Assembly: GCA_947184155.2 (NCBI GenBank)
Contig: CAMXCT020002335.1
Coordinates: 645,094-709,093 of the forward strand
From: Cladocopium goreaui
Taxonomy: Eukaryota > Sar > Dinophyceae > Suessiales > Symbiodiniaceae
Direction: 5' to 3'
DNA: 64,000 bases
Positions 1 to 64,000 of the stretch are shown one piece after another. Position numbers and translations under genes: made by a program. The notes under the pieces were generated by a model. It searched no databases and was not told where the DNA came from. It worked only from the letters and a program-made list of their open reading frames with translations. Numbering within the stretch: position 1 is the stretch's first letter; the number at the start of each line of letters is the position of its first letter.

Positions 1-106
1 GGGAAGGAAGGAAGAAGGGAAGGAAGGAGGCAAGGAGGGAAGGAAGGAAGGAAGGAAGGAGGAAAAGAGGGGAGGAAGGAAGGAGGGAAGGAGGGAAGGA
101 GGGGCC
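1..106. repeat. GGAA/GGGA purine microsatellite
   Basis: Imperfect GGAA and GGGA units fill the left edge of the window and end near a GGCCACC junction. Such purine tracts recur at 711-1095. No coding potential is evident. Confidence 0.9.
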
Positions 107-389
107 ACCACGGGCAGCGTGCAAAGTGCTGCTGAGCTGCTAGAGTTAAGGGGTTTCCAAAGCTATTTTCTTGCCTCGTTTTGGCATCGTTTTTGGCCTC
201 GTTCGGAACCCGTTGCAGAAATATTGAGCTGAGATGCAAGTCAGAACCACATAGATGTGTTTCCAAAACATACCAAAAAATACATGAATCATGCGCTAAC
301 ATTTTGTTTTGAACCCAAAGATAACATTTCTATACATTTCTTAGATGTACTTGTTATCCTTTAAACATTAGAAGTCGGAGGGGCATTTA
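107..389. other. AT-rich spacer, nothing recognised
   Basis: This is non-repetitive AT-rich sequence between two low-complexity tracts. I see no reading frame, structure or repeat that I can support. Confidence 0.6.
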
Positions 390-640
390 ATTTGTTGTTT
401 TTTTTCTCCTTGGTTCCTGGTGGCTCCTGGCTTCTGTGGCTCCTTCGGCTCCTGTGTCCCTGGTGGCTCCTGGTGGCTTCGTGGCTTCTTGGCTTTTGGC
501 TTTGGCTTCTGGCTGCTTGTCTTTTAGCTCCTTTGGTGCATGGCTCCTCCGGCTCCTCTGGCTTCTTCGGCTCCTATGGCTCCTTCGGCTCCTGAGGCTT
601 TTCGCATCTATGGATCCTACGGCTCTTGATTCTCTTTCTC
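390..640. repeat. Imperfect GGCTCC/TGGCTTC low-complexity repeat
   Basis: Short imperfect units of the type GGCTCCTGG, GGCTTC and GGCTCCTTC are repeated about twenty times. They leave open frames on both strands (Gly/Ser/Leu-rich on plus, Arg/Ser/His/Lys-rich on minus), but these follow from the repeat and are not evidence for a gene. Confidence 0.8.
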
Positions 641-710
641 TTTGCACATGCAATCAAAAACAGTTGTTATCAAACAAAACTATTATTGCAATAAAAAAAT
701 ATTCAACCTA

Positions 711-1095
711 AAGGGAAGGAAGGAAGGAAGGAAGTAAAGGAGGCATCTAGAGCAACAAAAATACTATTAGGATCAAAAATATATCATTAGGATCAAAACA
801 AAATAATATTAGGATAAAAAAATCGTAAGGAAGGAAGGAAGGAACGAAGGAAGGAAGGAAGGAAGGAAGGAGGGAAGGAAGGAAAGAAGGAAAGAAAGGA
901 AACAAGGAAGGAAGGGGCAGGAAGGAAGGAAGGAAGGGGCAGGAAAGGAAGGAAGGAAGGAAGGCAGGTAGGAAGGCAGGTAGGAAGGAAGGTAGGAAGG
1001 TAGGAAGGTAGGAAGGTAGGAAGGTAGGAAGGTAGGAAGGTAGGAAGGTAGGACGGTAGGAAGGTAGGAAGGTAGGAAGGTAGGAAGGAGGGGGG
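711..1095. repeat. GGAA array grading into GGTAGGAA array
   Basis: Runs of GGAA are interrupted by a short segment with an 'ATTAGGATCAAAA' motif repeated three times (about 760-820). From about 960 the array becomes a regular octamer GGTAGGAA. The minus strand gives Pro/Ser/Phe/Leu-rich open frames that are repeat artefacts. Confidence 0.9.
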
Positions 1096-1407
1096 GAAAA
1101 TACCTGAACCTTCCTTCGATACAGTAAAAAGTGCGCAGAAACAAAAAACGCTCATTGCCAAAAAAAGTGCTACAAATCCTTATTCAGTGCTCATTTGGTT
1201 GTTTCATTTTGTCGGGCACCCCCACATGTTCAAACAGCCGGATCCCCAAGGCTTCTTGCAACATACACTGACACAATCACGCTATGCTTAGGATCACGCT
1301 GCTTAGGCTCTCCGCAACCAACATCATTCGCCGCTGCTGCAAGTAGACACTTAAGCTATTGAATATCCACATTTGGGAGGCAAGTGTCAGTAGTGCCCGT
1401 ACACTTT
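1096..1407. other. Spacer, nothing recognised
   Basis: Unique sequence between the octamer array and the 184-bp tandem repeat. I see no gene, structural RNA or repeat in it. Confidence 0.5.
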
Positions 1408-1972
1408 TACTTTTTTAACCGGCTCCCCTTGCTATATACTTACTATTTCTTTGTTTTTTCATAAGCATCATCCTTTCCTTGGGCTCATTTCAACTTTATT
1501 GATGTCCATCGAGACATGTGCCTATGTGCTTCTTTCTTGGTACGCATTGCGGGGGCGGGCGCTGCGCCCTCCCCCCTGCACCCCCCACCCGCTTTTATTT
1601 TTTTAACCGGCTCCCATCTGTACCTACTATTCTTTTGCTTTTTCATAAGCATCATCCTTTCCTTGGGCTCATTTCAACTTTATTGATATCCATCGAGACA
1701 TGTGCCTATGTGCTTCTTTCTTGGTACGCATTGCGGGGGGAGGCGCTGCGCCCTCCCCCCTGCTCCCCGCACCCGCTTTTATTTTTTTAACCGGCTCCCA
1801 TCTGTACCTACTATTCTTTTGCTTTTTCATAAGCATCATCCTTTCCTTGGGCTCATTTCAACTTTATTGATATCCATCGAGACATGTGCCTATGTGCTTC
1901 TTTCTTGGTACGCATTGCGGGGGGAGGCGCTGCGCCCTCCCCCCTGCGCCCCCCACCCGCTTTTTTTTTATT
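1408..1972 (+). repeat. Three-copy 184-bp tandem repeat
   Basis: Three head-to-tail units of 184 bp are visible. The landmark ATGTGCCTATGTGC falls at 1515, 1699 and 1883, and each unit also holds CATAAGCATCATCC, a GGCGCTGCGCCC palindrome and TTTTTTAACCGGCTCCC. Units two and three are nearly identical and the first is more divergent. Each unit keeps an open frame for a Cys/Pro-rich peptide, which looks like a by-product of the repeat. It resembles a short satellite. Confidence 0.9.
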
Positions 1973-1975
1973 AGC

Positions 1976-2626
1976 ATTTCCTTTTTGACGACTACTACTA
2001 CTGCGACGACGACTACTACTATCTCTATTACTATTACTATTGCTATTACTATTACTATTACTATTAATTACTATTACTATTGCTACTACTTCTACTACTA
2101 CTATTACTACTACTAACTACTGCTGCTGCTACTACTACTGCTACTGCTACTGCTACTACTACTGCTACTGCTACTGCTACCCCTGCGACTATTGTTATTC
2201 TTACGACGACAACCACATCTACTACTACTACTACAACAACTACTACTACTACTACCACTACTACCACTACTACTACCACTACTACTACCACTACTACTAC
2301 CACTACTACTACCACTACTACTAGTACCACTACTAGTACCACTACTACCACTACTACTACGACCATTACAACCACTATTGCTGCTGCTGCTACTACTGCT
2401 GCTGCTACTGCTACTGCCACTGCTACTGCTACTGCTACTGCTACTGCTGCTACTACTACTATTATTACTACTACTACTATTACTACTACTACTGCTACTA
2501 CTACTACTACTGCTACTACAACTACTACTACTACTGTTGCTGCTGCTGCTGCTACTGCTACTGCTACTGCTACTGCCACTGCTACTGCTACTGCTACTGC
2601 TGCTACTACTACTACTACTATTACTA

Positions 2627-2673
<47 letters not shown>

Positions 2674-2680
2674 ACTATAT
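1976..2680. repeat. 700-bp triplet array (ACT/GCT/ATT)
   Basis: An almost unbroken run of trinucleotides, mainly ACT with ACC, GCT and ATT variants, ends in about eleven GCT units. Four of the six frames are open for hundreds of bases (poly-Thr/Ala, poly-Leu, poly-Val/Ala, Tyr-rich) because the triplet lacks stops. It is best read as an expanded and mutated microsatellite. Confidence 0.9.
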
Positions 2681-2860
2681 TTTTTTTTTGATACGGATAT
2701 TTTTTTTTTGATCTAGGTTTGCAGCACGAGACTCAGGAGGTCTCACACACTGGCATCTGGATATTTTTTTGATGCATTTTTATTTTTTTTTGATGCGTGC
2801 TGGATATTTTTTTTGATGCATTTATATTTTTTTGATACGTGTCTCAACACCAAGTCCATA
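2681..2860. repeat. T-tract repeat (T8-GAT units)
   Basis: Seven or so T-runs followed by GAT(A/G)CG or GATGCAT are spaced 15-40 bases apart. This appears to be simple-sequence expansion adjoining the triplet array. Confidence 0.75.
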
Positions 2861-3180
2861 TTATTTTTTGTTGAATTTAAAAGGATTATAGGAGCTCCAT
2901 TCAATCCTTTGCCAGGTGAATGCCTGGTGCAGATCTTCGGACCTACTCGTTGGCTGCACTGAGTCGCTGTGAAAAGAACTCTGTGTTTTTCAAATTTAAT
3001 TGCAGCATGTACCCAGTGCCAGTCAGTGCCACCATCAGAGCCGACTCGCCGGTTCATCTCATCACATCAACATCATTTTTTATGATTGCTGTTGGATCAA
3101 AATTTGACACCTTTTTCCTTGTGTCGAGACAATTTTTCGTATCACTGGCCCTCCCTCAGTCAGGGGGGGGGCACATCATC

Positions 3181-6100
3181 ATGGGGAAGCGGAAATCCGG
3201 CGATGGCGGGGGCAAAACCGCCAAGAGAGTGAAGGACGAACCAGGCCTTGCAACGGACAATGATGCCACTATGGCCACTTGTACGAAACTTCATGAGAAA
3301 TTTATCTCCTGGCTGACACTGTGGTTGAAATTCATCAGCTGTCAGTGTTGTTGCTTTTTTGTCACCATGTTTTCACGCCAGGTGCAGTTTAGTTTTAATT
3401 TGTTACGATTTCCGAGGAACGGAACGTTGGATATTCACAAATCCATCGATGCCTTCTTTGATGCGAATTTCGGCACCAAGGTGCCATCTCGGTCTGAGTC
3501 TCTAACCCCAAATCTTTGATCTTAACTTCAATCTACCTGGCACTGAGTGTTTGCAGGACCAGATTTCGGAGTTTCTGTCGTGGATAGATGTCAACTTCCC
3601 ACCAGAGGATGGTGTGTGAGGCCCCCAGTTTTCAGTATCAAGATTTTGCGACAAGAGCCACAGCCCGCTTCCCAGGAACTATGCCAAGGAAGGTGACCTG
3701 TTCAAGAAAGGTCCTGTTTGCTTGCGACCATGGCATTTTCCATGGGTTCCGGAATGTGGCCTCAAGGGGGTCATAGAGCCTGCTACTAGGCTGCTTACAG
3801 CTGAAGCCATTCGACCAAAAGAAGATAGTATGATTGCTGCCATTTGAGGATACGATCAAGGATGTGTGCGAATTGATTCTGATGAATGGGCCTGGACCCC
3901 AGACACTGACTTGCTGTGAAACTTTTCAAGTTTATTCAGTCCGTGTCAGTTATTATGTTTCTCCAACTTTTTTTGCCATCATTCAAGGATGTTGACAAAC
4001 GCCGATATGGGTGGCATAGAGCGGATCACCGTGTCAACCCATCGACCTCAGTTTAATGCAAAGCCGCGCCATACCATTTCTTTGGATGACTTGTGTGCTG
4101 ACGGCCACACTGTCCAGAATGATTTGCTTCCACCACATGGGCTATTCATAGTGAAGGGTTGGACGCGGATGGTGTGTTGTTACACCATCATGGCTGCTGC
4201 CTTTTCATCTCCAGAGATCTTGAAGGCACGGCTGCGTGATGTCCTTGTAGTAGCAGCAAGTTTTGCAGACCTATTGAATTGTGGTGTTTTGCAGGAGCTG
4301 CAGCCAATTGCCACGTCACTTGATCACATTTAAACAGTGACAGTGATACCAGCAGCTGTTTTCACGAGGTGGTATTTTTTTCCTGGGTTGGATTTGAAAA
4401 CCAAAGGTCCTTCTCGACAATATATGGGGCCGTAGCCGTGGTTCCTGGCGACGAGCCCTCTGGATTGATCACCATGCACAGGAGTCACTGGATGAAAAAA
4501 GGTCATGAGTTCTGATTGCAACCCAAGTTTAGTTGACTGTAGCACCTCAGTGTCCACTGATTGAATCTTAGGTGTCACCATGCAGGCCACAGTCAGGCGT
4601 CGTCCTAACGCTTTCAATTTGCTATTTCAGATGAAGCTCCTTGCCAAGATGGGGTGTGATCCCAACAACGAGGCGTGGAGCCAAAGCTCAAATGGTCAGT
4701 TTTTACATTTTTCGGGGGCTCTTGAACTCATCCATTGTGTGGGCAATTTGGAGGTAGAAATGTGGAACACTGCTGCCGAACTGGCGTCAGCCTACAAGTT
4801 GGGAAGGGCTGAAGCTGGAGCCGCCTCGAATTTGCTGAACGAAATAGAAGAACCGATCGTGGAAAGATTGACTGGCATGGTGAAGTGACCTGACAGATTT
4901 AAGATTAGTTACATCATGTCAGCCACTGATGCAGTGGACTTTTCCTCATTGCAGGCAACAGTTCCCCCCGTGCAGGCAATGGACCATTGGCAAATTCCTA
5001 ACGCATGAAGCCATTCAGTCCGGAGTGTTCAATCAGAACTATTGTGGTGCGACGCCAAGCATGTCAGGGTGGGAGGAAGCCCTGACAAACTCGACCCCTC
5101 TTTTGAATCTTGTTCTGGACCGCATGGAATCAGATTTTGCTGCCTTGAATCCGAAAATGCGCAAACCATACGGGCCGGTTCAAGTTGAAGCTTGGGAACA
5201 AATTAGATCCGGTCAGTGGCAAGTCAGAGACCAGATACCAATTTTCTTGTTGTACAGTTACTGTGTGAGGACGCAAGCTCCTTGTAACTACTCTCGCGGC
5301 AATTTGCGCCGATTCTTAGGAGATTTTGCTCCGGGCATGTGGTGCATTCATGGCTTGTTGCAGCGAGTTTGCCAAGAGATTTCCAGCCGATTTGGCGATT
5401 TCGTCAAATCTGCAGAGAAATCAATCCTGAAGGGGTCTCTAGGCCGAATCAGTCAAGAGGCGTCAAGTTTGTGGTGGAATGTTTGCAGTAGGGTTCGTTT
5501 GGTGCTGCAGCCCAGGTTCATGCTGAAGCATGCTGATGGTGAACTCACCAGCATGTTGGAAGAGTCTTCGCCGCCAGTGGATCTGAGCCGTGTGGCTATT
5601 TTTCGGGTGGCTGCCCGCAAGTACGAGAAGCAGGTGGGGATAAAGCTGCTGCCCTAGGAGTCAACATGTTTTGATCGAGTTTGGCGGCAGCCAATGAATG
5701 GGAGATACTAATCATAGCCACTGGTCTGTCAGGTGGAAGAGGAGCATGAACAAGCAGCTGAAGAGTTACTAGTCGTCTCAATCAGTTTGTGAGCTGCAAT
5801 GGCCATGGATTTCATGCGCCTCGTCTTTCAATGATCGTCATGTCATTTTTATTTAAACCGGCCCGGTTTCAGGCTTGCTGCCCAGATGGCGGTGGCTGGC
5901 CAGAAGAAAATTGAGAAGCAAATCGAGAGTGATTTCGACGCAATGAGGAAGTATTTGCAGCGAGCGCAGGACCATGCAAATCGGCAGGTTTCTTTGCTGT
6001 AAGACCTTTAGCTCCTAGATTTGCCAGCAGTCGGTGTCTGTCTTTTTGAATTTTGCCAAGGTTTAATTTGAACTTCTTAAAGTAGTCAATCAAACGTTTG

Positions 6101-9100
6101 ATTCAATTTGGGCTGAGGGATCGATGGACATCAAGTACCTGTCCAAAAGGTATGAGCGAGGGAAGGAATGGGTGGAAGCTTTCTTCCTCACCCATCACCG
6201 CTACGTGGAGACCCCGTCTGGCTTGAGTGACTGTCACTCACTTCTAGCAAGGTTCCAAAGCCTAGAAGAGGGTCCGCGCAACCCGACCCCGTTGCATTGC
6301 TGCAAGAGACAGCGTCCACGCTGATAGTGAGCTAAATGCATGTTATGGAACCCAGACCCAATGGATTCAATCATAATATTCAATCGTATTAAATGTTTCC
6401 GCGTGGTTCTTTCTGCGAGCACCTTTATCACGTCAAACCTTTTGGACTTTGCCACTGGCTGGCTTTAAAATCCGATCTCGTTGTGAAAAAACTTAGCCGC
6501 CGCCCCGTTTATTGAATGTGGACACCCACCCACCTCCGAGTTTGAGCTTTGGTGGGATGCCCCAGCCCAGCTACTGTCTGTTTAGTACTACTTGGACCAG
6601 TGGCATTAGCGTGCGAACAGATGCTGCTGTTAGCAGTTCTGCCTTGCGAGTGCAAAGCAGCAGCATTTTTCCTCACAAGTTGTGTGTGCTTTGCGGCAAG
6701 CAGCAAGCAGCAGCATTTTTTCTGACATTCAAAGTTTGTGTCGAAGCAAAAAAAGATTATTTGTCTATTAGTGGTACAATAAGCTAAATCAATCCGACCC
6801 GACACGCGTAATTGCAAGAATCCATGGGGTCTTGGTTCTGATAGTAGGTCAGCGTACTTAATGGATGGTTTTGCTTGACATCAGCATCAGGGTGAGGGTC
6901 GGTCTTTGATCTGGGGGACCGGGTCGAGCCTTCAGCCCATTGAGGTTCACACTCATGATCATGGACATTAGTTTATGGCCGTCGCGCTGCTTGGATCCGA
7001 ATAATGATGATTCCTCTGACTCTGCCACTTTAATCAGTGCAGACATGTAATGTGCAAATTAGTCAATGTCTACATAATGAGAATTGGACCCGCTTCAGGT
7101 GGGTTGCTTGTGGATGAAGCTGCTGATGCCTCCAAGTCGGTTTCGAATTCGAACAACAATGCTGCCCTCTTTGCCTTGATGCCGCAGTATCATTCTTCGA
7201 CTGATTGGACCTCCATCGTTACCCACCGACGGGCCATCGAGGACAAGTTGATGGGGAGTCTTGGCATTACTAGCTTGGGCTCGACAGCCTTGTGCTGCCC
7301 TTTGTTGTGTTGATGGGAGACAGCTTGGAGTCAATGTTAATATTGCATTGCAGAGTCAGGACATTCGACCTGAATGAAGCAACGCTTTCATTCAGAGACT
7401 CTGGCCATGGCGGAGACAAGAGGAAACGCTGCCAGCCGTGCTCCTTGAATTTAGCCAGCTGCAATTGTTTGCGGGCTGCAAGCTGTTCGAAATAACTACA
7501 TACCCATAATAAATTGAATCGTTTCGTCTGAGGCTACTTGGCTATTTCAAGCCTTCACAAAGCGAACTATGGCTTTTCGCGCAGCACTGCGCTGCTGGGC
7601 ACTGTGGGTCCTGTGTCCCGGGCGCGTGTCATGGATCTTATCAGTGAAGATCCGGAGAAGCAGCCGTCAGCTCCACAAAGAGTTCCTTGTCTCACAGCAT
7701 GTTTTTAAACTTCTTCATAATGCATGCAGGTTGAATCACAATCATTATGTTTGATTGCGGTCGTGGTCTTGCTTCCTCTTGAACTTCTCAGGTCCAGCAA
7801 AGGGGCGTCGACGGGACCACTCAAATACTTGTCAGCTTGATTGACAAGTTGGAAGTTCCGGACAACAAAGTGTACGTTGTAGATTTGACCATCAACCGGT
7901 TCTTGTGCTGCAGAAAGTTTGTTCAGACCGTTTTTTGAATCAATCAGAGAACTTTTTTTTTACATCATGATCTGATGTCAGGTCGAACGAATGGGGGCGT
8001 GCAGTTTGGGGCTTGCAGAAAAAGCACTTGGAGTCAGGCCAGGGTGTGGATTGGCGCTACATTGCGTTCCATGATCCACAAGATGACGACGTGCACTTGA
8101 CTTGCGATGCCCACCGCAAGTATATGGAGGGTCTCATGCTGCAGGTGAGTGCCTCAAATTTAAAATAATTGCAATCACTGTCACTGTGAAGTCTAAGACT
8201 GAATGCCATTACAATACCTGTGCTATCCTCAGTTTTTTCGTTATTTAACAGCTCAGTCAGGAGTACTGGGACAAGTGCGCTGCGGCTGGACCAGCTGTCC
8301 GGCCAAGTGAGAAGTTCAACGAGGCCAAGCCATCCCTGAAAGTGCTCTCTGTCAATGAGACGACGCTGAAGCTTCCTGAAATTTAATTCAGAAGCTGATG
8401 GCCGTTTTACTTTTGCCAGGCATTGATTTTGAAAATCATTTGATTGGTAGTCGGCAGTCGCAGCAGCCCCAGGTTGCCACCATCTGTTCGGGGTCAACTT
8501 GGAGTTACGAAGGGAGAGGAGGTGGAAAAGTTAGTTTCTGACTTCAACGAAGAGAACAACGTCAATTTGCTTGCAGACTCTGCAGTCGCGGTGGGCCCAG
8601 CTATTTTGAAAGATTTAGGAGCCGCCCAGCCCGCTGCTCATTTTGACTTTTCTGCGAAACTTTCTGAACTGATTTTTGCCCTGTCATCCTTCGGCAGGAG
8701 TGAAGCCTAAAGCCAGGACCCAGTGCCGACCAGTCTTCAACCCACCGGATGATGCACCGATCAATGGACTGGCAACATTGGACCCGAAAGAAACCTTGAA
8801 CTTGGACGAATTTGAGACCAAAAAAACGTGTCTTTCAAGCATTCTTCGAATCGTTTGTTCTGACAGTCAGCCAGTCTCAGACAATCTTGTGAGTACTTCA
8901 AAGTAAAGCTGGGTTTGGATGCAGCACTGTAGTCACTGGCACTGTAGTCACTGTCTTCATTCAAGGCAGAAAGCCAAAACCTCTGTCGTCAACAATGAGA
9001 CGGTCAAGATTGCCCTTGATTCCGCTGGAGAGCTGTGGCTTCTGAACGCCAGCAATGACAATGTCACGCTGGGCCCTTGCGAACTGTTTGGCTTCAACGT

Positions 9101-11537
9101 CGGAAGTTTTCAGGAGAAAAAGACAGGCTGGCAGGGAGAGCCGAGTTTAGGTCAAGCATTCCACTGGCTGCCTGGTAGTGAGCTGTCAGGTTCTCAATTC
9201 GCAATTAAATACTATTATTATTACAGATTCTTCATTCATTGGACACATAATACGCTTTTACTGACAGGCCTGGCGAAGTCTGCAAAAGACAAGTCCATAG
9301 CCTTTCTGCTGGAGAAGGACACTGATTTGCTGGTGCAAGTGTCCGGGCAGTCAAAGAAGCTCTCTTGCTTGGCAGACTTGGCGTGCCAAGCTGCCCAGAA
9401 CAGCGGTGTGACAGAGATGTCCCTGGAAGATCACACTGTGACACAGGTGGTCAAGGACCGACTGTAACTGTGATATGCCAGAGGCCAGAAAACATGAATC
9501 TGACTGTTGTTTTGATCCGGCATCATCATAGGACGATGAGCCAGTCCCGTTCCGGTACAATGTGGCAGCAAACCCTCGGGTGAGCGTTTTTGAGCCGAAG
9601 CCAATCCCTCCTTCCTGCGACATGCTTGACATCCGCCCCACTATGTTTGGAGCTTGCTTTTTGGCTGTGCCGGGTGGATTTAGCAAGCTTCCTCAGTCCC
9701 GTGTTGCCTCTCAAGTCTGGGAAGTTCCTTGGCTGTGATGTTAGTGCAAACGGCTTTGAAATTGAATCTCATGGCGATGATTTTAAGGTTTGAACATTGA
9801 TTGCTCTTAAGAGACGATGTCCCCAGGTCCTGGTTGAGCATACTTTGATTCGAAGCGTGAAGCCGAAATGTTGGCTTACTTGTCGGTTGACAGTCCCGGC
9901 AAATTCGGGAGTCCTGATCGCCTGATCATGCAGTCAGTCAGAAAGATTTTGACTGCAGCAGCGGCGTTTCAGCGTAAGCAGCTGGATGCAGTCAACGTTT
10001 GGATTTAATTTAGCGACCAGTTAGCACCATTGAATTTTCACAGCAGGAGCTGGAGTGTCACTGTCCAGTTGCTGGCTAAGCCCAATGAATGGCAAGCATT
10101 GATGTCGCTCTGTGCCATTTTGGCGTCAACTTCTTCCGACGACTCCGCAGGTAGGATTAAAGAGAATTCTTTTAAAAGCAACACCTAATCAATTTCATGG
10201 TAAGACATGATGGTAAGACCACCACGCAGGAGCTCATTCACTGCAGCATTGAAATTGGAAATTATTTTTTGCGCTGGCCTGCCAGGTGATTTGCCACATC
10301 AAGTTAGTAGCAGCCATGCCAGTGGGCAGTAAGGTTACCGATTTATCGGATGATGATGACAATGGGCCTTTAGTGCCTGTGGCTTCGCCTTCTGCTTCTT
10401 CGACAGCAGCAGTTGGTTCCACGCCTGCTGTGGAGCGGACGGATGCTGATGCTGCGAGGCCTTCAATCAAGAAGCCAGCGGCTGCTGTAAAGCCGACCCC
10501 AGGCTCTGCAAAGAAGCGTCCCGCTGCTGCTGCTGCACTTTTTGGAGCAGAGCAGTCGGAGACCGATGCCGAGGAGACCCATGAACCAGCTCCAATAGTC
10601 CTGCCCAAACCTGAGAAGAAAGCGAAGGCAAAGTCGGGTCCCAAGTCCAAGCCTAAGGCGGGACGGAAGGAGGCGACTGCTGCTGAAGCAGTTCCAGACC
10701 CAGTGTCTGAAGCCGAGCCAATGGTTGGAAAGAGACCGGCTAGCAGAATGAAGCGGCCCGCGGCAAGTGGCAAGGTTGTTGACAACTTGGGCACAGTGCC
10801 GGAATCTGACGTGATCAACCTCAAGGCTGAGAAGTACATGTACCATGGCGAGAAGAAGTGGGGCATCAGACGCACCAACCGTCGGACCAAGGAGCGCAAT
10901 GAGCTGGTGACGGCGGGGTGCCACAGTTATCATGAGTCATTGTTTAGCCTTTAAGAGACAGTGCCATTGCGTCGATTGCTATGTTTGTCATAGTGCGGCT
11001 TTAAACAGTAACAGTTACAATAGAATTCACTTTGTCCTTCATTCTCGTCAGATCAAAGATGCTGATGGGAAACTTGAACCGCAGAAGCTCATGGATATGG
11101 CGGACCTGTGCTAAGTTCTTCAAGCCGTGTCAAGTTGTCAGTCTGACTCAGTCCGACCGTTTTTTGGCAATTTAATTCAGTTTAACTCGGCAATTTCAAT
11201 GAGGAAATCTTACGGACCGAAGCTGAAAAGGGCAAAAGCAAAGCGGATCTGAAAGATTTGGCAGTAGATAGCTCAGGGCTTGTGACTCTGTTTGGGAATC
11301 TTCAGCGACTGCTTACTAACCAACAATTAAATTAACGAAATTTATCGTCATGACCATCAGTCAGTCACTGAGGCTTCTTTGCTGACGGAGGGAGGGTCGG
11401 GCCGTTCTGCAGCTGCTGCTGCAGCAGCAGATGAGGGTGCAGGCGCTGAGATGGACGCTGCAGCAGATGCAGAGCAGAATGAAGAGGAAGTGCCGAAGGA
11501 AGAGGATGAAAGTGTTACTGTTCCGGATGTCGACTGA
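3181..11537 (+). CDS. Multi-exon gene, unknown nuclear protein (exons in pieces)
   Basis: A series of short open blocks on the plus strand, each bounded by AG on the left and usually GT on the right, behaves like exons of one gene. The likely start is ATG 3181 (MGKRKSGDGGGKTAKRVK, very basic) and the likely stop TGA 11535-11537 (VPDVD end). Blocks with plausible protein sequence lie near 3417-3480, 3558-3610, 3642-3846, 3989-4332, 4620-4887, 5007-5657, 5873-5988, 6123-6226, 7100-7290, 7564-7680, 7791-7903, 7986-8144, 8251-8383, 8420-8530, 8967-9175, 9268-9466, 9532-9738, 9828-10007, 10290-10912, 11052-11113, 11199-11335 and 11373-11537. The protein would be mixed-charge, with a basic Ala/Pro/Lys-rich centre and an acidic C-terminus, which suggests a chromatin-associated role. 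I do not recognise a family. Exact splice sites are uncertain, and one block (3840-3860) seems to change frame, so a decaying copy is possible. Confidence 0.5.
7791..7903 (+). CDS. Exon of the multi-exon gene
   Basis: The block follows a CTCAG acceptor-like site and reads VQQRGVDGTTQILVSLIDKL then EVPDNKVYVVDLTINR. The frame closes soon after. Regular hydrophobic spacing suggests a folded domain, but I cannot name it. Confidence 0.5.
7986..8144 (+). CDS. Exon of the multi-exon gene, ends at GTGAGT donor
   Basis: The open block reads NEWGRAVWGLQKKHLESGQG followed by VDWRYIAFHDPQDDDVHL. It ends at ...MLQ directly before a canonical GTGAGT donor at 8145. The next block (8251 on, LSQEYWDKCAAAGPAVRPSE) follows a TTAACAG acceptor. 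This is the clearest intron in the gene, about 106 bases long. Confidence 0.6.
8924..8953 (+). repeat. 15-bp perfect tandem duplication in an intron
   Basis: GCACTGTAGTCACTG occurs twice in direct succession. Other introns of this gene also carry CACTG/CAGTC-type words, but I cannot define a shared intron family. Confidence 0.8.
9532..9738 (+). CDS. Exon of the multi-exon gene
   Basis: An in-frame stop lies just upstream (TAG 9529-9531). That AG serves as acceptor, after which the block reads DDEPVPFRYNVAANPRVSVF and continues to PQSRVASQVWEVPWL. The product is not recognised. Confidence 0.5.
   Translation, partial: DDEPVPFRYNVAANPRVSVFEPKPIPPSCDMLDIRPTMFGACFLAVPGGFSKLPQSRVASQVWEVPWL
10290..10912 (+). 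CDS. Large low-complexity exon (Ala/Pro/Lys-rich)
   Basis: This is the longest block of the gene, about 200 residues. It starts with an acidic stretch (VTDLSDDDDNG), continues as Ala/Pro/Lys-rich sequence with several KKPAAA and KKRPAAA patches resembling nuclear-localisation or DNA-binding tails, and ends in a compact WGIRRTNRRTKERNELVT segment. The minus strand is also open here, an effect of GC-rich triplets. It is consistent with a disordered nuclear or chromatin protein region. Confidence 0.55.
11373..11537 (+). CDS. Terminal exon with acidic C-terminus
   Basis: After an intron containing CAGTCAGTCACTGAG, the frame reads EASLLTEGGSGRS, then Ala-rich sequence, then an acidic tail (EEEVPKEEDE) ending VPDVD and TGA. 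I take this as the last exon because no plausible block in the same style follows before the spliced-leader relics. Confidence 0.5.
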   Translation, partial: ASLLTEGGSGRSAAAAAAADEGAGAEMDAAADAEQNEEEVPKEEDESVTVPDVD

Positions 11538-11811
11538 CATGATTGACTGATAGCCAGCTTGTGTGGCAAAAAATGAAAGCAGAGCGCGATCTGATTCAGA
11601 GTCAAGAGATTAGGGCCGGGGCGAACTTTTGGGTGTCAGGGGCCAGGCACATGATTTTTTCAAACGTTGTCACTTTGAATAGGGTTATTAGTAACCGCAC
11701 TGGAATTTTTATTTTTTTTCGTAGCCCTATAATAACTAAACTCTGCAAGAATTGAGTCGATGGAGATTAAATACTACTACTTGCCATCATCATAAAAAAA
11801 AAGACGAGTAC

Positions 11812-11881
11812 TTTTTGGCTCAAGGTTCTGTCTGGTCGGTGACTTGAATGCCGCTTTCAATGAACTATTATTTGGCTCAAG
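11812..11881 (+). other. Two relics of the dinoflagellate spliced leader
   Basis: TTTTGGCTCAAG at 11813-11824 and TTTGGCTCAAG at 11871-11881 match the 3' end of the conserved dinoflagellate spliced leader. Both have degraded upstream halves (GTACT in place of GTAGCCA for the first). In dinoflagellates such genomic relics mark cDNA of trans-spliced mRNA that returned to the genome. They lie between the end of the multi-exon gene and retroelement copy 1. Confidence 0.7.
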
Positions 11882-11990
11882 TGATTGGTAAGTGGATGGC
11901 ATGAGCTGGCTCTTGGCCTTCAAGAGGCAGTGAGAGTGAGACTGACTGAGGCTGGTGTCTCTCCAGCACCTGGCATTGGGCTTTGTCAGT

Positions 11991-12024
11991 CAGTGTGTGT
12001 GTGTGTGTCTCTCTCTCTCTCTCC
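11991..12024 (+). repeat. GT/TC dinucleotide microsatellite
   Basis: A run of GT units passes directly into a run of TC units, just upstream of the truncated retroelement copy 1. Confidence 0.9.
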
Positions 12025-12084
12025 AAGTGAATGGCTCTGTCAAGAGCATTGGCCCTGAGCCAACATTGACTTCATCATGATATA

Positions 12085-13395
12085 ATGATGATGAGCTTAA
12101 GACTTGACGACCTCCAAACGGACCAACAAAAGGCACATAAGAAAAGCCAACCCCAGATCCGGAACCCAACCCCGATTAGGGAGAAAAAATCTTCTATCTC
12201 CCTGACGTCCATGCAGGAAAAGTTTGCCCGCCTTTTCATGTCAATTGCGTCAGAATTGTGGCTTCGGGGGGCGATTGATACTGTTGAGGAGGTATTTGCA
12301 CATGCTGCCCGTAGTTTCACGCTCCGACTGGCTGAAACACTTTCACGGTACATATGCTCGCTCACTCGAAGAGCAGAGTCTCTGGCTACTCCAGAAACGG
12401 AATGCCTGCTATATGCCACCTATTGGTTTCGTCCAATTTTGTCCGAGCTAGTTGGGGCAGCCAAAGAGAGTGCAGAAGTGAACCGAAAACGTGCCCCCAG
12501 TGGCCCTGTGAAAGTTGTCGTCACAAATCAGCCCCACTCTCGTCGTCACACGGGGGTCGACGTGGTCAGCGGGGCATCGGCCTTACTGGCGTGGTTTCCG
12601 GCTAGCTGGGCCAGCAAGATTGCACCGTGTTTTCTTGGAGAAGCAGTTGGTGCCATCCAAGCCCCGCTAGAGGTTTCCTTCTCCTGCCCCCATCGAGTTT
12701 GTGAGGGGCTGCAACGAGAAGCGGTGGATCAAGTACTGCAGGCAGTTAAATTCACTGACAAAAACGCTCCAGGATTGAGTCTGGCCTTGGACGAGGAATT
12801 CCAAGCAGCTGATTGCTTTTCGGAACTCATCCGAGGGTACACAATGGGTGTTGTAGAGCCCTACATTATGATGGGCCTGCACCCCACTGGACCCACGAGA
12901 GTCAACCTGGAAGTGATTGTACCATCCTCCAAAGGACTTACTCCTGCAATGTGGAAGCAGACTGCTACCCTGTGTTCACTTGAGTGGCCGTCCAATTACA
13001 GCCTCCTGAGGTTGTGGCACACGCCCAAAAGTTTCCACCAGTACGCTGCCCAACTCAAGCAGCAAGTACAGCATCGCCATATGTTCACACACTGGGAGGT
13101 CAACCGCGGGAGGTTAGCAGGCAGGGTGCTTTTTCTACGACCAGCCCACTACGTGCCAGAAACGATTCTGCAACAACACGTGCGAGAGCGGACATTCCCT
13201 GATCGGAGACTACGCAAAAGAGCGCCAGAGACTGACGTAGATGGATTTCAGGCGAAATGCAATGAGTTAAAGCTTCTGGCTGCAAGGGCAGAAAGTGCGA
13301 ATCCTGTCTCCTTTGCGATTGGGAACAGCTGGAATGATACCCTCCGAGCAGACAAGCAACACCACCTTGAATACACTACACGAAGTCAGACATAG
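12085..13395 (+). CDS. C-terminal domain of large-retroelement helicase protein (copy 1, 5'-truncated)
   Basis: The 436-residue open frame is homologous from residue about 41 (LTSMQEKFARLFMSIASELW) to its end with the C-terminal part of the helicase polyprotein at 60.7-61.9 kb (LTAIQEKFARILLSVACELW). Shared landmarks include PETECLLYATYWFRPILSEL, SGASALLAWFPASWASKIAP and ERTFPDRR versus ERNFPDRK. The first 40 residues (MMMSLRLDDLQTDQQKAHKK) have no counterpart, so the copy is probably truncated near 12.2 kb and the ATG at 12085 belongs to flanking DNA. The frame is intact where copy 2 has a frameshift. The function of this all-alpha-looking domain is unknown. Confidence 0.8.
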   Translation: MMMSLRLDDLQTDQQKAHKKSQPQIRNPTPIREKKSSISLTSMQEKFARLFMSIASELWLRGAIDTVEEVFAHAARSFTLRLAETLSRYICSLTRRAESLATPETECLLYATYWFRPILSELVGAAKESAEVNRKRAPSGPVKVVVTNQPHSRRHTGVDVVSGASALLAWFPASWASKIAPCFLGEAVGAIQAPLEVSFSCPHRVCEGLQREAVDQVLQAVKFTDKNAPGLSLALDEEFQAADCFSELIRGYTMGVVEPYIMMGLHPTGPTRVNLEVIVPSSKGLTPAMWKQTATLCSLEWPSNYSLLRLWHTPKSFHQYAAQLKQQVQHRHMFTHWEVNRGRLAGRVLFLRPAHYVPETILQQHVRERTFPDRRLRKRAPETDVDGFQAKCNELKLLAARAESANPVSFAIGNSWNDTLRADKQHHLEYTTRSQT

Positions 13396-13604
13396 CTTCT
13401 TTCCTTTCTTTCCCCGCTGGGTTTCTGTTTGGGGTCGCTTGTTTTTCTCCTTTCTCTTGGTCCATTGGCTGCTGCATCCCTTCCTCTTGGCTCCCCCCTT
13501 TTTTTAGGCCTTTGGTCGGGGCCTATTTTGCTACGTTAGGGACTTATCACCTGCTCCTCCTCCCCTGCATGCCCCTCATAGTTCGATCATCTGAACCTTG
13601 TAGT

Positions 13605-13648
13605 CACCGTTGTGTATCTGTCCATAGACGTGACAGGTGCACTGGTGT
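13605..13648 (+). ncRNA. CAAAGACG-type hairpin 1 (copy 1 tail)
   Basis: Inner stem CTGTC/GACAG (13618-13622 with 13632-13636) closes loop CATAGACGT. An outer stem CACC/GGTG (13605-13608 with 13644-13647) lies beyond a larger internal loop. It sits in the position of the tail hairpin of copy 2 at 62101. Confidence 0.75.
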
Positions 13649-13685
13649 CTCATCCCCCTAATTCAGGTGTGTTCTGATGTCCTTT

Positions 13686-13728
13686 GTACGTGTGTGTATG
13701 TCCATAGACGTGACAGGTGCACTCGTAC
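13686..13728 (+). ncRNA. CAAAGACG-type hairpin 2 (copy 1 tail)
   Basis: Inner stem TGTC/GACA with loop CATAGACGT, and outer stem GTACG/CGTAC (13686-13690 with 13724-13728). It lies about 80 bases after hairpin 1 and shares GTGCACT on its 3' side, so the hairpin unit was duplicated here. Confidence 0.75.
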
Positions 13729-14886
13729 CTTTTTGCAGCTCTTTGGTCACTCCTGTATTTCATGTGCACGCTCTCCCCCTTGTGCTCCTGTTATTTTGAC
13801 TCAACACCCTGTCTTAGTTGCATGCCACATTGCATCTGCCGTCCGTCGCCCTCTCTGTGGTTTTTTGCGGTCCTCTTGGTGCCTTGTTTGGCTGGGCTCT
13901 TTGCCTCGTCTTGGCTCTTCTTCTGTCGGTGCGTCTCTTCGTTTCCTTGGTTGTCTGTTGTGCTCCTTTTCGTTTGCGGGTGTGCCCCCTTGTTTTCGTC
14001 TTGCGTTTTGCCTCTTTGGCCTGTCTCTCTGTCTCTTGTTGCCCTCCCTCCCCCTGCGGTCGGTCCCGTTTGGTGCACTGGTCCAGCTTCTTGCTGGTCC
14101 CTCCCTCTAGGTATCTGGTTGCAGTTGTGACGGCCTGGTTGCCCTGCCTTTGTGCTGGGTGTGTGGTTGTGCTCTGTCATCCCTCCGTCTTATGTCTCAT
14201 GGCAACAAAGGCTCATCAGCCCTGTGTGGGGTTCTTCGCCCTCTACACCATGTTGCAGATGATGTCAGGAAGCTTAGTGTGGCCACACTGAGGTATTCAT
14301 CCTACGATGATCCAGTCCCCACTCTGGACCCCGCTAAGCTGCCTTATTGCTATTCTAATGTGATTGGTGCAGCCTTCTCTACCCTGTCCTCCCCTGCCGC
14401 CCCGGCACCCCTCTCCCTGTTGTTTGTTGCTTGGTCTGTGTGTCTGGTCCTGCTCCTGTTCAGGCGCCCTGAGCCGTTTTGTGGTCATGGCAGGACGGTT
14501 ACTTCTCCTACGATTGTGCTATCCTCCCGTGCCCCCACTCAGGTACGAACGAATGGAGCTTAGAGCTGAGTGTTGGAGCATCACTGACCTGTTAGACCTA
14601 TTTTGTTGGACCAAGGTACTGAGGGGAAATCATCGACACAGCCTTCCTGCGATCCACTAAGGTGCCCCAAGACGGCTAATTAGTTTTCGTGCCCTTTGGC
14701 CTGCCCTTTTGCCTTGCCTTCTTACTTTTTGGGCCTCTTTTTGCGCTTTTGCGGGGCTTTTGCTTCCTTGGTTTTGAATTCGGTTTTCTCTTTTGGGTCT
14801 CTGTGGGATGTCCTCTGTTCGGGTACACTACATGTATAGCTACACTTACCCGAGAGGGGCGGTAGATAGCCGGCCGATGCCATGGA

Positions 14887-14950
14887 CCAGACTGTCCTGC
14901 AGTGGGCTCCACCGGTGCTTTCCGGTGGTGCTCCCTGTAGGCCATCCTGG
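14887..14950 (+). ncRNA. Conserved 3'-tail stem-loop (copy 1)
   Basis: CTGCAG pairs with CTGTAG (14897-14902 with 14935-14940), CCACCGG pairs with CCGGTGG around loop TGCTTT, and CCAG pairs with CTGG outside. The homologous structure at 63381-63444 has the same 44-nt core length with compensatory changes, so it is likely a selected RNA structure, perhaps recognised by the element's reverse transcriptase. Confidence 0.65.
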
Positions 14951-15508
14951 AGCGCCCGTGAGCAGCACAAGACTGCCCATATGGTTCGTCAATCAGCAGA
15001 TGGAATGTGATGATTCTGCAGTCTGCCTATTCTATGGGAGAGTGGCATTTTGGACCTGATCTCGCTACATTCTGCTTCTGCGCATACTGCAATGCACTGC
15101 AGGTCTTTCAGGGACGATGACATCCTGAAATGTCCTGAACAGTTCTGTAGTTTTTGGTTTTGCGAACCTGCACCAAGGAGAGCTACACTGCCCAAAGACA
15201 GCAACGGTATTGTGGAACTCTGCATTCAAATTTGCGAATACAATGGTTTGTTTTGCACTTTTCTCTGCTTTGCAAATACTGCGTTGGTACTGCGCTGGCT
15301 GAGACCACTCAAGCTGATGGCTGCAATCTCCCCTATGAAACTAGGGGCATGCTGGATTGGTGATGGTATTTTTGAAGCTTTTCCCTGGCCTGTATTGCTT
15401 CACGCACGCCATCACTGTCCACCCCCCCTTGGGGGGGGTTTCTGGCTTTTTCCTTTCACGGCTTCGAGGCTACGGTTGACGGATATGGTAACGACTCTGT
15501 CCATGGAG

Positions 15509-15564
15509 GTCTGACGAGCTGATCTGAGAGAACGCTGTCTGACGAGCTGATCTGAGAGAACGCT
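15509..15564 (+). repeat. 28-bp perfect tandem duplication
   Basis: The unit GTCTGACGAGCTGATC...AACGCT occurs at 15509-15536 and again at 15537-15564 with no difference. Confidence 0.95.
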
Positions 15565-15692
15565 GAGAGAGTTTTAATTGTAGCCCTGCCTTTTTGTACA
15601 GCTTGGCACATGCCTGAAGGTAATATACCAGCTCTTGCCTCCATGTTTGCGTGAAGCCGTGATATTAATTCATTTAGCAAGCTTTTGCGAAT

Positions 15693-15715
15693 GATGCAGT
15701 GGAAACCACTGCATC
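15693..15715. repeat. Perfect 10-bp inverted repeat with AAA loop
   Basis: GATGCAGTGG and CCACTGCATC flank AAA. It is a perfect hairpin without a T-run after it. I cannot assign a function. Confidence 0.9.
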
Positions 15716-16090
15716 TTGTGGCAAATCGATTACGTGATTGTTTTGGTTGGGCTCTGGCCCCGTTCTGTGTTTTTGTTTGGTTTTGCTGTTGCTTTGCTTC
15801 TCCGCTGGCGAAACGCAAGTCTGGCTGGGGGATTTGCGGGTCGTCGCTTTTGTTTGTTGTTTTTTGTTTGTTTGTTGTGGTGGTTTGATCGATTTGCCTA
15901 ATCCAATGGACTGATGTCCCTGTACAAATTTCTTTTTATGCTTACGCTCATATAAGGACCGAGCCTTAGTGCGACATCGGCCAGACTCGAGGAAAAAAAA
16001 CATTTTTGGCAGTGTGGAACCTTGCAACCTGTTCGAAACACGAAGCTCTTTAATACATTACGCAAGTAAAGCAAAGTTGGGTTTTGTTCA

Positions 16091-16221
16091 AGCAGCAAGC
16101 TTTCAACGCAGCCCTGCACAATAATCTCAATTCATCTTTTGCTGCAATCGGATGTTTGTAACGACCTGGCGGAAGCCATGAAGGCGTTGGACGGAAAAAA
16201 AAGCAGCAAGCTTTCAACGCA
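16091..16221 (+). mobile_element. SINE-like 91-bp insertion in a 20-bp target duplication
   Basis: AGCAGCAAGCTTTCAACGCA occurs at 16091-16110 and again at 16202-16221. Between the copies is a 91-bp segment beginning GCCCTGCACAATAATC and ending GGCGTTGGACGG followed by seven or eight A. A target duplication plus a terminal A-run is the signature of target-primed retroposition. A second copy of the segment, without duplication, lies at 27481-27568. No polymerase III boxes are evident, so it may be a short processed cDNA and not a true SINE. Confidence 0.75.
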
Positions 16222-16712
16222 ACTGGGGAGGACCACTTCTTGGAGTCCAAAAAGCCAATGTGTTTACGGCCCCGAAAATGAGGTTGCTGCAGTGACCTTT
16301 TTTTGCGAAAAATGGCGCAGCTTTACCAAAAAGCAATACTTGTGCAAGTGTAACGGGATGGCAGGATTCCGGGGAACACGGTTGCTGATTGAAGGTCTCT
16401 AGCCCCGCCTGCATGTCGCCAGTCTTTGCCAAAGCACCATGTTGTTTGGAATTGTTTGGGTGTTGTTGTCGCAGGCTTTCGCAACATGGCGTGGGTGAGG
16501 TGCTCATTCCGCTGCGACATTGTTGGCGGGATGCTTTTTCTGTGTTTGCGTTGGCAGTGGATCGTTTTGTCACGATTGGGCGTCGCACTGCTCAGTTTTG
16601 TTTTGGTCCCTTGATGCGTTGTTTGTTTCTGGGCTCCCCCCCTTCGCCTCCCTAGACTCCTAACACGGCAACTTTGCGGGTCGGGTTGTGTATGTCGCCC
16701 GGAGTTCAGTAT

Positions 16713-16753
16713 CATCCGGTTAAAGAATAATAGTATATATTTAAAACCGGATG
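16713..16753. repeat. 9-bp inverted repeat near the Copia 5' side
   Basis: CATCCGGTT (16713-16721) and AACCGGATG (16745-16753) flank an AT-rich 23-base spacer. It lies just before the Copia-type coding remnants. Whether it belongs to a long terminal repeat is not clear. Confidence 0.6.
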
Positions 16754-16963
16754 AATCCTTTGTTTACATTGGGGGAAGAGTTTCGATTTCATGACTCTGG
16801 CAGATTCCGTAAGAAGGCTGGAGATGCAAAATTTTGGTTTTACCACAGTTTTGTCCCAGTTTTGATGTCTTTAGCTGCGGAGTCTTGCCGGAGTCGGGCG
16901 GAGTCGGTGCACCTGCTGAAACCCTATTTGCAATGGGGAAAGGGTTGAAAGAGTTCCAACTTT

Positions 16964-17548
16964 GTGACTCCAGACGACTCCACAAGAAACCGCAAGATGC
17001 GCAAGATGATGTCACTGAACTCTTCGATTTGTTTGATGCCCATTTTTGGGGTTGGAAAGGTATGCAGAATTTGGACTCCCAAAGGCGGTCCTCCCCAGTA
17101 TGTCATCCTTGACTCAGGTTGCACTCGAGCCATGGGATCCCGCTTTGCCATTGATCGCCTTGTACAGGCCTGCCAACAACATCCTAAGCGTGATCACATT
17201 TGGTTTTCTAAGCAACCGTGTTCAAGTAAGTTTTCATTTGCCAATGGAGAACAATCTACTGTCAAGGAAAGATTAGTGATTCATTTTCGCAATGATCGTG
17301 CACAAACTGGTTGGATCACAACATGCGTTGACTTGCTACTTCCAGTTGGAAACCGATGTACAGCTTTCAGTCCGAAGACATCACATGCCCAGTCCCAGTA
17401 TGCAATGGTAAACATCGACCACACACAAACAAGGAAGGTTGCAAGAGATTCAAAGGATCAGAGCCTAAGCCTGCAGAGGTGCCGAAACCGGCCAAGTCTG
17501 ATTCTAAGAAGATTGTCAAGAAAACAATTCAGCCTGATAGCAAGTTAG
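16964..17548 (+). pseudogene. Copia gag remnant and aspartic protease
   Basis: The frame contains YVILDSGCTRAMGS (DSG at about 17111), matching the active site of Copia retropepsins, after a charged gag-like stretch. Upstream, two divergent repeats of a motif like EEFRFHDSGRFRKK (about 16770) and KEFQLCDSRRLHKK (about 16945) may be gag remnants. The frame runs past the protease into the wrong frame near 17380, where the coding continues in the next ORF, so a frameshift separates protease from integrase. Confidence 0.65.
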
Positions 17549-18840
17549 AAGTGCCGGCTCAACCTTTCAATCCTGATGAAGAGCCAATGGTGGCCTCTGG
17601 GCCAAGTTCCGGTTCAAAGGACGGTATCCCAAGACGTCGGGAACCTCAGATTGAAGAAGAACCTGAAGTCAAACCGGAACCAAGGGTTGAAGTAAAACTT
17701 GAAGAGAAGAAAGAACCGTCACCTAAGGGAACTTTGTCACTAGCACTTCAGAGAATTCATGATAAGCTTCAATCACCCACTGAACTTCTCAAGTTGCATT
17801 TGAAGCATTATCACATGACCACTGAACAATTCAAGAGAAGAACATCGGCTCTGAAGTTACCAAAAGAAATTTATGACAAATTTGATCAGATTACCAAATC
17901 ATGTGACACATGTTCCACTGCCAGGATTGCACCATCGAGAGCTAAGGTTTCAGGAATCCGAAGTGAAGTCTTTGGTGAACTTACTTTCATTGATCATGGA
18001 GAAGTTCCTATCAATCCTCAGTCAAAACTTCAATTCCTACTTATGTATGACGGTGCAACCTCATTGACTACTGCCTTTGTAGTTCAAAACAGATCTGATA
18101 CGGTGACGATATCTCATCTTCAAGAGTACTTTGAAACTTATCAGCTGAATCCAAAATACATTGTTGCCGATCAAGCTTTCATGGGCACTGAGATGGAGAG
18201 TTATTACAACCGGCACAGCATCAGGCCAATCTCTCTAGGACCAGGTACACCATGGCCAAATCGAGCTGAGGCAGCCATTCGCATGTTTAAGAAACAGGTC
18301 TCATTAATGCTAATTTCCTTGAAGGATGATTTGCTTGCCAACATTACTTATAAACAGTTGTTGAGACAAGCCTGCATTTCAAGGAACACCATGGTAACAC
18401 TCGGTGGTGTCACTCCTATTGAATTAGCATTTGGCAGAAGACCTGCCGATCTTACGGCGATTGAGCTCATGAATCCAGCACAGCTCACGACTGAGGCCCC
18501 TGCTCCTGAGAGACAGATTGAAGCACTAAGGTCACTGGCGATGCGAAAGTTTCTAGAGGCAAGTCTGATGACCTTCGAAGAGATATTGCAAGTAAACTTC
18601 AACTTAGTGATGGACCATTCTTTCCTGGAGATAAAGTTTACTATTGGACCGAAGACAAATCAAAAATCAAATCAGACGGTTCACATGGAGGAAAATGGAT
18701 AAAGGGGAAGTTGGTTTCCGTAGATGGCAGCATGGTTGGAGTTGACTTAGGAACCAGAATCGTGAAGGTCAACATCAGTAAAATAAGAAAAGATCATAAT
18801 CCTATTGAGGATATTGACATTCCTTTAGAACCAATTGCAC
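17356..18840 (+). pseudogene. Copia integrase, frameshifted near 18550
   Basis: An acidic Pro/Glu-rich linker is followed by an HHCC zinc-binding head (HLKHYH...CDTC, 17790-17920) and an integrase core with IVADQAF (18163) and WPNRAEAAIR (18253), the second Asp and the Glu of the DDE triad. Near 18550 the coding moves to another frame (KSDDLRRDIASKLQL, then FPGDKVYYWTEDKSK) and ends in the typical VKVNISKIRKDHNPIED region before the inversion breakpoint. Integrase joins element cDNA to host DNA. This copy is inactive. Confidence 0.75.
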
Positions 18841-21800
18841 TTGCCAGTGCCGACTTTTCGGCCAAAGCCAGAATCTACCATCAACATACTGACTCTTGAG
18901 GGTTCGGACAACCTTGTTGATTTCCCTGACATCACCTATGGTCGGACTGGCAGCGGCTGAGGCACAACGCGAAAACTTGTAGCAGATGTGAACCTGAGTT
19001 CTACTCTGCAACCAACTGAGCTGTCCAAGAACTGATCGATAAGCGGTATGAAGTTGTGGATTGCATTGGATGTTATCCTTCAAAGACTTATCAATCTTTA
19101 CTTCTTCAACTGCATCGACAGCAAGTTTCTGGTCAACGGAAATATATGGTCCATACTTGTCATGTGTCTTCCATTTGATGCGTTGTCCTACAAACATGAT
19201 GTCATTTTTGTCTTCTGAACCGACAGCAAAGTTCTTACGCAGACTGGACAAAACCTTGGACTCAAACACCTTGTCACCTGCCATGAACAGGTCATCAACA
19301 TGAAGGCAAATAAAACCATGTGGTCGGCGTCCTTGGGCATTGTTTCGGGCTACCGGATCCATAAGATGGTCAATTGCTTCAGAGATGGTTACCTGTTCAG
19401 TATTGACACTGCGAGGTGGTTGGTAAGTCCTTGTCTTAGAAGTACTGTCATACAGAACATATGTACATCTGTCTGCGCGTGTGGGAACAAGGTCACAGTC
19501 AAGTAAGGCTTTATCAATGATCTGCCACCAGCGGCGTGGCGCATCATTAAGACCGTAACCAGGTTTCTTAAGCCTAGCACCGATGTAAGGTGGATAACCA
19601 TACTCTGGTGGAATCTGACAAATGATGTCTCTAGTTTCATCATAGGCTTCACCTTGAAGGAAAGCGGTCTTTAGGTCCATATGGTACAAGTCCCAGTGAT
19701 AGTTTGCAGCCAGGTGTGTTGCACATCGGAAACCTGCTCGTGAAGCTGCTGGACTATCTGTTTGCTGGGTGTTCTTCTGTTTGTCCTGAAAACCCTTGAG
19801 GACCCATCTTGCCTTACATTTCTGGAAGTTACCGTCTTTGTCTTTCTTTACGGTAAGAACCCATCTTCCGGCTACGAAATTCCGAACTCTGGTTTTTCTC
19901 ATATCAACAAGATCAAAAACTTCATTGTCAATCCATGATTGGCATTCAGCCTTCTTTGCATCTAGAAACTGTTTGGCAAGTTGTCTCTTCTCTTGCTGAG
20001 TGGCTTCTTTTCTCTTCTTGCCAACAAGATAAGAAAATTTGTCTGTCATGGAATACAAGGTCATAAAAGCCTTGTCTTTTTCATTAATGCCGTGATATTC
20101 TTCAATGATATCAGATCTAGTCTTACGGCATCTAGTGCGTTGTCTCTCCGAAACAACGGAATAAGACATACCAATAGAATTGGAAGATTCTACACTGCTC
20201 AGAGCTACTGGTGAACCGTCAATCAATCTAGGCACAGAGAATGAAGCAGTATTACTGCACAACTTTTGTTCCTGTGACAGGAAACACCATTTTGAATCAT
20301 CAATAACAAGATCATTATAGTCAAGAGTCTCATCGGTATCTGTTGAACCATAAGGAATTGTTTCATCTGTGTCCTCTTCTGGTTCTTCTTCTTCTTCTTC
20401 TTCTTGTGGCTCTTGCTGATCTTGAGTGTCAGGTTGTGGATCATTCTCTGGCATTGGCGATGGATTAAAAGGTTCATCTCCGTCTAGCGGAAGTATTGGC
20501 GGTCCATTGTGTCCGGATGGTGCGGCATCTGGATCAGGCTCGTCATCATCAAAGTCATCAGGCACAGCATCATTCTTAGGTTTCTTCGGTTTCGAAGCGT
20601 CTGGAGCGACTACAGCGGGTTGTGTGGTCGCGTTTGGTGTGACTGATGGCTGTGTATCACCCCCCAAATGGTTACTAGGCTGAAATTGGGTTGAAGCCGA
20701 AGGAGGCATTTGTCTAGATGGTCGAGCCTTAGTTGCTGGTGGTATCGGCGGATCACCTGGTGGACGCTTTGTGCTCTGTGTCATTGGTGTGTCGTCAATG
20801 TTTGGTGGTATAATCGTATTGGGCACAATAATTGTATCTGGAGCAACAGGAATGCCAGTGGCTCCAGGAAATGGTGGTTGAGGATGATCAGGTGGTGATG
20901 ATGGATGAGGAGGCAAATCTGGTGGATCATCTTGTGGTGAATGCATCTCATCGTCAGGCACATCATCACTTGGTCTTGGTGGTGAATGAAATGGTGTTTG
21001 AAACTGATCATCATCAGGAGGAAAGCCGGGATGCGGCGTATGCGGTTCGTCAGGCCTGGGAACATCTGGAAGGTGTGGTGATGAAGGTGGTGTTTTAAGA
21101 TGTTCAGGCGGATGATCATCATCTTGGTTGTTGTTCTGCTGAGGTGGAAGACCCGGTGGAGGGTCGATGTTGGTGTTCTGTTCGGGAATGTCATCTGTAT
21201 TATCTGTAGGGATACTTCCATCATTGTTCCAAAACAATATTGCTGACCAATGGCTAGCAATCAGCTGCGACATATCTCTGGGATGTACGCGCAGAAAAAC
21301 ATGAGACGCATCTTTCTTCTTCCAAAGTAAGAGTACGCCGTGTGTGTGGCGGTATTCAACTCGCAATGACTGAAATCTACCACGAAAAATGATTGCATTG
21401 TCAAACATGGACGTACTCAGATACATCTGTCTGACATGTGAAACATCTTGTTGTGCTTCGATCTGAACAGGGTGATAAACATTACCAGTGGGTAGAGCAT
21501 TAATGCGGTTGAGCAGGCGTTTCGTGTAATAGTCACGTACTGGAAGACCCTGTTCGTACAAGTCAGTTGCCAACACCGGATGCTCGGATGCCGTAAGAGC
21601 GGCAAGCTGATTTTGCACTCCTCGCGATTCATCGAGATTCAAGTCTTCCAGCAGGTCTACTGCAAGTGACAGCTGCGATGGATAGAGAGCCCGTGAATTT
21701 CCTAATGGAAGGATGCATCTGATCAAAGTGCTACAGAATCGGTATGGATAAACTTGTGCCAACTTCGTTCTTGATCCATATCCTGGAGCACTACCTTCCA

Positions 21801-22554
21801 ATGGTTGATGATAATGTTTTGGATCATTTTTGGATTTACTATTACATCTCTTGAAAACTGGATTCAAGACTCCCTCAGGAAAATTGTGAAGTAAGGACGT
21901 TGGTTTGTAGTAATAGTATCCATTTGGGTCTCTCATACCAAAGGCGCACATATCTAATGTTCCATAGGTTACGGTATGCTTCATGAGAAGGCGTTGAAAG
22001 TGTTTGGTAAACCAAATCTTGGAAGTCGCAGGATTTTCAATGATGAAAAATCTACCATGTTCAATCTGATAAAGAGCGACTCTAGCACAAAATTCTACCA
22101 TGGGAAGATACTTTTTCCTTTTCTGATAAGTATCGGCAGGATCATTAATATTCTGCATTTGACTCCATGGTCCACAAACAGGTGCCATGTGGATAATTTT
22201 TGGCTGTTGTCGCTCAATGACTTCCATTGCCTTTCGCCGGCCTTCGGCAGTGAGCAAGTCGTAACCTGTACGGAGGTCAATTGGAGCGCCGACTCGAAGC
22301 CCTTGCATTGCTGCCGCTTGACTAAGCTTGGCAGAGCCGCTAAACAGCTCAAGGAAATCTAATTTTCCGGTCATAGCTGGCTCCCATGTATAACAACCAT
22401 ATGTAATACCTTCAGGACCTGACTGAATGGCATCGTGTTCTATGATGTTATTTGCATGGTCATCTGAGCGGCATGTGGACTTCACTGCTGTACAGGCGCC
22501 CTTGGCCGAAGATTCGGCACCGGCGGCAAAACATGGGCTGCGAAGTGACCGCAA
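18802..22554 (-). CDS. Copia polyprotein segment: methyltransferase-like domain plus reverse transcriptase
   Basis: A 1250-residue open frame. Residues about 65-240 form a cytosine-methyltransferase-like fold: DFLELFSGSAKLSQA (motif I), HMAPVCGPWSQ (motif IV region) and FFIIENPAT (motif VI). Residues about 400-780 are Pro/Asp-rich and probably disordered. Residues about 850-1190 are a Copia reverse transcriptase: GRWVLTVKKDKDGNFQKCKA, DLKTAFLQGEAYDE and CLHVDDLFMAGD with the catalytic Asp pair. The last about 15 residues are antisense to integrase, so RNase H is lost at the inversion breakpoint. The frame is otherwise uninterrupted, which argues for recent rearrangement. Motif IV has PVCG where active enzymes have PC(Q), so catalysis is doubtful. 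Confidence 0.8.
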   Translation of the reverse strand: MRSLRSPCFAAGAESSAKGACTAVKSTCRSDDHANNIIEHDAIQSGPEGITYGCYTWEPAMTGKLDFLELFSGSAKLSQAAAMQGLRVGAPIDLRTGYDLLTAEGRRKAMEVIERQQPKIIHMAPVCGPWSQMQNINDPADTYQKRKKYLPMVEFCARVALYQIEHGRFFIIENPATSKIWFTKHFQRLLMKHTVTYGTLDMCAFGMRDPNGYYYYKPTSLLHNFPEGVLNPVFKRCNSKSKNDPKHYHQPLEGSAPGYGSRTKLAQVYPYRFCSTLIRCILPLGNSRALYPSQLSLAVDLLEDLNLDESRGVQNQLAALTASEHPVLATDLYEQGLPVRDYYTKRLLNRINALPTGNVYHPVQIEAQQDVSHVRQMYLSTSMFDNAIIFRGRFQSLRVEYRHTHGVLLLWKKKDASHVFLRVHPRDMSQLIASHWSAILFWNNDGSIPTDNTDDIPEQNTNIDPPPGLPPQQNNNQDDDHPPEHLKTPPSSPHLPDVPRPDEPHTPHPGFPPDDDQFQTPFHSPPRPSDDVPDDEMHSPQDDPPDLPPHPSSPPDHPQPPFPGATGIPVAPDTIIVPNTIIPPNIDDTPMTQSTKRPPGDPPIPPATKARPSRQMPPSASTQFQPSNHLGGDTQPSVTPNATTQPAVVAPDASKPKKPKNDAVPDDFDDDEPDPDAAPSGHNGPPILPLDGDEPFNPSPMPENDPQPDTQDQQEPQEEEEEEEPEEDTDETIPYGSTDTDETLDYNDLVIDDSKWCFLSQEQKLCSNTASFSVPRLIDGSPVALSSVESSNSIGMSYSVVSERQRTRCRKTRSDIIEEYHGINEKDKAFMTLYSMTDKFSYLVGKKRKEATQQEKRQLAKQFLDAKKAECQSWIDNEVFDLVDMRKTRVRNFVAGRWVLTVKKDKDGNFQKCKARWVLKGFQDKQKNTQQTDSPAASRAGFRCATHLAANYHWDLYHMDLKTAFLQGEAYDETRDIICQIPPEYGYPPYIGARLKKPGYGLNDAPRRWWQIIDKALLDCDLVPTRADRCTYVLYDSTSKTRTYQPPRSVNTEQVTISEAIDHLMDPVARNNAQGRRPHGFICLHVDDLFMAGDKVFESKVLSSLRKNFAVGSEDKNDIMFVGQRIKWKTHDKYGPYISVDQKLAVDAVEEVKIDKSLKDNIQCNPQLHTAYRSVLGQLSWLQSRTQVHICYKFSRCASAAASPTIGDVREINKVVRTLKSQYVDGRFWLWPKSRHWQVQLVLKECQYPQ

Positions 22555-22584
22555 TTATTATATGCCAGCTAATTTAGCAGATGC

Positions 22585-24630
22585 ATGATTCGGCTATTTG
22601 ACGGCTCATCCAATGAAGGTCTAACTACCCTCAGCCAAATCCTCCGTCGAGGCCAGCACACGTTGGGTCAGCTATGGACAAGCCAACTCTCGCCACAGTC
22701 TACCGAAGACCTGAAGGCGGCCAATGCTGTCCTTCCAGGCCTGAGAGCACAATTTGAAGCAGCCCAGCCGCATGAACAACAACAACTCCCCACAATAGTG
22801 GACAACGGACTACTGGCAGGCACAACAGTCAACTTTCCACGGTCCCTGGTACGCCTTGCCTGGATCTTGCAACATGCAGCGACCCTCCTACCCATGGCTG
22901 GTGACATACAAGCGGTGTTAAACTCTCATACCGCAGGAGTGAGCGACATCCACGCATGGGGATTGATGCTCCCGTCTAGCTCGAGAGTTAGCCCTGTGAC
23001 ATATCATTCAGTAGTAGCAGTCAGATACCCTGATCTTTGCAGACTCATTAACGACATGTGGGAACTCGGAAGTTTCGCCTCCGGAGGACTTCCAGACAGG
23101 CCACCAGGGTTCCAGTTCGTGCTTTGGGACACCAATGCTAGAATCAATGGGCTAGTAGCTACAGACCTAGAGACGCTGGTAACAGAAGTGCTTGCTCCCT
23201 TCCCCACGAATGCTGGGTTCGCCAATGGGCTCTTCGTAATGACCACTGCAACAGATCACAAGAATAATCTCAACCGTTCAGTGCTAAAGAAAGATTATGC
23301 CCGCACTCTCCGTGTTGAAACAATAGCCAACGCAGCAGGAGGAACAGCACAAGTAGCAATCGTAGCCCAGCCGAGTATTGGATTCCTGAACGCCAAGTAC
23401 TACTCCAACGGCTCCCCTACGGAAGATACGGAACTCTGCCTTGGCCGAATCAATGTCGGACTCCCCCGCTCAAAATCCTTGACCCTGTTGGTATCCCCGT
23501 TGGACATGATGGGGCTTATGGGCATGGCTCAGGTGGTCGCGACCATAGCATATGGCATCCGAGGCCTTCGAAGAGGGGAGACGACATGGGAATGGCCTGA
23601 CTTCAATGCCGACCCAGAACAGGAAAACCTTGCACAGATGAGTAGATGGTCGCTGAACTCAACACCCGCATGGGAATTCCCTCCCCTCGCAATCGCAAAC
23701 CAATACCAGGACCAGCAAACAAATGAGGTGAAGCGAGCGAGATATCGTCTCATATTGGTTCGAGGGTCAGATCTTGTGTGGCTGAACAGAGATCGTCTCC
23801 AAGAAGTCAAGACCGGGCTAGCTGCTCAACATAAATGGATTCCTGTTCAGAATCTCCCGTTCCCGGAAGTCGTCCTGTATGCCTACGCAGCTGACCGCAC
23901 GCCCTTTCCCACATATATATGCCTGCCCTCAGGATTGTACAAGGCGCGTACTGGGCAGATTGTGGCGCAGACCGGCCCTGATCAGGAAATCCTGCCTCTA
24001 CCAGGCATGTACTTCTTTGATGGATGGCGGGTACATCCAACGCTGCCAATCCCCGGCCACCTACCACGCACCAAAGAAGCGCCAGTCCAGGATATCGCTC
24101 CGACCGCACCTGCAGCTGGTACGGAACCAACCCGGTCGCCAGAAGAAGAAGAGAGAGACATCCTTGCGACAGCCGCCAAGAATCAGGCGGAAGATGGGCC
24201 GAATACAAGGAGGGCAGCGGTCCGCGCATGCAAGTACTTAAGAGCTATGGTCAACCAATATGAGTCCACCATACAAGAAGTGCATAAGGCGGCCCGCATC
24301 CACACACAAATGAGCAAAGGCACAGCAGGGGCAACCGCAGATTATCGGCCACAAGGAGGGGCGCTCCCAGTAATATCTCCAGAACTAACTTCAGAGTTAC
24401 TGCATTGCCTATCCACGCTACCCGACCCATGGCCCTTGGCTAAGATCACAATAGATATGGAGAAACCAAGCCAGTGGGCTTCCAAATTGTGCCGACTCTA
24501 CTTTGCCGATGAATATGCCAGGCGGACAGTAGGATTACCCTCGGCTACACACATCGAGACAGCGCTCCAGGCGGTCCAGAAAATCATCCCAAAGCTTGAA
24601 GCAAGGATGATTGAATTTTTGGCGGAATAG
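22585..24630 (+). CDS. UPF1-like SF1 helicase, C-terminal half only (copy 3)
   Basis: The 681-residue frame aligns with the C-terminal half of the helicase protein at 54.3-60.3 kb: WGLMLPSSSRVSPVTYHSVV versus WGIILPNSSRVSMLTYQAIV, then SIGFLNAK and GRINVGLPRSK (residues about 286-296), matching helicase motifs V and VI. It continues in one frame through LYAYAADRTPFPTY, where copy 2 is frameshifted. Walker A, Walker B and motif III are absent, because the gene is cut by the Copia element directly upstream. The last about 140 residues correspond loosely to the alpha-helical C-terminal domain of copies 1 and 2. Confidence 0.75.
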   Translation: MIRLFDGSSNEGLTTLSQILRRGQHTLGQLWTSQLSPQSTEDLKAANAVLPGLRAQFEAAQPHEQQQLPTIVDNGLLAGTTVNFPRSLVRLAWILQHAATLLPMAGDIQAVLNSHTAGVSDIHAWGLMLPSSSRVSPVTYHSVVAVRYPDLCRLINDMWELGSFASGGLPDRPPGFQFVLWDTNARINGLVATDLETLVTEVLAPFPTNAGFANGLFVMTTATDHKNNLNRSVLKKDYARTLRVETIANAAGGTAQVAIVAQPSIGFLNAKYYSNGSPTEDTELCLGRINVGLPRSKSLTLLVSPLDMMGLMGMAQVVATIAYGIRGLRRGETTWEWPDFNADPEQENLAQMSRWSLNSTPAWEFPPLAIANQYQDQQTNEVKRARYRLILVRGSDLVWLNRDRLQEVKTGLAAQHKWIPVQNLPFPEVVLYAYAADRTPFPTYICLPSGLYKARTGQIVAQTGPDQEILPLPGMYFFDGWRVHPTLPIPGHLPRTKEAPVQDIAPTAPAAGTEPTRSPEEEERDILATAAKNQAEDGPNTRRAAVRACKYLRAMVNQYESTIQEVHKAARIHTQMSKGTAGATADYRPQGGALPVISPELTSELLHCLSTLPDPWPLAKITIDMEKPSQWASKLCRLYFADEYARRTVGLPSATHIETALQAVQKIIPKLEARMIEFLAE

Positions 24631-24734
24631 TTAGTCACCTTCCTGATACCAGCAACGCACGTATTGGAAGTGAGGGCACCTCATCTTTCCTTTATGTTGC
24701 TCAAAGAATACTGGTTTAGAGAATATATCTCGGC

Positions 24735-26009
24735 TTGAAAGTCACAGCATCTTTTGACCGATCCGAATCATACACGCGAGTCATAGATGGCCAAGTTAGA
24801 TGCATCACTCCAGAAATCAAGCCGCAGAACCTACAGGTCATCTGGAACGTTCAGTTTATCACTGTTTTTGTGCCCGCATGGATGATCCCCCCGGTTTACC
24901 ACAGCTTGCGCAGGGAAAGCATCAAGAACGCGAGCTCCGCCAGTCCAATAGGTGTCCAGTCTGTCCGCCCCACCTGGTTTGAAGACATCGCGGTGCCCAA
25001 AGGGCCTGCACCTCAAACAGACCAAGGCCAGCCCCAACCGCTGCACGGCCTTAAACTAGTTATTAAAGAAGAGGTGCTGCCGATGAAGGACCAACCGGAA
25101 TTCCCAGCACTAGCATTACTGGCCTCACGTGGCTTGCTCGCACCAGATACCTGGAAATGCAAACGAGCACAGGTTAGCCTCAAGGCAACAATTGATGTCC
25201 CAATGCTAGGCACAATCATCGAACAAAATGGTGATGGGCTTTTGGAAGACTCCCACATGCCATTGGGATGGCCACTACACATCGATGGTGCCGTTAGGCA
25301 ATGTTGTATTCATCGATCTGCAACCCTACAAGAACTTGATGACATGTTAAAAGAATATGACATGAAAAGGGATTCAGTCGAGATAAACCATGCCGCACCT
25401 CAATGGTCTCACAACGCAGTATGGAACAGAAGGTACATGGAACCGAAGACAGGCTACACACTGCAGCAACTTTGGGCTGACTCCGAGCCGGCCATTGGAC
25501 AGAAATCTTCCCCTTCTTATGAAGTTAAAGATGGTGACATTTCTCGAGCAGTAGCCGCTATCACAAACCTGCCGTCTTCCACGCTGCCTGACAGTCCCTT
25601 CATCCGTGCATTGGGAACACCGGCAGCTCAAAATGCCCCACCACAAACTGGCACCTTGGCGCAAAGAGCCCTAGAGGAATGGGAACGCACCCTGTGCGAA
25701 AACAAGGCGGTGGCGATCCTTGCACAGATGCAAGCCGGCCGACCAGCCCTCATCCAGAAAGACGGCGGCGAAATGCTTATTGCCATTGTCCTTGACCGGC
25801 CACTTGCGGACGCTAAGGCACTAGTGAACGACCCTGCAGCTTTCACTCGCGAAATGACTAGGATTCTGCGGGAAAAGCAAAACCATCCACTTATTGCGCA
25901 AATGATCAAGCCAACAGGAAGTAGTGACCCACCCCCCTCAAACAGCGCAGCTAGTAGCACCGGCAGCCATGAACGCCTCAGAGACAGTCAGCCCGTGCAG
26001 TTCCAGTAG
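24735..26009 (+). CDS. C-terminal domain protein of the helicase module (copy 3, divergent)
   Basis: A 424-residue frame that starts 105 bases after the helicase stop. Patterned similarity to the copy 1/2 C-terminal domain is visible: FVPAWMIPPVYHSL against WFPASWASKIAPKL, LLAPDTWK against LTPEKWKE, and LGWPLH against LDWPSNY. So in this lineage the domain may be a separate ORF, or a stop and small deletion split the protein. The C-terminal third is helical and ends in a Ser-rich tail. Function unknown. ATG at 24735 is the first in frame. Confidence 0.6.
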   Translation: MKVTASFDRSESYTRVIDGQVRCITPEIKPQNLQVIWNVQFITVFVPAWMIPPVYHSLRRESIKNASSASPIGVQSVRPTWFEDIAVPKGPAPQTDQGQPQPLHGLKLVIKEEVLPMKDQPEFPALALLASRGLLAPDTWKCKRAQVSLKATIDVPMLGTIIEQNGDGLLEDSHMPLGWPLHIDGAVRQCCIHRSATLQELDDMLKEYDMKRDSVEINHAAPQWSHNAVWNRRYMEPKTGYTLQQLWADSEPAIGQKSSPSYEVKDGDISRAVAAITNLPSSTLPDSPFIRALGTPAAQNAPPQTGTLAQRALEEWERTLCENKAVAILAQMQAGRPALIQKDGGEMLIAIVLDRPLADAKALVNDPAAFTREMTRILREKQNHPLIAQMIKPTGSSDPPPSNSAASSTGSHERLRDSQPVQFQ

Positions 26010-26023
26010 TCTCACAAGGTTAA

Positions 26024-26101
26024 CGTGGGGTACCCACGGTTGCCACACATGACAAACAACCACTGTGCACACAGGTGCTGTCACCATGGGGTACCCATGG
26101 T
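26024..26101 (+). ncRNA. Pair of intergenic palindromes with loop GTA (copy 3)
   Basis: CGTGGG-GTA-CCCACG (26024-26038) and ACCATGGG-GTA-CCCATGGT (26083-26101) share loop and GGG/CCC core but differ by paired changes at the stem base (CGT/ACG against CAT/ATG). They lie between two ORFs, as the CAAAGAC hairpins do in copy 2. Confidence 0.5.
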
Positions 26102-26459
26102 TGACTAGTGCCTAGTGGATCTGGGACACCCCCCCTACCGTAACCAACTGATTGAGTGGTAAGCTAGCCTTTGTAGAAATGGGAAGGGAGGAAGGGGGAG
26201 TGGATAATAGTAACCTTTTTAATGGGCCTCTACTTAATTTTGTCTCTGGTAGCGTAGGACGATGTCAAAGTACATCAAGCCATGGAACCCGTTGCCGTTT
26301 GACATTCCTTCAAACTAACAAACTGACCGGCCATATATGATTTCCAAATGGACGTCCCTATGCCCTTGCTCCGATGAGTTGACAACACTGCGGTTGATGG
26401 ATGGATCACCCAGCTGCTCTACGCCTGCAGAACACCCTGCGTGCAGTTAGCCTTGCAGT

Positions 26460-26861
26460 ATGGCCCGCCCAACTCCAATGAAAGATGCTGCTGTCAATCG
26501 CCTTGCAAAGTCAATTACTCAACTGACCCTGTGTCAGGTCACTACCGGTGAGGTAGATGCTGCCACCAAACTGCTCGACAAGGCATGCCAGAAGCTTCAA
26601 GGTTTCCAAAATATTCCCTCTCAGAGGGTCACTGACCTCGAAGCTGCCATACGCCAACTCCGCCAAATTAGCTGTATCTTAGATAGTTGTACAATCTCTG
26701 CCAGCTACGAAGTAAGCCAGGCGCAGAAAGCCATACTGCTACTGCCACATACAGCTAAAGGGGCAAGCACGTCATCGGAAGAGCTTAACGCACAGATATC
26801 ACCACGCACTGATGATGAGCATAACCTTCCATACCATGAAGACGACTTGCAAGAGCACTAG
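26460..26861 (+). CDS. Small coiled-coil protein (copy 3)
   Basis: A 133-residue frame beginning MARPTPMKDAAVNRLAKSIT. Its first about 90 residues are amphipathic helix (AATKLLDKACQKLQGFQNI, VTDLEAAIRQLRQISCIL) and its tail is acidic. In length and style it resembles the small ORF at 44964-45344 of copy 2, and a short alignable stretch supports distant homology, but I cannot be certain. Confidence 0.55.
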   Translation: MARPTPMKDAAVNRLAKSITQLTLCQVTTGEVDAATKLLDKACQKLQGFQNIPSQRVTDLEAAIRQLRQISCILDSCTISASYEVSQAQKAILLLPHTAKGASTSSEELNAQISPRTDDEHNLPYHEDDLQEH

Positions 26862-27478
26862 TGCACTGGAACTTACCGCAAACCACAGCTCCCATGATGC
26901 TGATGCTAGGAAAAGAACTACTGAGTGGACTCTGAGTGCGCCCTGAGTGCCGTAGCTTTTGCTGTCATTTTCACACTAGACCATGTCTCACCCTCCTGTT
27001 TCACCTTTCTCTCTTTTCTCACCACTTTCGTTGCGACCCGGCGTCGTCGGTGTTTGCTTCGAGGTGTCAGGGTGAATGTCATGCCTGAACGACTGCTCTT
27101 TGTGATCTCGGGGATCCTGGCTGGGGGGATCCCTGGTTTCTGCATTGAGCTTTGTTGCTTCTTACACCCTCTGACCTGGCCCCTGGTGTTTTTGTTGTTT
27201 TTCTTTGTTTTGCTTCTTGTTAGGGGCCATTCTCATCATGACACACAAGATGTCATCATGCATGAATCTCCATTGCTGGTAGCGATCCCACTTCTTGGTG
27301 TTTTTTGGTGGTTTTGTTTTTGCTTTGTTTTTTGGTTTTTGTTGTTGGTTTGGTGTTTTCTTGTTTTTGCTTGTTTGCTTTTGTGGTTTGTGTTGTGTTT
27401 TTGGTTTTCTTGCTGGGACTGCATACTGGACTGCGTATAGGTCCAATACCAGTACTTTTGTGGCTATCGACAAATTGA
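26862..27478 (+). other. T/G-rich non-coding tail after copy 3
   Basis: Pyrimidine-rich then strongly T/G-rich sequence (27170-27420), similar in composition to the tails of copies 1 and 2, but I find no copy of the CAAAGAC hairpin. The open frames on both strands reflect the biased composition. Confidence 0.5.
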
Positions 27479-27734
27479 CAGCCGTGCACGATAATTACAA
27501 TTCATCTTTTGCTGCGATCGAACGTGTGTAACGACCTGGCGGAAGCCATGAAGGCGTTGGAAGGAAAAAAAATCGGATCATCCAAGTCGCCTTTCGATAT
27601 CGAAGAATTGGTTGATGCTGTTCTTGCTGAATCTTCGTATTTCGGAGCCACACGAAGCGAACATGCTCAAAACCGTCAGGAAAAATTCTCGGACTTATCA
27701 CGCATCTGCGTGAAGGCCGATCAATGGGGAATAC
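27479..27734 (+). other. Second copy of SINE-like segment and open frame up to the DIRS insertion
   Basis: 27481-27568 repeats the 91-bp segment found at 16111-16201 (ACGACCTGGCGGAAGCCATG is identical in both). The frame opening after the stop at 27476 reads through it and on to 27734 (CNDLAEAMKALEGKK, then FDIEELVDAVLAESSYFGAT), where the DIRS element begins. Joined across the element, the frame stays open into the ATG at 36618. No function is recognised. Confidence 0.5.
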
Positions 27735-28154
27735 GATGGCCGTTGGCTTGCCAATAGCCGTTTATGGGTTAGGTGAGTGAAACTAGGCTGTTTCCCCCGG
27801 CTGCTGAAAAACAAAAGTTAGAAATATGATGCTTCTCCATGCTCGCCCCAGGTATAGGAAAGGTAAGGTTTACGCGCCTCCTCTTTGCACTGTTCTCCTT
27901 TCCTCTGCCGCGCGCGCGTTGTGCTGAACTCCGTTTATGGACTTGGGTTTTATTTGGTTGTTTTATTTGGTTTTGCTGAACCAAACATGACAGAACAACC
28001 TGTTTGTGAATCTGTGAACATGCACTCACTCATGTCCGGGTTCATGCACACATGCTCCTATGATTTATGGATGTCGGTATTTTACATGTCAAGTTCAATT
28101 TTGAGGTGGGTGGGTGGGCTCATCGCTCACTTTTGGCCATGCACTTTTTCATTT
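27735..28154 (+). repeat. Split direct repeat A1
   Basis: Starts GATGGCCGTTGGCTTGCC and ends TTTTTCATTT. It matches A2 (35813-36234) apart from GCTCAC against GCTCCC and a CA unit in A2. Confidence 0.9.
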
Positions 28155-28325
28155 GATTGATGCGTCGCCGTGGTTCCTTGCAACAACGTGGCATCATCGG
28201 TTATTCTACCCCTGTGACCTTTGGAAACAGATCCACTTGCCTGCAACCGACTTCAATTCAGATTTTCTCATTGGGTTTTCTCACTGCCATTTGCCTGATT
28301 GTGTGGCTGTTGTCACCTTACATGG

Positions 28326-28556
28326 ATGAGTGAATCATCTGACACGACACACGAAGCCATTTTACACAACGTCGTGGCACATCAGTTGGTATTGAGACGA
28401 CAGATCAGTGAGATTCAGACTGAGTTGCAGGCTGTTAAGCTTCAACTTGCACAGGTGCTTGAACATCTGCAGGTTTTGCTTGGGACTTCACGGCATGGCG
28501 ATGTCGACAATGCTGAAGCCGAAGGGGGCCAATCAGAGGACAGGTGTGAGCGATGA
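28326..28556 (+). CDS. Small coiled-coil ORF of the DIRS-like element
   Basis: 76 residues from ATG 28326, MSESSDTTHEAILHNVVAHQ, followed by a leucine-rich helix (LRRQISEIQTELQAVKLQLA) with heptad spacing and a short acidic tail. It overlaps the recombinase start by 62 bases in another frame, which suggests translational coupling. It may be an oligomerising accessory or nucleocapsid-like protein, or simply chance. Confidence 0.45.
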   Translation: MSESSDTTHEAILHNVVAHQLVLRRQISEIQTELQAVKLQLAQVLEHLQVLLGTSRHGDVDNAEAEGGQSEDRCER

Positions 28557-30276
28557 ACATATTGTTTTTCACACTAGACATGTCTGGACTTCGATGCATT
28601 CAGCTGGTTTAAAGATGCCATGGGAAATCACAATGCCCATGATAAACAAAGAAGCGTTGGAGCCTTTGAGCAAGCGTACAAAACTGTTTGGAAATTTGGG
28701 ACCATGCAGTGTTTTGCAACAAACAGATCCTGGAGAGTTGTTTGACCGGAAGCGCAGCAGTTTTGCAGATGCTGGACTCAAGCTGATGCGGAAGACCGAC
28801 GAGAGCTTCTGGCAACAACAAATAAGTTTTGACCGTAAAGCTGCATACAAGAAGTGGACAGCCTTGATCTTGGAGGAGCCTGGATGTTGGATCATTTCTA
28901 GGCCAAAGACTGGTGACGGGCTGGCTGAACATTTGCAGCATGGACTGGCAGAGTCTATCAAGGACGCCCTGGGGGTCAAGGCAACAAGCACTTTGCATGG
29001 GCGTGCAAACCCGTTGATGAGGTATGCACAGTTTGCCAAGCAGCACAATGTCCCTCCATTCCCAATGAACGAGAGTGTGGCCTACAGCTTCTTGAAGGAC
29101 ACCAGCACTGCACCGACGTTTCCAAGATCCTTTTTGACATCAGTGGGTTTTGCCAAGCACGTCCTGGAGCTGCTGCACACTGACGAGGTCCTGGCTTCGA
29201 GCCGCATCAAGGGCCATGCGGCCATCTATTTTGCCACCAAGCGCAAACTCGTGCAGAGGCCTGCGCTCACCGTCCAGCAGATTGAGCACTTGGAGAAATG
29301 TGTCAACGACGAGGGGCGGACCATGTACGACCGCGTGGCCTCGGGTTTCTTTTTGCTGCTTGTCTTTGGGAGGCTGCGTTTTTCAGATGGGCAATCCATT
29401 TCATCGATGGAGCTGGAGATTGCGGCCGGTGCCGACAGCGGGTACCTGGAATGCTCCGCAGAGCGGTGCAAAACGGCAACATCATTGGAGAAGAGGACAC
29501 GACTCTTACCAGTGGTGGTGCCTACTGCAAGTTTCAGCGAAACTGGTTGGATTGCTCAGTGGCTCAGGTGCAGAGAGCAGCAAGGACTGATTTTGGGTCC
29601 AGGCAAGCCATTGCTGCCCACACCAGCAGCAGGGGGCGGCTGGTCAAAGGTACCGGTCTCATGTGAAGTTGCTGGCGACTGGTTAAGGGCCTTGGTGAAG
29701 GATGTCCCGACCAAGGCTTCTACCATCAGGATAGCCACTCATTCCTGCAAATCGGCCGTGCTGAGCATGTGTGCCAAGTATGGCATGGAGCCTTCTGCAA
29801 GACGCCTTTTGGGGTATCACTCAACAGGAAAGGACAAGAGCATGCTGATGTACAGCCGAGACACAATGGCTTGGCCGATCAGGTTGATGGAGGAAATGAT
29901 CCAACAGATCAACCTTGGCAGCTTTGTCCCTGACGCCTCTCGCAACGGGTACTTCCCGACAGGCGCTCCTGCCGACTATGAGGGCAAAGACTCCGATTCA
30001 ACATCATCGTCTGGAGACTCCAAGGACGAGGAAGATTTTGAACACTCAGCCGACGAACAGGCGGCAGAAGCTGTGGCAGGCACATGGGGCTGCAACGGCG
30101 AGACAGAGGGGGCTTTGTTTTTCAGGCACAAGATCTCACGTTGCTTGCATGCAACGGCTGATGAGACGGGGATGCTGTTCAAGTGCGGACGCATGGTGAC
30201 GAGTCAGTATGACCGATGTGAAGGGACCCCAAAATTCCTGCACCCTTCGTGCACAGCTTGCTTTCGAAATCGATAG
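28495..30276 (+). CDS. Tyrosine recombinase of the DIRS-like element
   Basis: 593 residues from ATG 28495. The catalytic part shows Arg in LLLVFGRLRFSDG (about 293-295), THSCKS (His about 416, Lys about 419 where Arg is usual), LGYHS (His about 442) and the nucleophile in MLMYSRD (Tyr about 453). This is the R...H-x-x-(R/K)...H...Y array of tyrosine recombinases. A SAM-like DNA-binding domain (SVAYSFLKDTSTAPTFPRSF) precedes it. After the catalytic core come an acidic Ser-rich segment and a C-terminal Cys/His region (CLHATADETGMLFKCGR...CTAC). The enzyme would integrate a circular cDNA without target duplication. The frame is intact. Confidence 0.8.
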   Translation: MAMSTMLKPKGANQRTGVSDEHIVFHTRHVWTSMHSAGLKMPWEITMPMINKEALEPLSKRTKLFGNLGPCSVLQQTDPGELFDRKRSSFADAGLKLMRKTDESFWQQQISFDRKAAYKKWTALILEEPGCWIISRPKTGDGLAEHLQHGLAESIKDALGVKATSTLHGRANPLMRYAQFAKQHNVPPFPMNESVAYSFLKDTSTAPTFPRSFLTSVGFAKHVLELLHTDEVLASSRIKGHAAIYFATKRKLVQRPALTVQQIEHLEKCVNDEGRTMYDRVASGFFLLLVFGRLRFSDGQSISSMELEIAAGADSGYLECSAERCKTATSLEKRTRLLPVVVPTASFSETGWIAQWLRCREQQGLILGPGKPLLPTPAAGGGWSKVPVSCEVAGDWLRALVKDVPTKASTIRIATHSCKSAVLSMCAKYGMEPSARRLLGYHSTGKDKSMLMYSRDTMAWPIRLMEEMIQQINLGSFVPDASRNGYFPTGAPADYEGKDSDSTSSSGDSKDEEDFEHSADEQAAEAVAGTWGCNGETEGALFFRHKISRCLHATADETGMLFKCGRMVTSQYDRCEGTPKFLHPSCTACFRNR

Positions 30277-30918
30277 CTGGCATGATATGAGGTCTGAGCC
30301 GATGAGGCTGTTGCATATGAAAATGGCGCGTCAATGCAGACGCTTCAGTGGACGTTTTGGTAAATTTCCTGTTGGTCTCGGCCGGGGCCAGGAACCCCAA
30401 AAAAACCGAGTTTTACAACATCTCGGCTTTTTCAAGTTTGAATTCTCCACGGAATTTTGGTGACCCAACCCCAGCAGGAAATTTAGAAGGACGTTTGTGC
30501 AAACGTCATCGCATCATGCGATGCAGTGCACATCAGTGGAACTCAGATCAAAACATCGACAAATGCAGTTTGATGTCATGATTTTTGCAAGCGACTGACG
30601 GCAGCATGAAATTGGATCATGTCTTTGACGTCTCTTGAATGATGTTTGATTTTTAACACTGATGTCATGTTATTGATGGTGTACATTCATGTCGTTTGTG
30701 AAGTGCGTGGGAGTATGCAACTCAGTTTGATTTCGGATGAAATGCATCACCGGATCAAGCCAAAAAAAACCTTTGATGCAGGTGCTGTACAAGTGCAACA
30801 GCGATGCCAATTTTTGAGACGAACATGCACAGTTTTGCGTTTACATGAGTTCTGTTGCATGTCAATTTCACACTTCAGTTTCTGTCAACTTGTCGAACCC
30901 TCGTTTTTTTTTGACGCC
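30277..30918 (+). other. Spacer between recombinase and gag
   Basis: The frame upstream of the gag ATG is open from 30646 but Cys/Phe-rich and unlike gag, so I treat it as leader. No structure is recognised. Confidence 0.5.
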
Positions 30919-32154
30919 ATGAGTTTTGGAGATAGCAAGGCTGTTTTCGAGCAGAGGGCAAAAGCCATTGGCCTCACGGACGATGTTGTTGGCTGTTTCA
31001 AAGATCAATCACTGGATACCATGGCAAAGTTTGCATTTGGCTGCAGCTATTCACCAGGTGCCAGCGATGACAAACCGCTGAAGGATCTCATGACTAAGGT
31101 TTTGTCAAGGGAACCGACCTTAGTTGAGGAGTCTTGCTTGAGACGTTTATACAACGAATCATATGCAACAGTTGCAGCAGACATAAGGGTTCAGACTGAA
31201 CAGACCAGTGATGATGTTCATAGGAAACTTGCCCCGGCAGACAGAGCTGCGAGATTGGAGGAGCAACAAGCACGCCTCAAAGGCATATCTATCAGAGGAC
31301 CATACGAACCTGGTGACAGCCTTGTTGACAAATTTGTGAGTTTTTATGAGAATGACAGATTGCAGTGGGTGCCATGGGACATGTGTGTGTCGCGTGAACA
31401 TGAGTTGCTGTCGAACTCGAAGCGAGATCAACGACTCGTTGTGCAGAGCTCTGGTGAATTGAAGCTGTCGACAGCAAACAAGGTTGAGCCGTGCGACACA
31501 TCCTCAGAGATCCTTTTGAGATACTGCCTGATGCGTAGGGGCCTTGCAATGGAACAAGCAAACATTCTTGCATACCATTTACATGACAAGTGGCTTGAAG
31601 CAATTTTGGCATGCAGACTGGAGTTAGTCCCTGCAGGTTACAGCCGCACGACATTTCAACAGGTCGAAGCCGCAGACAAGCGCCTCTTCATGCTCCTGGC
31701 CGAGAAGACACGTGCTGGGCTGAAAGCAGGGCCATCCGGCCGTCCATGTGATTTGGTGTTTGATGATTGCATGAACAGTACCGAAGTCAAATCACTCTTG
31801 CAACCCAAACCCTTGGCCGCCAAGAGCAGAGATGAAGAGCCACCAATGAAGAGGCCGCGGAATGACAGGACGCAGCCCGACAGAACACAAGGGTTTCAAG
31901 GCGGCAAGGGCAAAGGAAAGTCCAAGAGCAAAACAACAGGCGGACAAAACATGAGGATCCCATTAGATCTTCTCAATTTGGGTTGCACTGGCGCAACTCC
32001 TCTAGGTCACCGTTTGTGCTTTTCATACAACCTGAAGAAGTGCACGTCGCAGGTTCAAAATCAGCGCTGTGAGAAAGGATTGCATTTGTGCGCAGTGAAG
32101 GGATGCTACAAACAGCATCCTGCTATGGAATGCCCAGCAAAGAAGAAGGACTGA
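30919..32154 (+). CDS. Gag-like nucleocapsid protein of the DIRS-like element
   Basis: 411 residues from ATG 30919 (MSFGDSKAVFEQRAKAIGLT). I chose this start because upstream residues are low quality and this one opens a folded N-terminal region (FEQRAKAIGLTDDVVGCF). The C-terminal part is basic (KGKGKSKSKTTGGQ) and carries a Cys/His cluster, CFSYNLKKC...RCEKGLHLC...CYKQHPAMEC, resembling a CCCH RNA-binding finger. It ends at TGA 32152-32154, and the pol frame continues in the same frame directly after this stop. Confidence 0.75.
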   Translation: MSFGDSKAVFEQRAKAIGLTDDVVGCFKDQSLDTMAKFAFGCSYSPGASDDKPLKDLMTKVLSREPTLVEESCLRRLYNESYATVAADIRVQTEQTSDDVHRKLAPADRAARLEEQQARLKGISIRGPYEPGDSLVDKFVSFYENDRLQWVPWDMCVSREHELLSNSKRDQRLVVQSSGELKLSTANKVEPCDTSSEILLRYCLMRRGLAMEQANILAYHLHDKWLEAILACRLELVPAGYSRTTFQQVEAADKRLFMLLAEKTRAGLKAGPSGRPCDLVFDDCMNSTEVKSLLQPKPLAAKSRDEEPPMKRPRNDRTQPDRTQGFQGGKGKGKSKSKTTGGQNMRIPLDLLNLGCTGATPLGHRLCFSYNLKKCTSQVQNQRCEKGLHLCAVKGCYKQHPAMECPAKKKD

Positions 32155-35100
32155 ACTTGCGACCATGTGGAGTGGTGCGGTGCTTTTGAGGGTCAATGCA
32201 ACGATGTTGACAACAACAATTTTGAAACTTTTTCTGACAGTTGTGCTTCGAGTCGATTGGACCAACAACTGGAATTCAATGGGAATGAACCTGAAAGTCA
32301 ATGCAACGGAGTTGAAAACAGCAATTTTGAAAATTTTTCTGACAGCTGTGCCTTGGGTCGATTGGACCGACAGTTGGGTTGTGATGAAGCTCACAACGAC
32401 ATACAGGGAGATTCAAATTTTTCCCAGCAAGGTGGAATGCAGAGTTTGGTAGATGAATGGTCCCGGGCGCAAACTCCTCTTTTTATCGAGTTGTGTTCCG
32501 GCTGTGGCATACTTTCAGCCTGCGTACTGGCTTCTGGTTTCAATGTAATGGCTGTGGATCATGACCACAACAAGCACAAGACCAAGGTGAAAACATTCAG
32601 CTTGGATTTGACGAAGGAAAGCAGCTGGGTCACTTTGAGGCACATCGTCCAAAACTGTCTGGTGATTGCGGTGCACATGGCGCCACCGTGCGGAACATGC
32701 TCTCGGGCCCGCGAGATCAAACTGTCGAACACTTGGCATGGGCCCCAACCTTTGCGCAATGAACAGTATCCGTACGGAGTGCCTAACATGTCTTCCAAAG
32801 ATAAGCTTCGAGTTGACCTGGCAAACACTTTGTATATGCATATGTGTGATTTTTGCAATTTTCTCAACAGGACGCAGGTGCCATGGACCATGGAGAATCC
32901 AACCAACAGCTGGTTGTGGCAATTACCATGTATGCAGCAGCTTGTCAGGGACTCCTTCTTCACTACTTTTCACTCTTGCGCATATGGGGGTGCCAGGTAC
33001 AAATCGACAAGCTTCTTAACAAACAATGCTGTTTTTCTGAGCTTTTGCAAACAATGCGACGGTATGCATGAGCATTTGGCCTGGGGCTTTGACCATGTTT
33101 CCCAACAATTTTCTACAGCACTGGAAGCTGAATACCCGAAACCACTGTGTGAAGAATATGCACGAACTCTGGTGGCACTGGCCGAAAATGCAAATATGAT
33201 GATTTCAGCACACCCCAATGCCGCTGACAAGTTGCACCCTCAGAAGCAGCGTTCCGGCCGAGTCGTGCCGCCATTGATTCCCGAGTACGAGAGGGTGGTG
33301 TCCATTTTGCTTGATACCGACCCCTCATTAGACAACAAACGCAAGCTGGTCGTTGCACTGCCGAACATCCCAGCCGGCAGCAAACTTTTGAGAACTGAAG
33401 CAAAAGGGGGAAGTGGTGCAAAGACTTTTACAATGCATGTTTTCGGAGTTTTTCATGGACATGAAAAGTTCACGACCATTGCAAGGTCGCTGTGGCACCC
33501 TTTTGATGAACTGCGGCACATTCCGGACTTGATGATTCATGCAATTTTCAACCTGCTCCACAACAGCAAGATTGCTACCTGCAAAATGCGTCTGGAGACT
33601 TTACAGAAATGGAGGCAATGGGCAAATGAATTGCAATCTGCAGAAGACTCCTTAAGGAGTCAAATGCCTGAACACGTCCGACACATAATGCAAAATAAGC
33701 GCCTCGTCCTTCTTGAGAAGCTTGCCCAAGTCGAACTGGGATGGCCGGACAAGGAATTGCACAAAGAGCTGTGCAGTGGCTTTCGCATTACTGGCGAAGC
33801 TCGAGCTACTGGAGTTTTCAGGCAACAACCGAAACCAGCCACCATGACGGAGGAAGAGCTGATGCAACAGAGCAAATTCTTGAGGCCAGCCATTATTGGC
33901 AAAGCCAAGAACTACAACGAGAACCAGTTTGCACAAGAACTCTATGACATCACCCTCCGAGAAGCCACTGAAAAGCAGTGGCTGAAGGGTCCCTACACCT
34001 TTGAAGAAATTACTGAAAGGGTTGGACAGCAGTGGTTGCCTGTAAGACGTTTTTGCGTTGAACAGAAGGGCAAGCTTAGGCCTATTGACGATTTTTGTGA
34101 AAACCGTTTGAATGCAACTTTTACAACAGTCGATAAGATAACGCTGAAGACCATGGACCACATCGTTTGGGCGGCTCTGATAGTTTTCAAGCACTGCCTT
34201 CACACCAGAGAGATGCAATTTGTTTTGAGGAATGGAGAAGAACTTGCCGGACCGGTCCATGACGATTGGTGGGGCCGCTGTGGGATGCGTGCTACAGCGC
34301 TTGACCTGAAAAGCGCTTACAAGCAACTGCCGCTACATGGAAACGATGCCAACAAGACTGTGGTCACCATAGCAGACCCCAGTGATGCGCAGGTAAAGCA
34401 CTTCTTGATGCTGACACTGCCTTTTGGGTCTTCAGCCTCGGTCTTGCACTTCAACCGCGTCAGTTGGCTGTTGTGGGCGCTGGGGTGCAAGCTTGGAATT
34501 TTATGGTCGTGTTATTACGACGACTATCCCCTCTTGTGTCCGGACGGATTGGAGCAGTCATCCCTGGGTGGTCCAAAAGCTTTAATGAACCTCCTTGGTT
34601 TCCAATTTGCCGAAGATAAGCTCAGTCCTCCTTCACAAACTGCTGAGCTTTTGGGTGTTGAACTTGACTTGAAGCAGAGCAGCACGGGTGTGGTTTGTGT
34701 GCGCAACAAGCAAGACAGGATAGCCGACATTGGCGCCACCTTGGATGAAATTCTCAAAACGAAGAAAGTGAAGCCCAAAGACTTACCGTCCCATTTAGGG
34801 CGGTTGCAATTCGCTGACATGCAGGTGGCAGGCAGAGCGGGCAAACTGGCCATGTGCGACCTTCGCACGTTAGGAACTGTGGGAAACGTTGCGGTTGACC
34901 TTGACGACAGCCAGCTTTCCGCTTTGAGACTGCTCAAGCAGAGGATGACCTCTGGCAAACCAAGGAAACTGGCGGCCAAACAGCAGGCCAAACCTTGGAT
35001 ACTTTTTACAGATGGCGCTCTGGAGTACAACAGCTGCAACGAGCCGGAAGCATGCGTCGGAGCCCTCCTTTTGTCCCCTCGAGGGGAAATCTGGTATTTC

Positions 35101-35502
35101 GGATGCAAGGTGCCTTCAGAGACTTTTGACTCGTGGCGAGTCGACGGCCGTGAACATGTGATAGGCTTGGTCGAGCTCTACGCTTGCATTCTGGCGTTAC
35201 AACACTGGAAGGATCTATTCAAGTCCGAAAGGATAATTCTTTTTGTAGATAACTACGGCGCCCAAGACTGTTTGGTCAAAGGCACCTCTAGCGTCACTGC
35301 CTGGCGCACCTTGCTGATGGTTTTGGAGGAGATGGAAGACGAGTTATTTCAAAATCTGTGGGTGACACGCGTGCCCTCACAATCAAACCCTGCTGATTTT
35401 CCGAGCCGAGGGAGCATCCATGAGCTTTCCTTCTTGGGGCACATGACCCAGTCCCAACCAGTGTGTCCGATTGCTCACACCAAGCTTGAAATGTTGTGCT
35501 GA
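32155..35502 (+). CDS. Pol: methyltransferase-like, reverse transcriptase and RNase H (DIRS-like)
   Basis: About 1115 residues counted from the codon after the gag stop. No ATG occurs near its beginning, so it is probably expressed by reading through TGA. Residues about 103-290 resemble a cytosine methyltransferase: IELCSGCGILSACVLASGF (motif I), VHMAPPCGTCSRAR (motif IV) and PWTMENPTNSWLW (motif VI). The reverse transcriptase follows: TALDLKSAYKQLPLHGND, LPFGSSASVLHFNRVSW and CYYDDYPLLCPDG (YDD at about 785). RNase H has FTDGALEY (about 950), VELYACILALQ, LFVDNYGAQDCLVKG and NPADFPSRG. These RT and RNase H motifs are typical of DIRS-type elements. It synthesises the element cDNA. The frame is uninterrupted. 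Confidence 0.85.
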   Translation, partial: TCDHVEWCGAFEGQCNDVDNNNFETFSDSCASSRLDQQLEFNGNEPESQCNGVENSNFENFSDSCALGRLDRQLGCDEAHNDIQGDSNFSQQGGMQSLVDEWSRAQTPLFIELCSGCGILSACVLASGFNVMAVDHDHNKHKTKVKTFSLDLTKESSWVTLRHIVQNCLVIAVHMAPPCGTCSRAREIKLSNTWHGPQPLRNEQYPYGVPNMSSKDKLRVDLANTLYMHMCDFCNFLNRTQVPWTMENPTNSWLWQLPCMQQLVRDSFFTTFHSCAYGGARYKSTSFLTNNAVFLSFCKQCDGMHEHLAWGFDHVSQQFSTALEAEYPKPLCEEYARTLVALAENANMMISAHPNAADKLHPQKQRSGRVVPPLIPEYERVVSILLDTDPSLDNKRKLVVALPNIPAGSKLLRTEAKGGSGAKTFTMHVFGVFHGHEKFTTIARSLWHPFDELRHIPDLMIHAIFNLLHNSKIATCKMRLETLQKWRQWANELQSAEDSLRSQMPEHVRHIMQNKRLVLLEKLAQVELGWPDKELHKELCSGFRITGEARATGVFRQQPKPATMTEEELMQQSKFLRPAIIGKAKNYNENQFAQELYDITLREATEKQWLKGPYTFEEITERVGQQWLPVRRFCVEQKGKLRPIDDFCENRLNATFTTVDKITLKTMDHIVWAALIVFKHCLHTREMQFVLRNGEELAGPVHDDWWGRCGMRATALDLKSAYKQLPLHGNDANKTVVTIADPSDAQVKHFLMLTLPFGSSASVLHFNRVSWLLWALGCKLGILWSCYYDDYPLLCPDGLEQSSLGGPKALMNLLGFQFAEDKLSPPSQTAELLGVELDLKQSSTGVVCVRNKQDRIADIGATLDEILKTKKVKPKDLPSHLGRLQFADMQVAGRAGKLAMCDLRTLGTVGNVAVDLDDSQLSALRLLKQRMTSGKPRKLAAKQQAKPWILFTDGALEYNSCNEPEACVGALLLSPRGEIWYFGCKVPSETFDSWRVDGREHVIGLVELYACILALQHWKDLFKSERIILFVDNYGAQDCLVKGTSSVTAWRTLLMVLEEMEDELFQNLWVTRVPSQSNPADFPSRGSIHELSFLGHMTQSQPVCPIAHTKLEMLC

Positions 35503-35510
35503 AGCAGAAA

Positions 35511-35813
35511 GGGGATTCGAGGTTATTTTGACACAAAGCAGTGTCATCATTTCATGATGGAACAAATGCAATTCATCCATGTTGCTGTGCCGCAACATCC
35601 ACCACATGCTGGATCAGAGATTTCTCCCCTATCTGCGAAGACGAAAAAGAGATGTGAGCGTCGTCATTCATACGTTTTGCATTCAACATGTTCTCGGAAA
35701 AATCAGCCAAATAAATTATTTGACGGGTTTGTGTTTGTTTGCTTTTCGACACGTGGCGTTGCGATATGCCGGTGTTGATCAAGGTTCCTTGCCGGGGTCA
35801 CCGTTGCCATAAG
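35511..35813 (+). repeat. Split direct repeat B1
   Basis: Starts GGGGATTCGAGGTTATTTTG shortly after the pol stop codon and ends CATAAG. It matches B2 (36280-36582) except for GATATGCC against GATGTGCC. Confidence 0.9.
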
Positions 35814-36234
35814 ATGGCCGTTGGCTTGCCAATAGCCGTTTATGGGTTAGGTGAGTGAAACTAGGCTGTTTCCCCCGGCTGCTGAAAAACAAAAGTTAGA
35901 AATATGATGCTTCTCCATGCTCGCCCCAGGTATAGGAAAGGTAAGGTTTACGCGCCTCCTCTTTGCACTGTTCTCCTTTCCTCTGCCGCGCGCGCGTTGT
36001 GCTGAACTCCGTTTATGGACTTGGGTTTTATTTGGTTGTTTTATTTGGTTTTGCTGAACCAAACATGACAGAACAACCTGTTTGTGAATCTGTGAACATG
36101 CACTCACTCATGTCCGGGTTCATGCACACACATGCTCCTATGATTTATGGATGTCGGTATTTTACATGTCAAGTTCAATTTTGAGGTGGGTGGGTGGGCT
36201 CATCGCTCCCTTTTGGCCATGCACTTTTTCATTT
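35813..36234 (+). repeat. Split direct repeat A2
   Basis: Second copy of A, directly joined to B1. The joint CATAAG/ATGGCC is the presumed recombination site reformed when the element circularises. Confidence 0.9.
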
Positions 36235-36279
36235 CCCACCCCACTCATTCACAGAATTCGTTCCCGCCCTATGGGATTT

Positions 36280-36582
36280 GGGGATTCGAGGTTATTTTGA
36301 CACAAAGCAGTGTCATCATTTCATGATGGAACAAATGCAATTCATCCATGTTGCTGTGCCGCAACATCCACCACATGCTGGATCAGAGATTTCTCCCCTA
36401 TCTGCGAAGACGAAAAAGAGATGTGAGCGTCGTCATTCATACGTTTTGCATTCAACATGTTCTCGGAAAAATCAGCCAAATAAATTATTTGACGGGTTTG
36501 TGTTTGTTTGCTTTTCGACACGTGGCGTTGCGATGTGCCGGTGTTGATCAAGGTTCCTTGCCGGGGTCACCGTTGCCATAAG
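36280..36582 (+). repeat. Split direct repeat B2, right end of element
   Basis: Second copy of B, ending CATAAG directly before GTATCCAGCG of the flanking large retroelement. A 45-base unique spacer separates A2 from B2. Confidence 0.9.
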
Positions 36583-36617
36583 GTATCCAGCGAAAAAGGG
36601 TATTTCTACGGAGTCAC

Positions 36618-38510
36618 ATGGACACAGAGGAACTTACTATTGTTCCACTCACATTTCTCGACGAATGGGGCCCATTAGTGACTCTGAAAGGCGAAAACTT
36701 ACCATTGGCTCCATTACTCCGAACAAGAGGACTGTCAAGCAGTGGAATCTTGAAGCTCTCCTGGACAGGCTACCAACCCAGTGCACTTCTATGGGATTAT
36801 TCCTTTTTTGGAGGGAGGAAATCTTTCATGTTATTAACCCAAATGGCTGAGAGAGACAGAGTCCCAAACCTGCCATGGGCAAGCTTCATTCCTGCTCACT
36901 TTCTCCCTATTTGGAAAAGTTTCCTTATCACTCTTCAAACAGACAGAGCGACTACATCCAAAAAAGACGAACTCATCGAACAACTAGCGCCTATCTTTCA
37001 TAACCCAAATATTGTACTGCCAATGAGAATCCTGACGGTCCAAGAAGTACGCAAATTAGCAGGACTTGAGAATATCTTAACGACAGAAAGACATGGGCCT
37101 TCCCTTCTCACGGATAAAGTGATTCGAGACTTTTGTGGAAATAGTTTTCATCCATCTCTCATCAGTGCGGCCCTCGGTACCGATGATCAATTACAACAGT
37201 GGGTTGAGGGAAACAATGATGCGCAGCCGTGCCGTAAAGACCTACCGAGTATCCAAGAAGTTTATTCAAAATACCAAGACCTGCTGAAGCTGGTATTGGA
37301 ACAAGCAGCCGCTCGAGGAGTTCAACTCAGAGCTGACAAAGTGGATTTTGAAGCGAAATGGCGGCACTACTCTCTTAATGATAGTGTCGAATCAGCTCGC
37401 CCCCCAGTAGTGCACCAGCCGACGGTCTTTGCGTTTCTACAAGGATCCAAACCTCCAAAGTGTCACGGAACCCACAGTGAGAACGACCCCCCCTTTGGTG
37501 ATAAAGAGTTGAGCAACATCATGACCCAAACTAGGATTGATTGGGTGCGAGAGTCGTCAAGCACATATGAGAATGTTCCCCTATCAGCATACATGATGAA
37601 CTTGGCTGTTAAAAATGGTATTGGATTTCATTCTGAAGCTCAAGAGATCAAAGCTAAGCATATTGGACTGTTGAAAGAATATACTGATGCTGAACAACTT
37701 ACTGCTATCAAACAACTTTTTGTTGTTTTCCAGATTGCAACGCTTAGTGTAAAGCACCAATTTCCCTACGGTTTTATCATTTGGGCACCGAAAATTATGC
37801 AACCTCCCCTTATCTATGTTGGGGTACAGCGACCTTGCCTGTTATTCCTGTTGCTTTCTCATGAGCCTGATCAACCGTTTCGCTTTGGAACGGTCGCCTT
37901 TGACTATCGTCAAAGTAAAGATCTTCTTATTCATGCCAACATGCCAAAGATATTTGCTGATGTGGTGCAAGTTTCCTATCATACATTTGCGACTTACCCG
38001 ATACTTGCTCGAATTGATGATGGACAACACTATATACATCTGAGTGAATTTGCGGCTTTACAGTGCCCTTTCTGTGCTTTGTGTTACTTGCACACGCTTG
38101 GTGCCCCGCAGTGCTTTATGCACAATGCCTCGCCCGCTAGCACTGTCATTCATTTACTTGGTGGTCTTGATGGCACAGGCGGCTTAAGTATTATAGGTGT
38201 ATTAGCACGAGATGTTAGTGGTGCCATTCCACAATGGATCGCCATACATGTGGTTGACAATCACCAAGTTCGAGCTATTGCAGACTCTGAGTCCTTTGTT
38301 GCGTACAAAGTTGCCACCCCTGTCGTATGGTCACCAATGTGGTATACGCAGTCATCGTCCATGCGACGAATGCCCAGGCAACTTGGAACTCGACTCATAC
38401 AATCCCATACACTGGACCCATCAGGAGAATATCTTATCTCTGCAAGTACGGAGGAGTGGAGCAGGCTGCTTTTCGCACTTGGAGAAGCCCCAACGGAGGG
38501 AGCAAATTGA
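36618..38510 (+). CDS. Protein with DNA cytosine methyltransferase C-terminal motifs
   Basis: 630 residues. MRILTVQEVRKLAGL (about 134-148) and VIRDFCGNSFHPSLISAALG (about 167-186) look like motifs IX and X of C5 DNA methyltransferases, with the preceding about 120 residues as possible target-recognition domain. Motifs I-VIII are absent, so this is the C-terminal part of an enzyme whose N-terminal part was lost or lies beyond the DIRS insertion. Residues 190-630 are unrecognised, with a Cys pair in CPFCALCYLH. The stop is 18 bases before the next ORF, suggesting coupling or reinitiation. ATG 36618 is 35 bases from the DIRS end, and the frame is open to its left. Confidence 0.55.
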   Translation: MDTEELTIVPLTFLDEWGPLVTLKGENLPLAPLLRTRGLSSSGILKLSWTGYQPSALLWDYSFFGGRKSFMLLTQMAERDRVPNLPWASFIPAHFLPIWKSFLITLQTDRATTSKKDELIEQLAPIFHNPNIVLPMRILTVQEVRKLAGLENILTTERHGPSLLTDKVIRDFCGNSFHPSLISAALGTDDQLQQWVEGNNDAQPCRKDLPSIQEVYSKYQDLLKLVLEQAAARGVQLRADKVDFEAKWRHYSLNDSVESARPPVVHQPTVFAFLQGSKPPKCHGTHSENDPPFGDKELSNIMTQTRIDWVRESSSTYENVPLSAYMMNLAVKNGIGFHSEAQEIKAKHIGLLKEYTDAEQLTAIKQLFVVFQIATLSVKHQFPYGFIIWAPKIMQPPLIYVGVQRPCLLFLLLSHEPDQPFRFGTVAFDYRQSKDLLIHANMPKIFADVVQVSYHTFATYPILARIDDGQHYIHLSEFAALQCPFCALCYLHTLGAPQCFMHNASPASTVIHLLGGLDGTGGLSIIGVLARDVSGAIPQWIAIHVVDNHQVRAIADSESFVAYKVATPVVWSPMWYTQSSSMRRMPRQLGTRLIQSHTLDPSGEYLISASTEEWSRLLFALGEAPTEGAN

Positions 38511-38528
38511 ACTCTTTCACTCGAAATA

Positions 38529-41500
38529 ATGATGATTCTGCGGAACCTGCCTGCTCCACTGCTCCGTACTATGCTCAAGATGCTTACGCGATGTGTCAAA
38601 ACGACTTACCTATACGAAACAGGGACTCAATGCCCGCCATATCTATCAAAGATACGTGACCTATCAATATTGCCCAATATACTCCATGTCCGAACACCAT
38701 GGTGGAAGCTAACCCTGCAACATGTTGCCGCACTTTTCCATCAGGGTGTTGATGATTTTTATCAGCAACTTATGTGTGACTCACGAACATTACCTTCTCT
38801 TGCAGTAGAAGAAATAGGAAGAGGCATTCTCGAATACCGAAAAGCTATCAGACAAGATCTTCCATTTAGGCTTAAACGATTACATGTGTGGAATGTATCA
38901 GGGTGGACACTTGCAACTAGAACAGGGGATGCCAAAATGCGACTCATTAAGCGACTGCTACGCACAGGCCCGGTTCTACTACAAGAAACCAGATGGCACG
39001 TTGAAACCCATCAGGTCTTGCACCATAATATACCAGGTATTCAAGTTGCACACACCCAAGGATTGTTAACAGAAAGAGGTGGAGTGTCGGGTGGTTCGGC
39101 AGCCCTAATTCCACCTGGGTGGAAACTTGACCGAACAGAAGTTGTCATACCAGGTCGCATTGTCCTTGCGGTAATCCAAGACAGATATTCTACCATCGGA
39201 CTCTTGTCAGTGTATCTACATCCACAAACCAAGGTCGTTGAGCTGAAAGAATTAATCGCCTGGGTCAAGACCAGTAGAGTAGACTTCCCCCTCTATATGG
39301 GGGGAGACTTTAACCAGGTGGATGCCAGTTGTCCGGACCTTTGGAATGAATTATTAGTCCACGCGCAAGTTCTCGACACGCATCCACAACTTCACACCTT
39401 TGAAAGCCCTACTGGAAGTTCAGCACTTGATAGAGTACTATGTCCCACTGATTATATAGCTGCGGCCCAAATAGATGTGATGGTAGCAGCCAATAGGCGA
39501 CATCACCTAAGTGGGCATTACCAACTCACCGCGACCTTTGTAGTTCGACCAAGAGTCAAAAGTGACATGAAAGACCCAATCCATCAAACCATCCCAACTA
39601 ACGTGTTTTGCCCTGGAAAGAACGAGGCTAACCCCTATATGGTTCCCAACGATCTACAAGAGCTGATAAGAAGGATTCAAAGACTACCCCAAACAGATGA
39701 AGTTGAGTTTGTGTCCACCCTGTGGTCTTGGTGGCGACAACAACCTATTCCATCTGATCATCCTCGCATTCCCGAGCATGAACTTCTGCGGAAATTCCTT
39801 AAAATTCGAGCTGAAGTGTTACACGTACCTGCAAAACAATTCCATGCACTTCAGACTGCCACTTACCATATCTTTACTTCTAACGTGGTTAGTGAGCTAT
39901 ATCCAGGAAAAATAACTATTCGAAGTGATCTGTTGAAACAGATTTTTGATTTTCTAGATCAGATCACGATGACTCGGCAGTATCCCGCTCTTGAGCAGGT
40001 GAATCAACAAGCCAGAGGTATCGGCAATAACATTACGTTTTGGAATCGGTTACGATCTATTTGCCCCAAGGGCGTCATCTATAATGGGCCGATCCTCAAT
40101 CAGCAGGGAGAACAGTGCACCACTTCCCAGATGCTGGACGAAGCCATGCTGGACACGCGGAACTTTTGGTTTGTTAAGCCTCAAGACTCTCTTCAAGAAT
40201 GGGAACCCATTTTACGGGAATATCAAACTGCCTCGCCGTGGCCAAGTATTGAACTCCCCCAGAAACAGGACTTTCTCCATACACTCCTGGGCACTAAAGA
40301 TTCAGCCCCTGGCCCGGATGGAATCCCCTACTCTGCATGGAGGCTCTCCCCTGAAGATAGCTACCCAGTCTTAGATCAGCTAATGATGAAAATGCTAGCA
40401 GGCCTGCGAGCTGCACCTGTACAGGTAGGGGTTTGGATACCCAAGGCAAAAGTAGGTCCGACTGCGGACTACTTCAGACCATTAGGAATGCCCAATACGT
40501 GTGATAGGCTTGTTGATGGCACCATTGCTGCTGTAGTCATGAAAGCAACTTGTGCATATATGCATCCTTCGCAAGTAGTCATGAATTGCTTTAAAGAACC
40601 GCAGCACGCAGTCCATGCCATACAAGCCTTACTGGACAGTAATACTCCCATGGCTGCGCTACTAGTTGATCTATCAAAGGCCTTTGAGCGGGTTAATCCC
40701 TATTGGATCTTACATATCCTGCGAATGCGCAACGCCCCGACATGGGTATGTAATTATGCCAAATACATCTTATTTGGAAGGCTCATCCGCCATAAAGTTC
40801 AAGGCAGACTTCTGCCGCCTAGGGCTGTGCATGTGGGAGTAGACATGGGAAGGTCTTTCTCAGTATTCCTGTTCTGTTTGGCAATGGACCCGATATATCA
40901 CTATATGAATCGTATCCCCCGGGTCATTAGCGTTCAGGGATACATTGACGACAACACGATTGCAGGACCAGGACATGACATTACCTGGGTAAGTAGAGTC
41001 CACAAGTGCTATCAATGTTGCTGGTCGGCAGGTTTTCAAATTGACCAGCATACTTGTTGGCAAGCTATTAGCTCTGACTGTCCCCCCTTTTCAGTCCAAT
41101 CCCTGCCTGGGCGGATCGAAAGTGAAGTTATCCTCAGGCAGAAGACATACCCAACCGCACGAGCAGCGATCTTATCGGCTATCCTTTCACAAAAGACACT
41201 CATAATTGCACGAGCCGACAAGTGTATTGGGTTGACCCCTCGAGAAGCTTGCCGGATCCTCAACGGAACTGACTACACACCCATATGCTCGTTGCTGGCA
41301 TTGGAGTGTAACTGTAGGTGCAAAACAGCTTTAGTAATCAACAGTCCGCTTCCAAGCTGGGTGCTCCGTCAGTTAGATCAGTCAGGTTTCGGAGCACACT
41401 GCATCCAAGGTGTTGCGACTTCACTCGGGCTATTACTGCTGGGGCGTGCCCAATTGTCTGATCGTGACTTATGGACAGTAACTACACATCCTACTACCCT

Positions 41501-44500
41501 GAAACAAATCAATCCTAAAGCTGCCGAAAAGTTTATACATCGGCTCAGGCTGTTTAGGCAGCCAATCCTCTCGGTTGTCTCTAAGAGTATTGCCTTCAAT
41601 ACGTTTGCACAGAGTGTTGTACTATATACTACATCCTATTTTGGTGCTGCCACGGAAGATCTTCAAATGCTACGGGCAGCAGCAACTGAACTCCTACTAG
41701 GACGTAGCTGGATTAGACAGGACCTCCTTGCCTTCGTATTTCGATTGTGTAAAATTGCACCACTACTTGACCCTGGTGTAAGTATCCTTGTTTCTGCATT
41801 AGGGCTATTTTTGCGAAAAGGAGGAAAGGTTCATGAACTTTATGTTGAGAGTCCACCGGCAGTGAACAGACAAACACACGAAGTTAGAATACTATGGCAA
41901 GCGTGGGCACGTGTCGTTGGGGAAGATGTCCTAACAAGAGCTGTGTCAGGAAGTGGTACAATCAAACAACGAATAAATGCAGTCAAAAAATGTGTGCTTC
42001 ATCACATGATGCAACTTGCGTCTCACTATGTTCGTAACAAAGTGCTAACAGCAGGATGGACAGGAGGAGTCAGCTGGGCATGGCTCAGTCATGCGTGCGA
42101 GGTCAACAAGCGATGGATTCCTAGTATTACTAGGTTCACCTTGCTACGCTGGGCAGTCAATGAGGATGATGATGAGTGGTTGGCACGACGTGGCCAAAGC
42201 CGGCAAAAAAGATGTGCTCTCTGCGCAAACTTTGGCCGTGCATACCCACTCGGCGGCTATCAAACCGCAATTTGTGAAACCTGTATAGTAACCAAACAGT
42301 TAACGGCCTTTACGACAGACTCCCTTGTCAGACTGCTTGAGGCATCACACAGAGAACTCCCTATGCAAGAAGAATTGCCAGTAAGTGAAGACTGGGAAAA
42401 ATGCGTTGCATGTACAAAGGGAGACAATACTGTAGGGCATTGGGTTCGGTGGTGCGTAGTACCTATCAGTGCACTACGAAGCCTAACAGGAGATGATTCA
42501 ATACTGTCGCTGGCCGAAGGGTCAAGGAAAAGCGTTAAGCACTTAGCAATAGCCTCACGAGTAGTACATCAATTCAGGTTGCTACTACGGGAAGCTGGTG
42601 CAATGAGACATCAAATCTCTGCTCCCCTTATCCCCATGAATACCTGGATCCATAACCTCGTGCAAAGAGTACAAACAGAGCTACCCCTGGACCTTCGTAT
42701 GCAGCATGTAAGGACACAATTGGTTTCCGCCCACTGTTCTGTTGATGACTCGCTACTCTGGTGCTGTGACAAACCCCCACTCCACATCTCGTGCGCCCTT
42801 GCACCAGCTCGGGTATGCATTACGCGTGAAGCAGTGAAAGCCAATCAACCGGTTGCGGTCGTCCCCTTAGGCTCTGAACCTCTACAATTAATTCAGCAAA
42901 CTATCCAGTTTGGAACAGGAATTTCCCCCAATGTCTCGCTCTCCACTTTCCAGTGTGAGTGTGGTGACTATCATTGCCGTATTACGGCATTGCAGCCTAT
43001 AGGCACCGATGAAGTGCTCAGCAGCTATCTTGAGTCTGACAAAACAACACTACTAGTACAATTTGACGGGTCCTGTCATGCTGATAGGGGAACAGGTGGA
43101 GCGGGCGCTGCTCTCTTAGAACTCCAACGAGAAGGATTAACGCTGCTCAAATGGAGGGCTGTTGCATTGCCTAGTTGCCCAGACAATATCTTTGCTGAGG
43201 CGGTGTCAGCAAATCTCGCAACAGACCTTTTGTGTGAGGAAATGGTACACAGAAGCTACGCAGTCGACCAGGCCTATCTACAAGGGGACATCCTCCCCAT
43301 CGTTAAGCACTTAGCCTTTGCAGGACGCTTTCGTAGGATAGACCTACAGCCTATTATACAGCAAATTCGCCGGAAACAATCGAGGTTTTTTGACCATGGA
43401 AAATGGGTATACCGTCCAAGAGAAGCCAATATACTCGCAGACTATCTTGCTGGAGTGGCTAGCAGAGCGGCCCAGGCCTTCCCAGCTCATGTAAGCGAGC
43501 CTACTGAAATCGTGGTTGAAGCACCCTATCACTTGGCTATGCAATCTGGAGCCGTTGTACTGGAAGAGAGGCCTCTAGGTGTTACGATCCTACTACTTAC
43601 CGAGGTCCCGAATATAAGTATAGAATTGGTAAATAAATTTATTGTGCAAGCTGCAAACCAGCAATATCTCAAAGAGGTGGAGGCCTATCTAGCGGGCACT
43701 GCCAATCTCACGAAACCCCGAGTAGTAGAGTATACGGCGTCTGCAACAGACTGTCTGGGCCGACTGTACGGTAGAGGTCCCTGTGCTCAAAGACTACCAC
43801 GAAAGGTGCGATTACTTCTATTTGGAAATACGCACCAGGAAGTGGACATGATTGGCGCATTCTATGAAATCATGAGACGACTCCTTCGCAGCAGCCACCT
43901 CCCACATATAGTAGATCTTAGAGCAATACTTACTGATCTGCTAGGGTTGGTATCGTTGAATCAGCGGTCTGCTATTGTTAAGCGACATCCACTAATTGTA
44001 ATGAATGCAGGGGCAAGAGAAGCGTGTGCCAAAATAGAAAGGGAACACCATATCACATGTCCTCCAGCTTTATATCATCTCAGCTTTCAAATTGAATCAG
44101 CAACACAAGCGCTTGTTAATGACCACCTGCCCTTAAGGAGGCCACAATATGTTGCTCATGTCAGAGGTGCTGCTTTTCGAACTCTTGAATGGTATGAAGA
44201 ACACATTATGATCTCTTACTACAAGGAGCTAACGAGAAGGTGTCACGTAACATCAGCAATTTGGCTCCATGACGGACTCTGGCTCCCAAAAGAAATCTCT
44301 CCACATTTAATTTATGAAGCAGAACGGGCAATGCTCCATCAATTACAGCTGGATTCATGCGATCCCCCCCTTTTCAGTTTACGTGAACTCGCCGCAGATG
44401 CTCAGGCTCTTATACAGACTCTCGATGATGTTAACGTGACCAGAAATCCCTCCCCCCTCCCACGTACCGAAAGGAAAAGAAGCATCGAAAGTGAACTTTT

Positions 44501-44594
44501 CGGGACGCGACCCATTCGGTGGAACACACAAGCACCAACATCAGGCTATGATACCTTTACAGAACGCATGGCCAAACGGCGTAGAGCAACCTAA
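38529..44594 (+). CDS. Endonuclease, reverse transcriptase and RNase H protein (LINE ORF2-like)
   Basis: 2021 residues, unbroken. An AP-type endonuclease comes first: LLQETRW (about 150), YMGGDFNQV (about 257), SALDRVLCP and SGHYQLTATF. Reverse transcriptase follows: DSAPGPDGIPYSAWR, LLVDLSKAFERVNPYW and GYIDDNTIAGPG (catalytic Asp pair about 804). Two zinc-binding motifs come next, CALCANFGRAYPLGGYQTAI...C-x2-C (about 1228) and CVACTKGDNTVGHWVRWC (about 1292, the CCHC knuckle of LINEs). RNase H has VQFDGSCHADRG (about 1510), an internal Glu, and REANILADYLAG. Residues about 1740-1960 are an unrecognised domain with VMNAGAREACAKIE and IWLHDGLWLPKEI. The tail is basic (ERMAKRRRAT). It would copy element RNA at nicked target DNA. 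Confidence 0.85.
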   Translation: MMILRNLPAPLLRTMLKMLTRCVKTTYLYETGTQCPPYLSKIRDLSILPNILHVRTPWWKLTLQHVAALFHQGVDDFYQQLMCDSRTLPSLAVEEIGRGILEYRKAIRQDLPFRLKRLHVWNVSGWTLATRTGDAKMRLIKRLLRTGPVLLQETRWHVETHQVLHHNIPGIQVAHTQGLLTERGGVSGGSAALIPPGWKLDRTEVVIPGRIVLAVIQDRYSTIGLLSVYLHPQTKVVELKELIAWVKTSRVDFPLYMGGDFNQVDASCPDLWNELLVHAQVLDTHPQLHTFESPTGSSALDRVLCPTDYIAAAQIDVMVAANRRHHLSGHYQLTATFVVRPRVKSDMKDPIHQTIPTNVFCPGKNEANPYMVPNDLQELIRRIQRLPQTDEVEFVSTLWSWWRQQPIPSDHPRIPEHELLRKFLKIRAEVLHVPAKQFHALQTATYHIFTSNVVSELYPGKITIRSDLLKQIFDFLDQITMTRQYPALEQVNQQARGIGNNITFWNRLRSICPKGVIYNGPILNQQGEQCTTSQMLDEAMLDTRNFWFVKPQDSLQEWEPILREYQTASPWPSIELPQKQDFLHTLLGTKDSAPGPDGIPYSAWRLSPEDSYPVLDQLMMKMLAGLRAAPVQVGVWIPKAKVGPTADYFRPLGMPNTCDRLVDGTIAAVVMKATCAYMHPSQVVMNCFKEPQHAVHAIQALLDSNTPMAALLVDLSKAFERVNPYWILHILRMRNAPTWVCNYAKYILFGRLIRHKVQGRLLPPRAVHVGVDMGRSFSVFLFCLAMDPIYHYMNRIPRVISVQGYIDDNTIAGPGHDITWVSRVHKCYQCCWSAGFQIDQHTCWQAISSDCPPFSVQSLPGRIESEVILRQKTYPTARAAILSAILSQKTLIIARADKCIGLTPREACRILNGTDYTPICSLLALECNCRCKTALVINSPLPSWVLRQLDQSGFGAHCIQGVATSLGLLLLGRAQLSDRDLWTVTTHPTTLKQINPKAAEKFIHRLRLFRQPILSVVSKSIAFNTFAQSVVLYTTSYFGAATEDLQMLRAAATELLLGRSWIRQDLLAFVFRLCKIAPLLDPGVSILVSALGLFLRKGGKVHELYVESPPAVNRQTHEVRILWQAWARVVGEDVLTRAVSGSGTIKQRINAVKKCVLHHMMQLASHYVRNKVLTAGWTGGVSWAWLSHACEVNKRWIPSITRFTLLRWAVNEDDDEWLARRGQSRQKRCALCANFGRAYPLGGYQTAICETCIVTKQLTAFTTDSLVRLLEASHRELPMQEELPVSEDWEKCVACTKGDNTVGHWVRWCVVPISALRSLTGDDSILSLAEGSRKSVKHLAIASRVVHQFRLLLREAGAMRHQISAPLIPMNTWIHNLVQRVQTELPLDLRMQHVRTQLVSAHCSVDDSLLWCCDKPPLHISCALAPARVCITREAVKANQPVAVVPLGSEPLQLIQQTIQFGTGISPNVSLSTFQCECGDYHCRITALQPIGTDEVLSSYLESDKTTLLVQFDGSCHADRGTGGAGAALLELQREGLTLLKWRAVALPSCPDNIFAEAVSANLATDLLCEEMVHRSYAVDQAYLQGDILPIVKHLAFAGRFRRIDLQPIIQQIRRKQSRFFDHGKWVYRPREANILADYLAGVASRAAQAFPAHVSEPTEIVVEAPYHLAMQSGAVVLEERPLGVTILLLTEVPNISIELVNKFIVQAANQQYLKEVEAYLAGTANLTKPRVVEYTASATDCLGRLYGRGPCAQRLPRKVRLLLFGNTHQEVDMIGAFYEIMRRLLRSSHLPHIVDLRAILTDLLGLVSLNQRSAIVKRHPLIVMNAGAREACAKIEREHHITCPPALYHLSFQIESATQALVNDHLPLRRPQYVAHVRGAAFRTLEWYEEHIMISYYKELTRRCHVTSAIWLHDGLWLPKEISPHLIYEAERAMLHQLQLDSCDPPLFSLRELAADAQALIQTLDDVNVTRNPSPLPRTERKRSIESELFGTRPIRWNTQAPTSGYDTFTERMAKRRRAT

Positions 44595-44963
44595 ATACCT
44601 ATCCTCGGTACTGTAGCCTAATGGCATTTACGCTTGGATGATCATTTTTTAGTCAAGCGTATGGTGATTCCATCCCTTCCTAGAGAGACGCCTCCATTGA
44701 CTACGCTAGTCAAAGTATCACCTTACAGCTAGTAGCCATGACGATTGACCCGTAGCACCTATCTGTCTCTACCCACTCTAAGCCACGGAAACTTTCCATC
44801 CAAATAAGTATGACAAGCGCTGTAGAATCCGAGCCTATTCTTTACTTCCTTCTCTTGGAGCACCTTTCTCTGTGTTACTGCTATGAGGTAAGGCGTAATA
44901 TTGTGACTCATGAGCCGTTTTACTGCTCACAGGTAGTCAATCCTATACTCCCTATCTCTGCCA
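44595..44963 (+). other. Intergenic region with two hairpins
   Basis: Contains TACGCTTG/CAAGCGTA (44629-44636 with 44654-44661, 17-base loop) and the palindrome TTGACTA-CGC-TAGTCAA (44697-44713). No CAAAGAC hairpin is present here. Confidence 0.6.
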
Positions 44964-45344
44964 ATGTGCACGGAGACCGAGAGACCTAGACAGAAACCAT
45001 TGCCATGCTCAGCGAACCCGTTATCCCATCAAGTCACTCAGCTGCGAAATGGCCTGGTTAAGGCAACTGCCAATGCGAGCCTAGCCGGCCCGGGAACGGA
45101 GGATGCTGTCACTCAATTGAAAGTGGCCTTAGGGGCGCTAGAGGAAGCTCTAGTACTCCTGGCAAACCATGAAGGGAATCACGGAGTCCCAAAACGAGAA
45201 TCGAGTGAAGAACAGACTGACCGGAAAGCTTTAACTGCCATAGATCGAGCAAGAATCTTTCAGAGATGGGAGGCAAGTCGTAGGCAAGAGAAGCACGGCA
45301 GGCAACAGAGTCAGAGTTCTGTGAAGCGAAAGTTCGAGGAATGA
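44964..45344 (+). CDS. Small basic coiled-coil protein
   Basis: 126 residues. The middle is a predicted amphipathic helix (TQLRNGLVKATANASL, then AVTQLKVALGALEEALVLLA) and the C-terminus is basic and Gln-rich (RWEASRRQEKHGRQQSQ, ending KRKFEE). It resembles in layout the small ORF at 26460-26861 of copy 3. It may be a nucleic-acid-binding oligomer, but that is a guess from composition only. Confidence 0.55.
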   Translation: MCTETERPRQKPLPCSANPLSHQVTQLRNGLVKATANASLAGPGTEDAVTQLKVALGALEEALVLLANHEGNHGVPKRESSEEQTDRKALTAIDRARIFQRWEASRRQEKHGRQQSQSSVKRKFEE

Positions 45345-45996
45345 GCGGACCTATTTATGCACAGTGTATTTGTGCCACAAGACAGTCATCAGCGCAGAGG
45401 GCAAAATGACTTATCAACTGATTTTGTTGTTTTTTCAATTGTGTAGCTACTCTTCTCTCTCTCTTTGATTTCGATACTAGGTAGCGAGGCTCTAATGGTA
45501 CTCCACTTACTGACTTCCTTCCTGTCGCTTTTCTTTGTCTATTTTCTTGTCTGTGCTTGCTTTGTTTTGATCTTGTCTGCTCTCCCTTGTTCCATGGGCT
45601 GCGATCCAACTATGTACTTGATTGGCAGTACACATAGTCGAGGATTCTGTGCAGACTCCTTTTTTGGCTCCTCAGTGGCGGCATTATGAGGTAAATGACC
45701 CAACCTGTGAATATGTCAGTTACCTCATGAAATAGTGCAATTCCTGCCCATCATCGTCCACGTGTTGTAGCTTCTTCCCTAACTATGCAATGAGGTCAAT
45801 CAGAAGTATATGTCGCTTTCCATCTCTAAGATAGCTCAGGGTACTTCTGTCCAAAGACGTGACAGGGGTCCCTCACACAAACAGTTACGTATTTTTGGGA
45901 ATTCAACCATCTTACAGAGTTTCTCCCTCATATGAGCTGCGTCAGTTTGTTTGCTTCGAAAGAAATTACCCAAGTTCAGTGATCTTGTTGCCTGCC
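45345..45996 (+). other. Leader/spacer with pyrimidine tract and hairpin
   Basis: Pyrimidine-rich stretch 45430-45600, then the CAAAGAC hairpin at 45838-45873. No conserved coding frame is seen. Confidence 0.55.
45838..45873 (+). ncRNA. CAAAGACG hairpin upstream of the 45997 ORF
   Basis: Inner stem CTGTC/GACAG (45847-45851 with 45861-45865), loop CAAAGACGT, outer stem AGGG/CCCT. The ORF start is 131 bases downstream of the inner stem. Confidence 0.85.
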
Positions 45997-46380
45997 ATGG
46001 CGTGCGCAACATCGGATGCATCAAGCTGTGACGAACGACTCCACCACATTAAACGTGTCATTAAGAAGTACACGGCTTGCTGTACTTTGCTGGACAATTT
46101 ACAGTCCGCCCACTATCATTTGCTCAAGGCAAAGCAACAGGCCAGGGAAGTATTCTGGGTCGACGTACCAATGCCAGAAAAGCTTGATGAGAACATCCAA
46201 TCGCAAGTTGCTCTACTTCACATGATAGCAGACTACAAAGCTCACATCGTACGAGAAATGGAATATGCTCAAAATGAGCTGTTAGTCCCAGTGGTGTATC
46301 CCGATGGCATTGAGCTCAGTTCAAGTGTAGACGAAGAACTACATGATGTGAGAGAGAACTGCTTCCCGCGCTCACCTTAG
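45997..46380 (+). CDS. Small helical protein, unrecognised
   Basis: 127 residues from ATG 45997 (MACATSDASSCDERLHHIKR). I prefer this ATG because the frame upstream would include the hairpin. The protein is mostly amphipathic helix (LLDNLQSAHYHLLKAKQQAR, ALLHMIADYKAHIVREMEYA) with an acidic end. No family is recognised. Confidence 0.6.
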   Translation: MACATSDASSCDERLHHIKRVIKKYTACCTLLDNLQSAHYHLLKAKQQAREVFWVDVPMPEKLDENIQSQVALLHMIADYKAHIVREMEYAQNELLVPVVYPDGIELSSSVDEELHDVRENCFPRSP

Positions 46381-46784
46381 AAGGGAGCATACAAAAGACG
46401 AGAAGTGCTAGTGCTATAATAGAAGCAAGATAACAGGGTGCCTATAAGCCCCCTGTACCCAATTTGCCTGAGCCATGAGAGGCTGGCTAGTCCCAACGTG
46501 TTTAGCCGCGCGCAGTGCAGTTTTGTGCAGCCACTGAAAAAACAAGATCACGTGTGTCTTCAGCTTGACTGTTAGGCTATATCAAAGCTTCCCATGCCGT
46601 CAGCTACTAGGTTTCCAATACAGGGTAACGAAGTTCACACAGTCTTCATCGCACACGTAGTCTATCGGCTCAAACAGATTTCAGCAAATACAGCTTACCT
46701 AATGATGTGCTACTTCCATTGATGCTAACATTGTTGCCTGACATCACCATAAATAGTATAGGTGATCCGCAGCTACCAAACCAC
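46381..46784 (+). other. Spacer, no gene
   Basis: No reading frame of note. It ends at the next CAAAGACG hairpin. Confidence 0.55.
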
Positions 46785-46821
46785 GGTGCTTTTCCGACCA
46801 AAGACGTGTCGGGACTGCACC
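46785..46821 (+). ncRNA. CAAAGACG hairpin upstream of the 46847 ORF
   Basis: Outer stem GGTGC/GCACC, internal loop TTTT/GACT, inner stem CCGAC/GTCGG, loop CAAAGACGT. The stems are perfect. The ORF ATG is 34 bases downstream of the inner stem. Confidence 0.9.
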
Positions 46822-46846
46822 TGGCAAGCGCCCCACTTGCGAAGCC

Positions 46847-47656
46847 ATGTCGACTGCGCTCATGACATTTCTAAGGAACTACCATTGGAAAGGATATAAC
46901 GTTGAAACCATTCAGAGCACCCCAAATATGTTGACGAATCTACATCGCGGCAAGTATCCTATCCATAGGCTATGTCACAATGTCAATATAGAGTGCAGAG
47001 CATTCAACTTGATGGAAGTATGCACATGGCTCAACGGTGAAAAATGGAACATCCTATGGGCTGAGGATGAGTCATGGCTCCCGGAGGAGGCGACAGTAAC
47101 GATGGCGGCTTCATTGCCCCATGGATTCCATAAGGTCATTCCTCGGGAGTGTGATGAGGTTTACCTGCAGGCTTGGTTGAATATCGCAGGATACGGAGGT
47201 TTTTATCCCTTTGCAGCAGAGGTGCGACACAACGGATATGCATGCTGGGCCAACTCCAGACGATTTGCAATAGTTGCAAAGAGTGCCCAACAATGTGCTA
47301 TTATTGCAGAAATTATGCATGCTTACAATATACTAGGCAATCGCATTGAAACACTGCAGCCAACCTTGGAAGGAATCGCACTGAGTGAACAATCACGAAT
47401 CAACAGTGCTGTCCATGAAGATGATCGACCTTGCTTTGATTTTCGGCTCTCGCAAGAGTGCCAAAACGCAATAGCAGGCCTTTTTCCTACTCATGAAGAT
47501 GAAGCGGATAGGATCTTCCAACTCAGTGAAGGCATCCAAGTGCTGCAAATGCAACATAATGATCTTGTACAAGAAGCCAACCGAGCACTTTATCGACTAC
47601 AGCAAAATTGGTATGCTCTAAGTGAAGCGTATGCAACCATTTTCAATGACCTGTGA
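46847..47656 (+). CDS. Unrecognised protein, paralogue of the 50294 ORF
   Basis: 269 residues. It shares with the ORF at 50294 the pattern LNGEKWNILWAEDE / INGECWNIILNDDM, SRRFAIVAKSAQQ / PRRFAVITNHQHN, AYNILGNRIETLQP / EHNILANRTPCWPF and SRINSAVHED / SRCSSAVHET. The N-terminal 60 residues and the coiled-coil C-terminus (LQMQHNDLVQEANRALYRLQ) are specific to this copy. The conserved Trp/Tyr-rich core looks like a folded globular domain. I know no family for it. Confidence 0.65.
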   Translation: MSTALMTFLRNYHWKGYNVETIQSTPNMLTNLHRGKYPIHRLCHNVNIECRAFNLMEVCTWLNGEKWNILWAEDESWLPEEATVTMAASLPHGFHKVIPRECDEVYLQAWLNIAGYGGFYPFAAEVRHNGYACWANSRRFAIVAKSAQQCAIIAEIMHAYNILGNRIETLQPTLEGIALSEQSRINSAVHEDDRPCFDFRLSQECQNAIAGLFPTHEDEADRIFQLSEGIQVLQMQHNDLVQEANRALYRLQQNWYALSEAYATIFNDL

Positions 47657-48265
47657 GGCACAATGAGTTAGCAGAAGTCCAGCGAAGTTGATCGTCAGGC
47701 AATCAAAAGAGGGGCTCCTTGGGCAGCTTTTCATGTGGTGATTCTCGCACGTCTTGTAAATAACTTTATGTGAACTGAACCACATGCTCACCTATTAGGG
47801 GCCAGCAATCCTCCTCTTGACAGTGCCGGTGGTGACTGCAGTGTGAACATGCTTTCCTGTTGGCTCACAGGTATTTCATCCCACCTAAGCTGGCATGCCG
47901 AACAAGCAATATCCCTTGCATACCCACTAGCAAGCTAGATGACATTTCTACAAGGGCGAGTGTACGTGATGTTCAAGGAAGGGCTTAGGATGACCCCCAA
48001 CCTGTACTTAACTTGTCTGTTCTTGCTTTCTAGTATTAATTCGTACACAATGGGTAACTCACTCAGTGTCCTAGGCTCTTCTCTAGTTCATGGTGTGAAG
48101 ACTAGATGTGAGCGTAGTTCAGTGACAACGGGATAGGAACTTGAATTCATCCTCTCCATCACACAGGCTGAGGTACCCCAGCGAGACAGTCATCATAGTG
48201 TCATAACCGACATGTACCAATTTTTGACATGTCCTGACCTGAAGTACCCCCACCATGATGGTCAC
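47657..48265 (+). other. Spacer, no supported gene
   Basis: A 65-codon frame at 47939-48136 has no supporting features. GACATGT and GACATGTC near 48210-48235 can pair. The region ends at the next hairpin. Confidence 0.5.
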
Positions 48266-48302
48266 GTTGTCTTTCCGACCAAAGACGCGTCGGGATTGCA
48301 AC
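48266..48302 (+). ncRNA. CAAAGACG hairpin upstream of the 48411 ORF
   Basis: Outer stem GTTGT/GCAAC (one T-G wobble), internal loop CTTT/GATT, inner stem CCGAC/GTCGG, loop CAAAGACGC. The ORF start lies 117 bases downstream of the inner stem. Confidence 0.9.
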
Positions 48303-48410
48303 TGACCCACAACAACATCCACCAATTTGCCACCTTAATGTCCCTTTCACTGTATTCGCAAACTAGCAATCTTTACGTAGTGGGCCTCCACTCTCTCTGC
48401 CCGTACTGCC

Positions 48411-49157
48411 ATGGAGTATGTGCGACTTCGCGGAGAAGAACACCAGCTCTCTATGCCGGTAAAGATGATCCTATATAGTTTGGAAGCAGCACAAGACCTT
48501 ATGGTGGCTGTGCGAGACCTCAGGCGTACAGTACGGCTAGTACAGTGTGGATGTGTCACCTTTTTCCCAGAAGAAGCACATGGATTGCAATTGATATATA
48601 ACACCTTAGAAGCTGACCTTCAGCAGGTTGAATTGGACGGACAGCGCATCACACAGCATCTTTTGACAGCACTAGCAGCATCGTACGAGGACATAGTCCG
48701 AGTGGCAGGTTTTAGTTGTCCGTCTACACGAGGTTTGTGGGTCAACCACCTATACTTAGTTCCAGCTGCTGATGGAGGCATGACCGATCAGGCGGGACTT
48801 GCTCCAGTACCAATAGATGCCCGACCATTTCGGCTGAACATTCAGACAATACACATCACTGCGACCCTGGGCGGCTTTCTGGACCGCAGGACCATGCGGC
48901 AAGCAGCTGATACAGTCGTGGAAGTTGCTTTTCTACTATTACGGTCAGGGTTGCCACCCAACCTCCGCATCTGGACCACCATAGCAGCTGGGACCAATTC
49001 AACAGTGCAAAGACTCCAACCAAGCACGCTCCTAGCGGATGTAGCCAGAATGATGGCTCCCGCCATAAGGTTTAATCTCCTCGTGCAGGATCAGCCCACT
49101 GCGGCCATTCGCAGCCCCGACAGAGAGTTAAGTGCGCCGGAAGTCGTCCTCCTGTAA
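48411..49157 (+). CDS. Unrecognised 248-residue protein
   Basis: Starts MEYVRLRGEEHQLSMPVKMI. The N-terminal half is helical (LEAAQDLMVAVRDLRRTVRL), and the C-terminal half has beta-like hydrophobic segments (FRLNIQTIHITATLGGF, FLLLRSGLPPNLRIWTTIAA). No signal peptide, membrane segment or catalytic motif is visible. It follows a CAAAGACG hairpin like its neighbours. Confidence 0.6.
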   Translation: MEYVRLRGEEHQLSMPVKMILYSLEAAQDLMVAVRDLRRTVRLVQCGCVTFFPEEAHGLQLIYNTLEADLQQVELDGQRITQHLLTALAASYEDIVRVAGFSCPSTRGLWVNHLYLVPAADGGMTDQAGLAPVPIDARPFRLNIQTIHITATLGGFLDRRTMRQAADTVVEVAFLLLRSGLPPNLRIWTTIAAGTNSTVQRLQPSTLLADVARMMAPAIRFNLLVQDQPTAAIRSPDRELSAPEVVLL

Positions 49158-49402
49158 CAAAAAGTGAAATGACTGGTGATTTTTAGAGTTGCCGTATCTC
49201 AGATCAGTGGAATTTGCACGATTTACGGGCCACTCATTACCTTCGCTTGCCATTATGTGCTCAAGAATGGCTACCTCACAACACAATTCCCACAAATACT
49301 ACCCAGTATACATCCTTGGAGTTTACTTGATGTTTTCAAGCAATTAACGCTAGACATAGAGTCATAGCCAGACAGCGCACACTGACTTGCCATGGTGATG
49401 AA

Positions 49403-49798
49403 ATGAAGCACTTAGATGTAGTGGATGGAGTTATCGGCGCAATATCGCCCGAAGCAAGACCTCCATCTGGAGTTATAGGAGACAACATCGAACTGCTAAT
49501 TTTACACCTACGAATGCCTGATGCTGCGACTTGGATTGCACACACTGCTACACATGCAGTAATCAGACTTGAAGAACAACAAATTCAAGACTACCTCCTC
49601 ATATCCAATGGACTCATGCACAGGACCCCCTGCTTTTTCTCAATCAAAGAAGAGACGGTAGGGTGCCTTGATGGTTTGCTGCTTGAACAGCTTTCCCGTG
49701 AAGGAATAGGCCTCACAGATTCATCTACGGTGTACATAGCCTTAGCTCATGTACAGCACAGTTATACCGAACTTACTCACTGTTTAACAAGTTTCTGA
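49403..49798 (+). CDS. Unrecognised 131-residue protein
   Basis: Starts MKHLDVVDGVIGAISPEARP. Helical sequence with a conserved-looking core (ATHAVIRLEEQQIQDYLLIS). It is one of the few ORFs here without a CAAAGAC hairpin in the spacer before it (49158-49402), so it may depend on the upstream ORF for expression, or may not be a gene. Confidence 0.5.
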   Translation: MKHLDVVDGVIGAISPEARPPSGVIGDNIELLILHLRMPDAATWIAHTATHAVIRLEEQQIQDYLLISNGLMHRTPCFFSIKEETVGCLDGLLLEQLSREGIGLTDSSTVYIALAHVQHSYTELTHCLTSF

Positions 49799-50293
49799 TG
49801 AATCAACCGGCTCGAAGCAGGGGCTTGCCTATTGTACTCAAGGGTGATATTGCAGTGAGAGAAAATTCTGACAAAAATGAAGTGGTAGGTTACGTCACGA
49901 CAGAGAGCATGATAAGCAGCGGTACTCATGAGTACACTTGCCCACCTTGGTCAAGTTCTGCAGATTGAGATCTGTCAGCAATATTGTATACCCTGCCGCA
50001 CTTCTGTGGCTCAAACCACCTTCCCATTTGCAGGGTTCCCACTCCTCTGACTAAAGACGTGTCAGGGGAGTACCCTCTCTCTATTTTACTTTCCCTCTAT
50101 TTGCCTTCTTCATCTTTCCCCTCCCTTTGGCTGTCTCCTTTTCTGCTACCCCATCTGCTTACCGTGACTGTTTGTACTTCAAGTGTGCTCCCTGGTCCAT
50201 CCCTGCCCGTCATTTGTGACTGATTCCTCTGTTCTCCCTTCCTGCTCTCTGTCCCTACTTCTCCCATACCTTTGTGCACTCCGGTGGGCAGTC
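49799..50293 (+). other. Leader with pyrimidine tract and extended hairpin
   Basis: 50064-50290 is strongly pyrimidine-rich, which could serve as a trans-splicing acceptor tract. The hairpin at 50032-50076 begins this leader. Confidence 0.5.
50032..50076 (+). ncRNA. CAAAGACG hairpin upstream of the 50294 ORF
   Basis: Inner stem CTGAC/GTCAG with loop TAAAGACGT (50047-50065). Beyond a T-G pair the stem continues as ACTCC/GGAGT, and AGGGT/ACCCT pairs outside a small bulge. This copy has the longest stem. Confidence 0.85.
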
Positions 50294-51457
50294 ATGGCGC
50301 ACTGGATTGGTGATAAGGTCACCCTGAAGGCAGGCCCACTGACTGGGCCTGACCAAGAGGGCCCAGCTGGAGGCAATAATGATACTGAGGCTCACAGTGA
50401 ATACCAGCGACCTGAGTACAAAGAGTCCTACATTACGGAATACGATGGCATCCAGGTCTATCGGCAGCAGGGCTGTTATGAGCACGCCAAGCAGCTCCAT
50501 GCGTGGTCTTTCTATGAATATAGAATGTGCATCAATGGAGAATGCTGGAATATTATCCTCAATGACGACATGAAGAGCCCGCCGGACTGGGCCTATCCAG
50601 GGTCCAGCTCCGCCAAATTGTCGCATGATTTCTGTCACGTAGATACTGAGGCCAGTGATGACGTCTATACCAACTTTTGGTTTGTGGAAATGGGAGGCCG
50701 ACAGATATGGCCCTTCTATGCCACAGATTCCTTTCAGGAAGATCTATGGATTTGGGTTAGCCCCAGAAGATTTGCAGTCATCACGAACCACCAACACAAT
50801 GAGAAATTGAATCATTTCTATGTCGACAGGATGCATGAACATAATATCCTGGCAAATCGCACACCGTGCTGGCCCTTCACTGAACTGACCAATAGCTCAG
50901 GCAAGGTGACGGACAAAACCATCGCCCTGAACAGAGAATCCCGCTGTAGTTCAGCAGTTCACGAAACTTTCAAGACTGGCTTTGAACACAAGAGTGCCAT
51001 GAAGTCTATGCCGCGAAGAGAAGAGAACCTACATGGCAAGAGAAAGTACTCTGACCCCTCGGGACAAACAAGTACTCAACAGCTTGACCCGTCCGGGAAC
51101 TACAGTGCACGTGATCTGCAGAAACTCAATGCAACCTTTGCTGATCAGTCTGAGACTAAATCAGCTGCAATACCAACCCATACGACCAGCAAAGTCACAA
51201 TGTGGCGGCATGGTGAGGTACCGCCACTAGGACCTGCAGCAGAGGGCCGGGCCCGGGCTGCTAAACAGCTGGCTTATGCACGCACTCTATTAACTGTTGT
51301 CATGGAGGCAGCCACCCAAATGGAAGAAGTTGTGAGCAATTTAGTGCAGATCGAGCACGAACAAGCCACGGCTAAAGGTGAAGATTTGGTGCAAGCTGCT
51401 TCAGCTGCTCCGACTGAATCTTGCACAGATCCAGCTACAGAGGGAAGTCAAAACTGA
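50294..51457 (+). CDS. Unrecognised protein, paralogue of the 46847 ORF
   Basis: 387 residues from ATG 50294 (MAHWIGDKVTLKAGPLTGPD). The in-frame stretch upstream is leader. The conserved domain (residues about 70-230) is shared with the 46847 protein. It is followed by a charged linker (SAMKSMPRREENLHGKRKYS) and a C-terminal helix (AKQLAYARTLLTVVMEAATQ) likely to form a coiled coil. Function unknown. Paralogy inside one element points to duplication of a hairpin-plus-ORF cassette. Confidence 0.65.
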   Translation: MAHWIGDKVTLKAGPLTGPDQEGPAGGNNDTEAHSEYQRPEYKESYITEYDGIQVYRQQGCYEHAKQLHAWSFYEYRMCINGECWNIILNDDMKSPPDWAYPGSSSAKLSHDFCHVDTEASDDVYTNFWFVEMGGRQIWPFYATDSFQEDLWIWVSPRRFAVITNHQHNEKLNHFYVDRMHEHNILANRTPCWPFTELTNSSGKVTDKTIALNRESRCSSAVHETFKTGFEHKSAMKSMPRREENLHGKRKYSDPSGQTSTQQLDPSGNYSARDLQKLNATFADQSETKSAAIPTHTTSKVTMWRHGEVPPLGPAAEGRARAAKQLAYARTLLTVVMEAATQMEEVVSNLVQIEHEQATAKGEDLVQAASAAPTESCTDPATEGSQN

Positions 51458-52090
51458 GCGACCTTAGATTTTGACATCTGCATGCTGTATACAGTCCGAA
51501 GGAACCGCAGCGAAGACTGTGGCCCTTTCCTCACCCCGAGGATGCAGGACGTGAAAAAGATGGTAATTGCACTAGATGGCATGCCTGCTGATAGATCAGT
51601 GAAAGTCGATTAGAGTGTAACATCTAAGAATGCATGTAAAACATGGTTTGCGGTAATTTTCCATTGCACTCATGCAGGAGGTGTCTTTGGTGAGCATGAG
51701 GCCTTTTGCCACGCTGCTCGATAGAGGGCCTGCAACATTTTTAGCTCAAATAAAGGCACTGGATTTCTGATCATCACCAACGTTTCCTAATACAAGGCTA
51801 GTCTTATACTAACTAGATTGCCGTACTTTTTAAACCTATGTTATCACAGACAGGCTGTACAGCGCGCGCCTGTAGCATCTGACTGGCTGTTATGTATACA
51901 ATGTGTTGTCTTGCATGTCCACGAGACCGTGTAGCAATGTTCTCCTTTTTTTGATTTTGATCTGCAAAGCAATTCTGGCTCAAATATAGATTGTCATACT
52001 AGTCATTGACTTTTTATACTTCCTGGCATATCCCTCAGTATCCTTCCTAGCCCGTACCTATATGAGTTTGGTGGTATCAGTCATAAGTGC
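51458..52090 (+). other. Spacer, no gene recognised
   Basis: AT-balanced sequence without supported ORF, repeat or hairpin until 52091. Confidence 0.5.
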
Positions 52091-52126
52091 GAGGCCTCTC
52101 TGGCTAAAGACTGTCAGGGTTGCCTC
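52091..52126 (+). ncRNA. TAAAGACT hairpin upstream of the ankyrin ORF
   Basis: Outer stem GAGGC/GCCTC, internal loop CTCT/GGTT, inner stem CTGGC/GTCAG (one G-T wobble), 8-base loop TAAAGACT. Confidence 0.9.
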
Positions 52127-52148
52127 CGCTTCTTTTTACGGGGCAAGT

Positions 52149-53267
52149 ATGCGACTCCGTGTGCGCCATGGAATCCTTGGCGAAACAGCCCTGACGATGG
52201 ACGTCTTGGAACGGACAACTCTCGGATGGGATATTATGAAACAGACGGCGATGGTGCTTAGGTTGGACTCACCCTTCCAAGTGGTCCTCTACGCAGACAG
52301 CTCGTCAGTAATCCAATCGCCATTGAGGGCTGTCCAATTCGACACTGATACAAATGAGGCAACATTATGCTATATAGTGCAGTCATTGCAAGTCCCGTCA
52401 GCACAGCAATATCAAGACCTTATAACTGCCATTGATCACAAAGATGTGATTGATGTAAGCTATCTTCTTGGCAGGGGCGTAGGCCTTATGGACGTGACGA
52501 CGGAGGGAGGGCATATCAGCACATTAGTAGCCTCTGCTATCCTTCGAGACCACTCTGCTGATCCGTATGCTTACCAGCCTACTGCTGGCCACTGCTTCCC
52601 TCGACATGGGGCCAGTTTAACTTATCTACTGTTACAAGCCCAAGCTGACCCCAATATCATCCCGCCCAAAACGCAACCTACCACTATGTTGGAATTAGCA
52701 GTTGAGTTGGGCAGCTCGCAGCTTGTTCAAACTTTGCTTGAGGCTGGTGCCTCGGTGATGCCCGTGAAAGGAGCGCTACCACCCCTCTTCCTTGCTGTCC
52801 TCCATCGGCACAGGACAAATGTACAGCTGCTCCTAGATGCACAAGCGGACCCGTGGCAGGAGATTGCGATTGCCTCCGTGCTTTGCCATTCACTGCAATG
52901 GCACGGTCACCCTGCCCGTAAAGAAGTCTTCAACGCTGTACAAGCTGCTGCTGCGCAGAGTGCTGAAGACACGGTCATTGACCTGCTACAGCAATTCTGT
53001 AGCGCAACAGACGTGGTGAGACGTGAGCAATCTTCTCTGGCGCGAGTGAAACCCACAGCTTTGACAGATAGGGCCACCACTATCATGAATCAAACTGTGT
53101 GGAAATACCAACATATCGTTGAAAAACAGTCTCGACAGACAAACTTCGCTACGTTTCGATGGCGCAGAATACTAGAAGGACTGTATTTACCAGTACGAAT
53201 ACGAAATGAGCTGCAATCACCCCCGGAGCTCAACCGGGAAGAAACATTCCTGCACCAAGTTGACTAA
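52149..53267 (+). CDS. Ankyrin-repeat protein
   Basis: 372 residues from ATG 52149. An upstream in-frame ATG at 52062 would put the hairpin inside the gene, so I prefer the later start. Ankyrin-like repeats are visible in the middle (DVIDVSYLLGRGVGLMDVTT, then SLTYLLLQAQADPNIIPP, MLELAVELGSSQLVQTLLEA and FLAVLHRHRTNVQLLLDAQA). The C-terminal 100 residues are basic and helical (ATFRWRRILEGLYLPVRIRN-like). Ankyrin repeats bind proteins. The partner is unknown. Confidence 0.7.
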   Translation: MRLRVRHGILGETALTMDVLERTTLGWDIMKQTAMVLRLDSPFQVVLYADSSSVIQSPLRAVQFDTDTNEATLCYIVQSLQVPSAQQYQDLITAIDHKDVIDVSYLLGRGVGLMDVTTEGGHISTLVASAILRDHSADPYAYQPTAGHCFPRHGASLTYLLLQAQADPNIIPPKTQPTTMLELAVELGSSQLVQTLLEAGASVMPVKGALPPLFLAVLHRHRTNVQLLLDAQADPWQEIAIASVLCHSLQWHGHPARKEVFNAVQAAAAQSAEDTVIDLLQQFCSATDVVRREQSSLARVKPTALTDRATTIMNQTVWKYQHIVEKQSRQTNFATFRWRRILEGLYLPVRIRNELQSPPELNREETFLHQVD

Positions 53268-53726
53268 TTGTGTGCTCCAGATGAACACTTTCCCAGTGAG
53301 AGGCTGGCACCAGGTAAAGGCTGAATTCTGGCCTGCTTGTGACCCTAGGAAAAACGAAAGAGCAGTACACATTAGTCACATCTTTCATTTCAACCATGAT
53401 GTCCTTAACTACACAAGTATCGTGTGCTCTGTTACATGTAGCTACCGCTCCCTGCGATCCTATCGGCTCAAAGTACGGCAGTAGACAGACCTGCTGCCTC
53501 AGCTTATTTCCAGAAAAGGGAAATATATAGTGCCTCCTTACCTCGGTGAGGGATCGATATAACAAACCTTTCCGGTGATTGGGCAAAGGGTATTACTACA
53601 GGCTTGTTTTGTCATACAACAGATTACACCTTGCTCTTTCGTGCATTGGGACCTTATTCCACGATAGTGCCCCTCATTGCGTTATCTCCTTTCACCTGAC
53701 TCCTTTCTCTCCTTTCCATTTGGTTT
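53268..53726 (+). other. Spacer, no gene recognised
   Basis: No supported ORF. Pyrimidine content rises from 53660 toward the hairpin array. Confidence 0.5.
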
Positions 53727-54262
53727 CTGGTTTTTCTGGCCAAAGACGTGCCAGGGCTACCAGCGCCTCTCTCCACCACCCCTCTCTTTCTTTTGCTCTC
53801 TCCTCTCCTCTTTTGTTCTTTGGCTCGTCCTTGCGGTCTGCTCCCTCCCTTTCCCTCTCTTTCTCCTTTTCACTCTCGTGCCTGGATTCTCTGACTAAAG
53901 ACTGTCAGGGCTTCCAGCCTCTCTTGTCCGTTCCTTCCCCCCTGATTTCACTTTGCTCCCTCACTGCCTTGTGCGCCGCCTCGGTTGTGCTGTCGTACCT
54001 TAATTTCTTGAGTGTTGGGTGATTTTCGATTCCACTTGTCTCCTGTTAAGGTGCTTGAACTGCCTGGCCAAAGACGTGTCAGGTTTTTCAACACTTGCCC
54101 CCTCCCCCCCTTGTTTCTTTGGTTTGTGTTGCTTTTGGCCTTTTCTGGTTGTTGTCTGTTTTGTTGGTCTTGCTTTGGTTTTCCCTTTTTTGGTTGATTT
54201 TGACTTTCGAGACTGACTGGAGTGCTTGAGTCTTCTGACCAAAGACGTGTCAGGATTCTCAA
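53727..54262 (+). ncRNA. Array of four CAAAGACG hairpins before the helicase ORF
   Basis: Four hairpins spaced 155, 173 and 171 bases apart, each followed by a pyrimidine tract. 53727-53763: outer CTGGT/ACCAG, inner CTGGC/GCCAG. 53882-53917: outer CTGGA/TCCAG, inner CTGAC/GTCAG with loop TAAAGACT. 54055-54091: outer TTGAA/TTCAA, inner CTGGC/GTCAG. 54226-54262: outer TTGAG/CTCAA, inner CTGAC/GTCAG. Every internal loop is 4x4. The stems differ by paired substitutions while the loop is nearly constant. The ORF ATG is 75 bases after the last inner stem. Confidence 0.9.
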
Positions 54263-54328
54263 CACCTCCCGCCCTCCCCCTTAATAACTTTTACACCCAA
54301 ATCTGCTACACAGGAACTGCACAGTGTG

Positions 54329-57300
54329 ATGTCTCTGCTTTCCAGGGAACAAGTTGTGAAGTCCTGGTACGCGAAGAACCCTAACATCAGCTTCTTTGAC
54401 TTGCTCTACGCACTTGAACAGCACAAGAGCATTTCGACTGAGTACGGGCTGAATGTATCAATTGAACAGCACTGGCGATTTGGAGACCCCCATAAGAAGA
54501 CAGCTGCACCTGATCGCCATGACTACGAAATTGCAATGGTCAACGGGAGCGAAACCTTACCTGGACCTGACTGGCACAAGTTGTACCGATGGTTGGTTAG
54601 TCAAAGCTCTGCTTTCTTGCCTTACCATACGGTATATTTGGTGACGGACAATCGTGATTTGCAATCGGACGAGGTCAAGTCTGTGCCTGGACTCAGCCAT
54701 TGGCCAATGGTCGCTGCTTGGTGGAAAGAACGGTTACGCTATGTCGGTCCATATGGAGAACTCACCACAGTTGTCTTTGTCCACATTTCAGCTGACACTG
54801 GTCTTCATAAAGTACACCCGACATGGGCAGGGACGTACATCCTTGATGCTTGTGTGTTCCTCTTTCCGACCATCAATTTTGCACTGATCGACAGCGATTG
54901 TGTGCCAGTGACCCTCTTTGAGATACGAGAACTTTGGCTAGCGAGCACTGACCCAACCCGCCCAGCTACATCAAGCAAAGCTGCAAAGAGCAAACTGTCA
55001 AGCCCCATTGCGTCATCGCACAAACGTGCGCGCTCTGTGGACACGGGAAGGGACATGCAGCAGCCTGGTCCACCATCGAAGCTATCCAGATCGCATAGTG
55101 CGGACCATATTGCTGTCCGAACAGCTGATCCACTACGAGCCCCTCCGTTCACCTACGGTGCCAATTTGGCAGACGAAGTTGACTATGGTGATTCGCCAGA
55201 CCCGAGTCCCCGCATGTCTCGTCGGGCGACGTCCAGCAGCGATGACTCCTCCCCGGCTGGGTCAACCAAACCTACCCGGAAGGACAAAGCAGCCGTGGAT
55301 GAAACTGCCACTGCGCGTAGGCCCAAAGGAGTCATCCTTGTGAGTGAGGCATTCACTGAAATCAACGCGGGTCTGGTCATTGTATTAGCTTCGGGTCATG
55401 AGAGTCCTGTACCTGTCACTGCCTTGGAGGACTCGGATACGGATCCTGATGAAATAGCCCACGTTATTACCAGTGCTTACCATAGACATGTCGAAGCCTA
55501 CCTTGCTACTACATATCCACCTGCAGACGTTGAGCAAGCAGTCGCTAGTGGATTACTTGGCTCTCCTCTGCTTGGCACGTCCACCCGTGTTACTGCAGAT
55601 TGGTGCCATGCGTGGAGTTTGTTAGGCCAGTGGTCTGGATTAGTCACTTTTCCGGTCCCAGCCTCTGGAGTCTGGCCGCGCCATGGTCATTTACGGAGGA
55701 TCCTTGATGGCTACCAAGGCAGACAACCGAACTTCCATAAATGGGCTCGGCCTGCCTACGAGCAAGGTGCCCTTCCGACCCTTAGCCTGCTGCCAGGTGA
55801 GGTCAGTGTACGAGTGCTACCAGGAGACAAGATGTACCAAGCCATGGCAATCGAGCCACATTACATGCGGCCTGTTATTCTGCATGGGTTTGGCACCAAT
55901 GCCAAGAAAAGAATGCCTAGCAGTCTCGCTGACCTCGCCCAATTCGGCTGGTTGCCGCTGGCTGCGGCTTTATTTGGTACACAAGAATGGAAGCCCCAAT
56001 GGCTGCATCACAATTTCCTTCCAGTGGTTGGTCTTCGACTGCATGCCAAAGTGCCTCCTCCTCCTCTCTCCCAAGCTCAACTAATCTTGCTGTGTGGACT
56101 GTGGCAACGGAAGGAACAATCGGAACCCTCATGTACATCGCTGCAGCAAGCAGCTCTCCTAAAGTTTGGTCTTCCGTTACCTTTCAGAGAGATGGCTAAA
56201 TGGGAAGTCACTGTCAATGAGCAGGCCATAGATGTTGGAGAAGTGTCCAAACAAAACTACATTGGAAGACAACCTGAAGCTGCGCTGCCCGTAGCGCTCA
56301 AAGGCTCTGCCGAGTGGGCCTCCTGGGTCCTTTCCCTCTCAGAAGTCTGGCAAGATGACGCCCCAATGCAAGACCGACCCCTTGAAGTGCATTGCAGTGG
56401 ATTAGGGGGTGGCCTACTTAATGGCGAACACGACTATGATATTTTCCTGCAAAATCTTGCGCAAACAAAGGTGTATGGCCCATCGCTTGCGATGACAGAT
56501 GATTGGGAAGCACATGTCACCCAATTGGGCCTCACCAAAACAGTGCATGAATATGCGGTATACCAGCTACTCTCCACTGCAGAAGGATGGACAGCTTGGC
56601 GAGATTTCCTCCCTGAACAGTTCTCCGATCAACAACTGCTGCTCACGAGAGCGATTCGCCTCATTGAGGCCGCGAATATCCGGCCAGCCCATGCCAGGCC
56701 ACCACACCCGACCTGGTCAACAGCAATTATGCAGATCTTTCGTTGCTACCATCCGCAAGGTAAACATCTATTTCTGAAGTCATGTTTTCCACACTTAGTC
56801 ACTACAGCGGATACAGGAGGTGTCAGGGACATCAACGTTTATGGGTTCTCGGCAGGGTCCTATACGGGCCTTGCAGTCCACGAGATCCTGAGTGAATTCG
56901 CTGCGTTCCCTGGCCTCACCAAAGTTGCTGCGATTGCGACGCCGCCAGAGATGATGCGACTTGCCACTGGCGAACGCAGAGTCACACTGGTGCATTGTCT
57001 GGAGGACCGGCTATGTGTGTGGAAACCTGACTCCCTGACAGAATTCAATTATCAGGTTGTTCTTATAGAAGGGCACCCCACATGGAGTGGGCGTGCCAAA
57101 CACTCCTATGGCCACTTGCTCTTCATTGACCTTGATGAAGGAGTCCATGAAATCCAAAGATTGCAAATCACCACCCCTCAAGTCATTCCACATGGAGTAC
57201 GGTGCGAGGGATTGCTGCGTGTACTTTCATGGGTTAGCTTTGACCTTCCTGAACACCTCAAGACGACTCTAAGTGCTCTGTTAGTAGCAGCGGGAGAGGG

Positions 57301-60300
57301 GAACACTGAGCTACAAACAGTACCCATTGTCGGACGGGACATTCGGGATGGTCAGCCTGATACGGAAGCTGAACTACAAGCAGCTCTGATTGCGATGATT
57401 CCTACACCGGGAGGATCCCATGATGAGGGAGGGTTGCTGGTTCGCAACTTACTGGCGGAATTCCTGCGTGGTTTTTCATTACGTACCCTCATCTTCCTAC
57501 TGGACATGGTGCTTCCGCAACTAGACGCTTATCATGCGGGACGGCAGCTCCAACATCTCCAGCCCTGGGTTAGTGTAGAACTAGCTCAGCAGAAGAAGCG
57601 AGGACAAACGGGAACACGGTTACAGGTTACCTACCAATATGAGGCGTATGCTGGCTTTCATGTCATTCACCTACATACTGACGGTGCCCCGCTCCTGCTC
57701 TTTAGTGCACCTTCGGAAGTTCCAACGACCTCGCCGCGTGCTCTCTGTGAAGCTGGGAATCTAGGCAACTTGGAAGCCAACGTGATGGCGGGCAGAGCAC
57801 TACTGGGAGTACTCCAGTTGCCAGACACTCAGCAGCGGTGTGTCATATTACTGGTACATGAAAAGGTGATGCCTAGCGGAACCAGCAAGAACCCTGCTCA
57901 GCGAGCGCTCAAGCGCATTGCCCCGAAGTTGCTGGAGCTTGTTATCGTCTCGCTACCCATTGCTCGGACCTTTTGTGGGCGACTTTTGGACCAGTATCTC
58001 AAAACAATGAGTTACTTTGATCCTGCACAGGACTGGCCGAAACCCATCGAAGACCACGTGTCCATGGCCGTAGTGTGGGAGGAGCTAGCCTTTCTGGGAG
58101 ACACACGCAGCCGCCATGAACTCTTAGTGTTTGCACAAGCTAACCAGTCGCGCCTACCATTGGCAATGGGCATCGTGCAGCCGCATATACCTGTTCGCCG
58201 TATGGCCAGCGAGCGCAAAACGCAGCTGACTGATGCATTAGTCAGAATCTTGAGCCGGTTTTTGACACCAGCCACGATCTCGATGGATGGGGCCCATGAC
58301 AGTTATTACCGTGAGCATCTACTTCCTCTAGCAGCCCACGGTGATGGACATGTCTTGACAGTCTCAATTGCACTGTTGCTGGCCATTCTGACAGGAAGAT
58401 CTGACTTATGTATTGCAGGGGTCTTTGGTGCTGGCAAAACGCGGTCCCTTGCGGTCTTGCTCATTGCCCTGAGCTGCGAACTCAAGGACTTTGTTGCGAT
58501 CATCTATACAAAAGAAAATGTAGCTGCCAAAGCACTTGCGGATCAATTAAGTGACCTCGCGCCCCCCACAATCAGGAGCTTCGGTAGGCTAATTGGTCGC
58601 ATGGAGGAAGGTAAAGGAGACGCATATGCCTCCAAAATTGACGTCCGATGCAGTGACCGTAATAGAATCATCGCTCACAAGAATGTACTCATTGCAACAG
58701 GTGGCTCAGCCACGGCGGAAATGGCGATGCGCTATTCCACTTTTGGCCATTGGATCTCTCGCACCTGGCTTGCTTTCATGGACGAAAGTCAACAGTATGG
58801 CAATTACCATGAGATTGCAGCTCTCGCTGCCATTCAACAACCAACCCTTACTGTCTTCATTGGAGATCACAGGCAAACTCCAGGAGGGCTGTCCAAAGGC
58901 CGAGCAGCGGCTGTCAATCGACGCAAACTGTTGCAACGGCCGTTAGGGCTCCGAGCGCTTGAGAAGCCAGGAGACTATCTTCCGCCGGCACGAATGGCAG
59001 CCCTTGTAGCTCAGCTTTGGCCTGATGCGAGCCAAGATCCGGAGTCAGATCTCTTTAAACTGCTGAGACTTGCAAACAAGCCGCATAGTGGCCCATGGAC
59101 ATCCACTCCGCAAGACTACGAGCTGCCTGTCGCCCTAAGGCGGGTGTTCCACTGCCGAATCTCGTGCCAGTTGGATGCACACAGCAGCCTAATTGCAGCA
59201 GCTCTAGCAGTCCTGCTGATTGCCACAGCACCAGAGGAGTTTGGAGTACCTGAGTGTACCACAACCCTTGAAGCAGCCGGGCTATGTGGTCCTCATCGTT
59301 GGGGTATCATTCTCCCTAACAGCTCACGGGTCTCAATGTTGACGTACCAAGCGATCGTTGCAGTTCGTTATCCTGAATTAGTCCTGCACGAGCCCAATCA
59401 CATCTACATTGGACACTTCGTGCCACATGAGGCCACTGTGGCACAAGGAGGTTTCCGTACAGTACTGTGGAATGCACCTAAAGATCTAAGAGCAGCTGTT
59501 GAAGATGTGGTTGCCTTCTGCACCTACCTGAAGAATTATTATCGCAACTTGCAACAGGGAGCGACCTCGCAGCTGCTTGTCTTATGCAACCGTACGGCGG
59601 TGCACAACTTGCTGCTCCAGCATGGCTTTCAGTCCGCGTGGTATGGCGGGCTGAGAGTTTCCACCACTTCCTCTGCTGCAGGGGCGACAGCACGCATTGC
59701 GGTCATTGTTCAAACAGGTGTCGGGTTTCTAAGTGGAGGACGTAGGGATGCAACAGCAGACGAGCGTGAGGACTGCTATGGAAGAGCAACTGTAGCGCTC
59801 ACAAGAGCCATTGAACATACCTATATTGTCTCGCCTCTTGATATGGCAGGCATGATTGGCATGGCTCAGACACTGGGAGTGTATCATTATGGATACTTCA
59901 CACTGAAAAACCGATACATCCAGTACCATGGCCCTGCGGCCTACCCCACCGACAAAATTGCTATAATGGAATGGGGATTAGTGGCACCTTTTATTTCCCA
60001 AGATAAACCCCCTCTTGCTATTGCCATGATTGTGACCATCAATGGCACGCGAGCGTGGCGACGATATCGGTTGGTGGTGGCATGCAGAGACAAGTTGCGC
60101 CTTCCCCCTGAGGTCCTTGCAGCGCTGGAGTCTCGCACACGTGACCATGTGCTAACGACCAGCGGCTTCTTCCCTGCTCGATTGATCGTGAATACTTGTA
60201 TGGTTACGCTGCTGATGGTTACAGATCTCCTCTCTGGCTATGTGCAGCCTATAATGGGTCCCCAGCACTTGTTCATCGACATAGAGGCCACAAGGTCTTC

Positions 60301-60337
60301 TTTCACGTGGGTATACAGGATCGACAACTTGTCGTAA
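54329..60337 (+). CDS. Serine-hydrolase-like plus UPF1-like SF1 helicase protein
   Basis: 2002 residues from ATG 54329. Residues 1-210 contain NFALIDSDCVPVTLFEI (DSD about 188), reminiscent of a glycosyltransferase-type DxD site but unproven. 220-330 is Ser/Pro-rich linker. NVYGFSAGSYTGLAV (Ser about 841) is a GxSxG nucleophile elbow of an alpha/beta hydrolase, with VHCLEDRLCVW and AKHSYGHLL as possible Asp and His. The helicase has GVFGAGKTR (Walker A, about 1364), FMDESQQYG (Walker B, about 1485), FIGDHRQTPGG (motif III, about 1512), GVGFLSGG and GRATVALTRA (motif VI, about 1818), the pattern of UPF1-like helicases. After about residue 1950 homology to copy 3 moves to the -1 frame (LYGYAADGYRSPLW), so the stop at 60337 results from a frameshift near 60.17 kb. 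Confidence 0.8.
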   Translation: MSLLSREQVVKSWYAKNPNISFFDLLYALEQHKSISTEYGLNVSIEQHWRFGDPHKKTAAPDRHDYEIAMVNGSETLPGPDWHKLYRWLVSQSSAFLPYHTVYLVTDNRDLQSDEVKSVPGLSHWPMVAAWWKERLRYVGPYGELTTVVFVHISADTGLHKVHPTWAGTYILDACVFLFPTINFALIDSDCVPVTLFEIRELWLASTDPTRPATSSKAAKSKLSSPIASSHKRARSVDTGRDMQQPGPPSKLSRSHSADHIAVRTADPLRAPPFTYGANLADEVDYGDSPDPSPRMSRRATSSSDDSSPAGSTKPTRKDKAAVDETATARRPKGVILVSEAFTEINAGLVIVLASGHESPVPVTALEDSDTDPDEIAHVITSAYHRHVEAYLATTYPPADVEQAVASGLLGSPLLGTSTRVTADWCHAWSLLGQWSGLVTFPVPASGVWPRHGHLRRILDGYQGRQPNFHKWARPAYEQGALPTLSLLPGEVSVRVLPGDKMYQAMAIEPHYMRPVILHGFGTNAKKRMPSSLADLAQFGWLPLAAALFGTQEWKPQWLHHNFLPVVGLRLHAKVPPPPLSQAQLILLCGLWQRKEQSEPSCTSLQQAALLKFGLPLPFREMAKWEVTVNEQAIDVGEVSKQNYIGRQPEAALPVALKGSAEWASWVLSLSEVWQDDAPMQDRPLEVHCSGLGGGLLNGEHDYDIFLQNLAQTKVYGPSLAMTDDWEAHVTQLGLTKTVHEYAVYQLLSTAEGWTAWRDFLPEQFSDQQLLLTRAIRLIEAANIRPAHARPPHPTWSTAIMQIFRCYHPQGKHLFLKSCFPHLVTTADTGGVRDINVYGFSAGSYTGLAVHEILSEFAAFPGLTKVAAIATPPEMMRLATGERRVTLVHCLEDRLCVWKPDSLTEFNYQVVLIEGHPTWSGRAKHSYGHLLFIDLDEGVHEIQRLQITTPQVIPHGVRCEGLLRVLSWVSFDLPEHLKTTLSALLVAAGEGNTELQTVPIVGRDIRDGQPDTEAELQAALIAMIPTPGGSHDEGGLLVRNLLAEFLRGFSLRTLIFLLDMVLPQLDAYHAGRQLQHLQPWVSVELAQQKKRGQTGTRLQVTYQYEAYAGFHVIHLHTDGAPLLLFSAPSEVPTTSPRALCEAGNLGNLEANVMAGRALLGVLQLPDTQQRCVILLVHEKVMPSGTSKNPAQRALKRIAPKLLELVIVSLPIARTFCGRLLDQYLKTMSYFDPAQDWPKPIEDHVSMAVVWEELAFLGDTRSRHELLVFAQANQSRLPLAMGIVQPHIPVRRMASERKTQLTDALVRILSRFLTPATISMDGAHDSYYREHLLPLAAHGDGHVLTVSIALLLAILTGRSDLCIAGVFGAGKTRSLAVLLIALSCELKDFVAIIYTKENVAAKALADQLSDLAPPTIRSFGRLIGRMEEGKGDAYASKIDVRCSDRNRIIAHKNVLIATGGSATAEMAMRYSTFGHWISRTWLAFMDESQQYGNYHEIAALAAIQQPTLTVFIGDHRQTPGGLSKGRAAAVNRRKLLQRPLGLRALEKPGDYLPPARMAALVAQLWPDASQDPESDLFKLLRLANKPHSGPWTSTPQDYELPVALRRVFHCRISCQLDAHSSLIAAALAVLLIATAPEEFGVPECTTTLEAAGLCGPHRWGIILPNSSRVSMLTYQAIVAVRYPELVLHEPNHIYIGHFVPHEATVAQGGFRTVLWNAPKDLRAAVEDVVAFCTYLKNYYRNLQQGATSQLLVLCNRTAVHNLLLQHGFQSAWYGGLRVSTTSSAAGATARIAVIVQTGVGFLSGGRRDATADEREDCYGRATVALTRAIEHTYIVSPLDMAGMIGMAQTLGVYHYGYFTLKNRYIQYHGPAAYPTDKIAIMEWGLVAPFISQDKPPLAIAMIVTINGTRAWRRYRLVVACRDKLRLPPEVLAALESRTRDHVLTTSGFFPARLIVNTCMVTLLMVTDLLSGYVQPIMGPQHLFIDIEATRSSFTWVYRIDNLS

Positions 60338-61530
60338 TCCCGGGTATCCATTACTTCGATGCCCATCGGTTGCAGCCGGACCTTTTGGCCACATTGGATC
60401 GCCAATTTGATCCAGGGTCTATGAAACTCGCAAGCCCCGAGGGTGCAGGAGACACAGTGAATGACCCCTCCTCGGATGAGGAAGCAGCCTCTACCGATGA
60501 CGAGAGTGATCCAGAAGACCCTACAGTTGCGTGGTGCCCACCCATACCTGATGCAGCTGAAGATCCCTCTGAAGACGAGATCTTGAGTGCAGCTGACAAG
60601 CTAGCAATCCTGATTACTAATGTCCAACCTAACGGAAACCCTTTTTGCATACCCGAAAACCTTGGAATTCTCCCGCCGCTGTGGCTACAGGCGAGATTGA
60701 CGTTGTCTTTGACTGCCATCCAAGAAAAGTTTGCGCGCATCTTGCTGAGTGTGGCCTGTGAACTGTGGTTGCGCGGGCAAATTGCCAGTGTGGAGGATGT
60801 CCTCCTGCAGACGGCAAGGGCTCTCACAATTCGACTGGCAGAGAAGCTCGCCCAGGCGATGAGCTCGTTGATGAGATTGGCTGAATCCATGGTGACTCCA
60901 GAAACTGAATGCCTGTTGTATGCCACTTACTGGTTTCGGCCCATCCTGTCTGAACTCATTGGCTCGGCCCGAGAGAGCTCTGAGGTGAATCGGAGTCGAG
61001 CGCCGAGTGGCCCAGTTAAAGTCCTGGTCACAGATCGGCCGCATCGACGCACTACTGGGTTAGTGGACCTTACGAGTGGTGCCTCTGCCCTACTGGCATG
61101 GTTCCCGGCTAGCTGGGCCAGCAAAATTGCTCCCAAACTTCTCGAGAATGCTCCTGAGAATGCGCAGAAACCACAAGAAATCAACATCACGTGCCCGAAA
61201 CGTTCCTGTGACGAGACTCCAGTGGAGGGAACAAAGCAGCTGCTCCAGGCAGTTAAATTTGCTGCCAAAAACATGCCTGGTTTTCGCCTTGGATTGGATG
61301 AAGACTTTCAAATGGCTGGATGTTTCCAGGAGCTCATCCATGGATATACCACAGGGCTCGTTGAACCATACATGATGCGAGGTCTCCAACCGCTGGGACC
61401 GAATCGCACTACTCTGGAAGTGATCATACCCTCTCAAGTAGGGCTTACACCTGAAAAGTGGAAAGAAACAGCCACACTGTGCCCACTTGATTGGCCTTCC
61501 AACTACAGTCTTTGCGATTGTGGCATACCA
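60196..61530 (+). pseudogene. Continuation of the helicase protein in the -1 frame
   Basis: The frame picks up at LYGYAADGYRSPLW (60196), which matches LYAYAADRTPFPTY of copy 3, where it is fused to the helicase. It runs through an acidic linker (SSDEEAASTDDESDPEDPTV) into the C-terminal helical domain shared with copy 1. At about 61511 one base is missing relative to copy 1 (NYSL/CDCG against NYSLLRLW), and the true reading resumes in the next frame. Real ends of this segment are frameshifts, not start or stop codons. Confidence 0.7.
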
Positions 61531-61901
61531 ATGGAAGCCTTCATCAAACGGAAGCGCGACTCAGGAATCAACTGTCACACAGCCATATGTTTGCTGAGTG
61601 GACAGTGCATCTCCACAGATTTGCAGAGCGTGTTTTATTCCAGCAACCTGCAGTTTATGTAGCGGGACATGCCTTGCAAACCAACCTGCGGGAACGAAAC
61701 TTCCCGGACAGGAAAGTCCGCAGGAGAGTCCCTCCGGAAGATCTGGACGAACATCAAAGGGCGATCCGAGCGCTTCATCAGCGTGCTATTGCTCAGCAAG
61801 GAGTGAACCCAGTTTCGTTTGGACTCACCAACGAATGGAACGACACTATCACATCGGATAAAAAGCATTATTTGGAACATTTCACGAGAGGTATGACATG
61901 A
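61491..61901 (+). pseudogene. Final segment of the helicase protein after a second frameshift
   Basis: Reads LRLWHTNGSLHQTEARLRNQ to ERNFPDRKVRRR and NPVSFGLTNEWNDTITSDKK, collinear with the end of the copy 1 ORF at 13.0-13.4 kb (ERTFPDRRLRKR, NPVSFAIGNSWNDTLRADKQ). The shared stop follows shortly after. This is the last coding segment of the element. Confidence 0.75.
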
Positions 61902-62100
61902 TCCCCAGCTCACCCCTGCTCGCACCACTTATACCCTTTCTGTGTCCACCCCTTCTCCCCCTTCCTCTTTTGTCTCATTTCGGTTTCACTCCCCATTGTC
62001 CCTCACACAGTATTTGGCCTTCGTTTCATCAACAATGGTGGTGGGAGTTGACCTAAATCTCTGTTTGGTCCCTTCGTCATCTCTACTTAAGGTTACTGTC

Positions 62101-62145
62101 CATACCGGTGTGTCTGTCCAAAGACGTGACAGGTGCACTGGTATG
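62101..62145 (+). ncRNA. CAAAGACG hairpin in the 3' tail of copy 2
   Basis: Outer stem CATACC/GGTATG (six pairs), 7x7 internal loop, inner stem CTGTC/GACAG, loop CAAAGACGT. It occupies the same place after the last ORF as the two hairpins of copy 1 and shares GTGCACT on the 3' side. Confidence 0.85.
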
Positions 62146-63380
62146 CAGTAGGGGACACAGCTCTTCCTCATTTATAATTGTTAGGTTCATTATGCTGTAC
62201 ATGCCTGGCCCCTACCTATTCAGATCTCTCCAACAGTTGGTAGCCGCATTTGTAGTTGTGTGTGAGTGCCAGCTTAGGCATAACAGATCGGGCAGCATGC
62301 TTTCTCTTTGCACTAGTGTTTAGAATGTGTTGTCCAGTCGAGAGCTTAGATTATACTAAGGTCGCCTCCACCATGAAGCCTATTGCACGAGCGCACGCTC
62401 TCGCAGCCTTTGCCTGACAATCATCGATGGGTAATGAAACTGTTGTTATTATCCCCAGACTTAGTCTTGACGAGACACCCACTTTCCCACCCTTCCCACT
62501 AGTTAAGGTATCTGAATTCGTTGACTAATCCCTAGGTTTTGCCCTTAGCAGAGCTACATTAGGTGTTGGTGCCTTGTTATTTGGTTCTGTTTTTGTTGCC
62601 TGTTCCCTGCCTGACGTGGCCCTCCCTCCCCCTCGGATGGTCCTCTTTGGCGCCTTGGCCCAGGTTTTACTGGTCCCTCCCTCTGGGTATCGTTGCTTCC
62701 GGCGACGGCCTGGTTGCCTTGCCTCTGTGCGTGGAGTGTTTGTTGCGCATTGTCTCCCCTCCTCATTATGTCTCATGGCAACAAAGGCCTTTGGCCCTGT
62801 GTGGGGATCTTTCCCTCTACACCATGCTTCCTGTGTTGTTGGGGTGCTGTGTGCTCCCTCACTGAGGTATTCATCATTGTATGATCCTTGGCCCCTTTTT
62901 GGACTCCGCTAAGGCACGTTCGTACCCCTTCTAGTGCGTGTGTGTCCTCTCTCTCTCTGTCCTCTGCTGCCTCCTGGCTCCTCTCCTCGCTTCTTCTGTG
63001 TGGCTTGTGGTGTTGTGTGTGTTGTGCTTTGGCCGCTCCCCCCTTTGTGCTTCCCCCCATGATGGCAGGTTTCTGTTGGTTGGCTTTTTGTTGTTTGCTC
63101 CATCTGTTGCCTGGATACCGAGGTTACCGCTCTGCATCATAGCTCTTCGTTTCACCATAGCTACATTAGTCTCATCTGGTAGTGACTAAGGATTTGTCCG
63201 AGGTGGGGCGTTTTTTTCACCGTCCCCCCCTCTCCTTGTTTCCCCTTTGAATTCGTTTGTGTTTGGTTTGTTTGAGTCTTGTGGCTCTTTCTTTGGCTGT
63301 ATTGGGAAGGGCCCTTCTCGCTCTGTTTTGTTTCTGCGTTTTTTCCGAGAGGGGCGGTAGATTCCCGGTAGAGCCATGGA

Positions 63381-63444
63381 CTAGGCTGCACTGCAGTGAG
63401 CTCTACTGGCGCTGTCCAGTTGTGCTTCCTGCAGTTCAGTCTGG
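63381..63444 (+). ncRNA. Conserved 3'-tail stem-loop (copy 2)
   Basis: CTGCAG pairs with CTGCAG (63391-63396 with 63429-63434), ACTGG with CCAGT around a six-base loop, and CTAG with CTGG outside. Relative to copy 1 the inner stem changes on both sides (CCGG/CCGG to CTGG/CCAG), keeping pairing. Confidence 0.65.
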
Positions 63445-63610
63445 AGCGCCCGAGTGCAGCAAAGCCTGCCCACATGGTTCGTTGTGCGGATATTCTGTAA
63501 TGCCCTGGCAATGGCCCACTCGGTGGGAGAGAGTGGCCTGGTCTGGAATACACAGCTAACATACGGTGCATCTGGTCCTCTCCGCAGGACTTGCTGGGAC
63601 GATGACGCCT

Positions 63611-64000
63611 AGTGACTCCTGTTTGAGAACCTAGTGCTGACGCAGTGAACCACTTCAACCTTCATAGTTTAGGGGAACGAGTTTGACAGCAATGCGAATG
63701 CGACTTTTGCATACATAGCGGCAGTATCATACTGGAAGTGCTCACGAGCCCATGCTATGGTCGGAAGCTTCATCTGTCTGTCATGGCCGTATTGTGCCGG
63801 TCAGGCCTATAGCCACCTTTTTACCCACGGCCTTAGGGTCTTGGGCCCATTGCGATCTGACGGTTCCTGCGAGTGCTCACACCATTTTGCAGGCTGTCAG
63901 TGCTCTCCTCCCCATTTAGGGGGGGAAATAGATTACAATCCCTTGCGGTGGTGCATATTGACAGGAACAGACTGCCGTGCATACGCTGAACGATACAGGG
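63611..64000. other. Right-edge sequence, nothing firm
   Basis: No ORF or repeat can be supported. A short word GGCAGTATCATAC near 63720 recalls U4 snRNA but lacks the rest of that RNA. Confidence 0.4.

Follow-up and report, generated by a model that had tools for sequence, protein, structure and literature searches.

Results

Features of the locus

The window, meaning the whole 64-kb stretch of DNA that was analysed, carried twelve copies of one hairpin and the ORFs of the element that hosts them. Judged from its sequence, this host belongs to the LINE-type retroelements and is longer than 31 kb. The element was ordered as ORF1, RT-bearing ORF2 and seven further coding ORFs, and it extended approximately 19 kb beyond ORF2. 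The features were as follows.

13600..13651, + strand: tail-type hairpin of element copy A, loop CATAGACGT; match to covariance model R1
13680..13731, + strand: second tail-type hairpin of copy A, with an inner-stem mismatch; E 0.19, the weakest of the 12
36583..38510, + strand: 3' part of ORF1, truncated on the 5' side where a DIRS-like element has inserted; corresponds to the 2267-aa ORF1 of copy C150
38529..44594, + strand: LINE ORF2, 2021 aa; RVT_1, E 1.1e-9
45838..45875, + strand: hairpin upstream of ORF 45997-46380; 38 nt match the window exactly in five of six copies
45997..46380, + strand: downstream ORF; codon-position bias
46781..46825, + strand: leader-type hairpin upstream of ORF 46847-47656
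46847..47656, + strand: downstream ORF, paralogue of 50294-51457; codon-position bias
48262..48306, + strand: leader-type hairpin upstream of ORF 48411-49157; an outer pair compensated in L027
48411..49157, + strand: downstream ORF; codon-position bias
49403..49798, + strand: downstream ORF without a hairpin ahead; codon-position bias
50032..50077, + strand: hairpin without the 2x2 loop, upstream of ORF 50294-51457
50294..51457, + strand: downstream ORF, 387 aa, of a large multi-copy protein family; codon-position bias
52087..52130, + strand: leader-type hairpin, loop TAAAGACT, upstream of ORF 52149-53267
52149..53267, + strand: downstream ORF with ankyrin repeats; codon-position bias
53722..53767, + strand: leader-type hairpin, first of four upstream of ORF 54329, in a 607-nt ATG-free stretch
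53878..53921, + strand: leader-type hairpin, second of four upstream of ORF 54329
54051..54095, + strand: leader-type hairpin, third of four upstream of ORF 54329
54222..54266, + strand: leader-type hairpin, fourth of four upstream of ORF 54329
54329..61901, + strand: giant ORF, SF1-helicase motifs by eye; codon-position bias
62100..62146, + strand: tail-type hairpin past the last ORF; 18 bp uninterrupted, G-U included

The initial annotation had described a giant retroelement, and other copies of the element supported this. In locus L025, a single alignment ran from ORF2 through the hairpin region. The order was the same in L019, L024 and L033, where a diverged gap of at most about 250 nt intervened. 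The 5' half was intact in copy C150, where ORF1 encoded 2267 aa with 8 hairpins upstream. Copies A and C shared a common stretch ending GGAAAAAAAA, which was taken as their 3' ends, and they seemed to end in a short A run.

The proteins were compared with known domains. In addition to its RVT_1 match, ORF2 was matched weakly by R2 RT chains (best E 0.00016) and showed a sub-threshold RVT_3 match (RNase H-like, E 0.022), and endonuclease motifs were seen by eye only. In the case of ORF1, DNA_methylase was matched below the cut-off (E 0.021) in the L037 fragment only; the 2267-aa ORF1 and the pieces of ORF1 gave no such match, and stretches resembling cytosine-methyltransferase motifs were recognised by eye only. 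Comparison between copies showed third-codon-position bias in the seven downstream ORFs. The giant ORF was broken in frame near 60.2 and 61.5 kb in this copy, and a single frame spanned the first break in P0006 and L035. Its window protein gave no Pfam match, one relative (P0011) carried PF13245, and a PDB sequence search with the helicase-family profile gave no match. AlphaFold models were poor both for P0026, a 716-aa relative of a piece of ORF1 (mean pLDDT 46.0), and for the 387-aa protein (mean pLDDT 40.6). No RNA-binding protein was recognised among the element proteins.

Census and fold of the hairpins

All 12 hairpins claimed by the initial annotation were confirmed at their positions in the 64-kb window, every one on the + strand. 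Hairpins were counted using the loop pattern [CT]A[AT]AGAC with a stem of at least 5 or at least 7 bp. The window held 11 at either length, whereas 300 dinucleotide shuffles gave a mean of 0.43 (maximum 3) for at least 5 bp and 0.09 (maximum 2) for at least 7 bp. The twelfth was copy 13703, whose inner stem holds one mismatch. Covariance model R1 was trained on 7 window copies, and the window was scanned with filters off. The remaining 5 copies came immediately after the training 7 and ahead of any other window sequence (E 2.2e-6 to 0.19, against 0.98 for the top non-member).

The recurrent hairpin architecture was maintained on closer folding, but four details of the first description were revised. 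What had been described as a 4x4 internal loop consisted, in the common fold of the 7 copies, of 2 extra base pairs and a 2x2 pyrimidine mismatch. Most leader copies also had a third helix of 3-5 bp outside the outer stem, which had been missed. On the 5' side, the third helix and the outer stem were separated by one bulged base, which was C except for T in copy 53741; the two outermost pairs of the third helix were unpaired in 3 of the 7 copies. Copy 45852 and the three tail copies (13.6, 13.7 and 62.1 kb) had a more continuous helix. Copy 50052 had no 2x2 loop and a larger 5' bulge.

Covariation and conservation of the hairpin

The initial annotation had taken covarying stems around a fixed loop as the mark of a selected RNA structure, and the covariation was borne out in the window. 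Among the 7 window copies, 13 of 17 base pairs showed paired, two-sided changes and 93.3% of cells were paired, and none of 500 shuffles reached either value. In the 65 distinct rows of the 97 R1 hits from the loci read, pairing stood at 92.6%, with a score of 0.516 versus 0.164 for shuffled rows. In alignment A4, the count of pairs with two-sided changes was no higher than in shuffles, 285 of 500 of which reached it.

The kind of non-Watson-Crick pair was informative about the strand. The two inner helices of the 65 rows held 105 G-U and no A-C pairs; 58 of the 105 fell at one position, which was U-G in nearly all rows. With the outermost helix added, the counts were 134 G-U and 13 A-C. Because G-U but no A-C pairs occurred in the inner helices, selection appears, from these sequences, to act on the sense RNA. 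The same feature disfavours a palindromic DNA site. A DNA-level inverted repeat serving as a promoter, an origin or a protein-binding palindrome might be considered, as intergenic inverted repeats can bind dimeric proteins. However, within the window all hairpins were oriented alike with respect to the ORFs, and the mismatch loop and the bulge were preserved, so that we regard a DNA-level role as hardly credible.

Conservation was measured on 76 hits, out of the 97, which could be assigned to a hairpin of the window. Identity was 96.6% in the hairpin, 77.7% upstream and 82.6% downstream. The hairpin was retained at 63 of 63 aligned sites. The sampled loci had been picked by loop sequence, a choice that favours intact hairpins. 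It had also been asked whether stem changes in homologues would be non-compensatory. Compensatory changes were seen instead in the one genome examined, as in the outer stem of the 48280 hairpin, where the window has GTTGT/GCAAC and L027 has GGTGT/GCACC. Since pairing was preserved despite changed letters, the hairpin likely acts in RNA as a signal assisting expression of the element's genes.

Copies elsewhere in the genome and in other collections

Whether further copies exist had been left to a model search. The loop with four flanking bases occurred 3037 times in the window's own 1.17-Gb genome, compared with 62 occurrences of the reversed pattern, and its three free stem positions paired in 99 of 100 among the matches listed. 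Thousands of core copies were thus found in this search, which covered the window's own genome only. Together with the shuffles, the 3037 versus 62 contrast ruled out a chance or low-complexity origin. In the loci read, 68 of the 97 R1 hits were assigned to window leader hairpins, 20 formed arrays upstream of ORF1-type starts, 8 were assigned to the tail hairpin and 1 was unassigned.

In the viral_contigs collection, protein-based scans gave no relatives, and 7 exact pattern matches were found, approximately the chance level by a rough estimate for the collection size. These 7 scored 15.1 to 23.7 bits with R1, covering the inner hairpin only (positions 17-35). All of them outscored window copy 13703 (13.7), and L005 and L006 outscored copy 13623 (20.1). 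Since viral matches outscored some genuine copies, the 19-nt core by itself is not diagnostic. An occurrence of the hairpin in viruses was rejected on the near-chance core matches and the protein scans without relatives. In prokaryote genomes, the single relative given by one protein scan was a Flavobacteriaceae MAG fragment (L008), which held no R1 hits.

Position of the hairpins in leaders

The hairpins had been placed before ORFs by the initial annotation. This held for six of the seven downstream ORFs, but the coding ORF 49403-49798 has none. In 38 copies of 6 leaders, the 150 nt upstream of the hairpins held 2.06 ATG per 100 nt, whereas the density between hairpin and start codon was 0.21 per 100 nt, a tenfold contrast. 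The start ATG was kept in 38 of 38 copies, and the first ATG past the hairpin was the ORF start in 4 of 6 window ORFs. The leaders of ORFs 45997 and 48411, which make up 12 of the 38, had 1-2 upstream ATGs. The 150 nt upstream of the 53741 hairpin were also ATG-poor (0-1 in 5 copies). Against their own dinucleotide shuffles, no single window leader was significant (fractions at or below the observed count 1.0, 0.58, 0.12, 1.0 and 0.08), whereas five window leaders joined were ATG-poorer than shuffles (0.002). Since only the joined leaders were significant, the ATG contrast is partly base composition.

ORF1 was preceded by a relic of the dinoflagellate spliced leader (DinoSL, reference sequence from PMC6616646). 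Such relics were found ahead of ORF1 only, with 2 mismatches in L031 and 3 in C150, and the window held none when up to 4 mismatches were allowed. From the relic to the start codon there was no ATG in 1267 nt (C150) or 1218 nt (L031), whereas 27 (C150) and 25 (L031) lay upstream of the relic. The hairpin array of ORF1 started approximately 360 nt downstream of the relic in C150, so the hairpin seems to act inside the leader and not to form its 5' end. ORF2 had no hairpin and started 15 nt after ORF1 in C150.

These positions bear on a processing or trans-splicing signal, by which the hairpin would mark the separation of cistrons and each ORF would yield a capped spliced-leader mRNA. The last upstream ATG lay 59, 4, 104 and 25 nt before the hairpins of ORFs 46847, 48411, 50294 and 52149, as if the mRNA 5' end were near the hairpin. 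By eye, in the displayed alignments, an AG appeared preserved just 5' of the 45852, 46799, 50052 and 52105 hairpins. However, the relic of ORF1 precedes the first of 8 hairpins by those 360 nt, four hairpins share the ATG-free stretch ahead of ORF 54329, and hairpins occur in the 3' tail too. The upstream AG was lost at the 48280 hairpin, so that a fixed trans-splice acceptor at every hairpin was rejected although AG was often preserved. We consider a processing signal rather unlikely.

The tail copies, which have no ORF downstream, bear on packaging or template recognition, in which the element RT or ORF1 protein would bind the hairpin and select RNA for reverse transcription, as in stringent LINEs. 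Copies A and B both carried tail hairpins past their last ORF, and the 8 tail hits came from other copies. A zebrafish LINE ORF2 protein binds its own 3' stem-loop via stem and loop, according to part of PMC4176376. However, most copies lie upstream of ORFs over approximately 16 kb and are maintained near start codons, and template choice alone would explain neither this placement nor the ATG-poor stretches. We consider a packaging role distinctly unlikely.

Rfam includes hammerhead families. At the gathering cut-off, the 4227 families of Rfam 15 gave no match in the window, L038, L031, L028 and L025, the hammerhead core included; permissive scans gave two hits far under gathering scores, or none. 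This agreed with the earlier statement that the hairpin matches no known family and is not a hammerhead, and a known ribozyme or riboswitch was rejected. A self-cleaving ribozyme of a new class might still cut between cistrons, as hammerheads may in other giant retroelements; a repeated structured motif between ORFs is also the setting of the rotifer Terminon hammerheads in the part of PMC6431247 concerned. However, besides the missing Rfam match, the few conserved unpaired letters lie mostly in a simple hairpin loop, and the 8-hairpin arrays would cut their own leader to pieces. We consider a ribozyme very improbable; the data speak more for a role within the mRNA leader than for cleavage of the RNA at the hairpin.

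Discussion

We propose that the hairpin is an RNA protein-docking site of approximately 45 nt in AUG-poor leaders, which promotes or controls translation of the cistrons; the balance of evidence leaves this proposal about evenly poised. Weighing against it are ORF 49403-49798 and ORF2, which lack a hairpin, and the tail copies with no ORF downstream. A long precursor would be resolved, probably by spliced-leader trans-splicing, into one mRNA per downstream cistron. A protein of the element or the host may read the fixed loop YAAAGACG together with the 2x2 pyrimidine mismatch and the bulged pyrimidine. The effect might be on translation, or on assembly of all element mRNAs into one RNP, and in the 3' tail the docking site would serve a second purpose. 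More tentatively, the element could run a virus-like multi-cistron programme, in which the hairpin, present in arrays and before nearly all cistrons, is a universal tag and a dedicated protein collects every mRNA of the element for both translation and retrotransposition. This possibility, which has no known LINE counterpart, is a doubtful one.

LINEs usually have one or two ORFs and are shorter than 10 kb. The present LINE-type element exceeds 31 kb and has at least nine ORFs, most of them tied together by one hairpin. Dinoflagellate regulation is described, in part of PMC12787238, as chiefly post-transcriptional and translational, and the hairpin would give a direct handle on the gene expression of a polycistronic LINE in such a lineage. 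It also forms a new RNA family, whose thousands of natural variants can be used to study covariation and binding, and it can serve as a tool to locate such elements in other genomes.

Comparison with known systems

Among titles and abstract openings of the open-access literature, no such hairpin was found in dinoflagellate LINEs, and the terms "hairpin" and "stem-loop" were absent from the dinoflagellate genome review PMC11453091. A likeness in gene order was seen to SymbioLINE-Dnmt, as presented in the main text of PMC5890265. It is multi-copy in a dinoflagellate-type genome and has an upstream ORF with a cytosine methyltransferase, to which only the motif-like stretches recognised by eye may correspond here, followed by an RT-bearing ORF2. 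It is further characterised by target-site duplications and by endonuclease and RNase H domains in ORF2, for which the present ORF2 gave the motifs by eye and the sub-threshold RVT_3 match. However, it is described with two ORFs, whereas in the present element another 19 kb, with hairpins and seven additional coding ORFs, follow ORF2; the words "helicase" and "hairpin" were absent from that main text. SymbioLINE-Dnmt elements are also described there as having no poly-A tails, in contrast to the short terminal A run apparent in copies A and C.

Terminons, giant Penelope-like elements described in part of PMC6431247, are likewise giant multi-ORF retroelements with a recurrent RNA structure. They carry hammerheads, whereas the present element has a LINE-type RT and a hairpin without hammerhead match, placed ahead of cistrons. 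The stringent LINEs ZfL2 (PMC4176376, in part) and UnaL2 share a small conserved RNA stem-loop, and here too one lies in the 3' tail; theirs is a 3' stem-loop, whereas the present element repeats its hairpin in 5' arrays and before ORFs. R2 and L1Tc/ingi elements carry HDV-like ribozymes, which are also RNA structures at LINE 5' ends, but the present hairpin has no Rfam match, is simple and occurs in many copies per element. Nidovirus transcription-regulating sequences are conserved elements found in the 5' leader and once more before every downstream ORF. They are short, unstructured sequences of an RNA virus and are used by the viral RNA polymerase. The present hairpin resembles them in recurring ahead of ORFs and differs in being structured.

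Hairpin copies in the window and in the genome

The 12 hairpins of the initial annotation, ten at 45.8-62.1 kb and two at 13.6-13.7 kb, were all found, on the + strand. A search for the loop [CT]A[AT]AGAC with at least 7 bp gave 11 hairpins in the window, compared with 0.09 on average over 300 shuffles, in which dinucleotides were kept within 2-kb blocks. Folding of single copies and alignment A3 of seven leader-type copies (those ahead of ORFs), with gaps confined to the loop of two copies, refined the architecture described initially. The outermost part was a helix of 3-5 bp in most copies. It was followed by a single bulged pyrimidine on the 5' side (C in six of seven copies), a 5-bp helix, a 2x2 mostly pyrimidine mismatch, a 7-bp helix and the loop YAAAGAC(G)T. 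A more continuous helix was seen in the tail copies (13.6, 13.7 and 62.1 kb) and in copy 45852, named by its position, and copy 50052 was without the 2x2 loop. When the window was ranked with R1, the covariance model built from the seven leader copies, the other five copies came directly after these seven and above everything else.

In a search of the genome from which the window comes (1.166 Gb, 6202 contigs; the window is C2335:645094-709093), further copies of the hairpin core were abundant. CNNNCYAAAGACGTGNNNG gave 3037 matches against 62 for the reversed pattern, CCAAAGACGTG gave 3253 against 938, and CTGNCYAAAGACGTGNCAG gave 2564 against 0. The CNNNCYAAAGACGTGNNNG pattern leaves three stem positions free per side; all three paired in 99 of the 100 matches listed, out of 3037, whereas random letters would give 5.3%. 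The copies share descent and are not independent.

Covariation and conservation of the hairpin

The paired stem changes reported initially were borne out by the seven leader copies. Two-sided changes occurred in 13 of 17 pairs, 93.3% of cells were paired, and neither figure was reached by any of 500 shuffles. R1 matches from the hairpin-bearing loci L009-L036 of the window's own genome gave 97 hits, in an alignment fitted to the model. Here 92.6% of cells were paired, and the covariation score was 0.516 against 0.164 shuffled (65 distinct rows). The number of pairs with two-sided changes in this alignment was no higher than in shuffles (285 of 500 reached it). Compensated changes were also seen at the same site between copies, hairpin 48280 in locus L027 being an example. 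In the two inner helices (65 rows), G-U occurred 105 times and A-C 0 times; 58 of the 105 were at one position, where U-G stood in 58 of 64 rows with letters. With the outermost helix counted, the numbers were 134 and 13. This asymmetry pointed to the sense RNA as the conserved entity.

Identity to the window was 96.6% for the hairpin, a value inflated by the picking of hits with the model, 77.7% for the 120 nt upstream and 82.6% for the 120 nt downstream. This sample was the 76 of 97 hits that mapped to one of ten window hairpins; 21 were excluded (20 in the L030-L032 arrays and one in L035). The hairpin was present at 63 of 63 sites with a BLAST alignment spanning it by 60 nt on each side, a fairer test, yet with loci selected via the loop sequence.

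The host element

The following features of the window were located.
18802-22554, - strand: Copia-type reverse transcriptase (RVT_2, E 1.9e-19) in a 1250-aa ORF
22573-27572: relative of the giant element, diverged, with 32% identity in the helicase C-terminus
27731-36582: DIRS-like retroelement, an insertion into the giant LINE's ORF1
38529-44594: ORF2 of the giant LINE, encoding reverse transcriptase

The giant retroelement of the initial annotation was recovered: by BLAST against the window, the ORF2 end and the hairpin region kept their order in L019, L024, L025 and L033, and lay within one alignment in L025. Contig C150 (loci L038 and L039) carries the 5' half of another copy in the order spliced-leader relic, eight hairpins, 2267-aa ORF1, 2024-aa ORF2 beginning 15 nt after ORF1, and a 45852-type hairpin. 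Among the matches listed, its hairpins followed the expected order from 88.2 kb down to 56.9 kb (the sequence itself was read down to 73 kb); thus the element is longer than 31 kb. The 5' part of the window copy is interrupted by the DIRS-like element, with the junction to ORF1 at about 36579-36588. This insertion has the layout A-ORFs-B-A-B, with split direct repeats A1 27731-28154/A2 35809-36234 (99.1% over 426) and B1 35511-35813/B2 36280-36582 (99.7% over 303), and a weak RVT_1 in 32167-35502.

Codon-position substitutions were pooled over related copies for the downstream ORFs. ORFs 45997, 46847, 48411, 49403, 50294, 52149 and 54329 showed a third-position excess, and substitutions were even across positions in three intergenic controls. 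This meant that the seven downstream ORFs are coding. The bias was weak in ORF 44964-45344 (75, 59, 92), which was excluded from this count. Protein relatives numbered 16 for the helicase-like ORF (clusters up to 1018 members), 43 for the 716-aa ORF1 piece and 72 for the 387-aa protein. One helicase-like relative, 47% identical, is on L008 (JAOXRU010000051.1), filed as a Flavobacteriaceae MAG and probably eukaryotic contamination. ORFs 46847-47656 and 50294-51457 are paralogues (28% identity); some relatives of the latter, in clusters up to 353 members, are on contigs of 1.5-1.9 kb and may be single-cistron transcripts.

No R1 hairpin was found in the diverged relative at 22573-27572. By eye, two short palindromes around GGGGTACCC lie at 26020-26105, after its 424-aa ORF, with a similar one in L032 near 1310; these may represent another hairpin with an equivalent role. 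Its apparent 3' end has a 94-nt stretch ending GGAAAAAAAA in common with 16109-16202, behind element copy A.

Placement ahead of ORFs and possible function

The hairpin lies ahead of six of the seven downstream ORFs, and it is present in several copies before the helicase-like ORF and before ORF1. ORF 49403-49798, between two hairpin-led ORFs, is coding without its own hairpin and may be translated by another route. From the hairpin 5' end to the start codon, the window distances were 159, 66, 149, 262, 62 and 607 nt. For four of these six ORFs, the first ATG after the hairpin was the start codon; ORFs 48411 and 45997 each had one ATG before it. In 38 aligned leaders of other copies, 16 ATGs occurred in 7653 nt, against 115 in 5592 nt directly upstream; 26 leaders were ATG-free, and all 38 kept the ATG start codon. 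No such contrast was seen at hairpin 53741, whose 150 upstream nt were also ATG-poor. Against their own dinucleotide shuffles, five window leaders were not significant singly (fractions 1.0, 0.58, 0.12, 1.0, 0.08); jointly they held 1 ATG against 5.9 shuffled (fraction 0.002). The arrays before ORF1-type starts in L030, L031 and L032 had 0 ATG in 775, 897 and 626 nt, with shuffled means of 6.2, 5.3 and 4.1 (a 716-aa frame follows in L031 and is broken in L030; L032 was read over the array). The interval between the spliced-leader relic and the start codon of ORF1 was free of ATG over 1267 nt in C150 and 1218 nt in L031; before the relic, ATG occurred at 2.25 and 2.24 per 100 nt. Scanning ribosomes would select for such a pattern, which suggested that the hairpins are inside mRNA leaders.

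The relics, at L031:1118 and C150:88601, were compared with the dinoflagellate spliced-leader sequence given in PMC6616646; together with the element's resemblance to SymbioLINE-Dnmt (PMC5890265), they point to a dinoflagellate as the source. Each is followed by an apparent second partial copy at the element's 5' end, which suggests that trans-spliced RNA was reverse transcribed. The main rival, that the hairpin is a processing or trans-splicing signal, is unlikely: the 5'-end relic of the ORF1 leader is about 360 nt upstream of the first hairpin, and four hairpins lie inside one ATG-free stretch. A template recognition signal would suit the tail copies and not the others, and is improbable. 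The preferred reading, that the hairpin is a docking site in the leader that serves translation or the assembly of RNPs, has about an even chance of being correct. The fixed loop, mismatch and bulge on sequence-variable stems look like a protein-binding site, and the presence before six of the seven downstream ORFs, with repetition before one of these and before ORF1, suggests that a docking hairpin would act on each mRNA of the element.

Comparison with known systems

Rfam 15 gave no match to the hairpin, in agreement with the initial view that it fits no known family. The giant LINE resembles SymbioLINE-Dnmt as presented in the main text of PMC5890265, where the words "hairpin" and "helicase" are absent. 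No description of a hairpin family tagging the leaders of a multi-ORF LINE was found in the literature searched, and as far as that search goes the family is not described before. Its relatives in kind are the hammerheads, known as the repeated RNA structures of the giant retroelements called Terminons (PMC6431247), and the stem-loops at LINE 3' ends (PMC4176376).
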